Shown here piece after piece: positions 1-39,537 of a stretch of DNA of 39,537 nucleotides. How positions within the stretch are numbered: position 1 is the stretch's first letter; each line of letters begins with the position of its first letter. The stretch covers positions 1 to 39,537 of the forward strand of contig VFYV01000017.1 in NCBI GenBank assembly GCA_016871395.1. Reading direction: 5' to 3'. The notes beneath the pieces are model-generated. The model made no database searches, had not been told where the DNA came from, and saw only the letters and a list, made by a program, of their open reading frames with translations. The translations under genes were made by a program, and so were the position numbers. The stretch is from Actinomycetota bacterium. Its GTDB lineage: Bacteria; Actinomycetota; Acidimicrobiia; Acidimicrobiales; Ilumatobacteraceae.

Positions 1-524
1 TCAACTTCCTCAGCGGAGAGAACGTCCCGAACGTGGTGATCTCACCGCTGTCGTCGCGGGGATCGGTGTGCGTGTTCGTGTATGGCCGTGCCGACGTGAT
101 CGTCGACGTGAATGGCGCATTCCTCAGTGGCTTCGGTTACACGCCCCTGCAGCCCCGACGCATCGCCGACTCGCGAAACGGCGGGGGCACCGCGGGCGTC
201 CGGGCCATCGGCGCCATCGACGGCTCCGGCGCTCCGCTCGAGATCTCGGTGGCGAACCTTTCGCCGTCCACGTCGCAACGACTGGTGTCGGTGTCACTGA
301 ACGTCACCGCCATCGGTCTCGACGCCCACCCGGCGGGTGGTTACGTCACGGTGTACGCCTGCGACGAGCTTCCCAACTCGTCCAACCTGAATTTCGTACC
401 CGGCGAGATCGCCCCCAACGCGGTGCTGGCGCCGGTCTCCGAGAACGGCACCGTCTGTCTGCACGTGTTCGGTCGCGCGCACATCATCGTCGACGTCTTT
501 GGTGTCATCACCACCTCCGACTGA
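1..524 (+). CDS. Secreted/surface repeat protein, C-terminal part (5' end outside window)
   Basis: The reading frame is open from base 3 with no start in view, so the gene begins upstream; the in-frame GTG at 33 is only an internal codon. About 173 residues are visible. They are rich in beta-prone Val, Thr, Ser and Asn, with no membrane segment and no recognisable catalytic motif. One module is nearly repeated: a block around N-F-L-S-G-E at the left edge matches N-F-V-P-G-E 129 residues later, and each ends in a G-R-A-x-x-I-V-D-V segment. Between them is a P-x-R-I-A-D-S-R-N-G turn resembling the PxRxxDTRxG motif of repetitive actinobacterial exoproteins. Paired Cys residues suggest an exported, disulfide-bonded fold. 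The protein ends right after the last repeat. A surface or secreted structural role is inferred; no enzyme function is claimed. Confidence 0.75.
   Translation, partial: NFLSGENVPNVVISPLSSRGSVCVFVYGRADVIVDVNGAFLSGFGYTPLQPRRIADSRNGGGTAGVRAIGAIDGSGAPLEISVANLSPSTSQRLVSVSLNVTAIGLDAHPAGGYVTVYACDELPNSSNLNFVPGEIAPNAVLAPVSENGTVCLHVFGRAHIIVDVFGVITTSD
3..521 (+). repeat. Protein-coding tandem repeat, period about 387 bp (129 residues)
   Basis: Two in-frame copies of the motif N-F-x-x-G-E-x-x-P-N-x-V-[IL]-x-P begin at 3 and 390, each followed by G-[ST]-V-C and G-R-A-x-[VI]-I-V-D-V. The copies are diverged in DNA and similar in protein, which points to an old domain duplication; more copies probably lie upstream. 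Confidence 0.7.
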
Positions 525-546
525 GGAACGTGCAGTACTACGCGCG

Positions 547-873
547 TCACGGTGCAGGACGGTGGAACACGGCGTTGGTGACCGCAATCTCGATGTCTTC
601 ACCCTGAATCGACGCCGAACCGTCGACGACTATGGAGTAGTCATGAAACTCGACTTCATTTGTGGTCGGTGTCCACACCAAGGTGACATGCGGATTCGTC
701 GCAACGTTCGCACAGGCCGAGCGTCCGGGGGCGATCACTCGCACTCGATCGCTTTCCACCTCGCACCGTAGAGCGACCACGTGGGCACGCTCGCGCCCAG
801 TGGTGACGAGATACGCGAACCTCCGACCAACCAATCGATCCGCCAGACCCGTCGGCTCGATACGGATACTCAA
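547..873 (-). CDS. Pyridoxamine 5'-phosphate oxidase-fold (PPOX) family protein
   Basis: This 108-residue protein has the split beta-barrel pattern of small PPOX-fold flavin or F420-binding proteins: an N-terminal R-R-F-A-Y-L-V-T strand, a V-x-P-G-R-S-x-x-x-x-N segment where the phosphate-binding loop lies, and a V-D-G-S-A strand near the C-terminus. The frame stays open into the upstream nitroreductase gene, so the start had to be chosen. TTG at 873 is preferred because it overlaps the nitroreductase stop as TTGA, a translational-coupling arrangement, and begins the protein at M-S-I-R-I-E-P. The two genes form an operon of small flavoenzymes. The cofactor (FMN, F420 or heme) and substrate cannot be told from sequence. 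The TTG start is less certain than the family call. Confidence 0.7.
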   Translation of the reverse strand: MSIRIEPTGLADRLVGRRFAYLVTTGRERAHVVALRCEVESDRVRVIAPGRSACANVATNPHVTLVWTPTTNEVEFHDYSIVVDGSASIQGEDIEIAVTNAVFHRPAP

Positions 874-1529
874 CGGTGGGTTCCCCACGAATCCCAGTGG
901 GTCATCTCGTTCGACGGCAAGCGATGTGCCGGCTTGAAGTCGTCGCCGGTGTAGTACGCCACCGGGAACAACACCGTCTGCGTCCAGTCTTCCGGAATAC
1001 CCAACATCGTCGACACCTCGGACTCGGAGAACAAGTGGATGGTGGTCCACGCCGTGCCGAGACCGCGGGCCCGCAACGCCAACATGAAACTCCATGCCGC
1101 GGGCAGGATGCTGCCGTAGGTGCTGGCTTGGGCGATGACCATTGGCACGTTTTCCACACGACCCTTCACGCAGGCGATGACGAACACCGGAACATGCTCC
1201 AGAATCGAACCGAGATACTCAGCCGACTCCATCACTTTGGGCATGACGTGCTCGCGCGGGTCACCCTCGGGCAACGGCGGCGGATACCCCGAACCGGCCA
1301 TCACCTCGCCTCCCTTGCGGTACACGTCGGCGATGGCCCTCCTCTTCTCCGGATCCGTCACCACCACGAAGGCCCAGTTCTGAGCGTTGGTACCGGTGGG
1401 GGCCTGCATGGCGATGTCGATGCACTCGGCGATCACCTCGGGCTCCACCGACCGGCTCAGATCGAGGCGCTTGCGCACCGACCGGGTGGTGGTGAGCAGT
1501 TTGTCGGTGGCGGCGCGGTCGATCGTCAT
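870..1529 (-). CDS. Nitroreductase family protein
   Basis: The 219-residue protein is an FMN-dependent NAD(P)H oxidoreductase of the nitroreductase fold. The R-S-V-R-K-R motif near the N-terminus and A-P-T-G-T-N-A-Q-N-W about 30 residues later are the usual FMN-contacting segments. The C-terminal P-V-A-Y-Y-T-G-D-D-F-K-P-A and H-W-D-S-W segments match actinobacterial members. Family members reduce nitro groups, quinones or unsaturated ketones; the substrate here is unknown. The frame is open upstream to 1595, but ATG 1529 is chosen because a TAGAGT -10-like element ends 7 bases before it and the extra upstream residues are low-complexity and basic. It is coupled by a TTGA overlap to the PPOX gene and is divergent from the peroxiredoxin gene, so a redox or detoxification setting is plausible. 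Confidence 0.9.
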   Translation of the reverse strand: MTIDRAATDKLLTTTRSVRKRLDLSRSVEPEVIAECIDIAMQAPTGTNAQNWAFVVVTDPEKRRAIADVYRKGGEVMAGSGYPPPLPEGDPREHVMPKVMESAEYLGSILEHVPVFVIACVKGRVENVPMVIAQASTYGSILPAAWSFMLALRARGLGTAWTTIHLFSESEVSTMLGIPEDWTQTVLFPVAYYTGDDFKPAHRLPSNEMTHWDSWGTHR

Positions 1530-1536
1530 GGGGAGG

Positions 1537-1542
1537 ACTCTA
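1537..1542 (-). promoter_or_regulatory. -10-like element, probable leaderless start of nitroreductase
   Basis: TAGAGT on the minus strand ends 7 bases before ATG 1529. No good -35 is seen 16-18 bases upstream. Confidence 0.5.
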
Positions 1543-1626
1543 GGTCGCCCGGGCCGAAGGATCTTCCACGACGAAGATCGCCGAGTTTTACCCACTGCTC
1601 ACCCGTAGCCTCAAGACACCGAATTC

Positions 1627-1634
1627 AGAAGGAG
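1627..1634 (+). promoter_or_regulatory. Strong Shine-Dalgarno of peroxiredoxin gene
   Basis: AGAAGGAG lies 7 bases before ATG 1642. It is one of few canonical ribosome binding sites in the window. A TAGCCT hexamer at 1606-1611 could be the -10 of a short-leader transcript. Confidence 0.75.
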
Positions 1635-1641
1635 CATCGAA

Positions 1642-2277
1642 ATGGCCATCCGTCTCGGCGACACCGCCCCCGACTTCACCGCCGACACCACCCAGGGCAC
1701 CATCTCGTTCCACGAGTGGCTCGGCGATTCTTGGGGGGTGCTGTTCAGCCACCCCAAGGACTTCACCCCGGTGTGCACCACCGAACTCGGTTATGTCGCG
1801 CGCATCAAGCCCGAGTTCGACAAGCGCAACGTGAAGGTCATCGGCTTGTCCGTCGACTCGGTCGAGAGCCACAACAAGTGGGAAGGCGACATCGGCGAGA
1901 CCCAGGGAACTCCGGTGAACTTCCCCATGATCGGCGATCCCGATCGCAAGGTGAGCGACCTGTACGACATGATCCACCCCAACGCCAACGACACCCTCAC
2001 GGTACGCAGCGTGTTCGTGATCGGTCCCGACAAGAAGGTGAAACTCACCATCACCTACCCGGCCTCCACCGGACGCAACTTCGACGAAATCCTGCGCGTC
2101 ATCGACTCGCTCCAGCTCACCGCGAAGTACAAGGTCGCCACCCCGGTCAACTGGACCGACGGTAACGACGTCATCATCGGTGCGGCGGTGTCCGACGAGG
2201 AGGCCAAGACCCTCTTCCCGAACGGATGGAAGACCGTCAAGCCCTACCTGCGCGTGTTGCCCCAGCCGGGCAAGTGA
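1642..2277 (+). CDS. Peroxiredoxin, 1-Cys Prx6-type
   Basis: This 211-residue thiol peroxidase reduces H2O2 and alkyl hydroperoxides in the cytoplasm. The peroxidatic Cys45 sits in P-V-C-T-T-E after S-H-P-K-D-F-T, the hallmark of the Prx6 subfamily. The AhpC/TSA thioredoxin-like domain covers about residues 5-140. The C-terminal 1-cysPrx domain (about 155-205) includes A-T-P-V-N-W and a late W-K-T-V-K-P-Y-L-R segment. Full length is typical for Prx6. I see no second Cys placed as a resolving residue, consistent with a 1-Cys mechanism. The start has a strong Shine-Dalgarno, suggesting high expression. The gene is monocistronic: it diverges from the nitroreductase and converges on the next gene with one base between stop codons. 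Confidence 0.95.
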   Translation: MAIRLGDTAPDFTADTTQGTISFHEWLGDSWGVLFSHPKDFTPVCTTELGYVARIKPEFDKRNVKVIGLSVDSVESHNKWEGDIGETQGTPVNFPMIGDPDRKVSDLYDMIHPNANDTLTVRSVFVIGPDKKVKLTITYPASTGRNFDEILRVIDSLQLTAKYKVATPVNWTDGNDVIIGAAVSDEEAKTLFPNGWKTVKPYLRVLPQPGK

Positions 2278-2291
2278 TTCACCCCGGCTGG
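2262..2291. terminator. Hairpin shared by two convergent genes
   Basis: CCAGCCGGG at 2262-2270 pairs perfectly with CCCGGCTGG at 2283-2291 (9 bp, 12-base loop). The loop contains both stop codons of the converging peroxiredoxin and adenylyltransferase genes. No U-tract follows on either strand, so it may be a non-canonical bidirectional terminator or a 3'-end stabiliser. Confidence 0.55.
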
Positions 2292-2761
2292 TAGTTCGCC
2301 TCGATCCATTCGCGAACGACCGGCGCCACCTTCGACAGGTGCGTGGCCGGATCGTTCCGGATGGCCGTGGCACTGATGGGAACGTTCACCCGCTCGGGAT
2401 CGCACACCAGGGGCTCGGCCCCCAATCGTCGGGCCAGTTCCGAGATGTAGAAGTCGCTCGACACCACCACGTGCGGGCCGGTCTCGAACGGCCATTTCGA
2501 TCGGAACAGGGCGATCCACGCGGCCCAGAGATCCTCGTCGTCCCAGTCGTTACCCAATTCGTGAGCCACCCGCACGACGGTGGCCCCGGGGTGCAGGTCG
2601 CGCAACCACTCCGCCCGCCGGTCGCCCGGGAACGTCTCGCCGTCACGCGTGTTGACGAACACCACCACACGTTCGCACCGCTCGCGGGCCCACTCGATCA
2701 TGTACGAATGACCCAGGTGCGGAGGGTCGAAACGACCCACGATCAGTCCGGTCGGATGCAC
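2279..2761 (-). CDS. Nicotinamide-nucleotide adenylyltransferase-like (NadR/NadM type)
   Basis: The 160-residue protein is a nucleotidyltransferase of the HIGH superfamily. V-G-R-F-D-P-P-H-L-G-H at 8-18 carries the H-x-G-H ATP-binding motif (H15, H18), and I-S-A-T-A-I-R at 129-135 is the second signature (ISxTxxR). The W-x-x-D-L-H-P and late S-S-D-F-Y segments resemble the NMN adenylyltransferase domain of NadR. The likely reaction is NMN + ATP to NAD+ + PPi, as salvage or final NAD synthesis. A phosphopantetheine- or FAD-type transferase is less likely from motif spacing. GTG 2761 is chosen over GTG 2767 because a TGAACA/TAGTCT promoter ends 6 bases before it. The gene is monocistronic, convergent with the peroxiredoxin and divergent from the ABC transporter. 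Confidence 0.8.
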   Translation of the reverse strand: MHPTGLIVGRFDPPHLGHSYMIEWARERCERVVVFVNTRDGETFPGDRRAEWLRDLHPGATVVRVAHELGNDWDDEDLWAAWIALFRSKWPFETGPHVVVSSDFYISELARRLGAEPLVCDPERVNVPISATAIRNDPATHLSKVAPVVREWIEANYQPG

Positions 2762-2767
2762 CGGCAC

Positions 2768-2796
2768 AGACTAGGACCAGCGTCACCGCGTGTTCA
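2768..2796 (-). promoter_or_regulatory. Promoter of adenylyltransferase-like gene, leaderless
   Basis: On the minus strand TGAACA (2791-2796) and TAGTCT (2768-2773) are 17 bases apart, and the -10 ends 6 bases before GTG 2761. This decides the start codon. Confidence 0.6.
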
Positions 2797-2831
2797 CCAA
2801 AGTCGCACGTGTGCCCTGCCGACGACGACGG

Positions 2832-2837
2832 CAGAAT
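2832..2837 (+). promoter_or_regulatory. Possible -10 element of ABC transporter operon
   Basis: CAGAAT ends 6 bases before ATG 2844. It lacks the first T of the consensus, but the same hexamer at the same spacing precedes the acyl-CoA dehydrogenase at 18528. No clear -35. Confidence 0.35.
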
Positions 2838-2843
2838 GGCCGC

Positions 2844-3581
2844 ATGAGCACCTCCACCATCGTCGCCGCCGGTGCGGTCGACGCCTTCAAGATCTACGGC
2901 AAGGACGACAGTGAGGTGCGCGCCCTCGACGGCGTCACGGTGAACTTCGACGCCGGAAGGTTCACGGCCATCATGGGTCCGTCGGGTTCGGGCAAGAGCA
3001 CCCTGATGCACTGCCTGGCCGGGCTCGACACGTTGACCTCGGGCACCATCACCATCGGTGACACCAATCTGGCCACGCTCAACGACAAGGAGCTCACGCT
3101 CACCCGACGCACCAACGTGGGTTTCATCTTCCAGGCCTACAACCTCATCCCCACTCTCACCGCGCTCGAGAACATCACGTTGCCACTCGACCTCGGTGGA
3201 ACGCCCGTCGATCAGCAATGGCTCGACACCGTCGTCGATGCGGTCGGCCTTCGTTCGCGTCTGAACCACCGCCCGAGCGAACTCTCCGGTGGCCAGCAGC
3301 AGCGCGTCGCCGTGGCTCGCGCGTTGGCGAGCAAGCCGCGCATCATCTTCGCCGACGAACCCACGGGCAACCTCGACAGTCGCATGGGTGCCGAGATCCT
3401 CTCGTTCATGCGCCACGCGGTCACCGACCTCGGACAGACCATCGTGATGGTCACCCACGATCCGGTGGCCGCGTCCTACGCGGACCGCGTGATCTTCCTC
3501 GCCGACGGCAAGATCGTCGACGATTTGAACGACCCATCGGCCGACCAGGTGCTCGACCGCATGAAGCGTCTCGGTTCCTGA
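2844..3581 (+). CDS. ABC transporter ATP-binding protein (MacB/LolD class)
   Basis: This is a 245-residue cytoplasmic ATPase. Visible motifs are Walker A G-P-S-G-S-G-K-S-T at 45-53, Q-loop near Q97, signature L-S-G-G-Q at 147-151, Walker B I-I-F-A-D-E at 167-172 with D-loop N-L-D-S, and H-loop H205 in V-T-H-D. The motif set and length match ATPases that drive MacB/FtsX mechanotransmission permeases rather than importers. It is one base upstream of the FtsX-type permease, its obvious partner. The start chosen is ATG 2844; the frame extends upstream, but those residues are an Arg run without family similarity. No substrate is implied by the sequence. Confidence 0.95.
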   Translation: MSTSTIVAAGAVDAFKIYGKDDSEVRALDGVTVNFDAGRFTAIMGPSGSGKSTLMHCLAGLDTLTSGTITIGDTNLATLNDKELTLTRRTNVGFIFQAYNLIPTLTALENITLPLDLGGTPVDQQWLDTVVDAVGLRSRLNHRPSELSGGQQQRVAVARALASKPRIIFADEPTGNLDSRMGAEILSFMRHAVTDLGQTIVMVTHDPVAASYADRVIFLADGKIVDDLNDPSADQVLDRMKRLGS

Positions 3582-3582
3582 C

Positions 3583-6156
3583 ATGGCCGCCCCCGTCACC
3601 CGACTCACCATTCGGGGCGTCATCGCCCGCAAATGGCGCATCTTCCTCACCATCCTGGCGGTGGTGAGCGGAGTCGCGTTCGTGAGCGGCGCCTTCGTCC
3701 TGACCGACAGCGTCAAGAAATCGATCAACGATCTGTTCGCCACCCTCAGCGAGGGCATCGACCTGGAGGTCCGCACGTCCATCGCCTTCGGTGACGAGGC
3801 CACGGCCGAGCGCGACCCGGTGTCGACGGCCCTGATCGACGAGATCGCCGCCGTCGAGGGTGTGCGTCTGGCCGAGGGCAACCTGTTGCGGGCCGCCACC
3901 GTGATCACCGCCGACGGTGAGCCCCTGCGCACCTCGGGTCCGGCTTTCGGTATCGCCTGGGTCGGTCCCGACGGACTCGACGGGCGAACCATGGTCGAGG
4001 GTCGTCCGGCGCTGGGCCCGGGCGAGGTGACCCTCGACAAGTCGTCGGCACGTCGCGCCGGATACGAGATTGGCGACACGGTCACCATCGTCGGCCCCAC
4101 CGGCAAGGGCGACTTCGAACTCGTCGGGCTCAACGGCACCGGCAAGACCACCAACGGTGGTGGTGCCAGCATCGCCGCCTTCGACCCCGTCACGGCGAAC
4201 GAGTTCCTCGGCGCCAAGGACATGGTCGACTCCATCTACGTGGCCATCGACGAAGGCGCCGACCGCGACGTCGTGATGGCGGCCGTCGACGCGGCGCTTC
4301 CCGAGGGTCTCGAGGTGATCACCGGCGAGCAGTCCGCCGAGGAGACCGCCGGGGCCATCAACGACATCATCGACATCTTCGGCAACGTGCTGCTGGGTTT
4401 CGCCGCCGTGTCCCTGTTCGTCAGCGCCTTCCTGATCTTCAACACCTTCGCCATCATCGTGAGCCAGCGTCTGCGTGAGCTGGCGTTGTTGCGCGCCGTC
4501 GGGGCGAGTTCGCGCCAGATCCGCACGATGATCATCGGCGAGGCGCTGGTGGTCTCGGTCGTCGCCACCGTGCTCGGCGTCATCGCCGGCATGGGGGTGG
4601 CCAAGGGCATCGTGGCCATCTTCAACGCGGCCGGAGCGGCGTTCCCCTCGGCCTCGCTCATCGTCTCCACCCGTACCGTCTTCGCCAGCACCGTGGTCGG
4701 TGTGGGGGTCACGGTGGCCGCCGCCATCGTGCCGGCACTACGCGCCGCGCGCATTCCACCGGTGGCGGCCATGCGACCCGAGTTGGGTTTCAATTCGTTG
4801 CAGAAGAACAAGCGACTGGTGGTGGGCTCGATCACCACGGCGCTCGGACTCGTGCTGTTCAGCGTGGGTGTCTTCGGTCAGCCCGGCGGAACCTCGGGTA
4901 CGTTGGGTCTGTCGGCCGTCGGTGCGGTGTTGCTGTTCCTCGGGATCGCCAGCCTGTCCACCACGGTGGCCGCCCCGGCCAGTCGCATCATCAGTCGCGT
5001 CCTGCCGCTTCCCTTCCGGCCGATGACGCGTTCGGTGCCCGGCCGCCTCGGTAGCCGCAACGCGCAACGCACGCCACGACGCACCGCGTCCACCGCGTCG
5101 GCCCTGATGATCGGCCTGGCGCTCGTGAGCACAGTGTCGGTGGTGGCCTCGTCGGTGCAGGCCTCGTTCAAACAACAACTGCAGGGATCGGTGACCGCGG
5201 ACTTCTTCGTCTCGAACGGTCCCGGCAACTTCCAGGGGCTGCCGGTCTCGTTCTCCGAGCGCCTCTCCGAACTGGCCGAGTTGTCGGCCGTCAGCCCGTT
5301 CCGCGCCGCCACCGCCCAGGTGAACGGCGAGACCAAGCAGATCGGTGCCGTGCGGGGATCGGCCTTCGGCGAGCTGGTCGACATCGACCTCACCAGCGGA
5401 TCCGTCGAGTCGCTCGACGAGGGCAAAATCCTCCTGCACCGCGATCCCGCCCGCGACTACGCGGTGAAGGTCGGCGACACGCTCACGATCCTGTGGCTCA
5501 ACGGCACCGAGCAGCAGATCGAGGTGGGCGGCATCTACAACGACGCCACCATCGCCGGGAACTGGTTGGTGGGCCTGTCCACCTTGCAGGCGGTCTCCAC
5601 CGCCGAGCCCACCGACTTCTTCATCGGGGCCAAGATCGCCGACGACGTGTCCATCGAGGACGCCCGGGCCGCCGTGGAGAAGGTCGCCGTCGACTTCCCC
5701 AGCGCCGAGGTCCAGGACCAGGCCGAGTTCCAGCAGGCCCAGGAGGATCAACTGAACCAATTGTTGATCGTCATCTACGGCTTGCTGATCATCTCCATCG
5801 CCATCGCCGTGCTCGGCATCGCCAACACCATGGCGCTGTCGGTCTTCGAGCGCACCCGCGAGTTCGGGCTGTTGCGAGCGGTGGGAATGAGCAAGCGCGA
5901 CCTCAAGCGATCCATTCGTTGGGAGGCGGTCATCGTCGCGGTCTTTGGGGCGTCGCTCGGAATCTTCGTCGGCATTCCACTCGGACTGGCCGTCACCAAA
6001 GCGCTACCCTCGACCTTCATCACCACCACCGTCGTTCCGGTCGACACCATCATCATCATTTTCATGGCCTCGATCATCGTTGGCATCGTGGCCGCCATCG
6101 GACCGGCTCGCCGAGCCGCAAAACTGAACGTGCTCGATTCCATCTCCACGTACTGA
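3583..6156 (+). CDS. FtsX-like ABC transporter permease
   Basis: The 857-residue membrane protein starts one base after the ATPase stop. A first membrane segment lies at about 16-38 (I-L-A-V-V-S-G-V-A-F-V-S-G), followed by a large extracytoplasmic MacB core-like domain. A three-helix FtsX block follows at about 270-390, containing R-E-L-A-L-L-R-A-V-G-A-S. Further helices sit at about 410-470. A second external domain comes next, then a second FtsX block at about 720-850 with R-E-F-G-L-L-R-A-V-G-M-S. The duplicated L-L-R-A-V-G coupling-helix motif shows the two-lobe architecture of large Gram-positive permeases. It probably homodimerises with the ATPase to extract or export a lipid, lipoprotein or peptide, or to transmit a signal. 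No periplasmic adaptor gene is nearby, as expected for a Gram-positive. Confidence 0.93.
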   Translation: MAAPVTRLTIRGVIARKWRIFLTILAVVSGVAFVSGAFVLTDSVKKSINDLFATLSEGIDLEVRTSIAFGDEATAERDPVSTALIDEIAAVEGVRLAEGNLLRAATVITADGEPLRTSGPAFGIAWVGPDGLDGRTMVEGRPALGPGEVTLDKSSARRAGYEIGDTVTIVGPTGKGDFELVGLNGTGKTTNGGGASIAAFDPVTANEFLGAKDMVDSIYVAIDEGADRDVVMAAVDAALPEGLEVITGEQSAEETAGAINDIIDIFGNVLLGFAAVSLFVSAFLIFNTFAIIVSQRLRELALLRAVGASSRQIRTMIIGEALVVSVVATVLGVIAGMGVAKGIVAIFNAAGAAFPSASLIVSTRTVFASTVVGVGVTVAAAIVPALRAARIPPVAAMRPELGFNSLQKNKRLVVGSITTALGLVLFSVGVFGQPGGTSGTLGLSAVGAVLLFLGIASLSTTVAAPASRIISRVLPLPFRPMTRSVPGRLGSRNAQRTPRRTASTASALMIGLALVSTVSVVASSVQASFKQQLQGSVTADFFVSNGPGNFQGLPVSFSERLSELAELSAVSPFRAATAQVNGETKQIGAVRGSAFGELVDIDLTSGSVESLDEGKILLHRDPARDYAVKVGDTLTILWLNGTEQQIEVGGIYNDATIAGNWLVGLSTLQAVSTAEPTDFFIGAKIADDVSIEDARAAVEKVAVDFPSAEVQDQAEFQQAQEDQLNQLLIVIYGLLIISIAIAVLGIANTMALSVFERTREFGLLRAVGMSKRDLKRSIRWEAVIVAVFGASLGIFVGIPLGLAVTKALPSTFITTTVVPVDTIIIIFMASIIVGIVAAIGPARRAAKLNVLDSISTY

Positions 6157-6165
6157 GACACGACG

Positions 6166-6555
6166 ATGTCGCACGACCCCCGAAACCTCTCCCCCGAGGT
6201 GTTGTCTTTCGTGCGAGAGCGCCATTTGGCCACCCTCACCACGTTGCGCGTCGATGGTTCTCCACACGTCGTTCCCGTGGGCTTCACCTTGGACGAGTCG
6301 CGCGGCGTGGTGCGCGTCATCACCTGGGCCACCTCGGTGAAAACCGGTCACGCCCGACGCGGGGGTCGAGCAGCGGTCAGTCAGGTCGATGGTGGTCGCT
6401 GGCTGACCTTCGAGGGGGTCGTGAGTGTGACCGACGAGCCAGCAGCAGTCGCCGCGGCGGTGTCGGCGTACGCCGCGCGTTACCGACAGCCCAAGGAGCG
6501 TTCCGACCGCGTCGTCATCGAGATTCAGGTCGACCGAGTACTGGGTCGCGCCTGA
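6166..6555 (+). CDS. PPOX-class (probably F420-dependent) oxidoreductase
   Basis: The 129-residue protein has the layout of small F420-binding PPOX enzymes: F-V-R-E-R-H-L-A-T-L-T-T-L near residue 15, D-G-S-P-H-V-V-P-V-G at about 30-39, then T-x-x-x-V-K-T-G-H-A-R-R-G and a W-L-T-F-E-G-V-V strand. The family reduces unsaturated or quinone-like substrates with F420H2, or in related groups binds FMN or heme. The gene starts 9 bases after the permease stop and may be co-transcribed, but no functional link to the exporter is known. Its stop abuts the stop of the convergent Fpg/Nei-like gene within TGATCA. Confidence 0.8.
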   Translation: MSHDPRNLSPEVLSFVRERHLATLTTLRVDGSPHVVPVGFTLDESRGVVRVITWATSVKTGHARRGGRAAVSQVDGGRWLTFEGVVSVTDEPAAVAAAVSAYAARYRQPKERSDRVVIEIQVDRVLGRA

Positions 6556-7458
6556 TCAGCCGAAACGGGTGAGGTCGTCGTCGATTTTGAGGCGCTGTCG
6601 CGCGGCGCGGGCGTCGGCCATGTAGCGAATCTCGGCCGGATGTGTGGGCGTGTGATCGTTGGCCGCCAAGTGAGCGGGTATCAACCGACGATCCAACTTC
6701 TGCTGACATTCGGGGCACCAGTACAGGGCTCGCGAGCGCTCCTCACAGTGCCCATGGGCCACGGTGCCCCGACAACGCGGGCAACGCTGACCGTTGCACG
6801 AGTACACCGAATGCTCGTAACCACCATCCCCACGGGTTCGCGACTTCACGATTCGTGCGGCCGCCTCCACCAACACGGCACAGTCCTCGTACGACAACTC
6901 CATCACCGGCGCGAAAGGACTCAATCCCACCGCCCACAGAGTCTCGCTTCGATCGGCGTTTCCGAGCCCGGTGATGACGCTTTGATCAGCGAGCACGTCG
7001 CAAATGGATGTGTTGCCGGCCTTGTACGACAGGAGGCGACAAGTGACCTCGACCAGATCGGGTCGGCGCTGCGAGATGTCGGGGCCGACGCCTCCACTGT
7101 GCGGATGTCGAGCCCGATCGGGAATGCGGAACGTCTCCACGATCGGCGCGCTGAAGCACACCGCCACCCATCCATCGACCTCGATGATCGCCCGGGCCTC
7201 GTAGGTGTTGCGACGCCAGACCTCGTTCGGTCGGTACACGTGCCACTTGCCAGTGAAGCGCAGATCGGTGGACAACACGATGCCATCGTCCCATCGCACG
7301 TCGACGCGACGGCCGTTGCGTTCGATGGCTTCGATGATGCTTCCGGGGCGCGGGGCAGGACCGATGGACGACATCGCATCGAAGCGCGTAGTGATTCGAC
7401 CCACCAGTGCCGTGCGCATCGCCGACACGTTGTGACTGATTCCGCCTCTACCTGCCAC
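6556..7458 (-). CDS. Fpg/Nei-family DNA glycosylase-like protein lacking canonical catalytic residues
   Basis: The 300-residue protein has the full Fpg/Nei layout. There is an N-terminal beta-sandwich, a helix-two-turn-helix around Q-S-V-I-T-G-L-G-N, and a C-terminal zinc finger C-P-R-C-x18-C-P-E-C with an Arg placed before the last Cys pair. Known members excise oxidised bases using N-terminal Pro1, Glu2 and a beta-hairpin Lys. Here the first residues are M-A-G-R-G-G-I-S-H, with 17 residues before L-V-G-R as in Fpg and Mtb Nei2. By ungapped count Pro becomes Ala and Glu becomes Gly, and the usual G-K of the hairpin reads G-R. The H2TH Tyr position is Asp. GTG 7458 is supported by TACATT ending 6 bases upstream. 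DNA binding is plausible; normal glycosylase/lyase chemistry is doubtful. Confidence 0.8.
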   Translation of the reverse strand: MAGRGGISHNVSAMRTALVGRITTRFDAMSSIGPAPRPGSIIEAIERNGRRVDVRWDDGIVLSTDLRFTGKWHVYRPNEVWRRNTYEARAIIEVDGWVAVCFSAPIVETFRIPDRARHPHSGGVGPDISQRRPDLVEVTCRLLSYKAGNTSICDVLADQSVITGLGNADRSETLWAVGLSPFAPVMELSYEDCAVLVEAAARIVKSRTRGDGGYEHSVYSCNGQRCPRCRGTVAHGHCEERSRALYWCPECQQKLDRRLIPAHLAANDHTPTHPAEIRYMADARAARQRLKIDDDLTRFG

Positions 7459-7464
7459 GTCGCA

Positions 7465-7470
7465 AATGTA
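7465..7470 (-). promoter_or_regulatory. -10-like element of Fpg/Nei-like gene, leaderless
   Basis: TACATT on the minus strand ends 6 bases before GTG 7458, fixing the start used to judge the missing catalytic residues. No -35 match. Confidence 0.55.
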
Positions 7471-7520
7471 GGTCGTCGAGCGGACCCGGGTGCGTGATAC
7501 CCGGGTACCGTACGGTGGTC

Positions 7521-7862
7521 ATGAACGACGACACGCGCGACGACGAATCCACGAGCGAGTCCGACGACTCCAAGCTGGAGGGGATCGGTCTGACCTATAG
7601 TTCCGAGGCCCAAATGATCGAGCGGGCGCGCCGTCGTTACGGATCGATCGGCGCAATCATCGCCAGCGGCATGCTCGGAGTCGACAAGCTCCTCGGACGC
7701 CGACCCAAAGAGGAGATCCCCTCCATCTGGGAGGCCTCCGGAGAACCCGGTGACATCGACGGCGACGGCATCCGTATCGACCTCGACGACGACACTGCTC
7801 TCGAGAGTCACCCCAACCGGGATGCTCCACGGACGCGACGGATCAGGAAACGACGGGCCTGA
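7521..7862 (+). CDS. Hypothetical protein, charged termini
   Basis: This is a 113-residue protein I do not recognise. The first 25 residues are mostly Asp, Glu and Ser (M-N-D-D-T-R-D-D-E-S). A middle block Q-M-I-E-R-A-R-R-R-Y-G-S-I-G-A-I-I-A-S-G-M-L-G looks helical and could be amphipathic or membrane-peripheral. An acidic stretch follows with D-I-D-G-D-G-I-R-I-D-L-D-D-D, then a basic tail (R-R-I-R-K-R-R-A). ATG 7521 is chosen over ATG 7494 because the acidic N-terminus starts there and the extra codons overlap the promoter region of the divergent gene. The codon pattern looks coding. It ends in a hairpin shared with the convergent downstream gene. Confidence 0.65.
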   Translation: MNDDTRDDESTSESDDSKLEGIGLTYSSEAQMIERARRRYGSIGAIIASGMLGVDKLLGRRPKEEIPSIWEASGEPGDIDGDGIRIDLDDDTALESHPNRDAPRTRRIRKRRA

Positions 7863-7881
7863 TCGGCGGGGCCCGATCAGG
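7858..7881. terminator. Bidirectional hairpin between convergent genes
   Basis: CCTGATCGG (7858-7866) pairs perfectly with CCGATCAGG (7873-7881), a 9-bp stem with a 6-base loop. Each arm contains the stop codon of one of the two converging genes. No T-tract is present on either side. Confidence 0.6.
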
Positions 7882-8413
7882 GCAGTTCACCCACGTGGGC
7901 CAACGCCAAGCGCAACAGACGGTCTTGGCCCCCGGTCATTTCGGCTGTGATTCGGGCACTGGCGGCCTCTGACGGCGTCAACCAGGTCAAGTCGAGCGCC
8001 TCTTGGGAGGGCGTGCAGTCCCCGTCGACTGGCACCACGTAGGCCAAACTCACGGCGTGATGGCGTGGGTCCGTGAAACCCGAGACATTTGGATCCGGGA
8101 AGTACTCGGCGATGGTGAACGGGGCCGGGTTGGGTGGGATCCGTGGAAGGGCCATGGGGCCGAGATCCTTTTCGAGGTGGCGCACCAACGCCTCGCGCAC
8201 CCGCTCGCCGTACAACACCCGTCCCGACACCAGCATGCGGCTGATGGATCCATCGGCGGCCACCTTCAGCAACAAGCCCACTTGGGTCACACGACCGTGG
8301 CCGTCCACCCGCACCGGAATGGCGTCGATGTACACCAGGGGCACGTTGGCCCGCACCTGCTCCAGCAGGTCGGGGCTCATCCACGCGGTGCGGGTGTCGA
8401 TCTGATCGCTCAT
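7877..8413 (-). CDS. DUF4916 / NUDIX-like family protein
   Basis: The 178-residue protein resembles the actinobacterial DUF4916 family, described as NUDIX-hydrolase-like. Visible hallmarks are W-M-S-P-D-L-L near the N-terminus, V-P-L-V-Y-I-D-A-I-P-V-R, L-V-S-G-R-V-L-Y-G-E-R-V-R-E-A-L, and a late H-A-V-S-L-A-Y-V-V-P-V-D-G. A classical NUDIX box with R-E-x-x-E-E is not present; V-R-E-A-L-V-R-H-L-E-K-D occupies that place, so pyrophosphatase activity is uncertain. ATG 8413 is preferred: GGGAG lies 10 bases before it and GAGAAT 7 bases before it. ATG 8422 is the alternative. It lies 32 bases after tag on the same strand. Confidence 0.75.
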   Translation of the reverse strand: MSDQIDTRTAWMSPDLLEQVRANVPLVYIDAIPVRVDGHGRVTQVGLLLKVAADGSISRMLVSGRVLYGERVREALVRHLEKDLGPMALPRIPPNPAPFTIAEYFPDPNVSGFTDPRHHAVSLAYVVPVDGDCTPSQEALDLTWLTPSEAASARITAEMTGGQDRLLRLALAHVGELP

Positions 8414-8445
8414 CGCGGTCATTCTCCCAAATCGCGGCCCGGACG

Positions 8446-9042
8446 TCAGTCGATTCGGAAGCGTTTTCGGGCTTTTTCTGCTACTCCCCACACATGGCAG
8501 CCGTCATCGTGATCGTTCACGATTCCCACGGACTGCATGAGGGCGTACATCGTGGTCGGTCCGACGAAGGACCACCCCCGCTTCTTCAGGTCCTTGGCCA
8601 ACGCCACCGACTCCGCCGAGGTGACCAAGGTCGCCACCTCGGCTCGGGTTGGCGCCTCCCGTCGGCGCGGAGGTTCGAACGACCAGACGTGTGAGGCCAG
8701 CGACCCCTTCACCTCCACCAGTTCGAGACAACGACGGGCGTTGTTGATGGTGCTCTCGACCTTGCCCCGGTGTCGGATGATCGATGCATCTCCCAACAGG
8801 CGCTCGACGTCACGCTCGCACATCCGGGCCACTCTGTCGACATCGAACCCGTGGAACACCCGTCGGAGGTCGCCGCGCTTGTCGAGCACGGTCCTCCACG
8901 ACAGTCCACTCTGGAAACCCTCGAGGCTGATCTTCTCGAACAGAGCGACGTCGCCACCGACCGGGAATCCCCATTCCTGATCGTGGTAGCGGCGCATGGA
9001 CTCGGATCCGAGACTCCACCCACAACGGGGCTCATCCTTCAT
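8446..9042 (-). CDS. tag: DNA-3-methyladenine glycosylase I
   Basis: The 198-residue enzyme removes N3-methyladenine from alkylated DNA as the first step of base excision repair. Motifs match Tag: C-G-W at 7-9, Y-H-D-Q-E-W-G at 19-25, E41 and W49 of the base pocket (S-L-E-G-F-Q-S-G-L-S-W), and N-D-H-D-D-G-C-H-V-W near the end. The zinc ligands are inferred as C7, H20, H178 and C182. The late F-V-G-P-T-T-M-Y-A-L-M-Q is also typical. The start overlaps the stop of the upstream dioxygenase gene by ATGA, so the two are probably co-translated. Length is close to the usual 185-200 residues. Confidence 0.95.
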   Translation of the reverse strand: MKDEPRCGWSLGSESMRRYHDQEWGFPVGGDVALFEKISLEGFQSGLSWRTVLDKRGDLRRVFHGFDVDRVARMCERDVERLLGDASIIRHRGKVESTINNARRCLELVEVKGSLASHVWSFEPPRRREAPTRAEVATLVTSAESVALAKDLKKRGWSFVGPTTMYALMQSVGIVNDHDDGCHVWGVAEKARKRFRID

Positions 9043-9884
9043 CGGCTCGGTATGGATCCGCGGACCGTGGTGCGGTGCAATTCGCGTCGGAAACCGGCGT
9101 AGTCATTGATCGCGAAATGTTGGGTCGAGCGGTTGTCCCAGATCACGACGTCACCGTTTCGCCAACGGTGCCGGTACTGGAACCGCACATCGGTGGTGTG
9201 ATTGTGGAGAAAGTCGAGTAGCTCGGCCGTCTCCTCGACGCCGACGCCGACGAAATCGCGCACGTAGGCCCGATTGAAAAACAGCACCTCCTTGCCCGTC
9301 TCCGGATGCACGGTGACCAGGGGATGGACCCGCTCGTCGTTGGCCGAGTCGTCGCAGATGATGTTCATTCCGCGCATTCCCGAATGAAGTGGCTGCAGGC
9401 GTCGCGAGTACGCATCGCGGGCGGTGTGCACGGCCTCGAGAGACGTCAATCGCTCACGCATCTGTGGCCCGAGCGCCATCCAGGCCGCGGTCATCGACGC
9501 GAAGACGGTGTCTCCACCCCACTGCGGTACGTCCACCGCCGCCAACACGGTGAATGAGGGGGGCTCGACTTGGAACGAGAAATCAGAATGCCAGGCGCCA
9601 CCGAAGTTGAACGCGGCACCCTCGTCGGCCTCCTTCACCACCCGGATCACGTGCGGGAAGTCGATCATCGTCTCCACGAAGGGCACCTCGGCGCTCGGCC
9701 CGAGCCGATCGGAGAATTCCGACTGTGAGCGAGGGCTCAACGATTGATCTCGAAAGACCACCACCTCGCGTTCGCACAGCAGGCGGCGAACATCGACGAG
9801 AGCATGTCCGTCGAGAGCGCCGAGATCGGCCCCGACCACCTCGGCGCCCACTGCTCCGGTCAGCATGCGAACTTCGTACGGCAC
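9039..9884 (-). CDS. TauD/TfdA-family Fe(II)/2-oxoglutarate dioxygenase
   Basis: The 281-residue enzyme carries the facial triad H99-x-D101 (W-H-S-D-F) and H256 (S-T-Q-H-F), with arginines at 267-271 suited to 2-oxoglutarate binding. N-F-G-G-A-W-H-S-D-F and W-D-N-R-S-T-Q-H are close to TauD-type consensus. Relatives oxidise taurine, alkylsulfates, 2,4-D or small amines; the substrate here is unknown. GTG 9884 is preferred over ATG 9866 because TAGGGT ends 6 bases upstream and M-P-Y-E-V fits the family start. It is the first gene of a unit with tag, joined by a 4-base overlap. Confidence 0.9.
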   Translation of the reverse strand: MPYEVRMLTGAVGAEVVGADLGALDGHALVDVRRLLCEREVVVFRDQSLSPRSQSEFSDRLGPSAEVPFVETMIDFPHVIRVVKEADEGAAFNFGGAWHSDFSFQVEPPSFTVLAAVDVPQWGGDTVFASMTAAWMALGPQMRERLTSLEAVHTARDAYSRRLQPLHSGMRGMNIICDDSANDERVHPLVTVHPETGKEVLFFNRAYVRDFVGVGVEETAELLDFLHNHTTDVRFQYRHRWRNGDVVIWDNRSTQHFAINDYAGFRRELHRTTVRGSIPSR

Positions 9885-9890
9885 AGTCGA

Positions 9891-9896
9891 ACCCTA
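9891..9896 (-). promoter_or_regulatory. -10-like element of tauD-type/tag unit
   Basis: TAGGGT on the minus strand ends 6 bases before GTG 9884. No recognisable -35. Confidence 0.5.
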
Positions 9897-9963
9897 ATCG
9901 GATTTCGGGGGACGGAACATCGAGCATCCGACGAGTGGGCACCACGCGTTCATCGAAATGAGG

Positions 9964-9969
9964 TAACCT
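9964..9969 (+). promoter_or_regulatory. -10-like element of small membrane protein pair
   Basis: TAACCT ends 6 bases before GTG 9976, predicting a leaderless transcript. The 92-base region between the divergent starts has nothing else I can support. Confidence 0.5.
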
Positions 9970-9975
9970 GTCGTC

Positions 9976-10167
9976 GTGAAATCGACGACAATCTTGAGGC
10001 TCACAACGCTGCTGGCCGCTGGTGTCAGTTTGGTGCTCAGCGTGTGGCTGTATTTCTCGGGCGATGCCGACGAGGACCGCCTGAACGGCATTTTCGTGGG
10101 TGTTTGGGTCCCGTCCATCCTCGCCCTCGGCAACTTCCTCATCTCATCGGAGTCGAGAAGGAACTAA
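9976..10167 (+). CDS. Small membrane protein, two predicted helices
   Basis: This 63-residue protein has a short basic N-terminus (M-K-S-T-T-I-L-R) and a hydrophobic helix over about 8-28 (L-A-A-G-V-S-L-V-L-S-V-W-L-Y-F). A polar acidic loop G-D-A-D-E-D-R follows, then a second helix over about 38-57 (I-F-V-G-V-W-V-P-S-I-L-A-L-G), and a charged tail. The loop probably faces the outside by the positive-inside rule. No family is recognised. GTG start with a leaderless-type promoter. Two bases separate it from the next tiny membrane gene, so the two are very likely co-expressed. Confidence 0.65.
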   Translation: MKSTTILRLTTLLAAGVSLVLSVWLYFSGDADEDRLNGIFVGVWVPSILALGNFLISSESRRN

Positions 10168-10169
10168 CG

Positions 10170-10283
10170 ATGTCCCAAGGTGCGCTCTTCGCTTTCGGCT
10201 CGATCATCTTTTTCGTCGTCCTGTCAGGGGCATTCCTTTTCACGATTCAAAAGACCCGTGAATGGATGGAGGAGAACAGCTGA
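10170..10283 (+). CDS. Single-span micro-protein (37 residues)
   Basis: The short reading frame encodes one strong membrane helix at about 6-26 (F-G-S-I-I-F-F-V-V-L-S-G-A-F-L-F) and a charged cytoplasmic-looking tail K-T-R-E-W-M-E-E-N-S. It starts 2 bases after the previous stop; AAGGA at 10160-10164 lies inside the preceding gene, 5 bases before ATG. The layout resembles accessory subunits of respiratory or transport complexes, but no named family is claimed. The amphipathic tail, helix and precise spacing argue that it is real despite its size. Confidence 0.6.
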   Translation: MSQGALFAFGSIIFFVVLSGAFLFTIQKTREWMEENS

Positions 10284-10345
10284 AAAGCTGTCGGGTGACG
10301 GTCCGTCCCCACCTGCGACTCGTGGCGTCACGCCTCCGGGTCATC

Positions 10346-10351
10346 TAAAGT
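10346..10351 (+). promoter_or_regulatory. -10-like element, leaderless GTG
   Basis: TAAAGT ends 7 bases before GTG 10359. The surrounding DNA is otherwise GC-rich. Confidence 0.5.
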
Positions 10352-10358
10352 TTCGACC

Positions 10359-10841
10359 GTGACCTCGTTGTCCGTCCCCCGTTTCGGAGAACTCCTGGCC
10401 CCGTACATTTCCCGGGTACCCGACGGCTCTCGGCCCCGCTTCCTCGCCCTTCTCGAGCGCGGGGCCGCTGAGCGCTACCGAGGGTGGGCCGTCGAAGTTC
10501 CCGAGCACGCCGATGTGTTGCTGGAGTGCTCGCGGAGCGAGGACGAGATCGCCGATCGCATCGAGGAGGCTTTCGACCTGGACGCGTCGTTGCGTCACGA
10601 GTTGTACGCTCCGCTGCCCGAGGCCACCCGCACCTACCACGACGCCTTCGCCCCGCACCCTCTGTGGGATCAACTTCGCATCCAGGCCAACGCCGAGCGC
10701 CAAGGAGCGCATGCGTGGCGGAGCATCGCGGCCCAACATCACGACCCCGCGGTGGTCGGTGTGTTGCTCGGTTGCTCCGCCCTCGAGGAAGCCAGCGCCG
10801 ACCGACTCGATGCGCTGATCGCGGCTCACGCCCCGACCTGA
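10359..10841 (+). CDS. Hypothetical helical protein, possibly ferritin-like
   Basis: The 160-residue protein looks all-helical with no signal or membrane segment. Segments that could hold metal ligands are S-R-S-E-D-E-I-A-D-R-I-E-E, A-N-A-E-R-Q-G-A-H-A-W-R (an E-x3-H pair) and G-C-S-A-L-E-E-A-S-A. Their spacing recalls rubrerythrin or MiaE-like four-helix bundles, but the E-x-x-H di-iron signature is not exact. I treat ferritin-like fold as a possibility only. It is the first gene before an MFS transporter, with 22 bases between, suggesting one transcript. GTG start is supported by the -10 spacing. Confidence 0.6.
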   Translation: MTSLSVPRFGELLAPYISRVPDGSRPRFLALLERGAAERYRGWAVEVPEHADVLLECSRSEDEIADRIEEAFDLDASLRHELYAPLPEATRTYHDAFAPHPLWDQLRIQANAERQGAHAWRSIAAQHHDPAVVGVLLGCSALEEASADRLDALIAAHAPT

Positions 10842-10863
10842 AGACCGCGGCGGTCGAGTCGAC

Positions 10864-12051
10864 ATGAACGTCAAACGCCTCGTGCTCGCCCTGCAGGTGG
10901 CCACCGCCGTCCTGTCGATGACCTACGGGGTCATGTTCACGATGCTCGACGACTATCGCGACGAGTACGGCATCAGTGAATCCGGTCTCGGACTGGTGTT
11001 GGCCGTCGGATTCTTCGCCGCCTTCGTCGGGCAGATCACGCTGGCCCCCTTGGCCGACCGGGGTCACGCCAAGCGCATGATGATCATGGGTTTCGCTCTC
11101 GTGGTGGTGGGTTGTCTTCTCATGGCTTTCGGTACGACGTTGAGCGCCCTCATCACCGGTCGCCTGGTGACGGGCGTGGGCGCCGGCATGTCGCTGCCCG
11201 CCCTGCGCAAGATCGTGATCGTCTCGGACCCCGAGAACCTCGGGGGCAACATGGGACGCTTGCTCGGAGTCGATGTCGCCGGTTTCGCATTCGGTCCCGT
11301 GCTGTCCGCGGTGCTCGTCGGCCCGTTCGGCTTGGCGTCACCCTTCCTCGTCATCAGCGGTGCGGTAGTCGCCGTCCTGCTGGCGTTGTCCCGGGTGAGC
11401 GTGCCCGAGACGCCCACCGAAGATCGGCCCCCCGAGCGGTTCGCCTTCGACCTTTTGCGCATCCCGGCGGTAGCCGGCGGTGTCCTGCTGGGGGTGGCAC
11501 TTTTCTTCATGATCGGGACCTTCGATTCGTTGTGGGCGATCATGATGGAGGACCTGGACGCCGCCGACTGGATCGCCAACATGGGCGTGAGTCTGTTCGC
11601 CATTCCCATGGCCCTCCTCAGCCCGTACGGAGGACGACTGGCTCAACGCAAGGGTCCGTTTCGACTCGGCGCCATCGGCATGACCATCGGAGCGGTGTGC
11701 ATGGTGATGTACGGATACCTCCCGACGGCCGCCTCGATGCTCGCGGTGTTCTTCGTACACATCATGAACGACGGGTTCACCGTCACCGGTGCACCTGTCG
11801 CAGTGAGCATGGCCGCCCCCGCCGAGCGCCAGGCCGGAGCACAGGGTTTGCTCGGTGGCGTCCAGACACTCGTGGGTGGCGTGTCGGCATCGCTCGCAGG
11901 GTGGAGCTACGACCACCTCGGGCGGGGACCAACGTTCACGATCTCCGCCGCGATCATGATGGTCTGCACCATGCTGGGGTTGGTGTTGGCCGGTGACAAA
12001 CGCTGGGCGACTCCGCCGGTCACGACCGATACCTCCGTGGGTGCCCACTAG
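10864..12051 (+). CDS. MFS transporter
   Basis: The 395-residue integral membrane protein has about 12 hydrophobic segments. The first is at 5-30, and the loop 2-3 motif L-A-D-R-G-H-A-K-R (a form of the MFS motif A, GxLaDRxGrkr) follows the second helix. G-R-L-V-T-G-V-G-A-G lies in helix 4. After a central cytoplasmic loop with V-P-E-T-P-T-E-D-R-P-P, the second half repeats a weaker motif A (G-G-R-L-A-Q-R-K-G). Proton-coupled drug or metabolite efflux is the common role of this subgroup; direction and substrate are not readable. No Shine-Dalgarno or -10 precedes ATG 10864, consistent with read-through from the gene 22 bases upstream. Confidence 0.9.
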   Translation: MNVKRLVLALQVATAVLSMTYGVMFTMLDDYRDEYGISESGLGLVLAVGFFAAFVGQITLAPLADRGHAKRMMIMGFALVVVGCLLMAFGTTLSALITGRLVTGVGAGMSLPALRKIVIVSDPENLGGNMGRLLGVDVAGFAFGPVLSAVLVGPFGLASPFLVISGAVVAVLLALSRVSVPETPTEDRPPERFAFDLLRIPAVAGGVLLGVALFFMIGTFDSLWAIMMEDLDAADWIANMGVSLFAIPMALLSPYGGRLAQRKGPFRLGAIGMTIGAVCMVMYGYLPTAASMLAVFFVHIMNDGFTVTGAPVAVSMAAPAERQAGAQGLLGGVQTLVGGVSASLAGWSYDHLGRGPTFTISAAIMMVCTMLGLVLAGDKRWATPPVTTDTSVGAH

Positions 12052-12057
12052 TACTGT
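12052..12057 (+). promoter_or_regulatory. -10-like element of NUDIX gene
   Basis: TACTGT begins on the first base after the MFS stop codon and ends 6 bases before ATG 12064, so the promoter upstream half must lie inside the MFS coding end. Confidence 0.5.
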
Positions 12058-12063
12058 TGAACG

Positions 12064-12540
12064 ATGGGCGTGCGTGACGGTGACGGCTGGGTGTTTTGCG
12101 CCTGCGGTAGTCGCCACTGGGGCGTTCACGGTGCGGCCGGCTTGTTGATGGTCCGCCTCGACCTCGGACCCGAGCCCCACGTTCTGTTGCAGTTGCGCGC
12201 GGCTTGGACCCACGGTGGAGGCACCTGGGCCATTCCCGGTGGAGCGCTCGACTCCCACGAGAGCTCGCAGGAGGCCGCCGTGCGCGAGGCCTTCGAGGAG
12301 GTCGGAATCGACGTGCGCTTCCTCGACGTCAAGGACCTGTACTCCGACGATCACGGCAACTGGCGTTACGACACGGTGATCGCCCACGTCACCGGCGACG
12401 TCGGTGCGTACGAGGCCAACTTCGAATCCGACGAGGTGCGCTGGGTAGCGTTGTCCGACATCGAGTCGTACGACCTGCATCCCGGTTTGCGCAACTCGTG
12501 GCCCCACGTGCTGCCCAAGCTGTCGGCGACGTTGCCCTAG
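12064..12540 (+). CDS. NUDIX hydrolase
   Basis: The 158-residue protein carries a complete NUDIX box at about 60-82: G-x5-E66-x7-R74-E75-A-F-E78-E79-V-G81-I. This binds Mg2+ and hydrolyses a nucleoside diphosphate linked to another moiety. The N-terminal F-C-A-C-G-S-R-H-W-G-V-H-G-A-A-G-L-L block is common in actinobacterial members that sanitise nucleotide pools. A precise substrate cannot be assigned. It probably has its own leaderless promoter right behind the MFS gene. Its stop overlaps by 4 bases with the end of the convergent monooxygenase remnant. Confidence 0.92.
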   Translation: MGVRDGDGWVFCACGSRHWGVHGAAGLLMVRLDLGPEPHVLLQLRAAWTHGGGTWAIPGGALDSHESSQEAAVREAFEEVGIDVRFLDVKDLYSDDHGNWRYDTVIAHVTGDVGAYEANFESDEVRWVALSDIESYDLHPGLRNSWPHVLPKLSATLP

Positions 12541-13068
12541 GCGATCGAGAAGCGTGGCGAGAAGTCGGCGAGCGCGGCGTTTCCCTCGACTCCCCAGCCG
12601 AACACGATGCGATCGGGTCGCACGATCACGACGTCGCTGCCACAACGGTCCAGCAGACGTCTCGTCGGACCGTCCTGCGTGTCTCGCACGACGATGGCAT
12701 CCAAACGACCCACCCGGTCCCCCGGCACGCCGACGGGGCAACAGCAGGGAAACCACGGTGAACGACCGCGCTCCGCAGCATCCCACCACCCATCGCGCGG
12801 ACACATCGTGCTCGACTCCGACGGCGCCGCTCCGACGACAGTCCCTCCCTCGTCAGGCGATGGTCCAGTCGGTGCTCGCGTGCCACACTCCAAGGTCACG
12901 GAACGTGCGATCCGTCTCGACGTCGAAATGCGCGGCGCTCGGCAACGCGTACACGTCGAGATCCCGCTCGAGCACGACCACGTCGAGCCCGCGTCGAGCG
13001 AGCAACGCGGCCAGCGTCGAGCCCACGGGACCCGCATCGATGACGGCCACGTCGTGGATATCGGTCAT
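12537..13068 (-). pseudogene. Remnant of FAD-dependent aromatic monooxygenase (MhpA/PheA/TfdB type), internally deleted and frameshifted
   Basis: ATG 13068 opens a 71-residue frame with a Rossmann FAD-binding start, V-A-V-I-D-A-G-P-V-G-S-T-L-A-A-L-L-A-R-R, then V-V-V-L-E-R-D and A-A-H-F-D-V-E-T, the order seen in class A flavin hydroxylases. Even the G-x-G-x-x-G is degraded to D-A-G-P-V-G. That frame stops at 12853. Another frame, ending at 12537, encodes P-G-D-R-V-G-R-L-D and D-V-V-I-V-R-P-D-R-I-V-F-G-W, matching the C-terminal end of the same family. The roughly 400 central residues expected for a 500-residue enzyme are absent. The remnant sits last in a coupled operon, overlapping the dioxygenase stop as TGATG, so it was once a pathway member. 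Confidence 0.72.
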
Positions 13069-13997
13069 CAGGTGTGAGAAGCCCAGCCCGCCTTGAGGAC
13101 GTCGATGTCCTTGGGCACGATGAACTCCATGGGCATGCTCGGTCCCCACGCCAGACCGACGTTCTCGAGAGCGACGGCGGTGCGACCGACGTTCTCCCAC
13201 TCGGCGTCGTTCTCGATGCGGTCCATGTCGCTGTAGAACTCCACGAACGAGCCCGATGGATCGCGTAGGTACCACATGAAGTTGGAACCGATGAAATGTC
13301 GGCCGAAACCCCACGTGTGCCGATCGGCGTCGGCGGCGAGCAACTTCGTGGCGAGGTGACCCACGTGATCCACATCGTCGCACTCCCACGAACAGTGCTG
13401 CAGGAAGGGCACCTCACCACCGACGAGGGCGATGTTGTGGTGATCAGTGCTGCAGCGCAGGAAGGTGATGAGGTCGGTGAACTCGTCACTCACCTTGAAT
13501 CCCAAGCCATCGAGAAGATACGCGCGCGTCTCGCGCCAGGACGGGGTGGCCACCACGATGTGACCCAATCGACGTGGTGACCGCGCGCCGGGGAACACCC
13601 CCGAACTGCGACGGTCGATTCGCGGCGACGATCCCGGGGCGTTGAGGGGCACGGCCGAGGTCGCAGTCTGGCGCAATCGTGGGAGGGGACGGACGCGGAA
13701 CTCGATCCGCGTGTGTGGCTCGACGCAGACGAGTTCTCCCGACGACTTCGTGTGCCGGGCCCCGAGAGCGGCCAGGCGACCGGCGATCTCGTCGAGATCC
13801 GACTCGGAGTCCACCCCGAGCTCGACGCTCAGCAAACGCCGGAACGGCGACTCGGACACGTGGATCTGCGTTCCACCGTCGGGGCTGTCGAACAGCGAGC
13901 CGTCCGAGGTGGTCAGTCCCATCTCGCCGTAGAAACCGGCTTGGGCGACGGGGTCCGTGACTCCGACACGGATGGCCTGCAGGCGATGGAGCGCCAT
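13068..13997 (-). CDS. VOC-family extradiol-type dioxygenase/glyoxalase
   Basis: The 309-residue protein has two vicinal-oxygen-chelate modules, about 1-110 and 145-285, as in type I extradiol dioxygenases such as 2,3-dihydroxybiphenyl dioxygenase. The C-terminal half has L-G-H-I-V-V-A (first metal His), D-H-H-N-I-A-L and C-S-W-E-C-D-D-V-D-H, W-G-F-G-R-H, and D-P-S-G-S-F-V-E-F-Y with the metal Glu. The likely job is ring cleavage of a catechol-like substrate, supported by the adjacent FAH-family hydrolase and flavin hydroxylase remnant. ATG 13997 is chosen because it overlaps the upstream stop as TGATG; an ATG five codons earlier is also in frame. Confidence 0.85.
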   Translation of the reverse strand: MALHRLQAIRVGVTDPVAQAGFYGEMGLTTSDGSLFDSPDGGTQIHVSESPFRRLLSVELGVDSESDLDEIAGRLAALGARHTKSSGELVCVEPHTRIEFRVRPLPRLRQTATSAVPLNAPGSSPRIDRRSSGVFPGARSPRRLGHIVVATPSWRETRAYLLDGLGFKVSDEFTDLITFLRCSTDHHNIALVGGEVPFLQHCSWECDDVDHVGHLATKLLAADADRHTWGFGRHFIGSNFMWYLRDPSGSFVEFYSDMDRIENDAEWENVGRTAVALENVGLAWGPSMPMEFIVPKDIDVLKAGWASHT

Positions 13998-14860
13998 CAG
14001 CTCTTCACACAACGGTTGCGCAAGGAGCCGATCACCTCGGCTCCGCTGTCGATCACGTCGCCATCGCGCAACATACGGCCGCGCGCCATACCCACACCGT
14101 CTGGCGTTCCGGTGAAGATCAGATCACCCGGCTCCAAGGTGCAGATCCCCGAGAGGTACGAGATCAAGTGGGGCACGTCGAAGATCAGATCGCTCGAGCG
14201 AGCATCCTGCATCCGTTCTCCATTGACGTCGCACCACAGACCGATGTCGTCGGGATCGGCGAAGGCGTCCACCGACACCAACACCGGACCGATCGGCCCG
14301 TAGGTGTCGAAACTCTTGCCCAAGCTGAACTGCGGCGGTTTCCCCGTGAATTGCACCCCGCGATCGCTGATGTCCTGACCCAACGTGATGCCGGCCACGT
14401 GCGACCACGCGGTGTCACGTGAGATGTGTCGACCACCCGCGCCGATCACCATGACCAATTCCACCTCCCAGTCCACCGCGTCACCGGAGAGCACCACGTC
14501 GTCGGTGGGACCAATCAAACTACTGGGGAACTTGGTGAAGGTCAACGGGGCCGATGGGAGTTCCATGTTCGACTCGCTGGCGTGTGACCGGTAGTTCAAA
14601 CCGATTCCGAACACCTTCGAGGGTCGGGGCACGCACACTCCCAAGGGACCCGACACCGGTGCACCCGATGCCCGCGCCACCTCGGACAGTGCCGAGAGCT
14701 CGGTGAAACGACTCACTGCCGTCATGAGGTCGGCCAGGGTTTCGTCGGCGGCCAACGTGGCCGCGTCGTGGAACGCCCCGTCGACCTCCAACACCGTGCG
14801 TCCGGCGATGCTTCCCATTCTGAACATGTCATGACCTCCGTGGCTGTCGTGGATTTTCAT
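13997..14860 (-). CDS. Fumarylacetoacetate hydrolase (FAH) family protein
   Basis: The 287-residue protein matches the FAH/2-hydroxyhepta-diene-dioate isomerase and hydratase-like family. The C-terminal domain starts with K-V-F-G-I-G-L-N-Y-R-S-H-A-S-E, a conserved active-site stretch. D-W-E-V-E-L-V-M-V-I-G carries the metal-binding E-x-E, and D-I-S-D-R-G-V-Q and G-K-S-F-D-T-Y-G-P-I-G-P follow. The end has G-D-L-I-F-T-G-T-P-D-G-V-G. Such enzymes hydrolyse or isomerise ring-fission products (acylpyruvates, oxo-dienoates) using Mg2+ or Mn2+. Start ATG 14860 overlaps the regulator stop by ATGA; ATG 14827 (M-F-R-M-G-S) is an alternative. Confidence 0.9.
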   Translation of the reverse strand: MKIHDSHGGHDMFRMGSIAGRTVLEVDGAFHDAATLAADETLADLMTAVSRFTELSALSEVARASGAPVSGPLGVCVPRPSKVFGIGLNYRSHASESNMELPSAPLTFTKFPSSLIGPTDDVVLSGDAVDWEVELVMVIGAGGRHISRDTAWSHVAGITLGQDISDRGVQFTGKPPQFSLGKSFDTYGPIGPVLVSVDAFADPDDIGLWCDVNGERMQDARSSDLIFDVPHLISYLSGICTLEPGDLIFTGTPDGVGMARGRMLRDGDVIDSGAEVIGSLRNRCVKS

Positions 14861-15519
14861 GGGGATTCGACCATCCGAGCGATGACCTCGAGCGTGAGCG
14901 CCAAGCGCGAGGTGACAGCATCGACTGCTCCGTCGACGTCGCGAGCGATGATCAAACGGGCGAGTTCGGCGTGCTCACGGCGATGATCGCTTCGTCGGTT
15001 CGCGGCGCCACCGAGCAGTTGAAAGAGTCGGGCCCGATCGGTGAGTTGTCCGATCTGCTCGATCAACACCCGATTCGTGCAACGCGAGAGAAGGGTGCGA
15101 TGAAAGTCGCGGTGAGCCACGACGAACTCGTCGATGGATAGGTGCGACTCGAGCAGGCGATCACGGGCGCGGATCACGTCGACGACGAACGCGTCGTGCT
15201 CGACCTCCGAACGCGCCGCGTGAAGCATCGATTGGCGCAGGGCCATGGGCTCGAGGACCGCGCGCACCGCGTAGATGTCGCTGGCCAGACGCGCGTCGAT
15301 GGTGGCCACCCGGGCACCGCGTTGCGGGACGAGCGTGATCAGTCCCTCCCCGGCCAAACACCGCAACGATTCTCGGATGGGCGTGGCCGACACGTTCCAG
15401 GTTGAGGCGAGTCGTTCCACGGGCACCCGCTCACCGGGGGCGATGGCTCCCGACAGGATCTCGGCGCGTAGCCGGTCGTCCACCCAGTCGGCGCGAGTGA
15501 GGGGAGGTGTCGCGGGCAC
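14857..15519 (-). CDS. GntR-family transcriptional regulator (FadR/FCD subfamily)
   Basis: The 220-residue protein has an N-terminal winged helix at about 8-68. The key recognition pattern is P-G-E-R-V-P-V-E-R-L-A, then S-A-T-P-I-R-E-S-L-R-x-L, then G-L-I-T-L-V-P-Q-R-G-A-R-V. The C-terminal FCD domain (about 85-210) contains Y-A-V-R-A-V-L-E-P-M-A and metal-type His residues (H-R-D-F-H, R-R-E-H-A-E-L). GTG 15519 is chosen over GTG 15543: a TTGACA/TACAGT promoter ends 6 bases before it, and 15543 would sit inside the spacer. It is first in the coupled operon and divergent from the PhyH gene, so it probably controls its own operon, and perhaps PhyH, in response to a carboxylate ligand. Confidence 0.9.
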   Translation of the reverse strand: MPATPPLTRADWVDDRLRAEILSGAIAPGERVPVERLASTWNVSATPIRESLRCLAGEGLITLVPQRGARVATIDARLASDIYAVRAVLEPMALRQSMLHAARSEVEHDAFVVDVIRARDRLLESHLSIDEFVVAHRDFHRTLLSRCTNRVLIEQIGQLTDRARLFQLLGGAANRRSDHRREHAELARLIIARDVDGAVDAVTSRLALTLEVIARMVESP

Positions 15520-15525
15520 CGACCA

Positions 15526-15554
15526 ACTGTAGAAGTCGACCACACCTATGTCAA
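15526..15554 (-). promoter_or_regulatory. Strong promoter of GntR-FAH-VOC operon
   Basis: On the minus strand a perfect TTGACA (15549-15554) is followed 17 bases later by TACAGT (15526-15531), which ends 6 bases before GTG 15519. The spacer holds a GTCGAC palindrome. This is the best -35/-10 pair in the window. Confidence 0.75.
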
Positions 15555-15587
15555 TAATCTATAAATTCATTCTTCTGACCCGACGGC

Positions 15588-15593
15588 TACAGT
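15588..15593 (+). promoter_or_regulatory. -10-like element of PhyH gene, mirror of the GntR -10
   Basis: TACAGT ends 6 bases before ATG 15600. The octamer CTACAGTT here (15587-15594) is repeated in inverted orientation at 15525-15532 over the GntR -10. AT-rich DNA (15548-15572) lies between. The -35 is poor, so an activator may be involved. Confidence 0.5.
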
Positions 15594-15599
15594 TCGGCC

Positions 15600-16454
15600 A
15601 TGGACTTGATTCGCCGTTTCGCTCCGGATTCCGACCCCGACGACATCGCCCGCGCCCTCACCACCGCCGGAGCCGCCATCATCGAGCGCCTGGTGGACGA
15701 GGCCACCGTCGACCAGATGCTGGCCGAGATGCAGCCCTTCGTGGACGCCACGCCCTACGGCTCGGACCAGTTCACGGGGCGAACCACCAAGCGCACCGGA
15801 GCCCTCCTGGCCCGTTCACCCGCCAGCATCGACTTCGTGGCCAACCCCGAGGTGTTGGCCGTCGTCGACCGGGTGCTCGGCCCGAACGCCACCACTTATC
15901 AACTCCATCTCACGCAGATGATCTGTATCTGGCCCGGCGGACCCGCGCAATCGTTGCATCGCGATCAGTGGTGCTTCGACATGTTCCCGTTCCCGCCCGA
16001 GATGGACGTCGAGGTCTCCACCATCTGGGCCCTCGACGACTTCACCGAGGAGAACGGCGCCACGCGCATCATCCCGGGAAGTTTGCTCGACGCGGCATCG
16101 TGCGTGGCCGACACGCATCGAACCGTCGGTGCCACCATGCCCAAGGGATCGGTCGTCCTCTACACCGGTCGCACCATTCACGGAGGCGGGGAGAACCGCA
16201 GCGACGCCGTGCGACGCGCGTTGAACGTCGACTACATCCTCGGTTGGTTGCGCCAAGAGGAGAACCAGTACCTCTCCTGCCCGCCCGAGATCGCCCGCAC
16301 CCTTCCCGAGCGCGTGCAGAAGTTGGCGGGCTACACCGTGGGTGCCTTCGCCCTCGGCTACATGGACGACGTCCGAGATCCGTTCGCAGTGTTGAACGGT
16401 CTCGACGGTGGTTCGTCGTTCGGCGGACGAGGCATCCGCACCCTGCGGCTCTAA
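15600..16454 (+). CDS. Phytanoyl-CoA dioxygenase (PhyH) family protein
   Basis: This 284-residue Fe(II)/2-oxoglutarate dioxygenase has the triad H120-x-D122 (L-H-R-D-Q-W) and H194 (T-I-H-G-G-G) with R200 for 2-oxoglutarate. Flanking W-A-L-D-D-F-T-E-E-N-G-A-T and I-I-P-G-S are family hallmarks. Members hydroxylate phytanoyl-CoA or many small natural substrates. Neighbouring acyl-CoA genes fit a lipid role, but the divergent operon points to a possible link with aromatic catabolism. Its stop overlaps the convergent MOSC gene by 4 bases. Confidence 0.92.
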   Translation: MDLIRRFAPDSDPDDIARALTTAGAAIIERLVDEATVDQMLAEMQPFVDATPYGSDQFTGRTTKRTGALLARSPASIDFVANPEVLAVVDRVLGPNATTYQLHLTQMICIWPGGPAQSLHRDQWCFDMFPFPPEMDVEVSTIWALDDFTEENGATRIIPGSLLDAASCVADTHRTVGATMPKGSVVLYTGRTIHGGGENRSDAVRRALNVDYILGWLRQEENQYLSCPPEIARTLPERVQKLAGYTVGAFALGYMDDVRDPFAVLNGLDGGSSFGGRGIRTLRL

Positions 16455-17287
16455 TCGAACGTCAACGCGTCGCCTCGCGCGAACGAACCCGGTTCGACGA
16501 CCCGAGCGTACACACCCACGTTTTGATCGAGATCGCGGACGATATGGCGCAGAATCGCGCGGTCGCCCGGCAATTCGGCCACGGCACGGGTGACCATCAC
16601 GCAACGCGGGCACGCCGACTCGAAGGCGATGGTGGCCGAACCGATGCCCGCCGTACGACCGGCCCACGCGAACTCGGGGTGTCCCACCTCGTCGGCGGTA
16701 TCGATCACGATGCTCGGCCGGAATCGACGCACGTCGATGACCGAGTCGGGCAGGGCCCGCCTCATGGAATCGAGGGCCGAGGTCGACATGATCATCAACG
16801 GCCAGCAGTCGTGGTAGGTGCCCGGAGGGGACTCGAATTCCATCACCTCGGGCGGGAACACGCTGAAGTCGGGAAGGGGCTCGGACTCCTCGCGTCCGAA
16901 GATGTTGCGCAACTCGACCATGAGGTCGTCATCGACCGGGGCTCCACGTCGGTAGTGATCGAGATCGTCCACGGGACGAAGCGCCTCCAAGCGAACCGGG
17001 AGCGCCAGGTGTGCCGACAACGCCGCATCGAGGTCTGGTGATGTCGACGTCAGACAACGACCGTCGGGGAAGTCGATCTCCACGTTGCCTGACCCATCGG
17101 AAACGTCGCGGGCCGCGAGCGTCATGAGCCCACCTAGTTGCTTCGCCCCTCGGATACCGCCGCGCTCGAGATCGCGCACCGCCCAACGACGATCACCGAC
17201 GATGCCCAACATCGACAACTCGGCCGACGTCACGGTGCCGCCCACCATGGACTTCACCGGATACGACCAGATCTGATCGACCCTCAT
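16451..17287 (-). CDS. MOSC domain-containing protein
   Basis: The 278-residue protein has an N-terminal MOSC_N beta-barrel (V-D-Q-I-W-S-Y-P-V-K-S-M, then G-D-R-R-W-A-V-R-D near 30-40) and a C-terminal MOSC domain. That domain has R-R-F-R-P-S-I-V-I-D at about 185-195 and S-A-C-P-R-C-V-M-V-T, which carries the Cys associated with molybdenum-cofactor sulfur handling. Related proteins (YcbX, mARC) bind Moco and reduce N-hydroxylated compounds, or transfer sulfur. The role here is inferred. ATG 17287 is preferred to GTG 17299. It follows the acyl-CoA dehydrogenase by 17 bases, so it is probably in that operon. Confidence 0.88.
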   Translation of the reverse strand: MRVDQIWSYPVKSMVGGTVTSAELSMLGIVGDRRWAVRDLERGGIRGAKQLGGLMTLAARDVSDGSGNVEIDFPDGRCLTSTSPDLDAALSAHLALPVRLEALRPVDDLDHYRRGAPVDDDLMVELRNIFGREESEPLPDFSVFPPEVMEFESPPGTYHDCWPLMIMSTSALDSMRRALPDSVIDVRRFRPSIVIDTADEVGHPEFAWAGRTAGIGSATIAFESACPRCVMVTRAVAELPGDRAILRHIVRDLDQNVGVYARVVEPGSFARGDALTFD

Positions 17288-17304
17288 GATCGACGGCACC
17301 CCGC

Positions 17305-18528
17305 TCAGCGCTGGGTGCCCACCTTCAGATCCTTGAAGGGCAGGTCCTTGTCCACCGAGGGCTCGCGGGGCAGACCCAGTACGCGATCGCCGATGATGTT
17401 TCGCTGGATCTCGTCGGTGCCACCGGCGATGCTCGACTGGAAACTGTTGAGAATCTGACGGGACCAGTTCTCACCGCGACCACCGGGCTCCCAGGCGTCG
17501 GAGTCGGGGCCGACCAAACGGCTGATGAGCGGGCGACTGGCCCACGCGATGCGTGCGCCATGCAACTTTCCGAGCGAACCACCGGGGCCGGGTACCTTGC
17601 CGGCCTTCATCTCGGCACGGGTGCGCATGGCCACCATGCTCTTGGTGGATTCCTCGCAGTAGATCTTCATCAACTCCTGACGAATCACCGGGTCGCCGAT
17701 CCGGCCGTTGCGCTTGGCCACCTCGATGAGACGATCAGCCAAAACGTGCGAAACCCCGCTGGAGGAACCGGTGCCGATGGCCACGCGCTCGAACATCAAC
17801 ATCGCCGTGGCCTGGTTCCAGCCGTTGTTCAACTCGCCGAGCAACCACGACTTCGGGATGCGCACGTCGGTGAGGAAGATCTCGTTGAAGTGACGGCCCC
17901 CGTCGATCTGGTGAATGGGGCGAATCTCGACACCGGGAGCACGCATGTCGATGATGAACATGGAGATACCGGCGTGCTTGGGGGCCTCCGGGTCGGTACG
18001 GGCGATGACGACCCCGTAGTCGCACACGTGGGCCAACGTGGTCCACACCTTCTGCCCGTTGATCACCCACTCGTCACCATCGAGTTCGGCTTTGGTCTGC
18101 AGACTGGCCACGTCGGAACCGGCACCGGGCTCAGAGAACATCTGGCACCACATGGTGCGGGCCGCGATGTTGTCGGGCATGAACTTCTTTTTTTGCTCCT
18201 CGGTGCCGAACTGGTTCAGCACCGGCAGACACATGCCGTGGCTGATGACCAACTCGTAGGTCATGTCGGGAAACTTGGCGTACTCCTCGCGATAGATGCG
18301 CTCGTGGGCTCGGGTGAGACCGGCGCCCCCGACTTCCTTCGCGTAGATGATTCCGGCCAAGCCGGCCTCGGTCAATTTCGCCTGGAATGCACGCCCGGCC
18401 TGGATGCTGGTGGAGCCCCGGCCGGCTCCCTCGATGCCCACGGCGTTCTCCGTCAAGAACGCGTGGACCTTGGCACGGAATTCGTCGGCTTCGGCCGGGG
18501 ATAGAAGGTCGTCGGTGGCGGTGCTCAT
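17305..18528 (-). CDS. Acyl-CoA dehydrogenase
   Basis: The 407-residue flavoenzyme has the three-domain acyl-CoA dehydrogenase fold. W-C-Q-M-F-S-E-P-G-A-G-S-D-V-A near residue 130 and W-V-I-N-G-Q-K-V-W-T-T around 155-165 form the FAD/substrate cleft. A C-terminal helical domain contains A-G-G-T-D-E-I-Q-R-N-I-I-G-D-R-V-L-G-L-P. Relatives oxidise acyl-CoA or steroid side-chain CoA esters to 2-enoyl-CoA, feeding electrons to ETF. I do not assign a catalytic Glu. The long actinobacterial FadE type fits neighbours P450, acyl-CoA synthetase and PhyH. Promoter CAGAAT ends 6 bases before ATG 18528. Confidence 0.95.
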   Translation of the reverse strand: MSTATDDLLSPAEADEFRAKVHAFLTENAVGIEGAGRGSTSIQAGRAFQAKLTEAGLAGIIYAKEVGGAGLTRAHERIYREEYAKFPDMTYELVISHGMCLPVLNQFGTEEQKKKFMPDNIAARTMWCQMFSEPGAGSDVASLQTKAELDGDEWVINGQKVWTTLAHVCDYGVVIARTDPEAPKHAGISMFIIDMRAPGVEIRPIHQIDGGRHFNEIFLTDVRIPKSWLLGELNNGWNQATAMLMFERVAIGTGSSSGVSHVLADRLIEVAKRNGRIGDPVIRQELMKIYCEESTKSMVAMRTRAEMKAGKVPGPGGSLGKLHGARIAWASRPLISRLVGPDSDAWEPGGRGENWSRQILNSFQSSIAGGTDEIQRNIIGDRVLGLPREPSVDKDLPFKDLKVGTQR

Positions 18529-18534
18529 TTCCTG

Positions 18535-18562
18535 ATTCTGCCACCACGGACACTGACGACAA
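18535..18562 (-). promoter_or_regulatory. Promoter of acyl-CoA dehydrogenase-MOSC unit
   Basis: Minus-strand TTGTCG (18557-18562) and CAGAAT (18535-18540) are 16 bases apart; the -10 ends 6 bases before ATG 18528. Its -35 overlaps the -35 of the divergent cupin promoter. Confidence 0.5.
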
Positions 18563-18581
18563 CCAACCTTGCCGATACGTT
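18553..18581 (+). promoter_or_regulatory. Promoter of cupin gene, leaderless
   Basis: CTGACG (18553-18558) and TACGTT (18576-18581) are 17 bases apart; the -10 ends 6 bases before ATG 18588. Confidence 0.55.
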
Positions 18582-18587
18582 TCGGAC

Positions 18588-19019
18588 ATGTCCAACGCCC
18601 GCCGCGCCATCTTCCGTCACGTCGACGAGTGCCCTACCGAGGAGTGGTCCAGCCCGACCCGAGGCGCGGTGCGCTGGTGGGAGTTGTTCGGCGGCGACGT
18701 CACCGCGACCGACGAAATGGTGGTGGGCGTGGCCGAAATACCGGTCGGTGCCACCCCTCCCCCGAGCGGGCATCGTCACGACGCCACCGAGGTGTACGTG
18801 GTCCTGTCGGGATCGGGCGACGTCGTCATCGAGGGCTCCGCCACGCCAGTGCGGGTCGGGTCAGCCGTGTGGATCCCCGAGGGCCTCGAGCACTTCGCGC
18901 ACAACACGGGCACAGAGCCCTTTCGCCTGCTCTACCTGTTCGCGCGCGATCGATTCAGCGACGTGACGTACTCGTTTCCGGCCGAGGAGACCCCGAACTC
19001 GTCACCGGGCATTCAGTAG
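18588..19019 (+). CDS. Cupin domain-containing protein
   Basis: The 143-residue protein is a single conserved-barrel cupin. Motif 1 is G-H-R-H-D-A-T-E-V-Y-V-V-L-S-G-S-G (H-x-H-x3-E), and motif 2 is P-E-G-L-E-H-F-A-H-N, giving the usual 3-His/1-Glu metal site. Length and composition suit a small metalloenzyme or ligand sensor; the substrate is unknown. ATG 18588 is used because the -10 spacing and the start of family-like sequence coincide. It is divergent from the acyl-CoA dehydrogenase and its end overlaps the convergent P450 gene by 7 bases. Confidence 0.9.
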   Translation: MSNARRAIFRHVDECPTEEWSSPTRGAVRWWELFGGDVTATDEMVVGVAEIPVGATPPPSGHRHDATEVYVVLSGSGDVVIEGSATPVRVGSAVWIPEGLEHFAHNTGTEPFRLLYLFARDRFSDVTYSFPAEETPNSSPGIQ

Positions 19020-20203
19020 CGCACCGGCATCGAATGGATACCGGCGATGAAGCTGGAATGCATGCGCTCGATCGGACCATTGGGCTCGATGAGGGGCATC
19101 CGAACGAGCAACTCTTTGAACATCACCGCCAGTTCGACCCGCGCCACGTGCATGCCGAGGCAGAGGTGCGGTCCTCCGGCGCCGAAGGCCACGTGCGGGT
19201 TCGGATTCCGACCGACATCGAACTGGTCCGGGTGATCGAAGACGTCCTCGTCGCGATTCGCCGATCCGTAGAACAGCACCACCCGCTCCCCGGCTTTCAT
19301 CTTCTGACCCCGAATCTCGGTGTCGTGCATCACGGTTCGCTTGAAATGTGACACCGGGCTCGTGTAACGGAGCATCTCCTCGATGGCCGTCCCCAACAGT
19401 CGATCGGGATCAGCCGTGAGTCGCTCACGCTGGTCCGGATGATCGAACAACAAATTCATACCCGCGGCCAAAAGGTTTCGCGTGGTGTCCCCACCGGCGT
19501 TCACCAGCAACAAGAAGAACCATTGGAACTCACCATCGGTCAACCGGTCACCATCGACCTCGGCGTTCACCAGCACCGTGGCCAGATCGTCACCGGGATC
19601 GGAGCGTTTGCGATCGGCGACGCTCTGGGCATAACCGAGCATCTCGCCGATCGCCGCCGCTTTGGCCTCGGGTGGTGCCACCGCATCGTCGTTGGTGTGC
19701 ATGATCTCGGTGAGGTCGTACAAACGCTCGCCATCCTCGCGGGGCATTCCCATCAACTCGGCGATCAAACCCGAAGGCAACCGGCCGGCGATCTCACTGA
19801 CGAAGTCGCACGAACCCTTGGCCAACGCGGAGTCCACGATCTCGCGGGCCAACTCCTCGATACGCGGACGTAACAGGGGGGCGTTTTTCGGCGTGAATCC
19901 CCGACTCACCAACAGCTTGAAACGATCATGCTGAGGCGGATCCATCGACAACATCATCAGTCGTTGCGCCATCAGCCCGAGCTCGTCGGGGTCGGGCAAC
20001 ATCACTCCCCTCTCGAACGAACTGAAGGTCTTGGGCGTGCGACTGATCGTTCGGACGTCGTCGTGTTTGGTGATGGCCCAGAAACCAGGACCATCGGCCT
20101 CGGGGTGCCAATACACGGGAGCGTTCGCCCTCAACCAGGCGTACTGATCCCACGGGTGACCCGAGCGTGCGAAGGTCTCCGGTGAGACGAGGTCGATGTG
20201 CAT
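19013..20203 (-). CDS. Cytochrome P450
   Basis: The 396-residue soluble P450 has the I-helix oxygen-binding motif N-A-G-G-D-T-T-R, the K-helix E-x-x-R (E-E-M-L-R-Y), and the heme loop F-G-A-G-G-P-H-L-C-L-G with the proximal thiolate C348. The E-M-L-R-Y-T-S-P-V segment, M-D-P-P-Q-H and F-T-P-K resemble mycobacterial CYP125/CYP142-like sterol or fatty-acid hydroxylases, but a subfamily cannot be fixed by eye. No ferredoxin gene is adjacent, so redox partners must be elsewhere. TAGAAC ends 6 bases before ATG, so it may have its own promoter inside the 26-base gap behind the amine-oxidase-like gene. Confidence 0.95.
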   Translation of the reverse strand: MHIDLVSPETFARSGHPWDQYAWLRANAPVYWHPEADGPGFWAITKHDDVRTISRTPKTFSSFERGVMLPDPDELGLMAQRLMMLSMDPPQHDRFKLLVSRGFTPKNAPLLRPRIEELAREIVDSALAKGSCDFVSEIAGRLPSGLIAELMGMPREDGERLYDLTEIMHTNDDAVAPPEAKAAAIGEMLGYAQSVADRKRSDPGDDLATVLVNAEVDGDRLTDGEFQWFFLLLVNAGGDTTRNLLAAGMNLLFDHPDQRERLTADPDRLLGTAIEEMLRYTSPVSHFKRTVMHDTEIRGQKMKAGERVVLFYGSANRDEDVFDHPDQFDVGRNPNPHVAFGAGGPHLCLGMHVARVELAVMFKELLVRMPLIEPNGPIERMHSSFIAGIHSMPVRY

Positions 20204-20209
20204 TCCCGT

Positions 20210-20215
20210 GTTCTA
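20210..20215 (-). promoter_or_regulatory. Possible -10 element of P450 gene
   Basis: TAGAAC on the minus strand ends 6 bases before ATG 20203, the same hexamer and spacing as the aldehyde dehydrogenase gene at 30404. Confidence 0.4.
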
Positions 20216-20230
20216 GTCGCTGGGGCGACT
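20215..20230 (-). terminator. Small hairpin between amine oxidase-like gene and P450
   Basis: AGTCGC and GCGACT (6 bp, loop TGGG) overlap the stop of the upstream gene by one base and abut the P450 -10 element. It could attenuate read-through. Weak without a T-tract. Confidence 0.3.
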
Positions 20231-21339
20231 CACTTGTGACCCGAGGGTCCCACGTGTCGCGGCTCCCGATCGATCGTGAACGGATTGCCTCGCCATGTCT
20301 CTCCCTCGGCCAAATCGGCGAGGCGACGGCCGATCTCGGGCAGGAACTTGAAACCGTGGCCGCCGAGACCGAGACCGAGCACCGTGTCCCCGACGCGATC
20401 GATGATGAAGTCCTCGTCGGGGAAGGACGCGTAGAGGCACGTGGTGGCGTCCACCGGGCGGGGGTCGAGTCCGGGGACGTTTTCAGCGATCCAGCGCGAC
20501 ACACGTTGGCGCACCTCCTCGCTGGGGGCCTCGCGCATGTCGGGATCGACGCGCGGCCCGGTGTAGTGCTCCCCCGCTTTCACGAGACCACCGGGAGTTG
20601 GCAGTCCGTACAGTTCGGGGACCGTGCGGGTGATGAAGGTGGGCCACGGAAAGTCGGCGCGGGGGCGGAAGAAGAAGACTTGTTCGTCGGTGACGATCAG
20701 TTCCGGCAATGCCACGATTCCGTCGAGCAAGCGGTCGGCCCACGCTCCCGCGGTGACGATCGCCGAACCCGCATCCACCACTCCCGAGGCCGACGTCACC
20801 CGCACACCGTCACTGCGAATGTCGATGGCGATCACCGGATCCTCGAAGCGCAAATCCGCACCACCGTCCCACGCCACTCGGTGGAAAGCCGCCAAGGCGC
20901 CGTCGGCATGTACGGTCCCCGAACTTGGTTGCCACAGCACCGGGTGCTCGAATCGGAAGAAGGGGAACCGACGCTCGGCTTCGGTGGCATCCATCAATTC
21001 ATGGGGAAGACCGCAGGTCGTCAGATTGGTGGATATGTCGGCCAGTTCACCGGCGAAACCGGTGTCGATGCTCCCCACCAAGGACAGCAATCGTGTGTCG
21101 GTCTCTCGCTCGAGGTCACGCCACCCGTCGAGGGCGACGAGGGCCATCATGGTGTAGACCTCGTCCGTGTACGCCGCGCGAAAGATGCGCTCGGTACCAT
21201 GCGAACTGCCCCGAGCGTGGCCCCGATCGAAGGCGTCCAAGGCCACCACGGTCCGCCCGCGACGAGCCAACTCTGCGGCGGCCGCCGAACCGGCTCCGCC
21301 ACAGCCGATGATCACCACATCGGCCGTCGTGGAACTCAC
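20230..21339 (-). CDS. FAD-dependent oxidoreductase, MSOX/MTOX (sarcosine oxidase) family
   Basis: The 369-residue protein begins with the dinucleotide-binding motif V-V-I-I-G-C-G-G-A-G-S-A-A-A (about 8-21), then E-L-A-R-R-G and R-G-S-S-H-G-T-E-R-I-F-R, the flavin-interacting loop of monomeric sarcosine and N-methyltryptophan oxidases. Near the end C301 in T-T-C-L-Y-A-S-F-P-D-E-D-F occupies the position of the Cys that binds FAD covalently in MSOX, and G-G-H-G-F-K-F follows. The likely reaction is oxidation of an N-methyl or secondary amine, giving H2O2; the substrate is not defined. The start overlaps the acyl-CoA synthetase stop by 4 bases. Confidence 0.9.
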   Translation of the reverse strand: MSSTTADVVIIGCGGAGSAAAAELARRGRTVVALDAFDRGHARGSSHGTERIFRAAYTDEVYTMMALVALDGWRDLERETDTRLLSLVGSIDTGFAGELADISTNLTTCGLPHELMDATEAERRFPFFRFEHPVLWQPSSGTVHADGALAAFHRVAWDGGADLRFEDPVIAIDIRSDGVRVTSASGVVDAGSAIVTAGAWADRLLDGIVALPELIVTDEQVFFFRPRADFPWPTFITRTVPELYGLPTPGGLVKAGEHYTGPRVDPDMREAPSEEVRQRVSRWIAENVPGLDPRPVDATTCLYASFPDEDFIIDRVGDTVLGLGLGGHGFKFLPEIGRRLADLAEGETWRGNPFTIDREPRHVGPSGHK

Positions 21340-22880
21340 GGACCGACGATGTCCTTGAACTGCACGCGCAGGTCCTTCTTCAACGCCTTGCCGCTGGGGT
21401 TGCGCGGGATGGCGTCGATGAAACGCACCGCCACCGGTTGCTTGAAGCGGGCCAATTTACCCTCGCAGTGTTTCAGGACGGCGTCCTCAGTCAGCGCGGG
21501 GTCCTTTTTCACCACGATCGCCAACGGCGACTCGCCCCACTTCTGGGAGGGAATGCCGATGACCGCGGTCTCGGTGATGCCGGGAAGACCCATGATCACA
21601 TTCTCGATCTCGGCCGGATAGACGTTTTCGCCACCGGAGATGATCATGTCCTTGATGCGATCCTGAATGTAGACGTAGCCCTCTTCGTCCATGATGCCAC
21701 CGTCACCGGTGTGCAACCAGCCGTCCTTCAAGGAGTCCGAGGTCGCTTCGGGGCGGTTCCAATACCCGAGCATGACGTGACTACCCCGGACCAACACTTC
21801 GCCGGACTCGTTGGGCGCGCACTCCGAACCGTCGGTGCGAACCACCTTCACATCGGTCAACAAAAAACTCTTCCCCGTGGAGCCGGCTTTCAACAATGCG
21901 TCGGCGGGCGAGGTGACGCAGGCTGGCCCGCACGTCTCGGTGAGACCATAGACCTGACTGATCTCGATACCGATCGCGTAGTACGCCTCGATCAGAGGCA
22001 CGGGCACGGGGGCCGCACCGGTGAGAAGCCAACGCACGTGCTCGTGCTTGTGCTTGGCCGGATCGTGCACCAACAACATGAATTGCAGCATGGCCGGCAC
22101 CAACAAGCCGTTGTTGATGCGCTCAGAGTCGATGATCTCCCATACCTTCACCGGGTCGAAGGCGCGCATCAACACGTGTGTGCCACCGATGAAGATGGTT
22201 CCCAACGCCGGAGTGAGAGCACCGACGTGGAACATCGGCATGGGGTTGATGTAGCGGTCACCCTGCCCCAGGTCGGCCGTGGTACACATGGTCGACAGTG
22301 CCCAATACTGCGTGTTGTGAGAGTGCATCACCCCCTTGGGTAGTCCCGTGGTGCCCGAGGTGTACATGATGTAGAGCAGATCGTCGCCGGACGCGGTGAC
22401 CATGGGCTCCACCGGTTGCTCCTTGGCCGACTCGCCCACGTAGTCGAGGGCGAATGCGGGTTTGTTGGCCGCGTCGCCGACGAACAACCACGAGCGCACG
22501 TCGGTCTTGGCCCCGCGCGACTGAAGCTCGGACACCGTGGCCGTGAACTCGGCGCCGAACACCAAGACGGTGGTCCCGGAGTCCTTCAGGATGAATTCCA
22601 ATTCGTCGGCCACCAAGCGCCAGTTCAACGGCACGATGACGGCGCCCAACTTCGCCGTGGCGAAGAAGGACGTGAGGTACTCGGCCGAATTCATGAGCAA
22701 CAAGCCGACACGATCACCCTTTTTCACTCCGGCTCGTACCAGCAACTGCGCGGCACGGTTGCTTTCTGCGTTCAACTCGGCGTAGGTGTAACGTCGATTA
22801 GCGGCGACGTCGTACAGCGCCTCCATCTTTGCGTTCACGTGTGCGCGACGGGCCAGCAAGTTTCCGATATTGACAGTCAT
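21336..22880 (-). CDS. AMP-binding acyl-CoA synthetase (long-chain/FadD-like)
   Basis: The 514-residue enzyme of the ANL superfamily activates a carboxylate to acyl-AMP and then acyl-CoA. The P-loop Y-T-S-G-T-T-G-L-P-K-G lies at about 173-183. Q-V-Y-G-L-T-E-T-C-G-P and G-W-L-H-T-G-D-G-G carry the adenine and hinge motifs. The C-terminal domain has I-S-G-G-E-N-V-Y-P-A-E-I-E and P-R-N-P-S-G-K-A-L-K, including the adenylation Lys. The pattern suits medium- or long-chain or aromatic acids. It heads the amine-oxidase-like unit. A possible GAGACT -10 ends 6 bases before ATG 22880, preceded by a TG dinucleotide of the extended-10 type. Confidence 0.95.
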   Translation of the reverse strand: MTVNIGNLLARRAHVNAKMEALYDVAANRRYTYAELNAESNRAAQLLVRAGVKKGDRVGLLLMNSAEYLTSFFATAKLGAVIVPLNWRLVADELEFILKDSGTTVLVFGAEFTATVSELQSRGAKTDVRSWLFVGDAANKPAFALDYVGESAKEQPVEPMVTASGDDLLYIMYTSGTTGLPKGVMHSHNTQYWALSTMCTTADLGQGDRYINPMPMFHVGALTPALGTIFIGGTHVLMRAFDPVKVWEIIDSERINNGLLVPAMLQFMLLVHDPAKHKHEHVRWLLTGAAPVPVPLIEAYYAIGIEISQVYGLTETCGPACVTSPADALLKAGSTGKSFLLTDVKVVRTDGSECAPNESGEVLVRGSHVMLGYWNRPEATSDSLKDGWLHTGDGGIMDEEGYVYIQDRIKDMIISGGENVYPAEIENVIMGLPGITETAVIGIPSQKWGESPLAIVVKKDPALTEDAVLKHCEGKLARFKQPVAVRFIDAIPRNPSGKALKKDLRVQFKDIVGP

Positions 22881-22930
22881 GTCCTGAGTCTCTCACAACT
22901 GGTTGCTGGTTCGCCGAGGCCGGCCGGCTG

Positions 22931-22936
22931 TACAGT
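22931..22936 (+). promoter_or_regulatory. -10 element of capA-like gene
   Basis: TACAGT ends 6 bases before ATG 22943, the same hexamer as at the GntR/PhyH pair. Confidence 0.55.
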
Positions 22937-22942
22937 GCGGAA

Positions 22943-24139
22943 ATGTCTCGGGCCCGCCTGCTCCCCTTCGCCCTTGCCGCCCTTGGACTCGTGGTCGCTT
23001 GTGGCGGGGGGTCCGGATCGACGGACACCCCGGAACCACCGTTACCGGTGGAATTGTCTCCGGTCGACAGTTCGGCCCCCACCATCGTCCCCGAGCCGAC
23101 CGCCGCCACCCCGGCTCCGACCGCCGCCGTGCCCGAGCCCCCCGGGATCAATTTCGCATTCTCTGGTGACGTGTTGATCCACAGCCAGCTCTACAAGCGG
23201 GCGCTCAAAAACACCGGCGGTAACGGCTACGACTTCTCACCGATGTTCGAGGGCATCACGAGCCTCGTTTCGGGCGTCGATTTCGCCATCTGCCATCTCG
23301 AGGTTCCGGTGGCCCCGGACGGCCAGAACCCCAGCACTTTCCCGCTCTACGGCGCCCCCGCGTCGATTGTCGATGCGGTGGCCGGGGCCGGTTACGACCG
23401 TTGCTCGACGGCCAGCAATCACACTCTCGACAAGGGAGTCCCCGGTATCGAGGCGACCATCGCGAACTTCGAACGAGTCGGCATCACGCAGGTGGGCATG
23501 GCGCGAACTCCCGCCGAGATCGAGCCCACCGTTCTCGAGAAGAACGGAATCAAGTTCTCGCACCTGTCGTACACCTATGGCTACAACGGACTCAGCACGC
23601 CCCGGGGCGAGGACTGGCGCTCGGCTCTGATCGACTCCGACCGCATCATCGCCGACGCCACGAATGCTCGTGCGATGGGTGCGGAGTTCGTCGTCGTGAG
23701 CATGCATTGGGGTTCACAGACTGCGGTGAGCGACTCTCAACGTTCGATTGCCGAGAAGATCACCTCCTCGGGTGTGGTGGATCTCATCGTCGGCCACCAC
23801 GCGCACATGGTTCAACCCATCGAACAGGTCAACGGAGTATGGACCGTGTTCGGGCTGGGCAACTCGCTCAGCTATCACCCCACCGATGGCGTGCCCCAGG
23901 CCAACACCCAAGACGGCATGATCGTCACCGTGAACGTCGTTCGCACCGACGTCGGTGGCTTCACCGTCGAGCAGCCGGTCGTGCACCCGACTTGGGTCGA
24001 TAAGTACGACGGTATGGTGATTCGTCTGGTGAAACCGGGGCTGATCGACCCCGCGCTCGGTGCCGCGGTCAAGGAGCAGTTGCAGGTCTCGTTGAGGCGC
24101 ACCTCGAAAGTGGTCGGCGCCTACATCGTCGTCGATTGA
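22943..24139 (+). CDS. CapA/YwtB-family metallophosphatase-like lipoprotein
   Basis: The 398-residue protein has a lipoprotein signal: R-A-R then a hydrophobic stretch ending in L-V-V-A-C, with C20 as the lipidation site. A Pro/Thr-rich linker extends to about residue 68. The CapA (PGA_cap) domain follows: S-G-D-V-L-I-H at 74-80, D-F-A-I-C-H-L-E, A-S-N-H-T-L-D-K-G, S-M-H-W-G, and I-V-G-H-H-A-H, a set of metal ligands of the calcineurin-like fold. CapA proteins are linked to poly-gamma-glutamate or surface polymer processing; no other cap gene is here. It acts outside the cytoplasmic membrane. The last 19 bases overlap the convergent acyltransferase gene. Confidence 0.9.
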   Translation: MSRARLLPFALAALGLVVACGGGSGSTDTPEPPLPVELSPVDSSAPTIVPEPTAATPAPTAAVPEPPGINFAFSGDVLIHSQLYKRALKNTGGNGYDFSPMFEGITSLVSGVDFAICHLEVPVAPDGQNPSTFPLYGAPASIVDAVAGAGYDRCSTASNHTLDKGVPGIEATIANFERVGITQVGMARTPAEIEPTVLEKNGIKFSHLSYTYGYNGLSTPRGEDWRSALIDSDRIIADATNARAMGAEFVVVSMHWGSQTAVSDSQRSIAEKITSSGVVDLIVGHHAHMVQPIEQVNGVWTVFGLGNSLSYHPTDGVPQANTQDGMIVTVNVVRTDVGGFTVEQPVVHPTWVDKYDGMVIRLVKPGLIDPALGAAVKEQLQVSLRRTSKVVGAYIVVD

Positions 24140-26268
24140 ATCCGTCGCTCCGTGAAAGGAACGAGAACCGCGGCCAGGGCGGGTGTCAGCCACCTCATGA
24201 AGCGATTCGAGAGGTGATGTGAGTCTCGGTACACCAACAAAGTGCCCACGATCACCGGGCACGTGCCGTTGGAACAGAGCCACTTGCGAGGTTCCACGAA
24301 ACCGACCTCTCGATCCACGGTGATCGCCCGCACGACCTCGTCGACGGCCCGTGCTCCCTGCGACATCTCACCCGCGGCACAGGTTTGTACCGACGATCTG
24401 TTGCCGGCGACGCACTTGGGAACGTCGTCGGGCGGATCGGGAGTGTCCCCCAGCATCACCGGTTCGATTCCATCGGCACGCAGACTGTCGAGCAACGGCC
24501 CGAGCAATTCGGACCACACCTCCGGGCGGATCGCCCGACGATCGCGGGCATCGCGCAACTCGTAATACTGCGCCAAGAGAAGCACGTCGACACCCTGGAC
24601 CCTCATGTACTGGCGCACGCTCTCGCGCCACGGGACACAAAAGGAATTCTCATTTTGATCGGTCGAGCTGTACGTCAGCACGTCGAGGAATGGACAACCG
24701 CCCTGGGTGATCGACAGAAATCGCCAACCGTTCTCGATACTGATGGAATTCAGCGCCTCGAACCATTGAGCGGCATGTGAATCCCCCCAAACGGCAATGG
24801 TGGTCTCCCCGTTCGGATCGCCGAACACGCAGTCGGTCTTCACCTCGGAGTCGTAGTACTGGTGGCAGCCATTTTCGTATACCACACTGGTGTCGTATCG
24901 AGCGCTCAGCAAGGGCGGCTCAAGATTGTCGGGCACCACCTGGTTCGCAACGGCGTCGATGATCGCCTGAATCGGCTCGGTATCTTGCATCGAGATGTAC
25001 TCGGGTGACTCGGGCACTGACGTGGTGGATGCGATGGTGGTGCTGTCGGGAACCATCGTCGAGTCGGCGACGACCACCGAGGTCGCAGGAGTCACGGGCG
25101 CGAACGTGGGTTCGCTGGCGATCACTCCGGTCGACACGTCGGGCTCGTAGCTCGCCAAGACCGAACCGGTGCCCACTCCCACGACCACCAACGCCGCACC
25201 GAGACCGAACGAGAGACGCGCATTGGCCATCAAGGTCGACGATCGTCGCACCGGATTCTCGATGAATCGATGACCCAGATCGGCCAAGCCGACCGTGATC
25301 GACAACACCGCGAGCCGCTGGACGGCCGACAATTCGTCGCCCACGTGCGCCTCGGCGATGATCAAGGCCGGCCAGTGCCACAGGTAGAGCGAATACGAGC
25401 GTTGGCCGACCCATTGCATGAGGGGATGCCCCAACAAACGCACCGGACCACGGGGCGATTCATCACCACCCACCAACACGGCGCACGTCGCCAACACCGG
25501 AATCGAGGCGATCCAGCCGGGGAACCCCGTGACGTCACCGAAAGTCACGGTACACAGAGCTATGACCACCAGTCCGGACCACGCGATCGTCCCGCGGCGT
25601 GAATCCGGGATGCGCCGAACACCGCGGGTGACGACAGCCAACAAGGAGCCGAGACCCAACTCCCACGCCCGGGTGTGCAACCCGAAGTACGACCACGAAG
25701 GATGCCCATCGACCAACAGAATGCTCAGTGACAACGACAACACCACGACCACGCCCATCGCGACTGCCACCCGAGCACGAACGTTGCGCGCACCAAGAGT
25801 GACCACGGCGATGAGGGCCGGCCACACCAAGTAGAACTGCTCTTCGACGGCCAATGACCAGTAGTGCTGTATGGGTGACGGTGGCAGTTCGGCATTCAGA
25901 TAGTCGGTGCCGCGATCGGCGAGCACCATGTTCACCGTGAAGGTGGCCGCGGCCCGGATGTCGCGAGCGAGGTCGGCCAATCGGGTGGGCTCCAACCACA
26001 CCGCCGCGGCCAACGCGGTGGTGGTCAGCACCGTGGCCGAGATCGGCAAGAGGCGGCGGATGCGGCGGGTGTAGAAGTCGCGCAACGAGACCCGGCCCGA
26101 TTCGGTGCGCTCGATCACCAACAACGACGTGATCAAAAACCCGGAAATGACGAAGAAGACGTCGACCCCGATGTATCCACCGGACGTGCCAGGCACCCCG
26201 AAATGGAAAAGCAGAACCGCGATGACCGCGACGGCACGCAGACCTTCGATGTCGCGCCGATGATTCAC
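24121..26268 (-). CDS. Acyltransferase 3/SGNH fusion (OafA-like O-acyltransferase)
   Basis: The 715-residue membrane enzyme begins with the acyltransferase-3 signature: D-I-E-G-L-R11-A-V-A, then H22 (the R-x10-H pair), and G-V-D-V-F-F-V-I-S-G-F. About ten membrane helices span residues 10-360. A Ser/Thr/Pro-rich extracytoplasmic linker (about 395-440) follows, then an SGNH hydrolase-like domain with G-D-S-H at 495-498 (S497) and D-S-H-H at 682-685. This two-domain design transfers acyl groups from the cytoplasm to surface carbohydrates. GTG 26268 is chosen because homologous sequence starts there; the frame is open to 26352 inside the upstream gene. It lies 16 bases behind the lipoprotein gene and likely shares its transcript. 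Confidence 0.92.
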   Translation of the reverse strand: MNHRRDIEGLRAVAVIAVLLFHFGVPGTSGGYIGVDVFFVISGFLITSLLVIERTESGRVSLRDFYTRRIRRLLPISATVLTTTALAAAVWLEPTRLADLARDIRAAATFTVNMVLADRGTDYLNAELPPSPIQHYWSLAVEEQFYLVWPALIAVVTLGARNVRARVAVAMGVVVVLSLSLSILLVDGHPSWSYFGLHTRAWELGLGSLLAVVTRGVRRIPDSRRGTIAWSGLVVIALCTVTFGDVTGFPGWIASIPVLATCAVLVGGDESPRGPVRLLGHPLMQWVGQRSYSLYLWHWPALIIAEAHVGDELSAVQRLAVLSITVGLADLGHRFIENPVRRSSTLMANARLSFGLGAALVVVGVGTGSVLASYEPDVSTGVIASEPTFAPVTPATSVVVADSTMVPDSTTIASTTSVPESPEYISMQDTEPIQAIIDAVANQVVPDNLEPPLLSARYDTSVVYENGCHQYYDSEVKTDCVFGDPNGETTIAVWGDSHAAQWFEALNSISIENGWRFLSITQGGCPFLDVLTYSSTDQNENSFCVPWRESVRQYMRVQGVDVLLLAQYYELRDARDRRAIRPEVWSELLGPLLDSLRADGIEPVMLGDTPDPPDDVPKCVAGNRSSVQTCAAGEMSQGARAVDEVVRAITVDREVGFVEPRKWLCSNGTCPVIVGTLLVYRDSHHLSNRFMRWLTPALAAVLVPFTERRIQSTTM

Positions 26269-26284
26269 GACATCACGCCGATAC

Positions 26285-27892
26285 TCACATCTCGGCGCGC
26301 ATGGCTCCGTAGTTGGCGCCGGCACTCTTGATCGCGTCAGCGTCGATCGCAAGGATCACACCCGATGCCACCGCGGCATCCGTGGCTTCGGTCCACTTGG
26401 CGATGAAATCGTCGGCCGTCGGGTACAACGCGTCGAGTTGATCCGCGGTGAGCGATGTGGTGGTACCGAACAATCCACAGAATCCTCCACCTTCCTGACC
26501 GATGCCGGAGAGAACCGCCATCGGAACGTCGACGTACGGTGTGCGAATGCCACCAAGGGCCACCCCGTTGCCATCGACCTCGTAACCGGTGATCTCGGCG
26601 TTGTTCTGCAACTTGGGCATGCTGGCCGGTGCGACGCCGGTGCGAATCCACGTGTCGAGCGCGCGAATAGCGGCGCGAAGCACGTAGGTGTGGGGGCCGG
26701 CGTTGATGGGCTTCGAACATTCGATGATGCCCATGTACACCGAAGTGGGAGCACCAAACTGCGCCTCGAAGAGCTCGATGTCCGCCTGGCCATCGCCCCT
26801 CTCACCATCGTTGATACCGAGGCTGTACGCGTCTCCGTGAGCGGTGCCGGCTACTTCCCAATTTCGGAAGACCTCGGTGTCGGGCTGCTCGGCCCGCCGG
26901 TATCCGAGAGCGGTTCCCACCACATCGGTCTCGGTCACGAAATTCAGCACTGGTCGCGTCAGGTCCTCGCGGATACGCACGATCTGCGGGGTCTTCACGT
27001 CGCTGGGATCGCCCGGATCCGCACAATTCGTCGCGCAGTACAGGTTCGCCGCCCGCGCGCCGCGACTGTGCACCAGATACCCGTTGTACACGTCGTGCAT
27101 CGGAGCGAAAGCGTTCAGGTAGGACGCCATACGGAAGCCGGATTGCGATTCGCCGGCGGCGATCACGACTTCGGGCTGCAAGCCACCCAGGATGGTGTCG
27201 GCCTGCTGCCACACGGTGGCGCCGGCCTGGCTGAAGATGTCGTAGCTGTAGTTGTCTCCGGGGTGATTCAACGAGCCGTAGCGCTCGGGATCGGCCTTTT
27301 TCAGCACGCGGAACTCGCCCATGGCGTTTCCTCCACCCTCCACTCCGACACGCTGGGTCGACACACCGACCCACACGGCCCCCTGGCGCATCAGGTCGAT
27401 CCATGACAGCGACCAGGTCGGACCGGTATCGAGACCGGCCGTCACGTTCAGCCACTCCACGTACACGGTTCCACCAAAGGTTTCCGACGCCACTGGACGG
27501 CGCACGAGGATGCGGGTCTTGTAATCCGCGGTGTCCTTGGCCTCCACCGTCCACGATCCGTCCTCGGACAAGGCGGTGGCCGAGGTGTAACTGGTGGCCG
27601 TGCCGGAGATGAAGAACTCCTCCTCCGTGTACTCGAAGGACGCTCCGTCGAAAGCCGACGTGCCGAACACGACCGCGCCAGCTCCCCCGCTGACCGGTCC
27701 CTCAACGGTCGTGGCGCCCACACCGCTGGCCAACGGTTTGACGACCTCGAACGGCGGTTCGGTGACGACCGGGGCCTCGGTGGACGGGGCCTGCGTGGTC
27801 GGCTCGTCGGAGGTCGACCCCGAGTCGTCTCCCGCGCAAGCGGTCATTCCGATAGCGAGCCCGACAACGACCCAAGTGAACGTGCGACGCAT
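26285..27892 (-). CDS. Alpha/beta-hydrolase-domain lipoprotein
   Basis: The 535-residue protein starts with M-R-R-T and a hydrophobic stretch ending in G-M-T-A-C, giving a plausible lipobox with C19, then an acidic, Thr/Pro-rich linker to about 50. The rest resembles the bacterial alpha/beta hydrolase domain family Abhydrolase_10. G-E-S-Q-S at 247-251 places the nucleophile at S249; a later D (T-E-T-D-V-V-G) and H (A-G-T-A-H-G-D-A) are candidates for the other triad members. Late Cys residues may form disulfides. An exported esterase is likely, substrate unknown. It has a strong Shine-Dalgarno and a TAGCAT -10, and leads the acyltransferase gene. Confidence 0.85.
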   Translation of the reverse strand: MRRTFTWVVVGLAIGMTACAGDDSGSTSDEPTTQAPSTEAPVVTEPPFEVVKPLASGVGATTVEGPVSGGAGAVVFGTSAFDGASFEYTEEEFFISGTATSYTSATALSEDGSWTVEAKDTADYKTRILVRRPVASETFGGTVYVEWLNVTAGLDTGPTWSLSWIDLMRQGAVWVGVSTQRVGVEGGGNAMGEFRVLKKADPERYGSLNHPGDNYSYDIFSQAGATVWQQADTILGGLQPEVVIAAGESQSGFRMASYLNAFAPMHDVYNGYLVHSRGARAANLYCATNCADPGDPSDVKTPQIVRIREDLTRPVLNFVTETDVVGTALGYRRAEQPDTEVFRNWEVAGTAHGDAYSLGINDGERGDGQADIELFEAQFGAPTSVYMGIIECSKPINAGPHTYVLRAAIRALDTWIRTGVAPASMPKLQNNAEITGYEVDGNGVALGGIRTPYVDVPMAVLSGIGQEGGGFCGLFGTTTSLTADQLDALYPTADDFIAKWTEATDAAVASGVILAIDADAIKSAGANYGAMRAEM

Positions 27893-27895
27893 GAT

Positions 27896-27903
27896 TCCCC
27901 CTC
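27896..27903 (-). promoter_or_regulatory. Shine-Dalgarno of alpha/beta-hydrolase lipoprotein
   Basis: GAGGGGGA on the minus strand lies 3 bases before ATG 27892 (GAGGG core 6 bases). Together with TAGCAT at 27918-27923 it defines a short-leader, not leaderless, mRNA. Confidence 0.6.
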
Positions 27904-27917
27904 AACAGTTCCCCTCG

Positions 27918-27923
27918 ATGCTA
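27918..27923 (-). promoter_or_regulatory. -10 element of alpha/beta-hydrolase lipoprotein
   Basis: TAGCAT on the minus strand, about 25 bases before the start codon. The palindrome at 27924-27937 sits directly upstream, in the promoter spacer. Confidence 0.45.
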
Positions 27924-27937
27924 GTTGGCGTGCCAAC
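27924..27937. promoter_or_regulatory. Perfect palindrome, candidate operator
   Basis: GTTGGC-GT-GCCAAC: 6-bp arms around a 2-base centre, located between two divergent starts and inside the promoter of the lipoprotein gene. A bound repressor would block that promoter. No regulator gene is adjacent. Confidence 0.45.
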
Positions 27938-27977
27938 CACCCGCCACACTGCCCCCAGGATCGTGTACAACGGTGAG

Positions 27978-28376
27978 GTGGGGAACGCCCGTCTCGCCGT
28001 GGAACACCACACACGACATTGGAACGCCATGAATCGCGACGCCTGGGTGGCGTTGTTCTCCCCTGCCGTCACTTTCGAAGATCCCGTGGGGGCACCGACG
28101 AAACACGGAGTGGAAGCGGTGCACAACTCGTGGGACCGCTCCTTCCGCCCAGGTCGCCGCTGGTATCTGCACCCGCGACAGATCGTCGAGGCCGGATTCG
28201 AGGCCGCGGTGGTGATGCACAACGAGGGACATCTCGAAGATCGCGTGGTGGAGGTACGCGGCATCGAGATCTTCACGGTCGATGCCACCGGCCTGATCGT
28301 CTCGATCCGCTCCTTCTTCGATCAACCAACCGAGTTCGCACTCGACGACTACTTCACGCCCGACCGAGGAGATTGA
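27978..28376 (+). CDS. NTF2-fold/SnoaL-like protein
   Basis: The protein is about 132 residues if begun at GTG 27978. R-H-W-N-A-M-N-R-D-A-W-V-A-L-F-S-P and V-T-F-E-D-P-V-G are the typical SnoaL-like opening, followed by F-D-Q-P at the end of the last strand. The fold is a cone-shaped alpha+beta barrel used by small isomerases, dehydratases and unknown enzymes; no catalytic residue set is clear. The start is uncertain: TACAAC ends 6 bases before GTG 27978, but ATG 27918 and GTG 27930 are also in frame. It is followed 30 bases later by the alkylsulfatase gene, which has its own -10. Confidence 0.75.
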   Translation: MGNARLAVEHHTRHWNAMNRDAWVALFSPAVTFEDPVGAPTKHGVEAVHNSWDRSFRPGRRWYLHPRQIVEAGFEAAVVMHNEGHLEDRVVEVRGIEIFTVDATGLIVSIRSFFDQPTEFALDDYFTPDRGD

Positions 28377-28393
28377 CGTCGCCATCGACCACC

Positions 28394-28399
28394 TAGGGT
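28394..28399 (+). promoter_or_regulatory. -10 element of alkylsulfatase gene
   Basis: TAGGGT ends 7 bases before ATG 28407. A TTGACG at 28373-28378 lies 15 bases upstream, slightly close for a -35. Confidence 0.5.
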
Positions 28400-28406
28400 T
28401 CACCTC

Positions 28407-30335
28407 ATGACGAGCGAGCCCCGACCTCTGGTCGACGATCCCGCCCCCAAACCGGCGTCCGAACACACCCGAGCGCGTAACGCTCGCGCCGGCGTCGAAC
28501 TCGACTCGGCCGACTTCGATCGTGCTCGTCGCGGATTCATCGCCGCGCTGACCGACACGAACATCACTTCTCTCGAAGGCCGACGGGTGACCGACATCGG
28601 TCGCTACTCCTTCTTGGCCGACGACGCACCCGACACCGTGCATCCCAATTTGTGGCGCCACGCACAATTGAATGCCCACCACGGTTTGTTCGAGGTCACC
28701 GAGGGCGTGTGGCAGATACGTGGATACGACATCTCCAACATCACCTTCATCCGCGGTGACACCGGCTGGATCGTGGTGGATCCGCTCACGGTGGAAGCCA
28801 CGGCGCGCGCTGGATACGACCTGATCACCGAGCACCTCGGACATCGACCGATAGTGGCCGTGATATACACCCACTCACACGCCGATCACTTCGGTGGGGT
28901 TCTCGGCGTCACCACGCAGACCGACGTCGACGCGGGACGTTGTCAGGTGATCGCGCCGGTTGGCTTCCTCCACGAGGTGGTGGGCGAGAACATCATCGCC
29001 GGACCAGCGATGGGCCGCCGCGCGCTGTACCAATTCGGACCGTCGCTACCGCCCGGGCCCCGCGGTCACGTGGACTGCGGTCTGGGCAACGCCATTCCGT
29101 TCGGGCCGAACACTCTCATCGCCCCCACGCGCGACATCACGCGAACGGGCGAGGAGATGGTGGTCGATGGAGTGCGCATCATTTTCCAGTTGACGCCCGA
29201 AACCGAAGCGCCAGCCGAGATGAACTTCTTCTTCCCGGACCTCAAGGCGCTGTGCATGGCCGAGAACTGCTCGCACACCATGCACAATCTGATCCCCATT
29301 CGTGGGGCGTTGGTGCGCAACTCACTGCGGTGGTCGAAGTACATCAACGAGGCGCTCGAGTTGTTCGGTGCCGATACCGAGGTGTTGTTCACCTCCCACA
29401 ACTGGCCCCGCTGGGGATGCGACGACGCACGAGAGTTCCTGAAGTTGCAGCGGGATCTGTACAAATGGATGCACGACCAGACCATGCGCCTCGCCAACAA
29501 GGGGTACGTGGCCGCCGAAATCGCCGAGGAATTGCTTTTGCCCGACGATTTCCTCGCTCACGAGCACACGCACGGCTTCTACGGCGACCTCGTGCACAAC
29601 AGCAAGGCCGTGTACCAGCGCTACCTCAGTTGGTACGACGGCAACCCGGCGAACCTGAACAGACTGCCACCCACCGAGGTGGGTCGGCGCTACGTGTCGT
29701 TGGCCGGTGGACCTGACAAGGTGCTCGATGCGGGCCGCGCCGCGTTCGCCGCTGGGGACTACCGCTGGGGTGCCGAACTGGTGAACCATCTGGTCTTCGC
29801 CGACCCTTCCAACACCGAGGCCCGTGCACTGCAGGCCGACATTCTCGAGCAGTTGGGGTATCAGAGTGAATCCTCCACCTTCCGCAACGCCTATCTGGTG
29901 GGGGCGCAAGAGTTGCGTTACGGTCCACCCGAGTTCGGACCAGGTACCGCACGGGCCCGAGGGATCCTGGTGGCCATGACCGTCGAGCAAATCTTCGACA
30001 CCATCTCGTTGCGCCTGAAGAGCGAGGACGTGGGCGGGGTCGGTCTGCTCGTCAACTGGACCTTCCCCGACATGGCCGGCACGCCCGACGAGAGGTGGGT
30101 GCTGGGCCTGTCACATCGCACGCTGTTCTCGGTGCAGGGCCGACATGACGGGTCCGCAGTGGCCAGCATCACGATCACCAGATCTCTGCTGGTCGACATC
30201 CTCACCCAACAAACCACCTTCACGGACGAGATCGGGGTCGGCAACGTGGCCCTCGACGGCGATGTCGCCGCACTGTTACAGATTTTCGGCAACCTCGACA
30301 CCTTCACCCCCGGCTTCCCCATCGTCGAACCCTGA
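28407..30335 (+). CDS. Metallo-beta-lactamase-fold alkylsulfatase (SdsA1/BDS1 type)
   Basis: The 642-residue protein hydrolyses alkyl sulfates to alcohol and sulfate in known relatives. The MBL zinc motif T-H-S-H-A-D-H is at 155-161. M-A-E-N-C-S-H-T-M-H-N and F-T-S-H-N-W-P supply further metal and substrate residues. An alkylsulfatase dimerisation region follows at about 370-500 with Y-L-S-W-Y-D-G-N-P, and the last 120 residues look like an SCP2-type hydrophobic-binding domain. No signal peptide is visible (M-T-S-E-P-R-P-L), unlike the secreted Pseudomonas enzyme, so a cytoplasmic location is inferred. The next gene encodes an aldehyde dehydrogenase that could act on the oxidised alcohol. Confidence 0.93.
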   Translation: MTSEPRPLVDDPAPKPASEHTRARNARAGVELDSADFDRARRGFIAALTDTNITSLEGRRVTDIGRYSFLADDAPDTVHPNLWRHAQLNAHHGLFEVTEGVWQIRGYDISNITFIRGDTGWIVVDPLTVEATARAGYDLITEHLGHRPIVAVIYTHSHADHFGGVLGVTTQTDVDAGRCQVIAPVGFLHEVVGENIIAGPAMGRRALYQFGPSLPPGPRGHVDCGLGNAIPFGPNTLIAPTRDITRTGEEMVVDGVRIIFQLTPETEAPAEMNFFFPDLKALCMAENCSHTMHNLIPIRGALVRNSLRWSKYINEALELFGADTEVLFTSHNWPRWGCDDAREFLKLQRDLYKWMHDQTMRLANKGYVAAEIAEELLLPDDFLAHEHTHGFYGDLVHNSKAVYQRYLSWYDGNPANLNRLPPTEVGRRYVSLAGGPDKVLDAGRAAFAAGDYRWGAELVNHLVFADPSNTEARALQADILEQLGYQSESSTFRNAYLVGAQELRYGPPEFGPGTARARGILVAMTVEQIFDTISLRLKSEDVGGVGLLVNWTFPDMAGTPDERWVLGLSHRTLFSVQGRHDGSAVASITITRSLLVDILTQQTTFTDEIGVGNVALDGDVAALLQIFGNLDTFTPGFPIVEP

Positions 30336-30391
30336 CCTCGACACCCGAGATCAATGTCGGTTTTCAGTCCTCTCTCCGATCGGTCGGGAGA

Positions 30392-30397
30392 TAGAAC
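30392..30397 (+). promoter_or_regulatory. Possible -10 element of aldehyde dehydrogenase gene
   Basis: TAGAAC ends 6 bases before ATG 30404. A weak inverted repeat, TCTCCGA to TCGGGAGA (30373-30391, one bulge), lies just upstream. Confidence 0.4.
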
Positions 30398-30403
30398 AGT
30401 GGC

Positions 30404-31765
30404 ATGACCAACGTCGCCGACACCCTCCGATCCGTCTACAACTCCGGCTACACCCGTCCCCTGGCGTGGCGTAAGCAGCAACTCGAACGGATGATTCGCA
30501 TGCTGGAGGAGAACGAGGCCGACTTCTTGGCCGCGCTCAAGACCGATCTCGGTAAGCCGAGTGTCGAAGGTTTCATCACCGACATCGCCTTCGTCACCGG
30601 CGAGATCAAGTTGATGTTGAAGAACCTGGAGAAGTGGAACAAGCCACGTCGGGTACGCACGCCCATCGTCACGATGCCCGCCAAGTCGGTACTGATGCCC
30701 GAGCCTTTGGGTGTGGTGCTCGTCATCGCTCCCTGGAACTATCCCGTCCAGTTGTTGTTGGTACCGGCTGCTGGCGCCATCGCCGCCGGTAACACCGTGG
30801 TGATGAAACCGAGCGAGGTGTCGGCGGCCACCTCGACGGTGTTGGCTCGTTTGGTTCCTCGTTACATGGACACCAAGGCCGTCACGTTGGTGGAAGGTGG
30901 AGTCCCCGAGACGACGGCTCTACTCGCCGAGCATTACGACCATATCTTCTATACCGGCAACGGAACCGTCGGACGCATCGTGATGACCGCGGCGGCCAAG
31001 AATCTCACCCCGGTCACGCTCGAATTGGGCGGTAAGAGTCCGGTGATCATCGACTCCAGCGCCAATCTGAAGGTGGCCGCACGACGGATCGCTTGGGGCA
31101 AGTGGCTGAACGCCGGTCAGACGTGTGTGGCTCCCGACTACGTTCTGATCGAGGAGACGTTGCATCAGCCGTTCATCGACGAAGTCCGCAAGGCTGTCGA
31201 TGAGTTCTACGGCTCGGACCCGCACACCAGTGACAGTTACGGACGCATCGTGTCCGCGCATCACTTCGCCCGCCTGCAGCGGCTGATGTCGAACGGCACC
31301 ATGGCCTTGGGTGGCGACACCAAAGAGGACGAGCGATACATCTCCCCGACTGTCCTGGTCGATGTCGACCTGGAATCACCGCTGATGACCGAGGAGATCT
31401 TCGGACCTCTTTTGCCGGTGGTGCCCGTGAAATCGGTCGACGAGGCCATCGCGTTCGTCTCCGCGCGTCCACACCCCTTGGCGTTGTACGTGTTCGCCGA
31501 GAAAACGAGTGTGATCGACGACGTCTTGTCGCGCACCACCGCCGGAGGAGTCACCGTGAATGGGACCCTGATGCACCTCACCAGTCCTTACCTTCCCTTC
31601 GGTGGCGTGGGCGAGAGTGGTATGGGCGGGTATCACGGCGAGTCCAGTGTTCGCCTGTTCCAGCACATGAAGCCGGTCTTGAAGCGCGGCACGAAGATCG
31701 ACCCCGCGCTGGCGTACCCGCCTTACACCGAGAAAAAGGCTCGACTCTTCCGAAAGGTTCTGTGA
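30404..31765 (+). CDS. Aldehyde dehydrogenase family protein (ALDH3-like)
   Basis: The 453-residue enzyme oxidises an aldehyde to a carboxylate with NAD(P)+. I-A-P-W-N-Y-P at 109-115 and G-N-T-V-V-M-K-P-S-E at about 129-138 form the cofactor site. E207 in L-E-L-G-G-K-S-P is the general base and C241 in G-Q-T-C-V-A-P-D the nucleophile. Length and the lack of an extended N-terminus resemble class 3/fatty aldehyde enzymes. Its place behind the alkylsulfatase suggests fatty aldehyde as substrate, by inference. A -10-like TAGAAC precedes it, but read-through from upstream is also possible (68-base gap). Confidence 0.95.
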   Translation: MTNVADTLRSVYNSGYTRPLAWRKQQLERMIRMLEENEADFLAALKTDLGKPSVEGFITDIAFVTGEIKLMLKNLEKWNKPRRVRTPIVTMPAKSVLMPEPLGVVLVIAPWNYPVQLLLVPAAGAIAAGNTVVMKPSEVSAATSTVLARLVPRYMDTKAVTLVEGGVPETTALLAEHYDHIFYTGNGTVGRIVMTAAAKNLTPVTLELGGKSPVIIDSSANLKVAARRIAWGKWLNAGQTCVAPDYVLIEETLHQPFIDEVRKAVDEFYGSDPHTSDSYGRIVSAHHFARLQRLMSNGTMALGGDTKEDERYISPTVLVDVDLESPLMTEEIFGPLLPVVPVKSVDEAIAFVSARPHPLALYVFAEKTSVIDDVLSRTTAGGVTVNGTLMHLTSPYLPFGGVGESGMGGYHGESSVRLFQHMKPVLKRGTKIDPALAYPPYTEKKARLFRKVL

Positions 31766-31766
31766 G

Positions 31767-32681
31767 TCAGATCGCGGTGGCGACGCTCGCTTGTCGTTCG
31801 GCGAGACGCTCGGCCTGACGACGGGCCACCTTGGCCACGCGATCGATGTACTTGAACAGGCTGACCCGCGCCTCCTCGGCCGCGGCGCTGAGACCCTCCA
31901 CCTTGTCGATGGCCCACTGACGGAACACCAACGGAGTGATGATTCGGTCAAGGTGGATGGCGAAGTCGTAAATGCCCGCCCCGGCGATGGCTTTGGCGTG
32001 TTCGATGAAACCGGGAATTCCGGTTCCCGGCATGGCGAATCCGATCACCTGACGCTTCAACGCTTCGATCGCGGAGCTGGGATCCAGCTCGATGAATTTG
32101 GAGACCAGATCGCGGTAGAAGAGATGGTGGCGATTTTCGTCGGATGACAACTTCATCATGACGTTGTACCCGGCGGGATCGTTCAACTGGGTGCCCGTGT
32201 TGCGATGCGAGATACGGGTGGCCAATTCCTGGATGGCGACGTAACACATCCCGTCGGCGGCCGACAACGGCTCGGGAACGATGGCGCTGCTGACCTGAGC
32301 CATACGACCGTCCTCCAACACCTTGGGATCGACCAATCCGCTGACGGTGATGTAGTCACGCATCACGATGGCATGACGCCCCTCTTCGGCGGTCCAACGC
32401 TGTACCCATGCCCCCCACACCGAATCGCCACCGAACATGCGCGAGATGGTTCGCGTGTACCAAGGCAAGTTGTCCTCGGTGAGCAGGTTCACCAACAAGG
32501 CGGAGCGAACTCCCGGCGACAGTGGGGACACGCCGTGAGTGAAATCTCCGTCCTTCAACTGGGCGGCACGCTCCCACGGCACATGCTCGTGGGGATACCA
32601 CTCCTCGGCGGTCTCGAGGTGGCGACGGAGCAAACGCTCAGCCTCGGGCTCGAGTTCGCGAAGGAGGTCGACCTCGTCCAT
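31767..32681 (-). CDS. Acyl-ACP desaturase (ferritin-like di-iron)
   Basis: The 304-residue protein is of the soluble stearoyl-ACP desaturase class. Di-iron ligands are visible as E69 (L-L-T-E-D-N-L-P), E100-G-R-H103, E152 (Q-E-L-A), and E182-N-R-H185 in D-E-N-R-H-H. W-Y-P-H-E near residue 30 is also characteristic. Actinobacterial relatives (DesA1/DesA2) insert double bonds into ACP-bound chains, including mycolate precursors. No membrane segment. TAGTTT ends 6 bases before ATG. Its stop is one base from the stop of the convergent aldehyde dehydrogenase gene. Confidence 0.9.
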   Translation of the reverse strand: MDEVDLLRELEPEAERLLRRHLETAEEWYPHEHVPWERAAQLKDGDFTHGVSPLSPGVRSALLVNLLTEDNLPWYTRTISRMFGGDSVWGAWVQRWTAEEGRHAIVMRDYITVSGLVDPKVLEDGRMAQVSSAIVPEPLSAADGMCYVAIQELATRISHRNTGTQLNDPAGYNVMMKLSSDENRHHLFYRDLVSKFIELDPSSAIEALKRQVIGFAMPGTGIPGFIEHAKAIAGAGIYDFAIHLDRIITPLVFRQWAIDKVEGLSAAAEEARVSLFKYIDRVAKVARRQAERLAERQASVATAI

Positions 32682-32687
32682 AACGCC

Positions 32688-32693
32688 AAACTA
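32688..32693 (-). promoter_or_regulatory. -10 element of desaturase gene
   Basis: TAGTTT on the minus strand ends 6 bases before ATG 32681; leaderless transcript predicted. Confidence 0.5.
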
Positions 32694-32737
32694 GTCCCCG
32701 CCTGCCCGGATACGGGGCTCGCACCGAGCAATGTGGG

Positions 32738-32743
32738 TAACAT
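32738..32743 (+). promoter_or_regulatory. -10 element of DoxX-like gene
   Basis: TAACAT ends 6 bases before GTG 32750, followed by a run of T. It decides the GTG start. Confidence 0.55.
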
Positions 32744-32749
32744 TTTTTC

Positions 32750-33094
32750 GTGGACGTCACCAACGTCATCTTGTCGGTTCTGTTGGCTCTGGTCTGTGTG
32801 GGCTCGGCGGTGGCCGATTTCAAATTGATGCCACAAATCGTCGAGAGCATGCAGCGCCTGCGCATGCCCACCCGGGTGATTCCCGCTTTGGGCATCGCCA
32901 AGGTCGCCGGGGCCCTCGGCCTCGTCGTCGGGTTCTCGAACGGCGCCCTCGGCTCGTACGCGGCGTTGTGTCTGAGCCTCTACTTCTTCTTGGCCACCGC
33001 GCTCCACCTGCGCGCCCATGACACTCTGGCGAACACCGCGCCGGCCGCCGTGTTGCTGGTGGTGGCGGTGCTGACGTTCGTCACCAGCCTCTGA
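32750..33094 (+). CDS. DoxX-like membrane protein
   Basis: The 114-residue protein has four hydrophobic helices, about 5-24, 46-65, 70-90 and 95-113. The loop K-L-M-P-Q-I-V-E-S-M-Q-R-L-R-M-P and A-L-G-I-A-K-V-A-G-A-L-G match the small DoxX-like family of actinobacteria. Function is unknown; larger DoxX proteins are linked to quinone or thiosulfate redox systems. GTG start chosen by the -10 spacing. It converges on the NTF2-fold gene across a short hairpin. Confidence 0.85.
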   Translation: MDVTNVILSVLLALVCVGSAVADFKLMPQIVESMQRLRMPTRVIPALGIAKVAGALGLVVGFSNGALGSYAALCLSLYFFLATALHLRAHDTLANTAPAAVLLVVAVLTFVTSL

Positions 33095-33098
33095 CGGA

Positions 33099-33118
33099 TC
33101 GCCCTTTCGAGGGGGCGA
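33099..33118. terminator. Weak hairpin between convergent genes
   Basis: TCGCCC (33099-33104) pairs with GGGCGA (33113-33118) around an 8-base loop, in the 28 bases between the DoxX-like and NTF2-fold stops. Short stem, no T-tract. Confidence 0.35.
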
Positions 33119-33122
33119 CCGA

Positions 33123-33551
33123 TCACGGAATGGGGGTGGCGCCCCCGCTCATGATGTACTCGATCCACCACCGGGGCGCTTTGTCCAACAGATTGTTCAA
33201 ATGCGAGTAGTCGTGCCACTCGTGGATCAACCCGTCGCGAATGCGCATCACCGACGTGAACGGATGCGCGATCATCTCGCCGGTGTGGAAGTGCCATTCC
33301 TCGACGTGGATGGTGACCACGGTGTCGCCTTCGGCCAACACCCGGTCGGGCCGATGAACCATCTTGGCGGTGGGTCCGAGGCCCAGTCGCAGACGGTCGG
33401 CAATGTCACGCGGTCCGATGGCCGGTGGCACGGCACCCACGTCCATGTATTCGGCGTTGGGCGCGAACTGGGAAGCGACACCGTCCCAATCCTTGGCGTA
33501 CATCAACTGCCAATGACGATCGGCGATGGCGCGGTTCTCCTGGGTCCCCAT
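33123..33551 (-). CDS. NTF2-fold/SnoaL-like protein
   Basis: The 142-residue protein opens with N-R-A-I-A-D-R-H-W-Q-L-M-Y-A-K-D-W-D-G-V-A-S-Q-F, the helix pair of SnoaL-like folds. It continues with Y-M-D-V-G, V-V-T-I-H-V-E-E-W-H-F and R-I-R-D-G-L-I-H-E-W-H-D-Y. The His and Asp in the last segment line the pocket in related ketosteroid-isomerase-like proteins, but no reaction can be named. TAGGGT ends 7 bases before ATG 33551. Confidence 0.85.
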   Translation of the reverse strand: MGTQENRAIADRHWQLMYAKDWDGVASQFAPNAEYMDVGAVPPAIGPRDIADRLRLGLGPTAKMVHRPDRVLAEGDTVVTIHVEEWHFHTGEMIAHPFTSVMRIRDGLIHEWHDYSHLNNLLDKAPRWWIEYIMSGGATPIP

Positions 33552-33558
33552 GGGCGAA

Positions 33559-33564
33559 ACCCTA
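33559..33564 (-). promoter_or_regulatory. -10 element of NTF2-fold gene
   Basis: TAGGGT on the minus strand ends 7 bases before ATG 33551. Confidence 0.5.
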
Positions 33565-33591
33565 GGGCACGCATCCGGCCGTTCCGCCCGA

Positions 33592-34071
33592 TCAGTGCTC
33601 GAAGCGGGCCGTGGCGGCCGCGATCTCCTGCTCGGCCACCTCGCGACCCTGCCAACCCTTGACCGTGGTGTCCTTGCCGGGCTCGATCAATTTGTAGACC
33701 TCGAAGAAGTTGCCGACCTCGGCCAAAAGGTGCTCGGGGAGGTCGGCGATGTCGGCGTACGTGGCGAAACGTGGGTCGTGCGACGGCACGCACAGCACCT
33801 TGGCGTCGCCACCGGCTTCGTCCTCCATCCAGAACACCGCCACCGGACGCACCCACACGTGACAGCCGGGAAACGTGGGTTGGCTCAACCACACGAGTGC
33901 ATCCAACGGGTCGCCGTCATCGCCCAACGTGTGCGGAAAGAATCCGTAATCCAACGGATACTGCGTCGCGGTGAACAGCGTGCGGTCCAACCAGATGACC
34001 CCGGTCTCGTGGTCCATCTCGTATTTGTTGCGCGATCCTTGGGGGATCTCCACGATCATCTCGACGTCCAT
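33592..34071 (-). CDS. ppa: Inorganic pyrophosphatase, family I
   Basis: This 159-residue cytoplasmic enzyme hydrolyses PPi, pulling biosynthetic reactions forward. V-E-I-P-Q-G-S-R-N-K-Y-E at 7-18 carries substrate-binding residues. Y-P-x-D-Y-G-F-F-P is at 38-46, and the metal site D-D-G-D-P-L-D spans 51-57. Length is typical of bacterial family I. It is probably essential housekeeping. TAGCCT ends 7 bases before ATG 34071. Its start is 18 bases past the stop of the SRPBCC gene on the same strand, so partial read-through is possible. Confidence 0.97.
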   Translation of the reverse strand: MDVEMIVEIPQGSRNKYEMDHETGVIWLDRTLFTATQYPLDYGFFPHTLGDDGDPLDALVWLSQPTFPGCHVWVRPVAVFWMEDEAGGDAKVLCVPSHDPRFATYADIADLPEHLLAEVGNFFEVYKLIEPGKDTTVKGWQGREVAEQEIAAATARFEH

Positions 34072-34078
34072 GTCGCCG

Positions 34079-34084
34079 AGGCTA
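34079..34084 (-). promoter_or_regulatory. -10 element of pyrophosphatase gene
   Basis: TAGCCT on the minus strand ends 7 bases before ATG 34071. Confidence 0.5.
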
Positions 34085-34089
34085 CGTGT

Positions 34090-34545
34090 TCAGCCGAGGG
34101 ACTTCACGAGAGCGTCGAGTGTCGCCTCCATGTTGCGGCGGTTGTGAGCGGCGCGATCTTTCACGCCACTCACCAGGTTGCCCAGCCAGACCGCCACCTT
34201 GCCACGGTGGTCGATCCACTCGTGACGCACCTCGGTACCGCCCTCGACGGGACGGACCTCCCACACCCAGTCACACCAGTTTTTCGGTCCCACCATGAGA
34301 CCGAATGAGATGCGTCGGCCGGGCTCGAAAGCGTTCACTTCCACCACGGTGCGCCACGACCGCTTACCGTTCGAGTTACGTCCCCTGAACCGCGCCCCAA
34401 CGGTTGGTCCGGAGGCACCATTCGCCCATTCACCACCCTGGTTCTCGGGCGACCACTCGCCCATGCGCGCCAGGTCACTCACCATCGAGAACACCCGCGA
34501 TGGCTCCGCCGACACCGTGCGGGTCACCACCACAACTGCGCTCAT
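34090..34545 (-). CDS. SRPBCC (START/Bet v1-like) family protein
   Basis: The 151-residue protein has the pattern of polyketide-cyclase/dehydrase SRPBCC proteins: V-V-V-V-T-R-T-V-S-A-E-P at the N-terminus, V-F-S-M-V-S-D-L-A-R-M-G-E-W-S-P-E-N near 20-35, W-x-x-x-V-E-V-N-A-F-E-P-G-R-R-I-S-F in the middle, and a long C-terminal helix from about 125. The fold binds a hydrophobic ligand; cyclase, hydrolase or carrier roles occur. The start ATG 34545 overlaps the acyl-CoA dehydrogenase stop as TGATG, so the two are translationally coupled and may share a lipid substrate. Confidence 0.85.
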   Translation of the reverse strand: MSAVVVVTRTVSAEPSRVFSMVSDLARMGEWSPENQGGEWANGASGPTVGARFRGRNSNGKRSWRTVVEVNAFEPGRRISFGLMVGPKNWCDWVWEVRPVEGGTEVRHEWIDHRGKVAVWLGNLVSGVKDRAAHNRRNMEATLDALVKSLG

Positions 34546-35864
34546 CAAGATGGCCCAGTAAAAGCACCCTCGCGGGGGCGACCCGAAAGCGTGTACGGCT
34601 CTCCCTCGTGGCGGGCGATTTCGAAACGCCCCACCACTCCCCAGTGCACCTCGTCGGGACCGTCGGCCAGTCGAAGGGTGCGCTGCGACGCGTACATCGC
34701 CGACAACGGTGTCCACTGAGACACGCCCGTGGCCCCGTGCATCTGAATGGCCTCGTCGATGATGCCGCACACGATCTTGGGTACTGTCGCCTTCACCGCG
34801 CTCACCCACACCCGTGCCTCGGCGTTGCCCATCGTGTCCATGGCCTTGGCCGCGCGCAACACGAGCAGACGGCACATCTCGATATCGATACGGGCCTGGG
34901 CGATCACCTCGGGGTTTTTCCCCAAACGGGCGAGTGGCTTGCCGAACGCCTCGCGACTGAGTCCGCGCTTGACCATCATCTCGAGGGCCCGCTCGGCCGC
35001 ACCGATCGAACGCATGCAGTGATGGATGCGTCCGGGTCCGAGACGCATCTGGGAGATTTCGAATCCACGCCCCTCGCCGAGCAACATGTTCTCTTTCGGT
35101 ACCCGCACGTTCTCGAAGCGCAGATGCATGTGTCCGTGCGGCGCGTCATCGTTTCCGAACACGTGCATACCCTCCATGATCCGCACCCCGGGCGTGTCGG
35201 CCGGCACGAGAATCTGCGAGTGTCGGCGGTGCGGTGGCCCGTCGGGGCTGGTGAGCAGCATGCAGATGTAGATTTTGCAACGCGGATCGCCCGCTCCGGA
35301 GATGTAGTACTTGTCGCCGTTTATCAGCCACTCGTCACCGTCCAGTTCGGCACGGCACTCGAGATTTTTCGCATCACTCGACGCCACGTCGGGCTCGGTC
35401 ATCACGTAAGCCGAGCGAATCTCGCCGTTCAGTAGCGGCCTCAACCACCTGGCCTTCTGCTCGGGGGTTCCGACGCGCTCGAGCACTTCCATGTTGCCGG
35501 TGTCGGGGGCGCTGCAGTTCATCGATTCGCTGGCAAGAGGGCTTTTGCCGAGTTCGGCCGCGATGTAGGCGTAGTCGAGGTTCGACAGGCCCTCACCGGT
35601 GTGTGCGTCAGGCAGGAAGAAATTCCACAGTCCCCGCTCCTTGGCCTTGGCTTTCAGACCTTCCAGGATCTCCAATTGACCCTCGCCGTATCCCCAATGG
35701 TCGGCTCGGCCGATACCGCGTTGGTGGTACTCGGGAGTCACCGGGTCGACTTCTTCGGTGATGAACCTCACCACGGACTCGTACAGTGGCTTCACCTTGT
35801 CGGACATCGCCAAATTCAGCCCGTCGTCGGTGGAGATTCCTGAGTGCATTCCGGGTTTCGACAT
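34545..35864 (-). CDS. Acyl-CoA dehydrogenase (ACAD10/11-like)
   Basis: The 439-residue flavoenzyme has a long N-terminal helical domain (Y-E-S-V-V-R-F-I-T-E-E-V-D-P), V-M-T-E-P-D-V-A-S-S-D-A-K-N near 155-168, and W-L-I-N-G-D-K-Y-Y-I-S-G-A. The C-terminal domain carries F-G-K-P-L-A-R-L-G, Q-M-H-G-A-T-G-V-S and R-L-A-D-G-P-D-E-V-H. The T-E-P-D-V-A-S-S-D form resembles ACAD10/ACAD11 enzymes acting on long or branched acyl-CoA. It is divergent from the D-aminoacylase-like gene and coupled to the SRPBCC gene. TACGCT ends 6 bases before ATG. Confidence 0.95.
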   Translation of the reverse strand: MSKPGMHSGISTDDGLNLAMSDKVKPLYESVVRFITEEVDPVTPEYHQRGIGRADHWGYGEGQLEILEGLKAKAKERGLWNFFLPDAHTGEGLSNLDYAYIAAELGKSPLASESMNCSAPDTGNMEVLERVGTPEQKARWLRPLLNGEIRSAYVMTEPDVASSDAKNLECRAELDGDEWLINGDKYYISGAGDPRCKIYICMLLTSPDGPPHRRHSQILVPADTPGVRIMEGMHVFGNDDAPHGHMHLRFENVRVPKENMLLGEGRGFEISQMRLGPGRIHHCMRSIGAAERALEMMVKRGLSREAFGKPLARLGKNPEVIAQARIDIEMCRLLVLRAAKAMDTMGNAEARVWVSAVKATVPKIVCGIIDEAIQMHGATGVSQWTPLSAMYASQRTLRLADGPDEVHWGVVGRFEIARHEGEPYTLSGRPREGAFTGPS

Positions 35865-35870
35865 GCCTCG

Positions 35871-35876
35871 AGCGTA
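35871..35876 (-). promoter_or_regulatory. -10 element of acyl-CoA dehydrogenase-SRPBCC unit
   Basis: TACGCT on the minus strand ends 6 bases before ATG 35864. Confidence 0.45.
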
Positions 35877-35896
35877 GTTGTCGGCTCCACGAACCC

Positions 35897-35902
35897 TATA
35901 GT
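35897..35902 (+). promoter_or_regulatory. -10 element for D-aminoacylase-like gene
   Basis: TATAGT, the closest match to TATAAT in the window, predicts a transcript start near 35909 and a leader of about 60 bases. GTG 35916 in the leader is in frame with the gene and is an alternative start. Confidence 0.5.
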
Positions 35903-35957
35903 CGGGATCGGTGGAGTGACGTCGGACAATCCTGCGAATCGCTCGAATTCAGAGCCT

Positions 35958-35964
35958 GAGGAGG
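35958..35964 (+). promoter_or_regulatory. Shine-Dalgarno of D-aminoacylase-like gene
   Basis: GAGGAGG with a 5-base spacer to GTG 35970 decides this start over GTG 35916. Confidence 0.7.
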
Positions 35965-35969
35965 CTGCA

Positions 35970-37652
35970 GTGAAGTACGACCTCATCATTCGTGGTGGAA
36001 CCGTGGTGGACGGCAGCGGAGCGCCGGCATTCGTCGCCGACGTGGCGGTCACCGCAGACCGCATCGCCGCCATCGGCCGATTGGCCGATGCCGTCGCCGA
36101 GCGCGAGATCGACGCCACCGGGATGGTGGTCTCCCCCGGATTCGTCGACCTGCACACGCACCTCGACGCCCAGGTGGGCTGGGATCCGTACATGACGTCC
36201 AGCTCGTGGCACGGGGTCACCACGGTCCTCATGGGCAACTGTGGCGTCACCTTCGCCCCCGTCGTCGAACAAGACCGCGCATTCCTCGCCGAGATGATGG
36301 AGAGCGTCGAGGACATCCCGCGTCAGGCGATCCTCGACGGACTGCCCTGGGACTGGGAGACGTATCCGGAGTACCTCGACTCGGTGCAACGACTACGACC
36401 CGCGTTGAACGTCGTCGGCCTCGTCGGCCACTGCGCGATCCGCACGCAGGTGATGGGAGAACGATCGCTCGGCGACGAGGATCCCACGCCCGCCGAACTG
36501 GCCCGCATGGCCGAGATCGCCGAGGAGTCGGTGGCCGGCGGCGCCGTGGGCTTCTCCACGTCGCGCATCCTGTTGCACTTCGTCCCCGACGGGCGTTACG
36601 TGCCCGGCACCCTGGCCAAGATCAAGGAGTACGAAGCCATCGCCGACGGCATGAATCGGGCCGGCGGAGGACTCTTCCAATCGGTGAACGACTTCGGCAC
36701 GAAGTTCGAGCACGAAATCGAGCTGCTACGCACCATGGCCGGACGCGCCGGCGACGTGTTGTTCTCCGGCGGGGCCGGCGACGGCGACATGCGCTTCGTC
36801 GAGTACTGGGACAACTTCCTCAACGAAACCGCTTCCACGGTCGGGCGCATCGCCAGTGCCACGCAGACGCGTCCCGGCGGAACTTTGATGGGCCTGAAGC
36901 AGACGCCCCCCGTGAAGGGAAAAGCGTGGGCAACTATGATGGCTCTTCCCACCATCGAGGAACGACTCGCGGTGTTGCGCGATCCGGTGCGCCGCGCGGA
37001 ACTGATCGACGAGGGCAACCGCAAGGGAACGTGGTACGACCCGGCCAAGATCTACCCCCTCGGCCTCGACGAACTGCCCGACTACAACGTGGACGATCCC
37101 ACCTCGATCGCCACGCTGGCCGCGCGTGCCGGGGTCACCCCGGTCGAGTTGATCGTGGATCGCCTCCTGCAGAGCGAGGGTCGCGAGGTGTACAACGCCT
37201 GGTTCTTCAACCGCAACACCACCTCCATGGAGGCTTTCCTGCAGTTGGAGGGCGTGGTGCCGGGTTTGGGCGACGCCGGGGCACACGCCGGACAGATCTG
37301 CGACGCCGACAGCCCCACCTTCTACCTGTCGTATTGGCACCGGGACCGCAAGGTGGTGTCCATCGAGACCGCGGTTCATCAACTCACTGCCAAGCCCGCC
37401 GCGGTGTTGGGACTGATCGACCGCGGCACCCTGGCCGAGGGTCGCTTCGCCGACATCAACGTGTTCGACCCGGCTTCCCTGCAGACGCGCTATCCGGAGT
37501 ACGTGAACGACTTCCCCAACGGCAAGGGGCGATTCGTGATCAAGGCCACGGGCTACGCCGCGACGGTGGTGAACGGCAAGGTCGTCACCGAGCAGGGTCG
37601 CCACACTGGTGAGCGTCCCGGTCGCGTGATCCGCGAGTTTTCCCGCGGCTGA
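35970..37652 (+). CDS. N-acyl-D-amino-acid deacylase family amidohydrolase
   Basis: The 560-residue metal-dependent hydrolase has the urease/D-aminoacylase architecture. A small beta domain starts M-K-Y-D-L-I-I-R-G-G-T-V-V-D-G. The H62-x-H64 metal pair is in D-L-H-T-H-L-D-A-Q. N-C-G-V-T-F-A-P-V and V-G-H-C-A-I-R-T-Q-V-M follow, and the barrel closes with G-L-G-D-A-G-A-H-A-G-Q-I-C-D-A-D. The C-terminal beta sandwich contains G-R-F-A-D-I-N-V-F-D. Enzymes in this group remove acyl groups from D-amino acids or hydrolyse cyclic amides; substrate here is unknown. It stands alone between a divergent acyl-CoA dehydrogenase and a convergent second amidohydrolase. Confidence 0.93.
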   Translation: MKYDLIIRGGTVVDGSGAPAFVADVAVTADRIAAIGRLADAVAEREIDATGMVVSPGFVDLHTHLDAQVGWDPYMTSSSWHGVTTVLMGNCGVTFAPVVEQDRAFLAEMMESVEDIPRQAILDGLPWDWETYPEYLDSVQRLRPALNVVGLVGHCAIRTQVMGERSLGDEDPTPAELARMAEIAEESVAGGAVGFSTSRILLHFVPDGRYVPGTLAKIKEYEAIADGMNRAGGGLFQSVNDFGTKFEHEIELLRTMAGRAGDVLFSGGAGDGDMRFVEYWDNFLNETASTVGRIASATQTRPGGTLMGLKQTPPVKGKAWATMMALPTIEERLAVLRDPVRRAELIDEGNRKGTWYDPAKIYPLGLDELPDYNVDDPTSIATLAARAGVTPVELIVDRLLQSEGREVYNAWFFNRNTTSMEAFLQLEGVVPGLGDAGAHAGQICDADSPTFYLSYWHRDRKVVSIETAVHQLTAKPAAVLGLIDRGTLAEGRFADINVFDPASLQTRYPEYVNDFPNGKGRFVIKATGYAATVVNGKVVTEQGRHTGERPGRVIREFSRG

Positions 37653-37656
37653 GGGT

Positions 37657-38811
37657 CTACAAAGACAACAAGCGGCGGGCATTGCCGTCGTAGAACGCCG
37701 CGCGCGCGTCGTCGTCGAGTCCGGTCATGCTGGCCTCGAAACGACGGATTGGATCGTCGGTTCCCTCGTGATGTGGGTAGTCCGAGGAGAACGCCACCAT
37801 CTCGGTACCCGCTTGTTCCATCACCCAGCCCACGTCCTCGCCAGCGAAGGGGCTGACCACCACTTGACGACGCAGATAATCGGACGGCTTCATCGTCAGA
37901 TGCGAAAGGTCCTGGATGTTGCGGAACGCGCGATGCCCGGAGTCGATGAAGTGCAGGAACGACGGCAACCACGTGGCACCCAATTCGGTGATCCCGAAAC
38001 GTAGAAGCGGGAACTTCTCCATGATGCCGTCGTACACGAGAGATGCCAGGAACAACTCGGCCGGATAACCGATGCCCATGTACGACAAAGGGTCACCCGG
38101 AGCATCGGAACGAAAGTGCGCCATGTCACGACCGTTGTCGAAGAACACTTTTGGCACCGGTCGATACCCCTGGTCGGCGCCGACGTGCAGGAAGACCGCG
38201 ATGCCGGAATCCTGAATGCGCGCCCACACCGGGTCGTAGTCGGGATGCGTGAACGAGCGTTGGCGCGACGACGGAATGGAGTCGATCAACAGGCCCGACG
38301 CTCCGGCCGCCACCGCGACATCGACGAATTCGATCGCCGTCGTGGGCCCGAACTCGAACGGCACGTAGGCGGTGGCCAGTAGTCGGGGGTCGGAGCAGAA
38401 ATCGACGAGACCCCGATTCATGGCCGCGATGGCGCGGGCGCGGAACTCGTGGGGGGTTTCGTAGATCTGGGCGAACGAGCCCGTCGGGAAGACCAGCTGC
38501 GACTCGAAGCCCAATTGATCCAGGGCAATGGCTCTCTCATTGGTGTCCCAGCCACCGAACGACATCCAACCTTTGCGTGCCATCCGCATGTAGTCCCGCG
38601 CGGCCTCGTCGCGCGCGTCGAAGTCGATCGACCGGAGCTCATGATCGCGCTCGGCCTGGGCCAAGTACCGCTCGAATTCCGGATCACCGGATCCCAACTC
38701 GGGGATCCGGTCTCGGATGTCCGCCGACGCGTATCCCCGCAACCATCCGACCGGTTCGAGAATGTGCGCGTCGATGTCGATCACGCGGCGTTGGTCGGCG
38801 TACGTCGTCAT
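37657..38811 (-). CDS. Amidohydrolase family 2 (TIM-barrel) protein
   Basis: The 384-residue metal hydrolase or decarboxylase belongs to the amidohydrolase_2/ACMSD-like group. V-I-D-I-D-A-H-I-L-E-P at the N-terminus provides the first metal residues (D14, H16). F-L-H-V-G-A-D-Q mid-sequence supplies a His. F-S-S-D-Y-P-H-H-E-G near residue 350 carries the catalytic Asp. Members decarboxylate or hydrolyse aromatic and heterocyclic acids. ATG 38811 has a good Shine-Dalgarno (AGGAGGA, 5-base spacer); an upstream frame to 38982 lacks family similarity. It is divergent from the MFS exporter and 4 bases from the convergent D-aminoacylase stop. Confidence 0.92.
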   Translation of the reverse strand: MTTYADQRRVIDIDAHILEPVGWLRGYASADIRDRIPELGSGDPEFERYLAQAERDHELRSIDFDARDEAARDYMRMARKGWMSFGGWDTNERAIALDQLGFESQLVFPTGSFAQIYETPHEFRARAIAAMNRGLVDFCSDPRLLATAYVPFEFGPTTAIEFVDVAVAAGASGLLIDSIPSSRQRSFTHPDYDPVWARIQDSGIAVFLHVGADQGYRPVPKVFFDNGRDMAHFRSDAPGDPLSYMGIGYPAELFLASLVYDGIMEKFPLLRFGITELGATWLPSFLHFIDSGHRAFRNIQDLSHLTMKPSDYLRRQVVVSPFAGEDVGWVMEQAGTEMVAFSSDYPHHEGTDDPIRRFEASMTGLDDDARAAFYDGNARRLLSL

Positions 38812-38816
38812 TGTCT

Positions 38817-38823
38817 TCCTCCT
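38817..38823 (-). promoter_or_regulatory. Shine-Dalgarno of amidohydrolase 2 gene
   Basis: AGGAGGA on the minus strand, 5 bases before ATG 38811. Confidence 0.7.
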
Positions 38824-38844
38824 GTCCAAGAGTAACAGCACCGA

Positions 38845-38850
38845 TAAAGT
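38845..38850 (+). promoter_or_regulatory. Possible -10 of MFS exporter gene
   Basis: TAAAGT lies 17 bases before ATG 38868, predicting a leader of about 10 bases. CTGTCC at 38822-38827 is a weak -35 at 17-base spacing. Confidence 0.35.
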
Positions 38851-38867
38851 GACGTTTCCGAGTCGAG

Positions 38868-39537
38868 ATGGAGCTGGCCGTGTTGGAGGAGTTGCGGGAA
38901 CTGTTGCGCATTCCTCGCTACCGAGTTCTTCTGGCGGCGCGTTTCGTGTCGAACGTGGGCAACGGCATGGCTCCCATCGCACTGGCCTTCGGGGTGTTGT
39001 CGCTCGACGGGGCCGATGCCGGTTCGCTCAGCCTCGTCACCACCGCCCAGATGATCCTGTTGGTCGCCTTCCTGCTCATCGGAGGCGTGGCGGCGGACCG
39101 GTTCGGTCGCTCGCAACTGGTCGGTGGCACCGACATCATCGGCAGCATGGTCGTGGCGGTCAGTGCGATCGCCTTCATCACCGGCAACGCCTCGGTTCCG
39201 TTGCTGTGCGTGAACGGCTTCATCTTCGGCGTGCTGAACGCGTTGTGGTACCCCGCCTTCAGTGGCCTCATGCCCATGATCGTCCCCGGTCCCCTTCTGC
39301 AGGGGGCCAACTCCATCCTCGGACTGGGCGCCAACGTGGGCTTCACCCTGGGGGCCAGCGTGGCCGGGTTCATCGTGGCCACCGCCGGCCCGGGTTGGGG
39401 TCTGCTCGGTGACGCCACCTCGTTCCTGATCGCCGGTCTGCTGGTGTTGTCGTTGCGGCTACCCCAGTCGTTCGGAGAGGACAGTGGGGAAGACCGGTCG
39501 TCGATGATCACGCAGTTGCGGGTGGGATGGTCCGAAT
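38868..39537 (+). CDS. MFS transporter, N-terminal part (runs off window)
   Basis: The frame is open from ATG 38868 to the window end with no stop: 223 residues of an integral membrane protein. It opens E-L-R-E-L-L-R-I-P-R-Y-R-V-L-L-A-A-R-F, then helix 1 with S-N-V-G-N-G-M-A-P-I-A. The motif-A loop is G-G-V-A-A-D-R-F-G-R-S-Q after helix 2. Further helices cover about 80-160, and a cytoplasmic E-D-S-G-E-E-D-R stretch lies near 205. The N-terminus, with an amphipathic stretch and R-x-P-x-Y-R, is typical of MFS exporters of the enterobactin-exporter-like group. The substrate is unknown. No Shine-Dalgarno is visible. Confidence 0.85.
   Translation, partial: MELAVLEELRELLRIPRYRVLLAARFVSNVGNGMAPIALAFGVLSLDGADAGSLSLVTTAQMILLVAFLLIGGVAADRFGRSQLVGGTDIIGSMVVAVSAIAFITGNASVPLLCVNGFIFGVLNALWYPAFSGLMPMIVPGPLLQGANSILGLGANVGFTLGASVAGFIVATAGPGWGLLGDATSFLIAGLLVLSLRLPQSFGEDSGEDRSSMITQLRVGWSE

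Follow-up and report, generated by a model that had tools for sequence, protein, structure and literature searches.

TANNNT hexamers placed just before start codons suggest frequent leaderless transcription in an Ilumatobacteraceae-like actinobacterial genome

The window, a stretch of 39,537 nucleotides, belongs to the Ilumatobacteraceae-like genome of an uncultured aquatic actinobacterium. A preliminary description had reported 17 start codons in it preceded by TANNNT at 6 or 7 bases, and all 17 were real, with a spacing of 6 at 12 starts and of 7 at 5; nine starts lay on the minus strand and eight on the plus strand. The Rfam scan of the window gave no match. The putative -10 elements are listed below with the genes behind them, and the fractions give the homologous start codons of same-genus orthologs that carried TANNNT at 6-8 bases.

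1537..1542, minus strand: TAGAGT, 7 bases before ATG 1529; nitroreductase 870-1529 (Pfam); 2/2
2768..2773, minus strand: TAGTCT, 6 before GTG 2761; cytidylyltransferase-like 2279-2761 (Pfam); 4/4
7465..7470, minus strand: TACATT, 6 before GTG 7458; H2TH DNA glycosylase-like 6556-7458 (Pfam); 3/3
9891..9896, minus strand: TAGGGT, 6 before GTG 9884; TauD-family dioxygenase 9039-9884 (Pfam); 5/5
9964..9969, plus strand: TAACCT, 6 before GTG 9976; 63-residue protein 9976-10167
10346..10351, plus strand: TAAAGT, 7 before GTG 10359; gene 10359-10841; 5/5
12052..12057, plus strand: TACTGT, 6 before ATG 12064; NUDIX 12064-12540 (Pfam); 2/6
15526..15531, minus strand: TACAGT, 6 before GTG 15519; 2/2
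15588..15593, plus strand: TACAGT, 6 before ATG 15600; PhyH 15600-16454 (Pfam); 7/7
18576..18581, plus strand: TACGTT, 6 before ATG 18588; cupin 18588-19019 (Pfam); 6/6
22931..22936, plus strand: TACAGT, 6 before ATG 22943; PGA_cap 22943-24139 (Pfam); 1/1
28394..28399, plus strand: TAGGGT, 7 before ATG 28407; alkyl sulfatase 28407-30335 (Pfam)
32688..32693, minus strand: TAGTTT, 6 before ATG 32681; fatty acid desaturase 31767-32681 (Pfam); 3/3
32738..32743, plus strand: TAACAT, 6 before GTG 32750; DoxX-like 32750-33094 (Pfam); 5/5
33559..33564, minus strand: TAGGGT, 7 before ATG 33551; SnoaL-like 33123-33551 (Pfam); 2/4
34079..34084, minus strand: TAGCCT, 7 before ATG 34071; inorganic pyrophosphatase (ppa) 33592-34071; 0/4
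35871..35876, minus strand: TACGCT, 6 before ATG 35864; gene 34545-35864; 4/4

Most of these starts could be read as heads of transcription units, as had been proposed for all of them, except 12064 and 34071, each with another gene on its strand no more than 40 bases away. The same-strand neighbours of 10359 (75 bases away) and 33551 (40 bases) make neither clearly a unit head, nor is 28407, which lies downstream of the conserved small gene 27978-28376. The sequence TTGACA was present at 15549-15554, 17 bases upstream of the hexamer at 15526..15531, and the search for -35 elements gave no clear peak.

Five further starts had been described as having weaker variants of the hexamer, which fared unequally in the orthologs with a homologous start codon.

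18535..18540, minus strand: variant CAGAAT, 6 before ATG 18528, acyl-CoA dehydrogenase; CAGAAT or CACAAT at spacing 6 in 8/8 orthologs
2832..2837, plus strand: variant CAGAAT, 6 before ATG 2844; CAGAAT at 6 in 2/2 orthologs
20210..20215, minus strand: variant TAGAAC, 6 before ATG 20203, cytochrome P450; kept in 2/3 orthologs (G329, G335)
30392..30397, plus strand: variant TAGAAC, 6 before ATG 30404, aldehyde dehydrogenase; kept in 1/5 orthologs (G331)
27966..27971, plus strand: variant TACAAC, 6 before GTG 27978, gene 27978-28376; role doubtful

The variant at 18528 was solid and that at 2844 was kept, while the two TAGAAC sites were weak. In the G329 ortholog of 27978, TACAAA lay at the same place with GGAGG directly before the start. 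Strict TANNNT was found at 0/18 ortholog starts of four of the weak-variant genes.

The positional distribution of the hexamer was obtained from 440 kb of the own genome (429 genes), with gene starts called without reference to TANNNT. A sharp peak was present, with 57, 22, and 11 matches at distances of 6, 7, and 8 bases, respectively, and only 0-5 matches at each of the other distances up to 45. Among the called ATG/GTG starts, 79/417 (19%) had TANNNT at 6-7 bases, against 15/8070 (0.2%) of the in-frame ATG/GTG codons lying more than 90 bases inside genes, which makes the chance level of near 1% given in the preliminary description a conservative one. Over the whole genome TANNNT-N6-ATG occurred 194 times and TANNNT-N12-ATG 25 times, the N12 spacing serving as the background measure since it keeps the same dinucleotides as the N6 pattern. 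The backward-read control gave 126 matches against the 194, far above the N12 figure, and was set aside because it is apparently built from different dinucleotides.

The peak also bears on the suspicion that the pattern arose from picking starts so that they matched the motif. At four of the 17 genes the list and the motif-blind caller do disagree (2761 against 2767, 7458 against 7419, 15519 against 15543, and 35864 against 35849), and the motif had itself been proposed for the correction of starts, but the peak formed with motif-blind starts as well, which refutes such picking as a general account. In syntenic stretches of same-genus genomes, retrieved with two window proteins, 51 of the 61 homologous start codons of the listed genes kept TANNNT at 6-8 bases, the four disputed genes included; the counts leave out 9976 and 28407, which had no usable homologous start codon, and late-starting alignments were extrapolated by at most 11 residues. 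This explanation thus retains next to no probability. At the four disputed genes the homologous codon was a start carrying the motif in 4/4, 3/3, 2/2, and 4/4 orthologs (2761, 7458, 15519, and 35864, respectively), so the motif-based choices look better than those of the caller.

The comparison set of 17 other window genes, 14 of them with a usable ortholog start, had the motif at 5/44 ortholog starts. Across 46 pairs the most conserved positions were -12, -11, and -7, with identities of 0.76, 0.87, and 0.96, while the remaining positions back to -30 ranged from 0.26 to 0.63. The exceptions to conservation were 34071, 12064, and 33551; at the ppa start (34071) TANNNT at 6-8 bases was nevertheless counted in 36/51 rows (L029-L080, L076 left out). 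Two genes of the window showed the reverse, as 10864 and 26268 have no motif of their own although it was present in 4/6 and 1/1 of their orthologs, respectively. An additional set of reciprocal best matches, pairing the own sample with G251 (first 400 kb), contained 33 pairs with only 1 start-aligned; it was uninformative and was replaced by the same-genus synteny.

Strict matches were concentrated at unit heads of the own genome (59/192, against 11/163 genes with a same-strand gap of at most 20 bases), and the same held for G251 (32/137 against 14/165) and, with a weaker contrast, for the named relatives (71/198 against 26/101). The five-base Shine-Dalgarno core was nearly absent where the hexamer adjoined the start, being found at 1/59 motif-adjacent heads against 29/133 other heads of the own genome; the relation ran in the same direction in G251 (0/32 motif-adjacent heads) and the named relatives (3/71). 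Looser definitions, a weight-matrix match for the hexamer and a four-base match for the Shine-Dalgarno site, shrank the contrast (13/88 heads with a matrix match against 39/109 without). A distal TANNNT further upstream was carried by 16/29 Shine-Dalgarno-bearing heads but by only 3/59 motif-adjacent heads, which identifies the hexamer as a promoter element of the -10 type rather than a ribosome signal. Loss of Shine-Dalgarno-based initiation, as in lineages without CCUCC in their 16S rRNA, was considered too and rejected: the own 16S (contig C8) has GGATCACCTCCTTTCT at its 3' end, where the CCUCC anti-Shine-Dalgarno sequence is intact.

These distributions speak against a reading of the hexamer as a translation signal, that is, an AT-rich or S1-type non-Shine-Dalgarno ribosome site on mRNAs that have leaders. 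The hexamer does occupy the region in which ribosomes bind before a start codon, and it was not rare in the small-gap genes of the named relatives; moreover, PMC5397173 suggests that S1 sites might account for a U-rich bias that Actinobacteria have near -10, and notes that its AT-rich leaderless pattern is not seen in them. The hexamer was, however, rare in the operon-internal genes of the own genome, and heads led by Shine-Dalgarno sites carried it further upstream. The spacing was also fixed within 1-2 bases, with T, A, and T conserved. Start-codon choice added to this: TTG starts numbered 0/283 at strict sites, all of which had the purine-initial ATG or GTG, against 21/887 elsewhere (p 0.004), although loose matrix matches showed no such difference (4/149 against 8/280). 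At position -1, C was raised and G depleted at motif sites of the own genome (0.68 and 0.05, compared with 0.50 and 0.32 at the remaining starts) and of G251 (0.87 and 0.07, against 0.49 and 0.29), while C was hardly raised in the named relatives (0.41 against 0.37). A translation signal is most unlikely.

The leaderless account as a whole, in which TANNNT acts as a -10 element and sets the 5' end of the mRNA at the start codon, is very probably correct. The peak, the ortholog footprint, the enrichment at unit heads, the near-exclusion of Shine-Dalgarno sites, the lack of TTG, and the preference for C at -1 within the genus together support what the preliminary description had proposed. The hexamer would be the -10 region of a housekeeping-type promoter, presumably SigA/sigma-70-like, from which RNA polymerase would begin with the A or G that opens the start codon, giving an mRNA with neither leader nor Shine-Dalgarno site. 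A leader of 1-3 bases may be present in some cases, most so at spacings 7-8. By analogy with studied leaderless mRNAs, the ribosome would directly recognise the 5'-terminal AUG or GUG, either through the 30S subunit with IF2 and initiator tRNA or through the 70S ribosome. Operon-internal genes and a minority of unit heads would instead have leaders with Shine-Dalgarno sites. It could be argued that a second, leadered promoter yields most of the transcript at many units and that the leaderless mRNA, though present, is minor: in Mycobacterium tuberculosis, 47 genes can be transcribed either way (Cortes 2013, PMC3898074), and a further upstream TANNNT was found at 15/71 motif-adjacent heads of the named relatives. 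In the own genome, by contrast, the second TANNNT within 60 bases was limited to the 3/59 motif-adjacent heads mentioned above, and 9/11 divergent gaps in the window measured just 35-112 bases, so that this arrangement is very unlikely to be the general one.

Given the leaderless account, the sequence yields an estimated leaderless share of 50-70% among unit-heading genes and of about 36-47% among all genes. The earlier claim that this is the dominant start mode thus agrees with the estimate for unit heads and fails for all genes. Strict TANNNT covered 59/197 heads, or 77/197 when an alternative start within 60 bases was allowed, and the 50-70% figure rests on a weight-matrix correction beyond these strict counts. 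Mixture fits for operon-internal genes and for the whole gene set ended in diffuse spacings (0.755 and 0.791) and were dropped. Caller-based fractions were unreliable outside the own genome, since the GC-rich G213 gave 2/61 heads and yet showed an excess in whole-genome counts; those for two GC-rich genomes from outside the class, obtained from 100 kb samples, were dropped for unreliable starts, and the 5/161 heads at 15 named Actinomycetes loci call for the same caution. By an excess index the own genome ranked third of the 296 sampled in the phylum, within error of several relatives, and leaderless mRNA looks unusually common in it.

The leaderless mode itself is already known in related bacteria, and what is added here is an Ilumatobacteraceae-like genome high in the ranking of the phylum. 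Zheng et al. 2011 (PMC3160421) described TA-led (TANNNT) leaderless genes in Actinobacteria and Deinococcus-Thermus, the former in 86/89 genomes and about 20% of genes, and regarded leaderless genes as widespread but not dominant; the same hexamer, lying some 12 bases ahead of the start codon, was read there as a -10 box. Our estimates for all genes and for unit heads are higher, although the percentages are not strictly comparable because the methods differ. The word "acidimicrobium" has 0 occurrences in the available text of that paper, where the own group is unnamed. Among the M. tuberculosis genes that have a primary start site, 26% were leaderless (Cortes et al. 2013, PMC3898074), and the mapped starts had a TANNNT -10 element, no conserved -35, a preferred purine start, and C at -1. 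The present genome resembles it in the hexamer, the lack of a clear -35 peak, the purine start, and the C at -1, and differs in that starts were mapped there and are inferred here, with a higher inferred share. In Deinococcus radiodurans, TANNNT directly before ORFs was found by experiment to be a -10 region with spacing requirements, and on average about 30% of ORFs in Deinococcus-Thermus have an adjacent -10 motif (PMC12340547); the putative -10 hexamers described here likewise adjoin ORFs, but in another phylum.

For the family, we tentatively consider, with somewhat more doubt than belief, that Ilumatobacteraceae and the groups closest to them rank among the bacteria most dependent on leaderless mRNA, with a majority of units starting on the start codon and Shine-Dalgarno sites mainly operon-internal. 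Such a majority would lie well above the shares in M. tuberculosis and Deinococcus-Thermus. For a large uncultured group the hexamer offers a practical rule for start-codon correction; here the motif-blind caller missed four of the 17 starts. If the majority share is true, these bacteria would be natural material for studying how a cell with an intact anti-Shine-Dalgarno sequence runs most of its unit heads leaderless.

The hexamer TANNNT, read as a -10 promoter element, had been reported in the preliminary description 6-7 bases before 17 ATG or GTG starts of the window, and it was found at all 17, with a spacing of 6 bases in 12 and 7 bases in 5. A gene caller written for this analysis used only codon usage and the type of start codon to place starts, without upstream signal. 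In the 429 genes that it called in the window and 400 kb of its own genome (1.95 Mb, 43 contigs, 87% complete), the motif showed a sharp peak at 6-8 bases, ending 6 bases before the start in 57 genes, 7 in 22 and 8 in 11, while each remaining distance within 0-45 occurred in 0-5 genes. The motif stood at 6-7 bases before 79 of the 417 called ATG or GTG starts, against 15 of 8070 in-frame ATG or GTG codons lying over 90 bases within genes. Across the whole genome, TANNNT-N6-ATG occurred 194 times and TANNNT-N12-ATG 25 times. The built-in control of the search tool, the reversed pattern, gave 126 occurrences and was rejected as background because its dinucleotides differ from those of the pattern.

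Within the window, 42 of the 43 called genes were classed by gene order, using four alternative starts from the preliminary description and keeping three doubtful very short calls (294-482, 12537-12713, 12880-13077). Among the 22 genes with an opposite-strand upstream neighbour, 13 had TANNNT, 2 a weak variant (CAGAAT, TAGAAC or TACAAC) and 7 neither; the respective counts were 2, 1 and 1 for same-strand gaps of at least 40 bases (n = 4), and 2, 2 and 12 for same-strand gaps below 40 (n = 16). One further gene was recognized:

27978-28376, + strand: small gene, SnoaL-like by eye, missed by the caller; its ortholog in G329, a same-genus genome, is 82% identical from residue 1.

Counting this gene shifts the start at 28407 to the small-gap class; the start of the G329 ortholog has TACAAA at spacing 6 but is also immediately preceded by GGAGG. 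The divergent leaderless pairs 9884/9976, 15519/15600 and 32681/32750 place two promoters back-to-back in gaps of 68-91 bases.

Homologous starts were sought in syntenic stretches of twelve same-genus genomes (best hit of at least 55% identity, alignment beginning at most 12 residues in, position extrapolated and counted solely if ATG, GTG or TTG). For the 17 genes, TANNNT stood at 6-8 bases in 51 of 61 ortholog starts (42 at 6, 9 at 7), compared with 5 of 44 for 17 other window genes and 0 of 18 for four weak-variant genes. In 46 pairs whose own gene had spacing 6, identity was 0.76 at -12, 0.87 at -11 and 0.96 at -7, and 0.26-0.63 elsewhere back to -30, so T, A, T and the spacing were kept while the gap sequence was largely free; ATG and GTG were exchanged in 13 of these pairs. 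Among homologues of the inorganic pyrophosphatase (ppa, start 34071), the motif was at 6-8 bases in 36 of 51 rows of the homologue list (L029-L080, manual count, L076 excluded). Of the more distant rows (L081-L108, n = 28), 2 had it there; GGAG-like sites were common among them, and 7 of their mapped positions were not start codons. The CAGAAT/CACAAT variant at 18535-18540 (- strand), exactly 6 bases before an acyl-CoA dehydrogenase start, was present in 8 of 8 orthologs, the comparison being limited to those with a homologous start codon, which indicates that real sites escape a count of strict TANNNT. The MFS gene at 10864 (+ strand) lacked the motif in its own copy and had TANNNT at 7-8 bases in 4 of 6 same-genus orthologs, which suggests that a leaderless promoter was gained or lost inside the genus.

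A gene was counted as a unit head if its upstream neighbour lay on the opposite strand and 20 or more bases away, or if the upstream gap was 60 bases or more, whatever the strand. Strict matches were found at 59/192 heads, 20/69 middling gaps and 11/163 same-strand gaps of at most 20 in the own genome, at 32/137, 10/58 and 14/165 in the comparison genome G251, and at 71/198, 40/87 and 26/101 in the named relatives, in which the contrast between heads and small gaps was weaker than in the own genome. A distal TANNNT, whose end lay 15 or more bases upstream and within 60, was present in 16/29 heads with a five-base Shine-Dalgarno (SD) core against 3/59 motif-adjacent heads (G251, 7/14 against 2/32; named relatives, 20/27 against 15/71); the hexamer thus shifts upstream with the leader, as expected of a -10 box. 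TTG starts were 0/283 at strict sites and 21/887 elsewhere (Fisher p 0.004), and did not differ under a loose matrix criterion (4/149 with a match, 8/280 without). At position -1, spacing-6 genes of the own genome had C 0.68 and G 0.05, the remaining genes C 0.50 and G 0.32; G251 was similar, and the named relatives had C 0.41 vs 0.37 and G 0.08 vs 0.23. For mapped Mycobacterium tuberculosis start sites, C at -1 and purine starts are reported, with no conserved -35 (Cortes et al., PMC3898074). No clear peak for a -35 element was found in our data either, despite TTGACA 17 bases before TACAGT at start 15519.

The leaderless share was estimated with a weight matrix, using background 9-18 bases further upstream and correcting for matrix sensitivity. 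For unit heads it was 0.50, 0.55, 0.66 and 0.70 at thresholds of 2-5 bits, a climb which shows that the figure is model-dependent, and a mixture fit gave 0.57; middling gaps gave 0.39-0.58 and small gaps 0.16-0.19. SD matches of at least 4 bases were found at 50/192 heads and 62/163 small-gap genes, against 28 at the shifted position in each class, and the anti-SD is intact. Leaderless initiation would thus be the leading mode at unit heads, with SD sites commoner inside operons. The earlier statement that it is dominant would hold for unit heads but not for all genes, of which about 36-47% would be leaderless (424 genes, weighted arithmetic from the matrix estimates). Judged from sequence, the leaderless interpretation is supported, with dominance restricted to unit heads.

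For comparison across the phylum, the number of N6-ATG sites per Mb in excess of N12-ATG was computed for 296 genomes (136 + 160 rows); it is restricted to ATG and varies with how densely genes and units are packed, and is therefore an index, not a fraction. The own genome ranked third at 86.8 (s.e. 7.6). Higher values were given by G198 (106.7, s.e. 30.3), which is AT-rich and noisy, and by G254 (92.6, s.e. 6.0); G165, G209, G068 and G122 (81-84) did not differ from the own genome beyond the error. Medians were 61 for the family (8 genomes), 53 for the order (12), 63 for the class (5), and 32 (109 genomes) and 15 (160 genomes) for other phylum members.

The window's gene set is apparently ordinary metabolism (20 of 43 called genes scanned), including a nitroreductase, TauD and PhyH dioxygenases, an acyl-CoA dehydrogenase, a P450, an aldehyde dehydrogenase and a desaturase. 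A search of the own 1.95 Mb genome with the acyl-CoA dehydrogenase gave 23 matching places, its own locus counted, a large paralog family for a genome of this size. The top three records for the pyrophosphatase, with titles naming Ilumatobacteraceae, acIV and Actinomycetota, were 89-90% identical to it; by this one protein and these titles the genome would be an Ilumatobacteraceae-like member of Acidimicrobiia. Ten MAG records (L034, L037, L057, L058, L061, L072, L080; L065, L079; L046) titled Bifidobacterium breve, Acidobacteria bacterium or Acidimicrobium ferrooxidans DSM 10331 hold pyrophosphatases 74-86% identical to it; these names look wrong, and the sequences seem Ilumatobacteraceae-like.

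No report of leaderless initiation in Ilumatobacter was found in the open-licence literature, outside which most subscription papers lie, and there the class Acidimicrobiia was met in this connection solely in a table of anti-SD types; no title among the papers listed by a looser search pointed to the subject. The window and its genome offer a strong example of a known initiation mode in a little-studied group.
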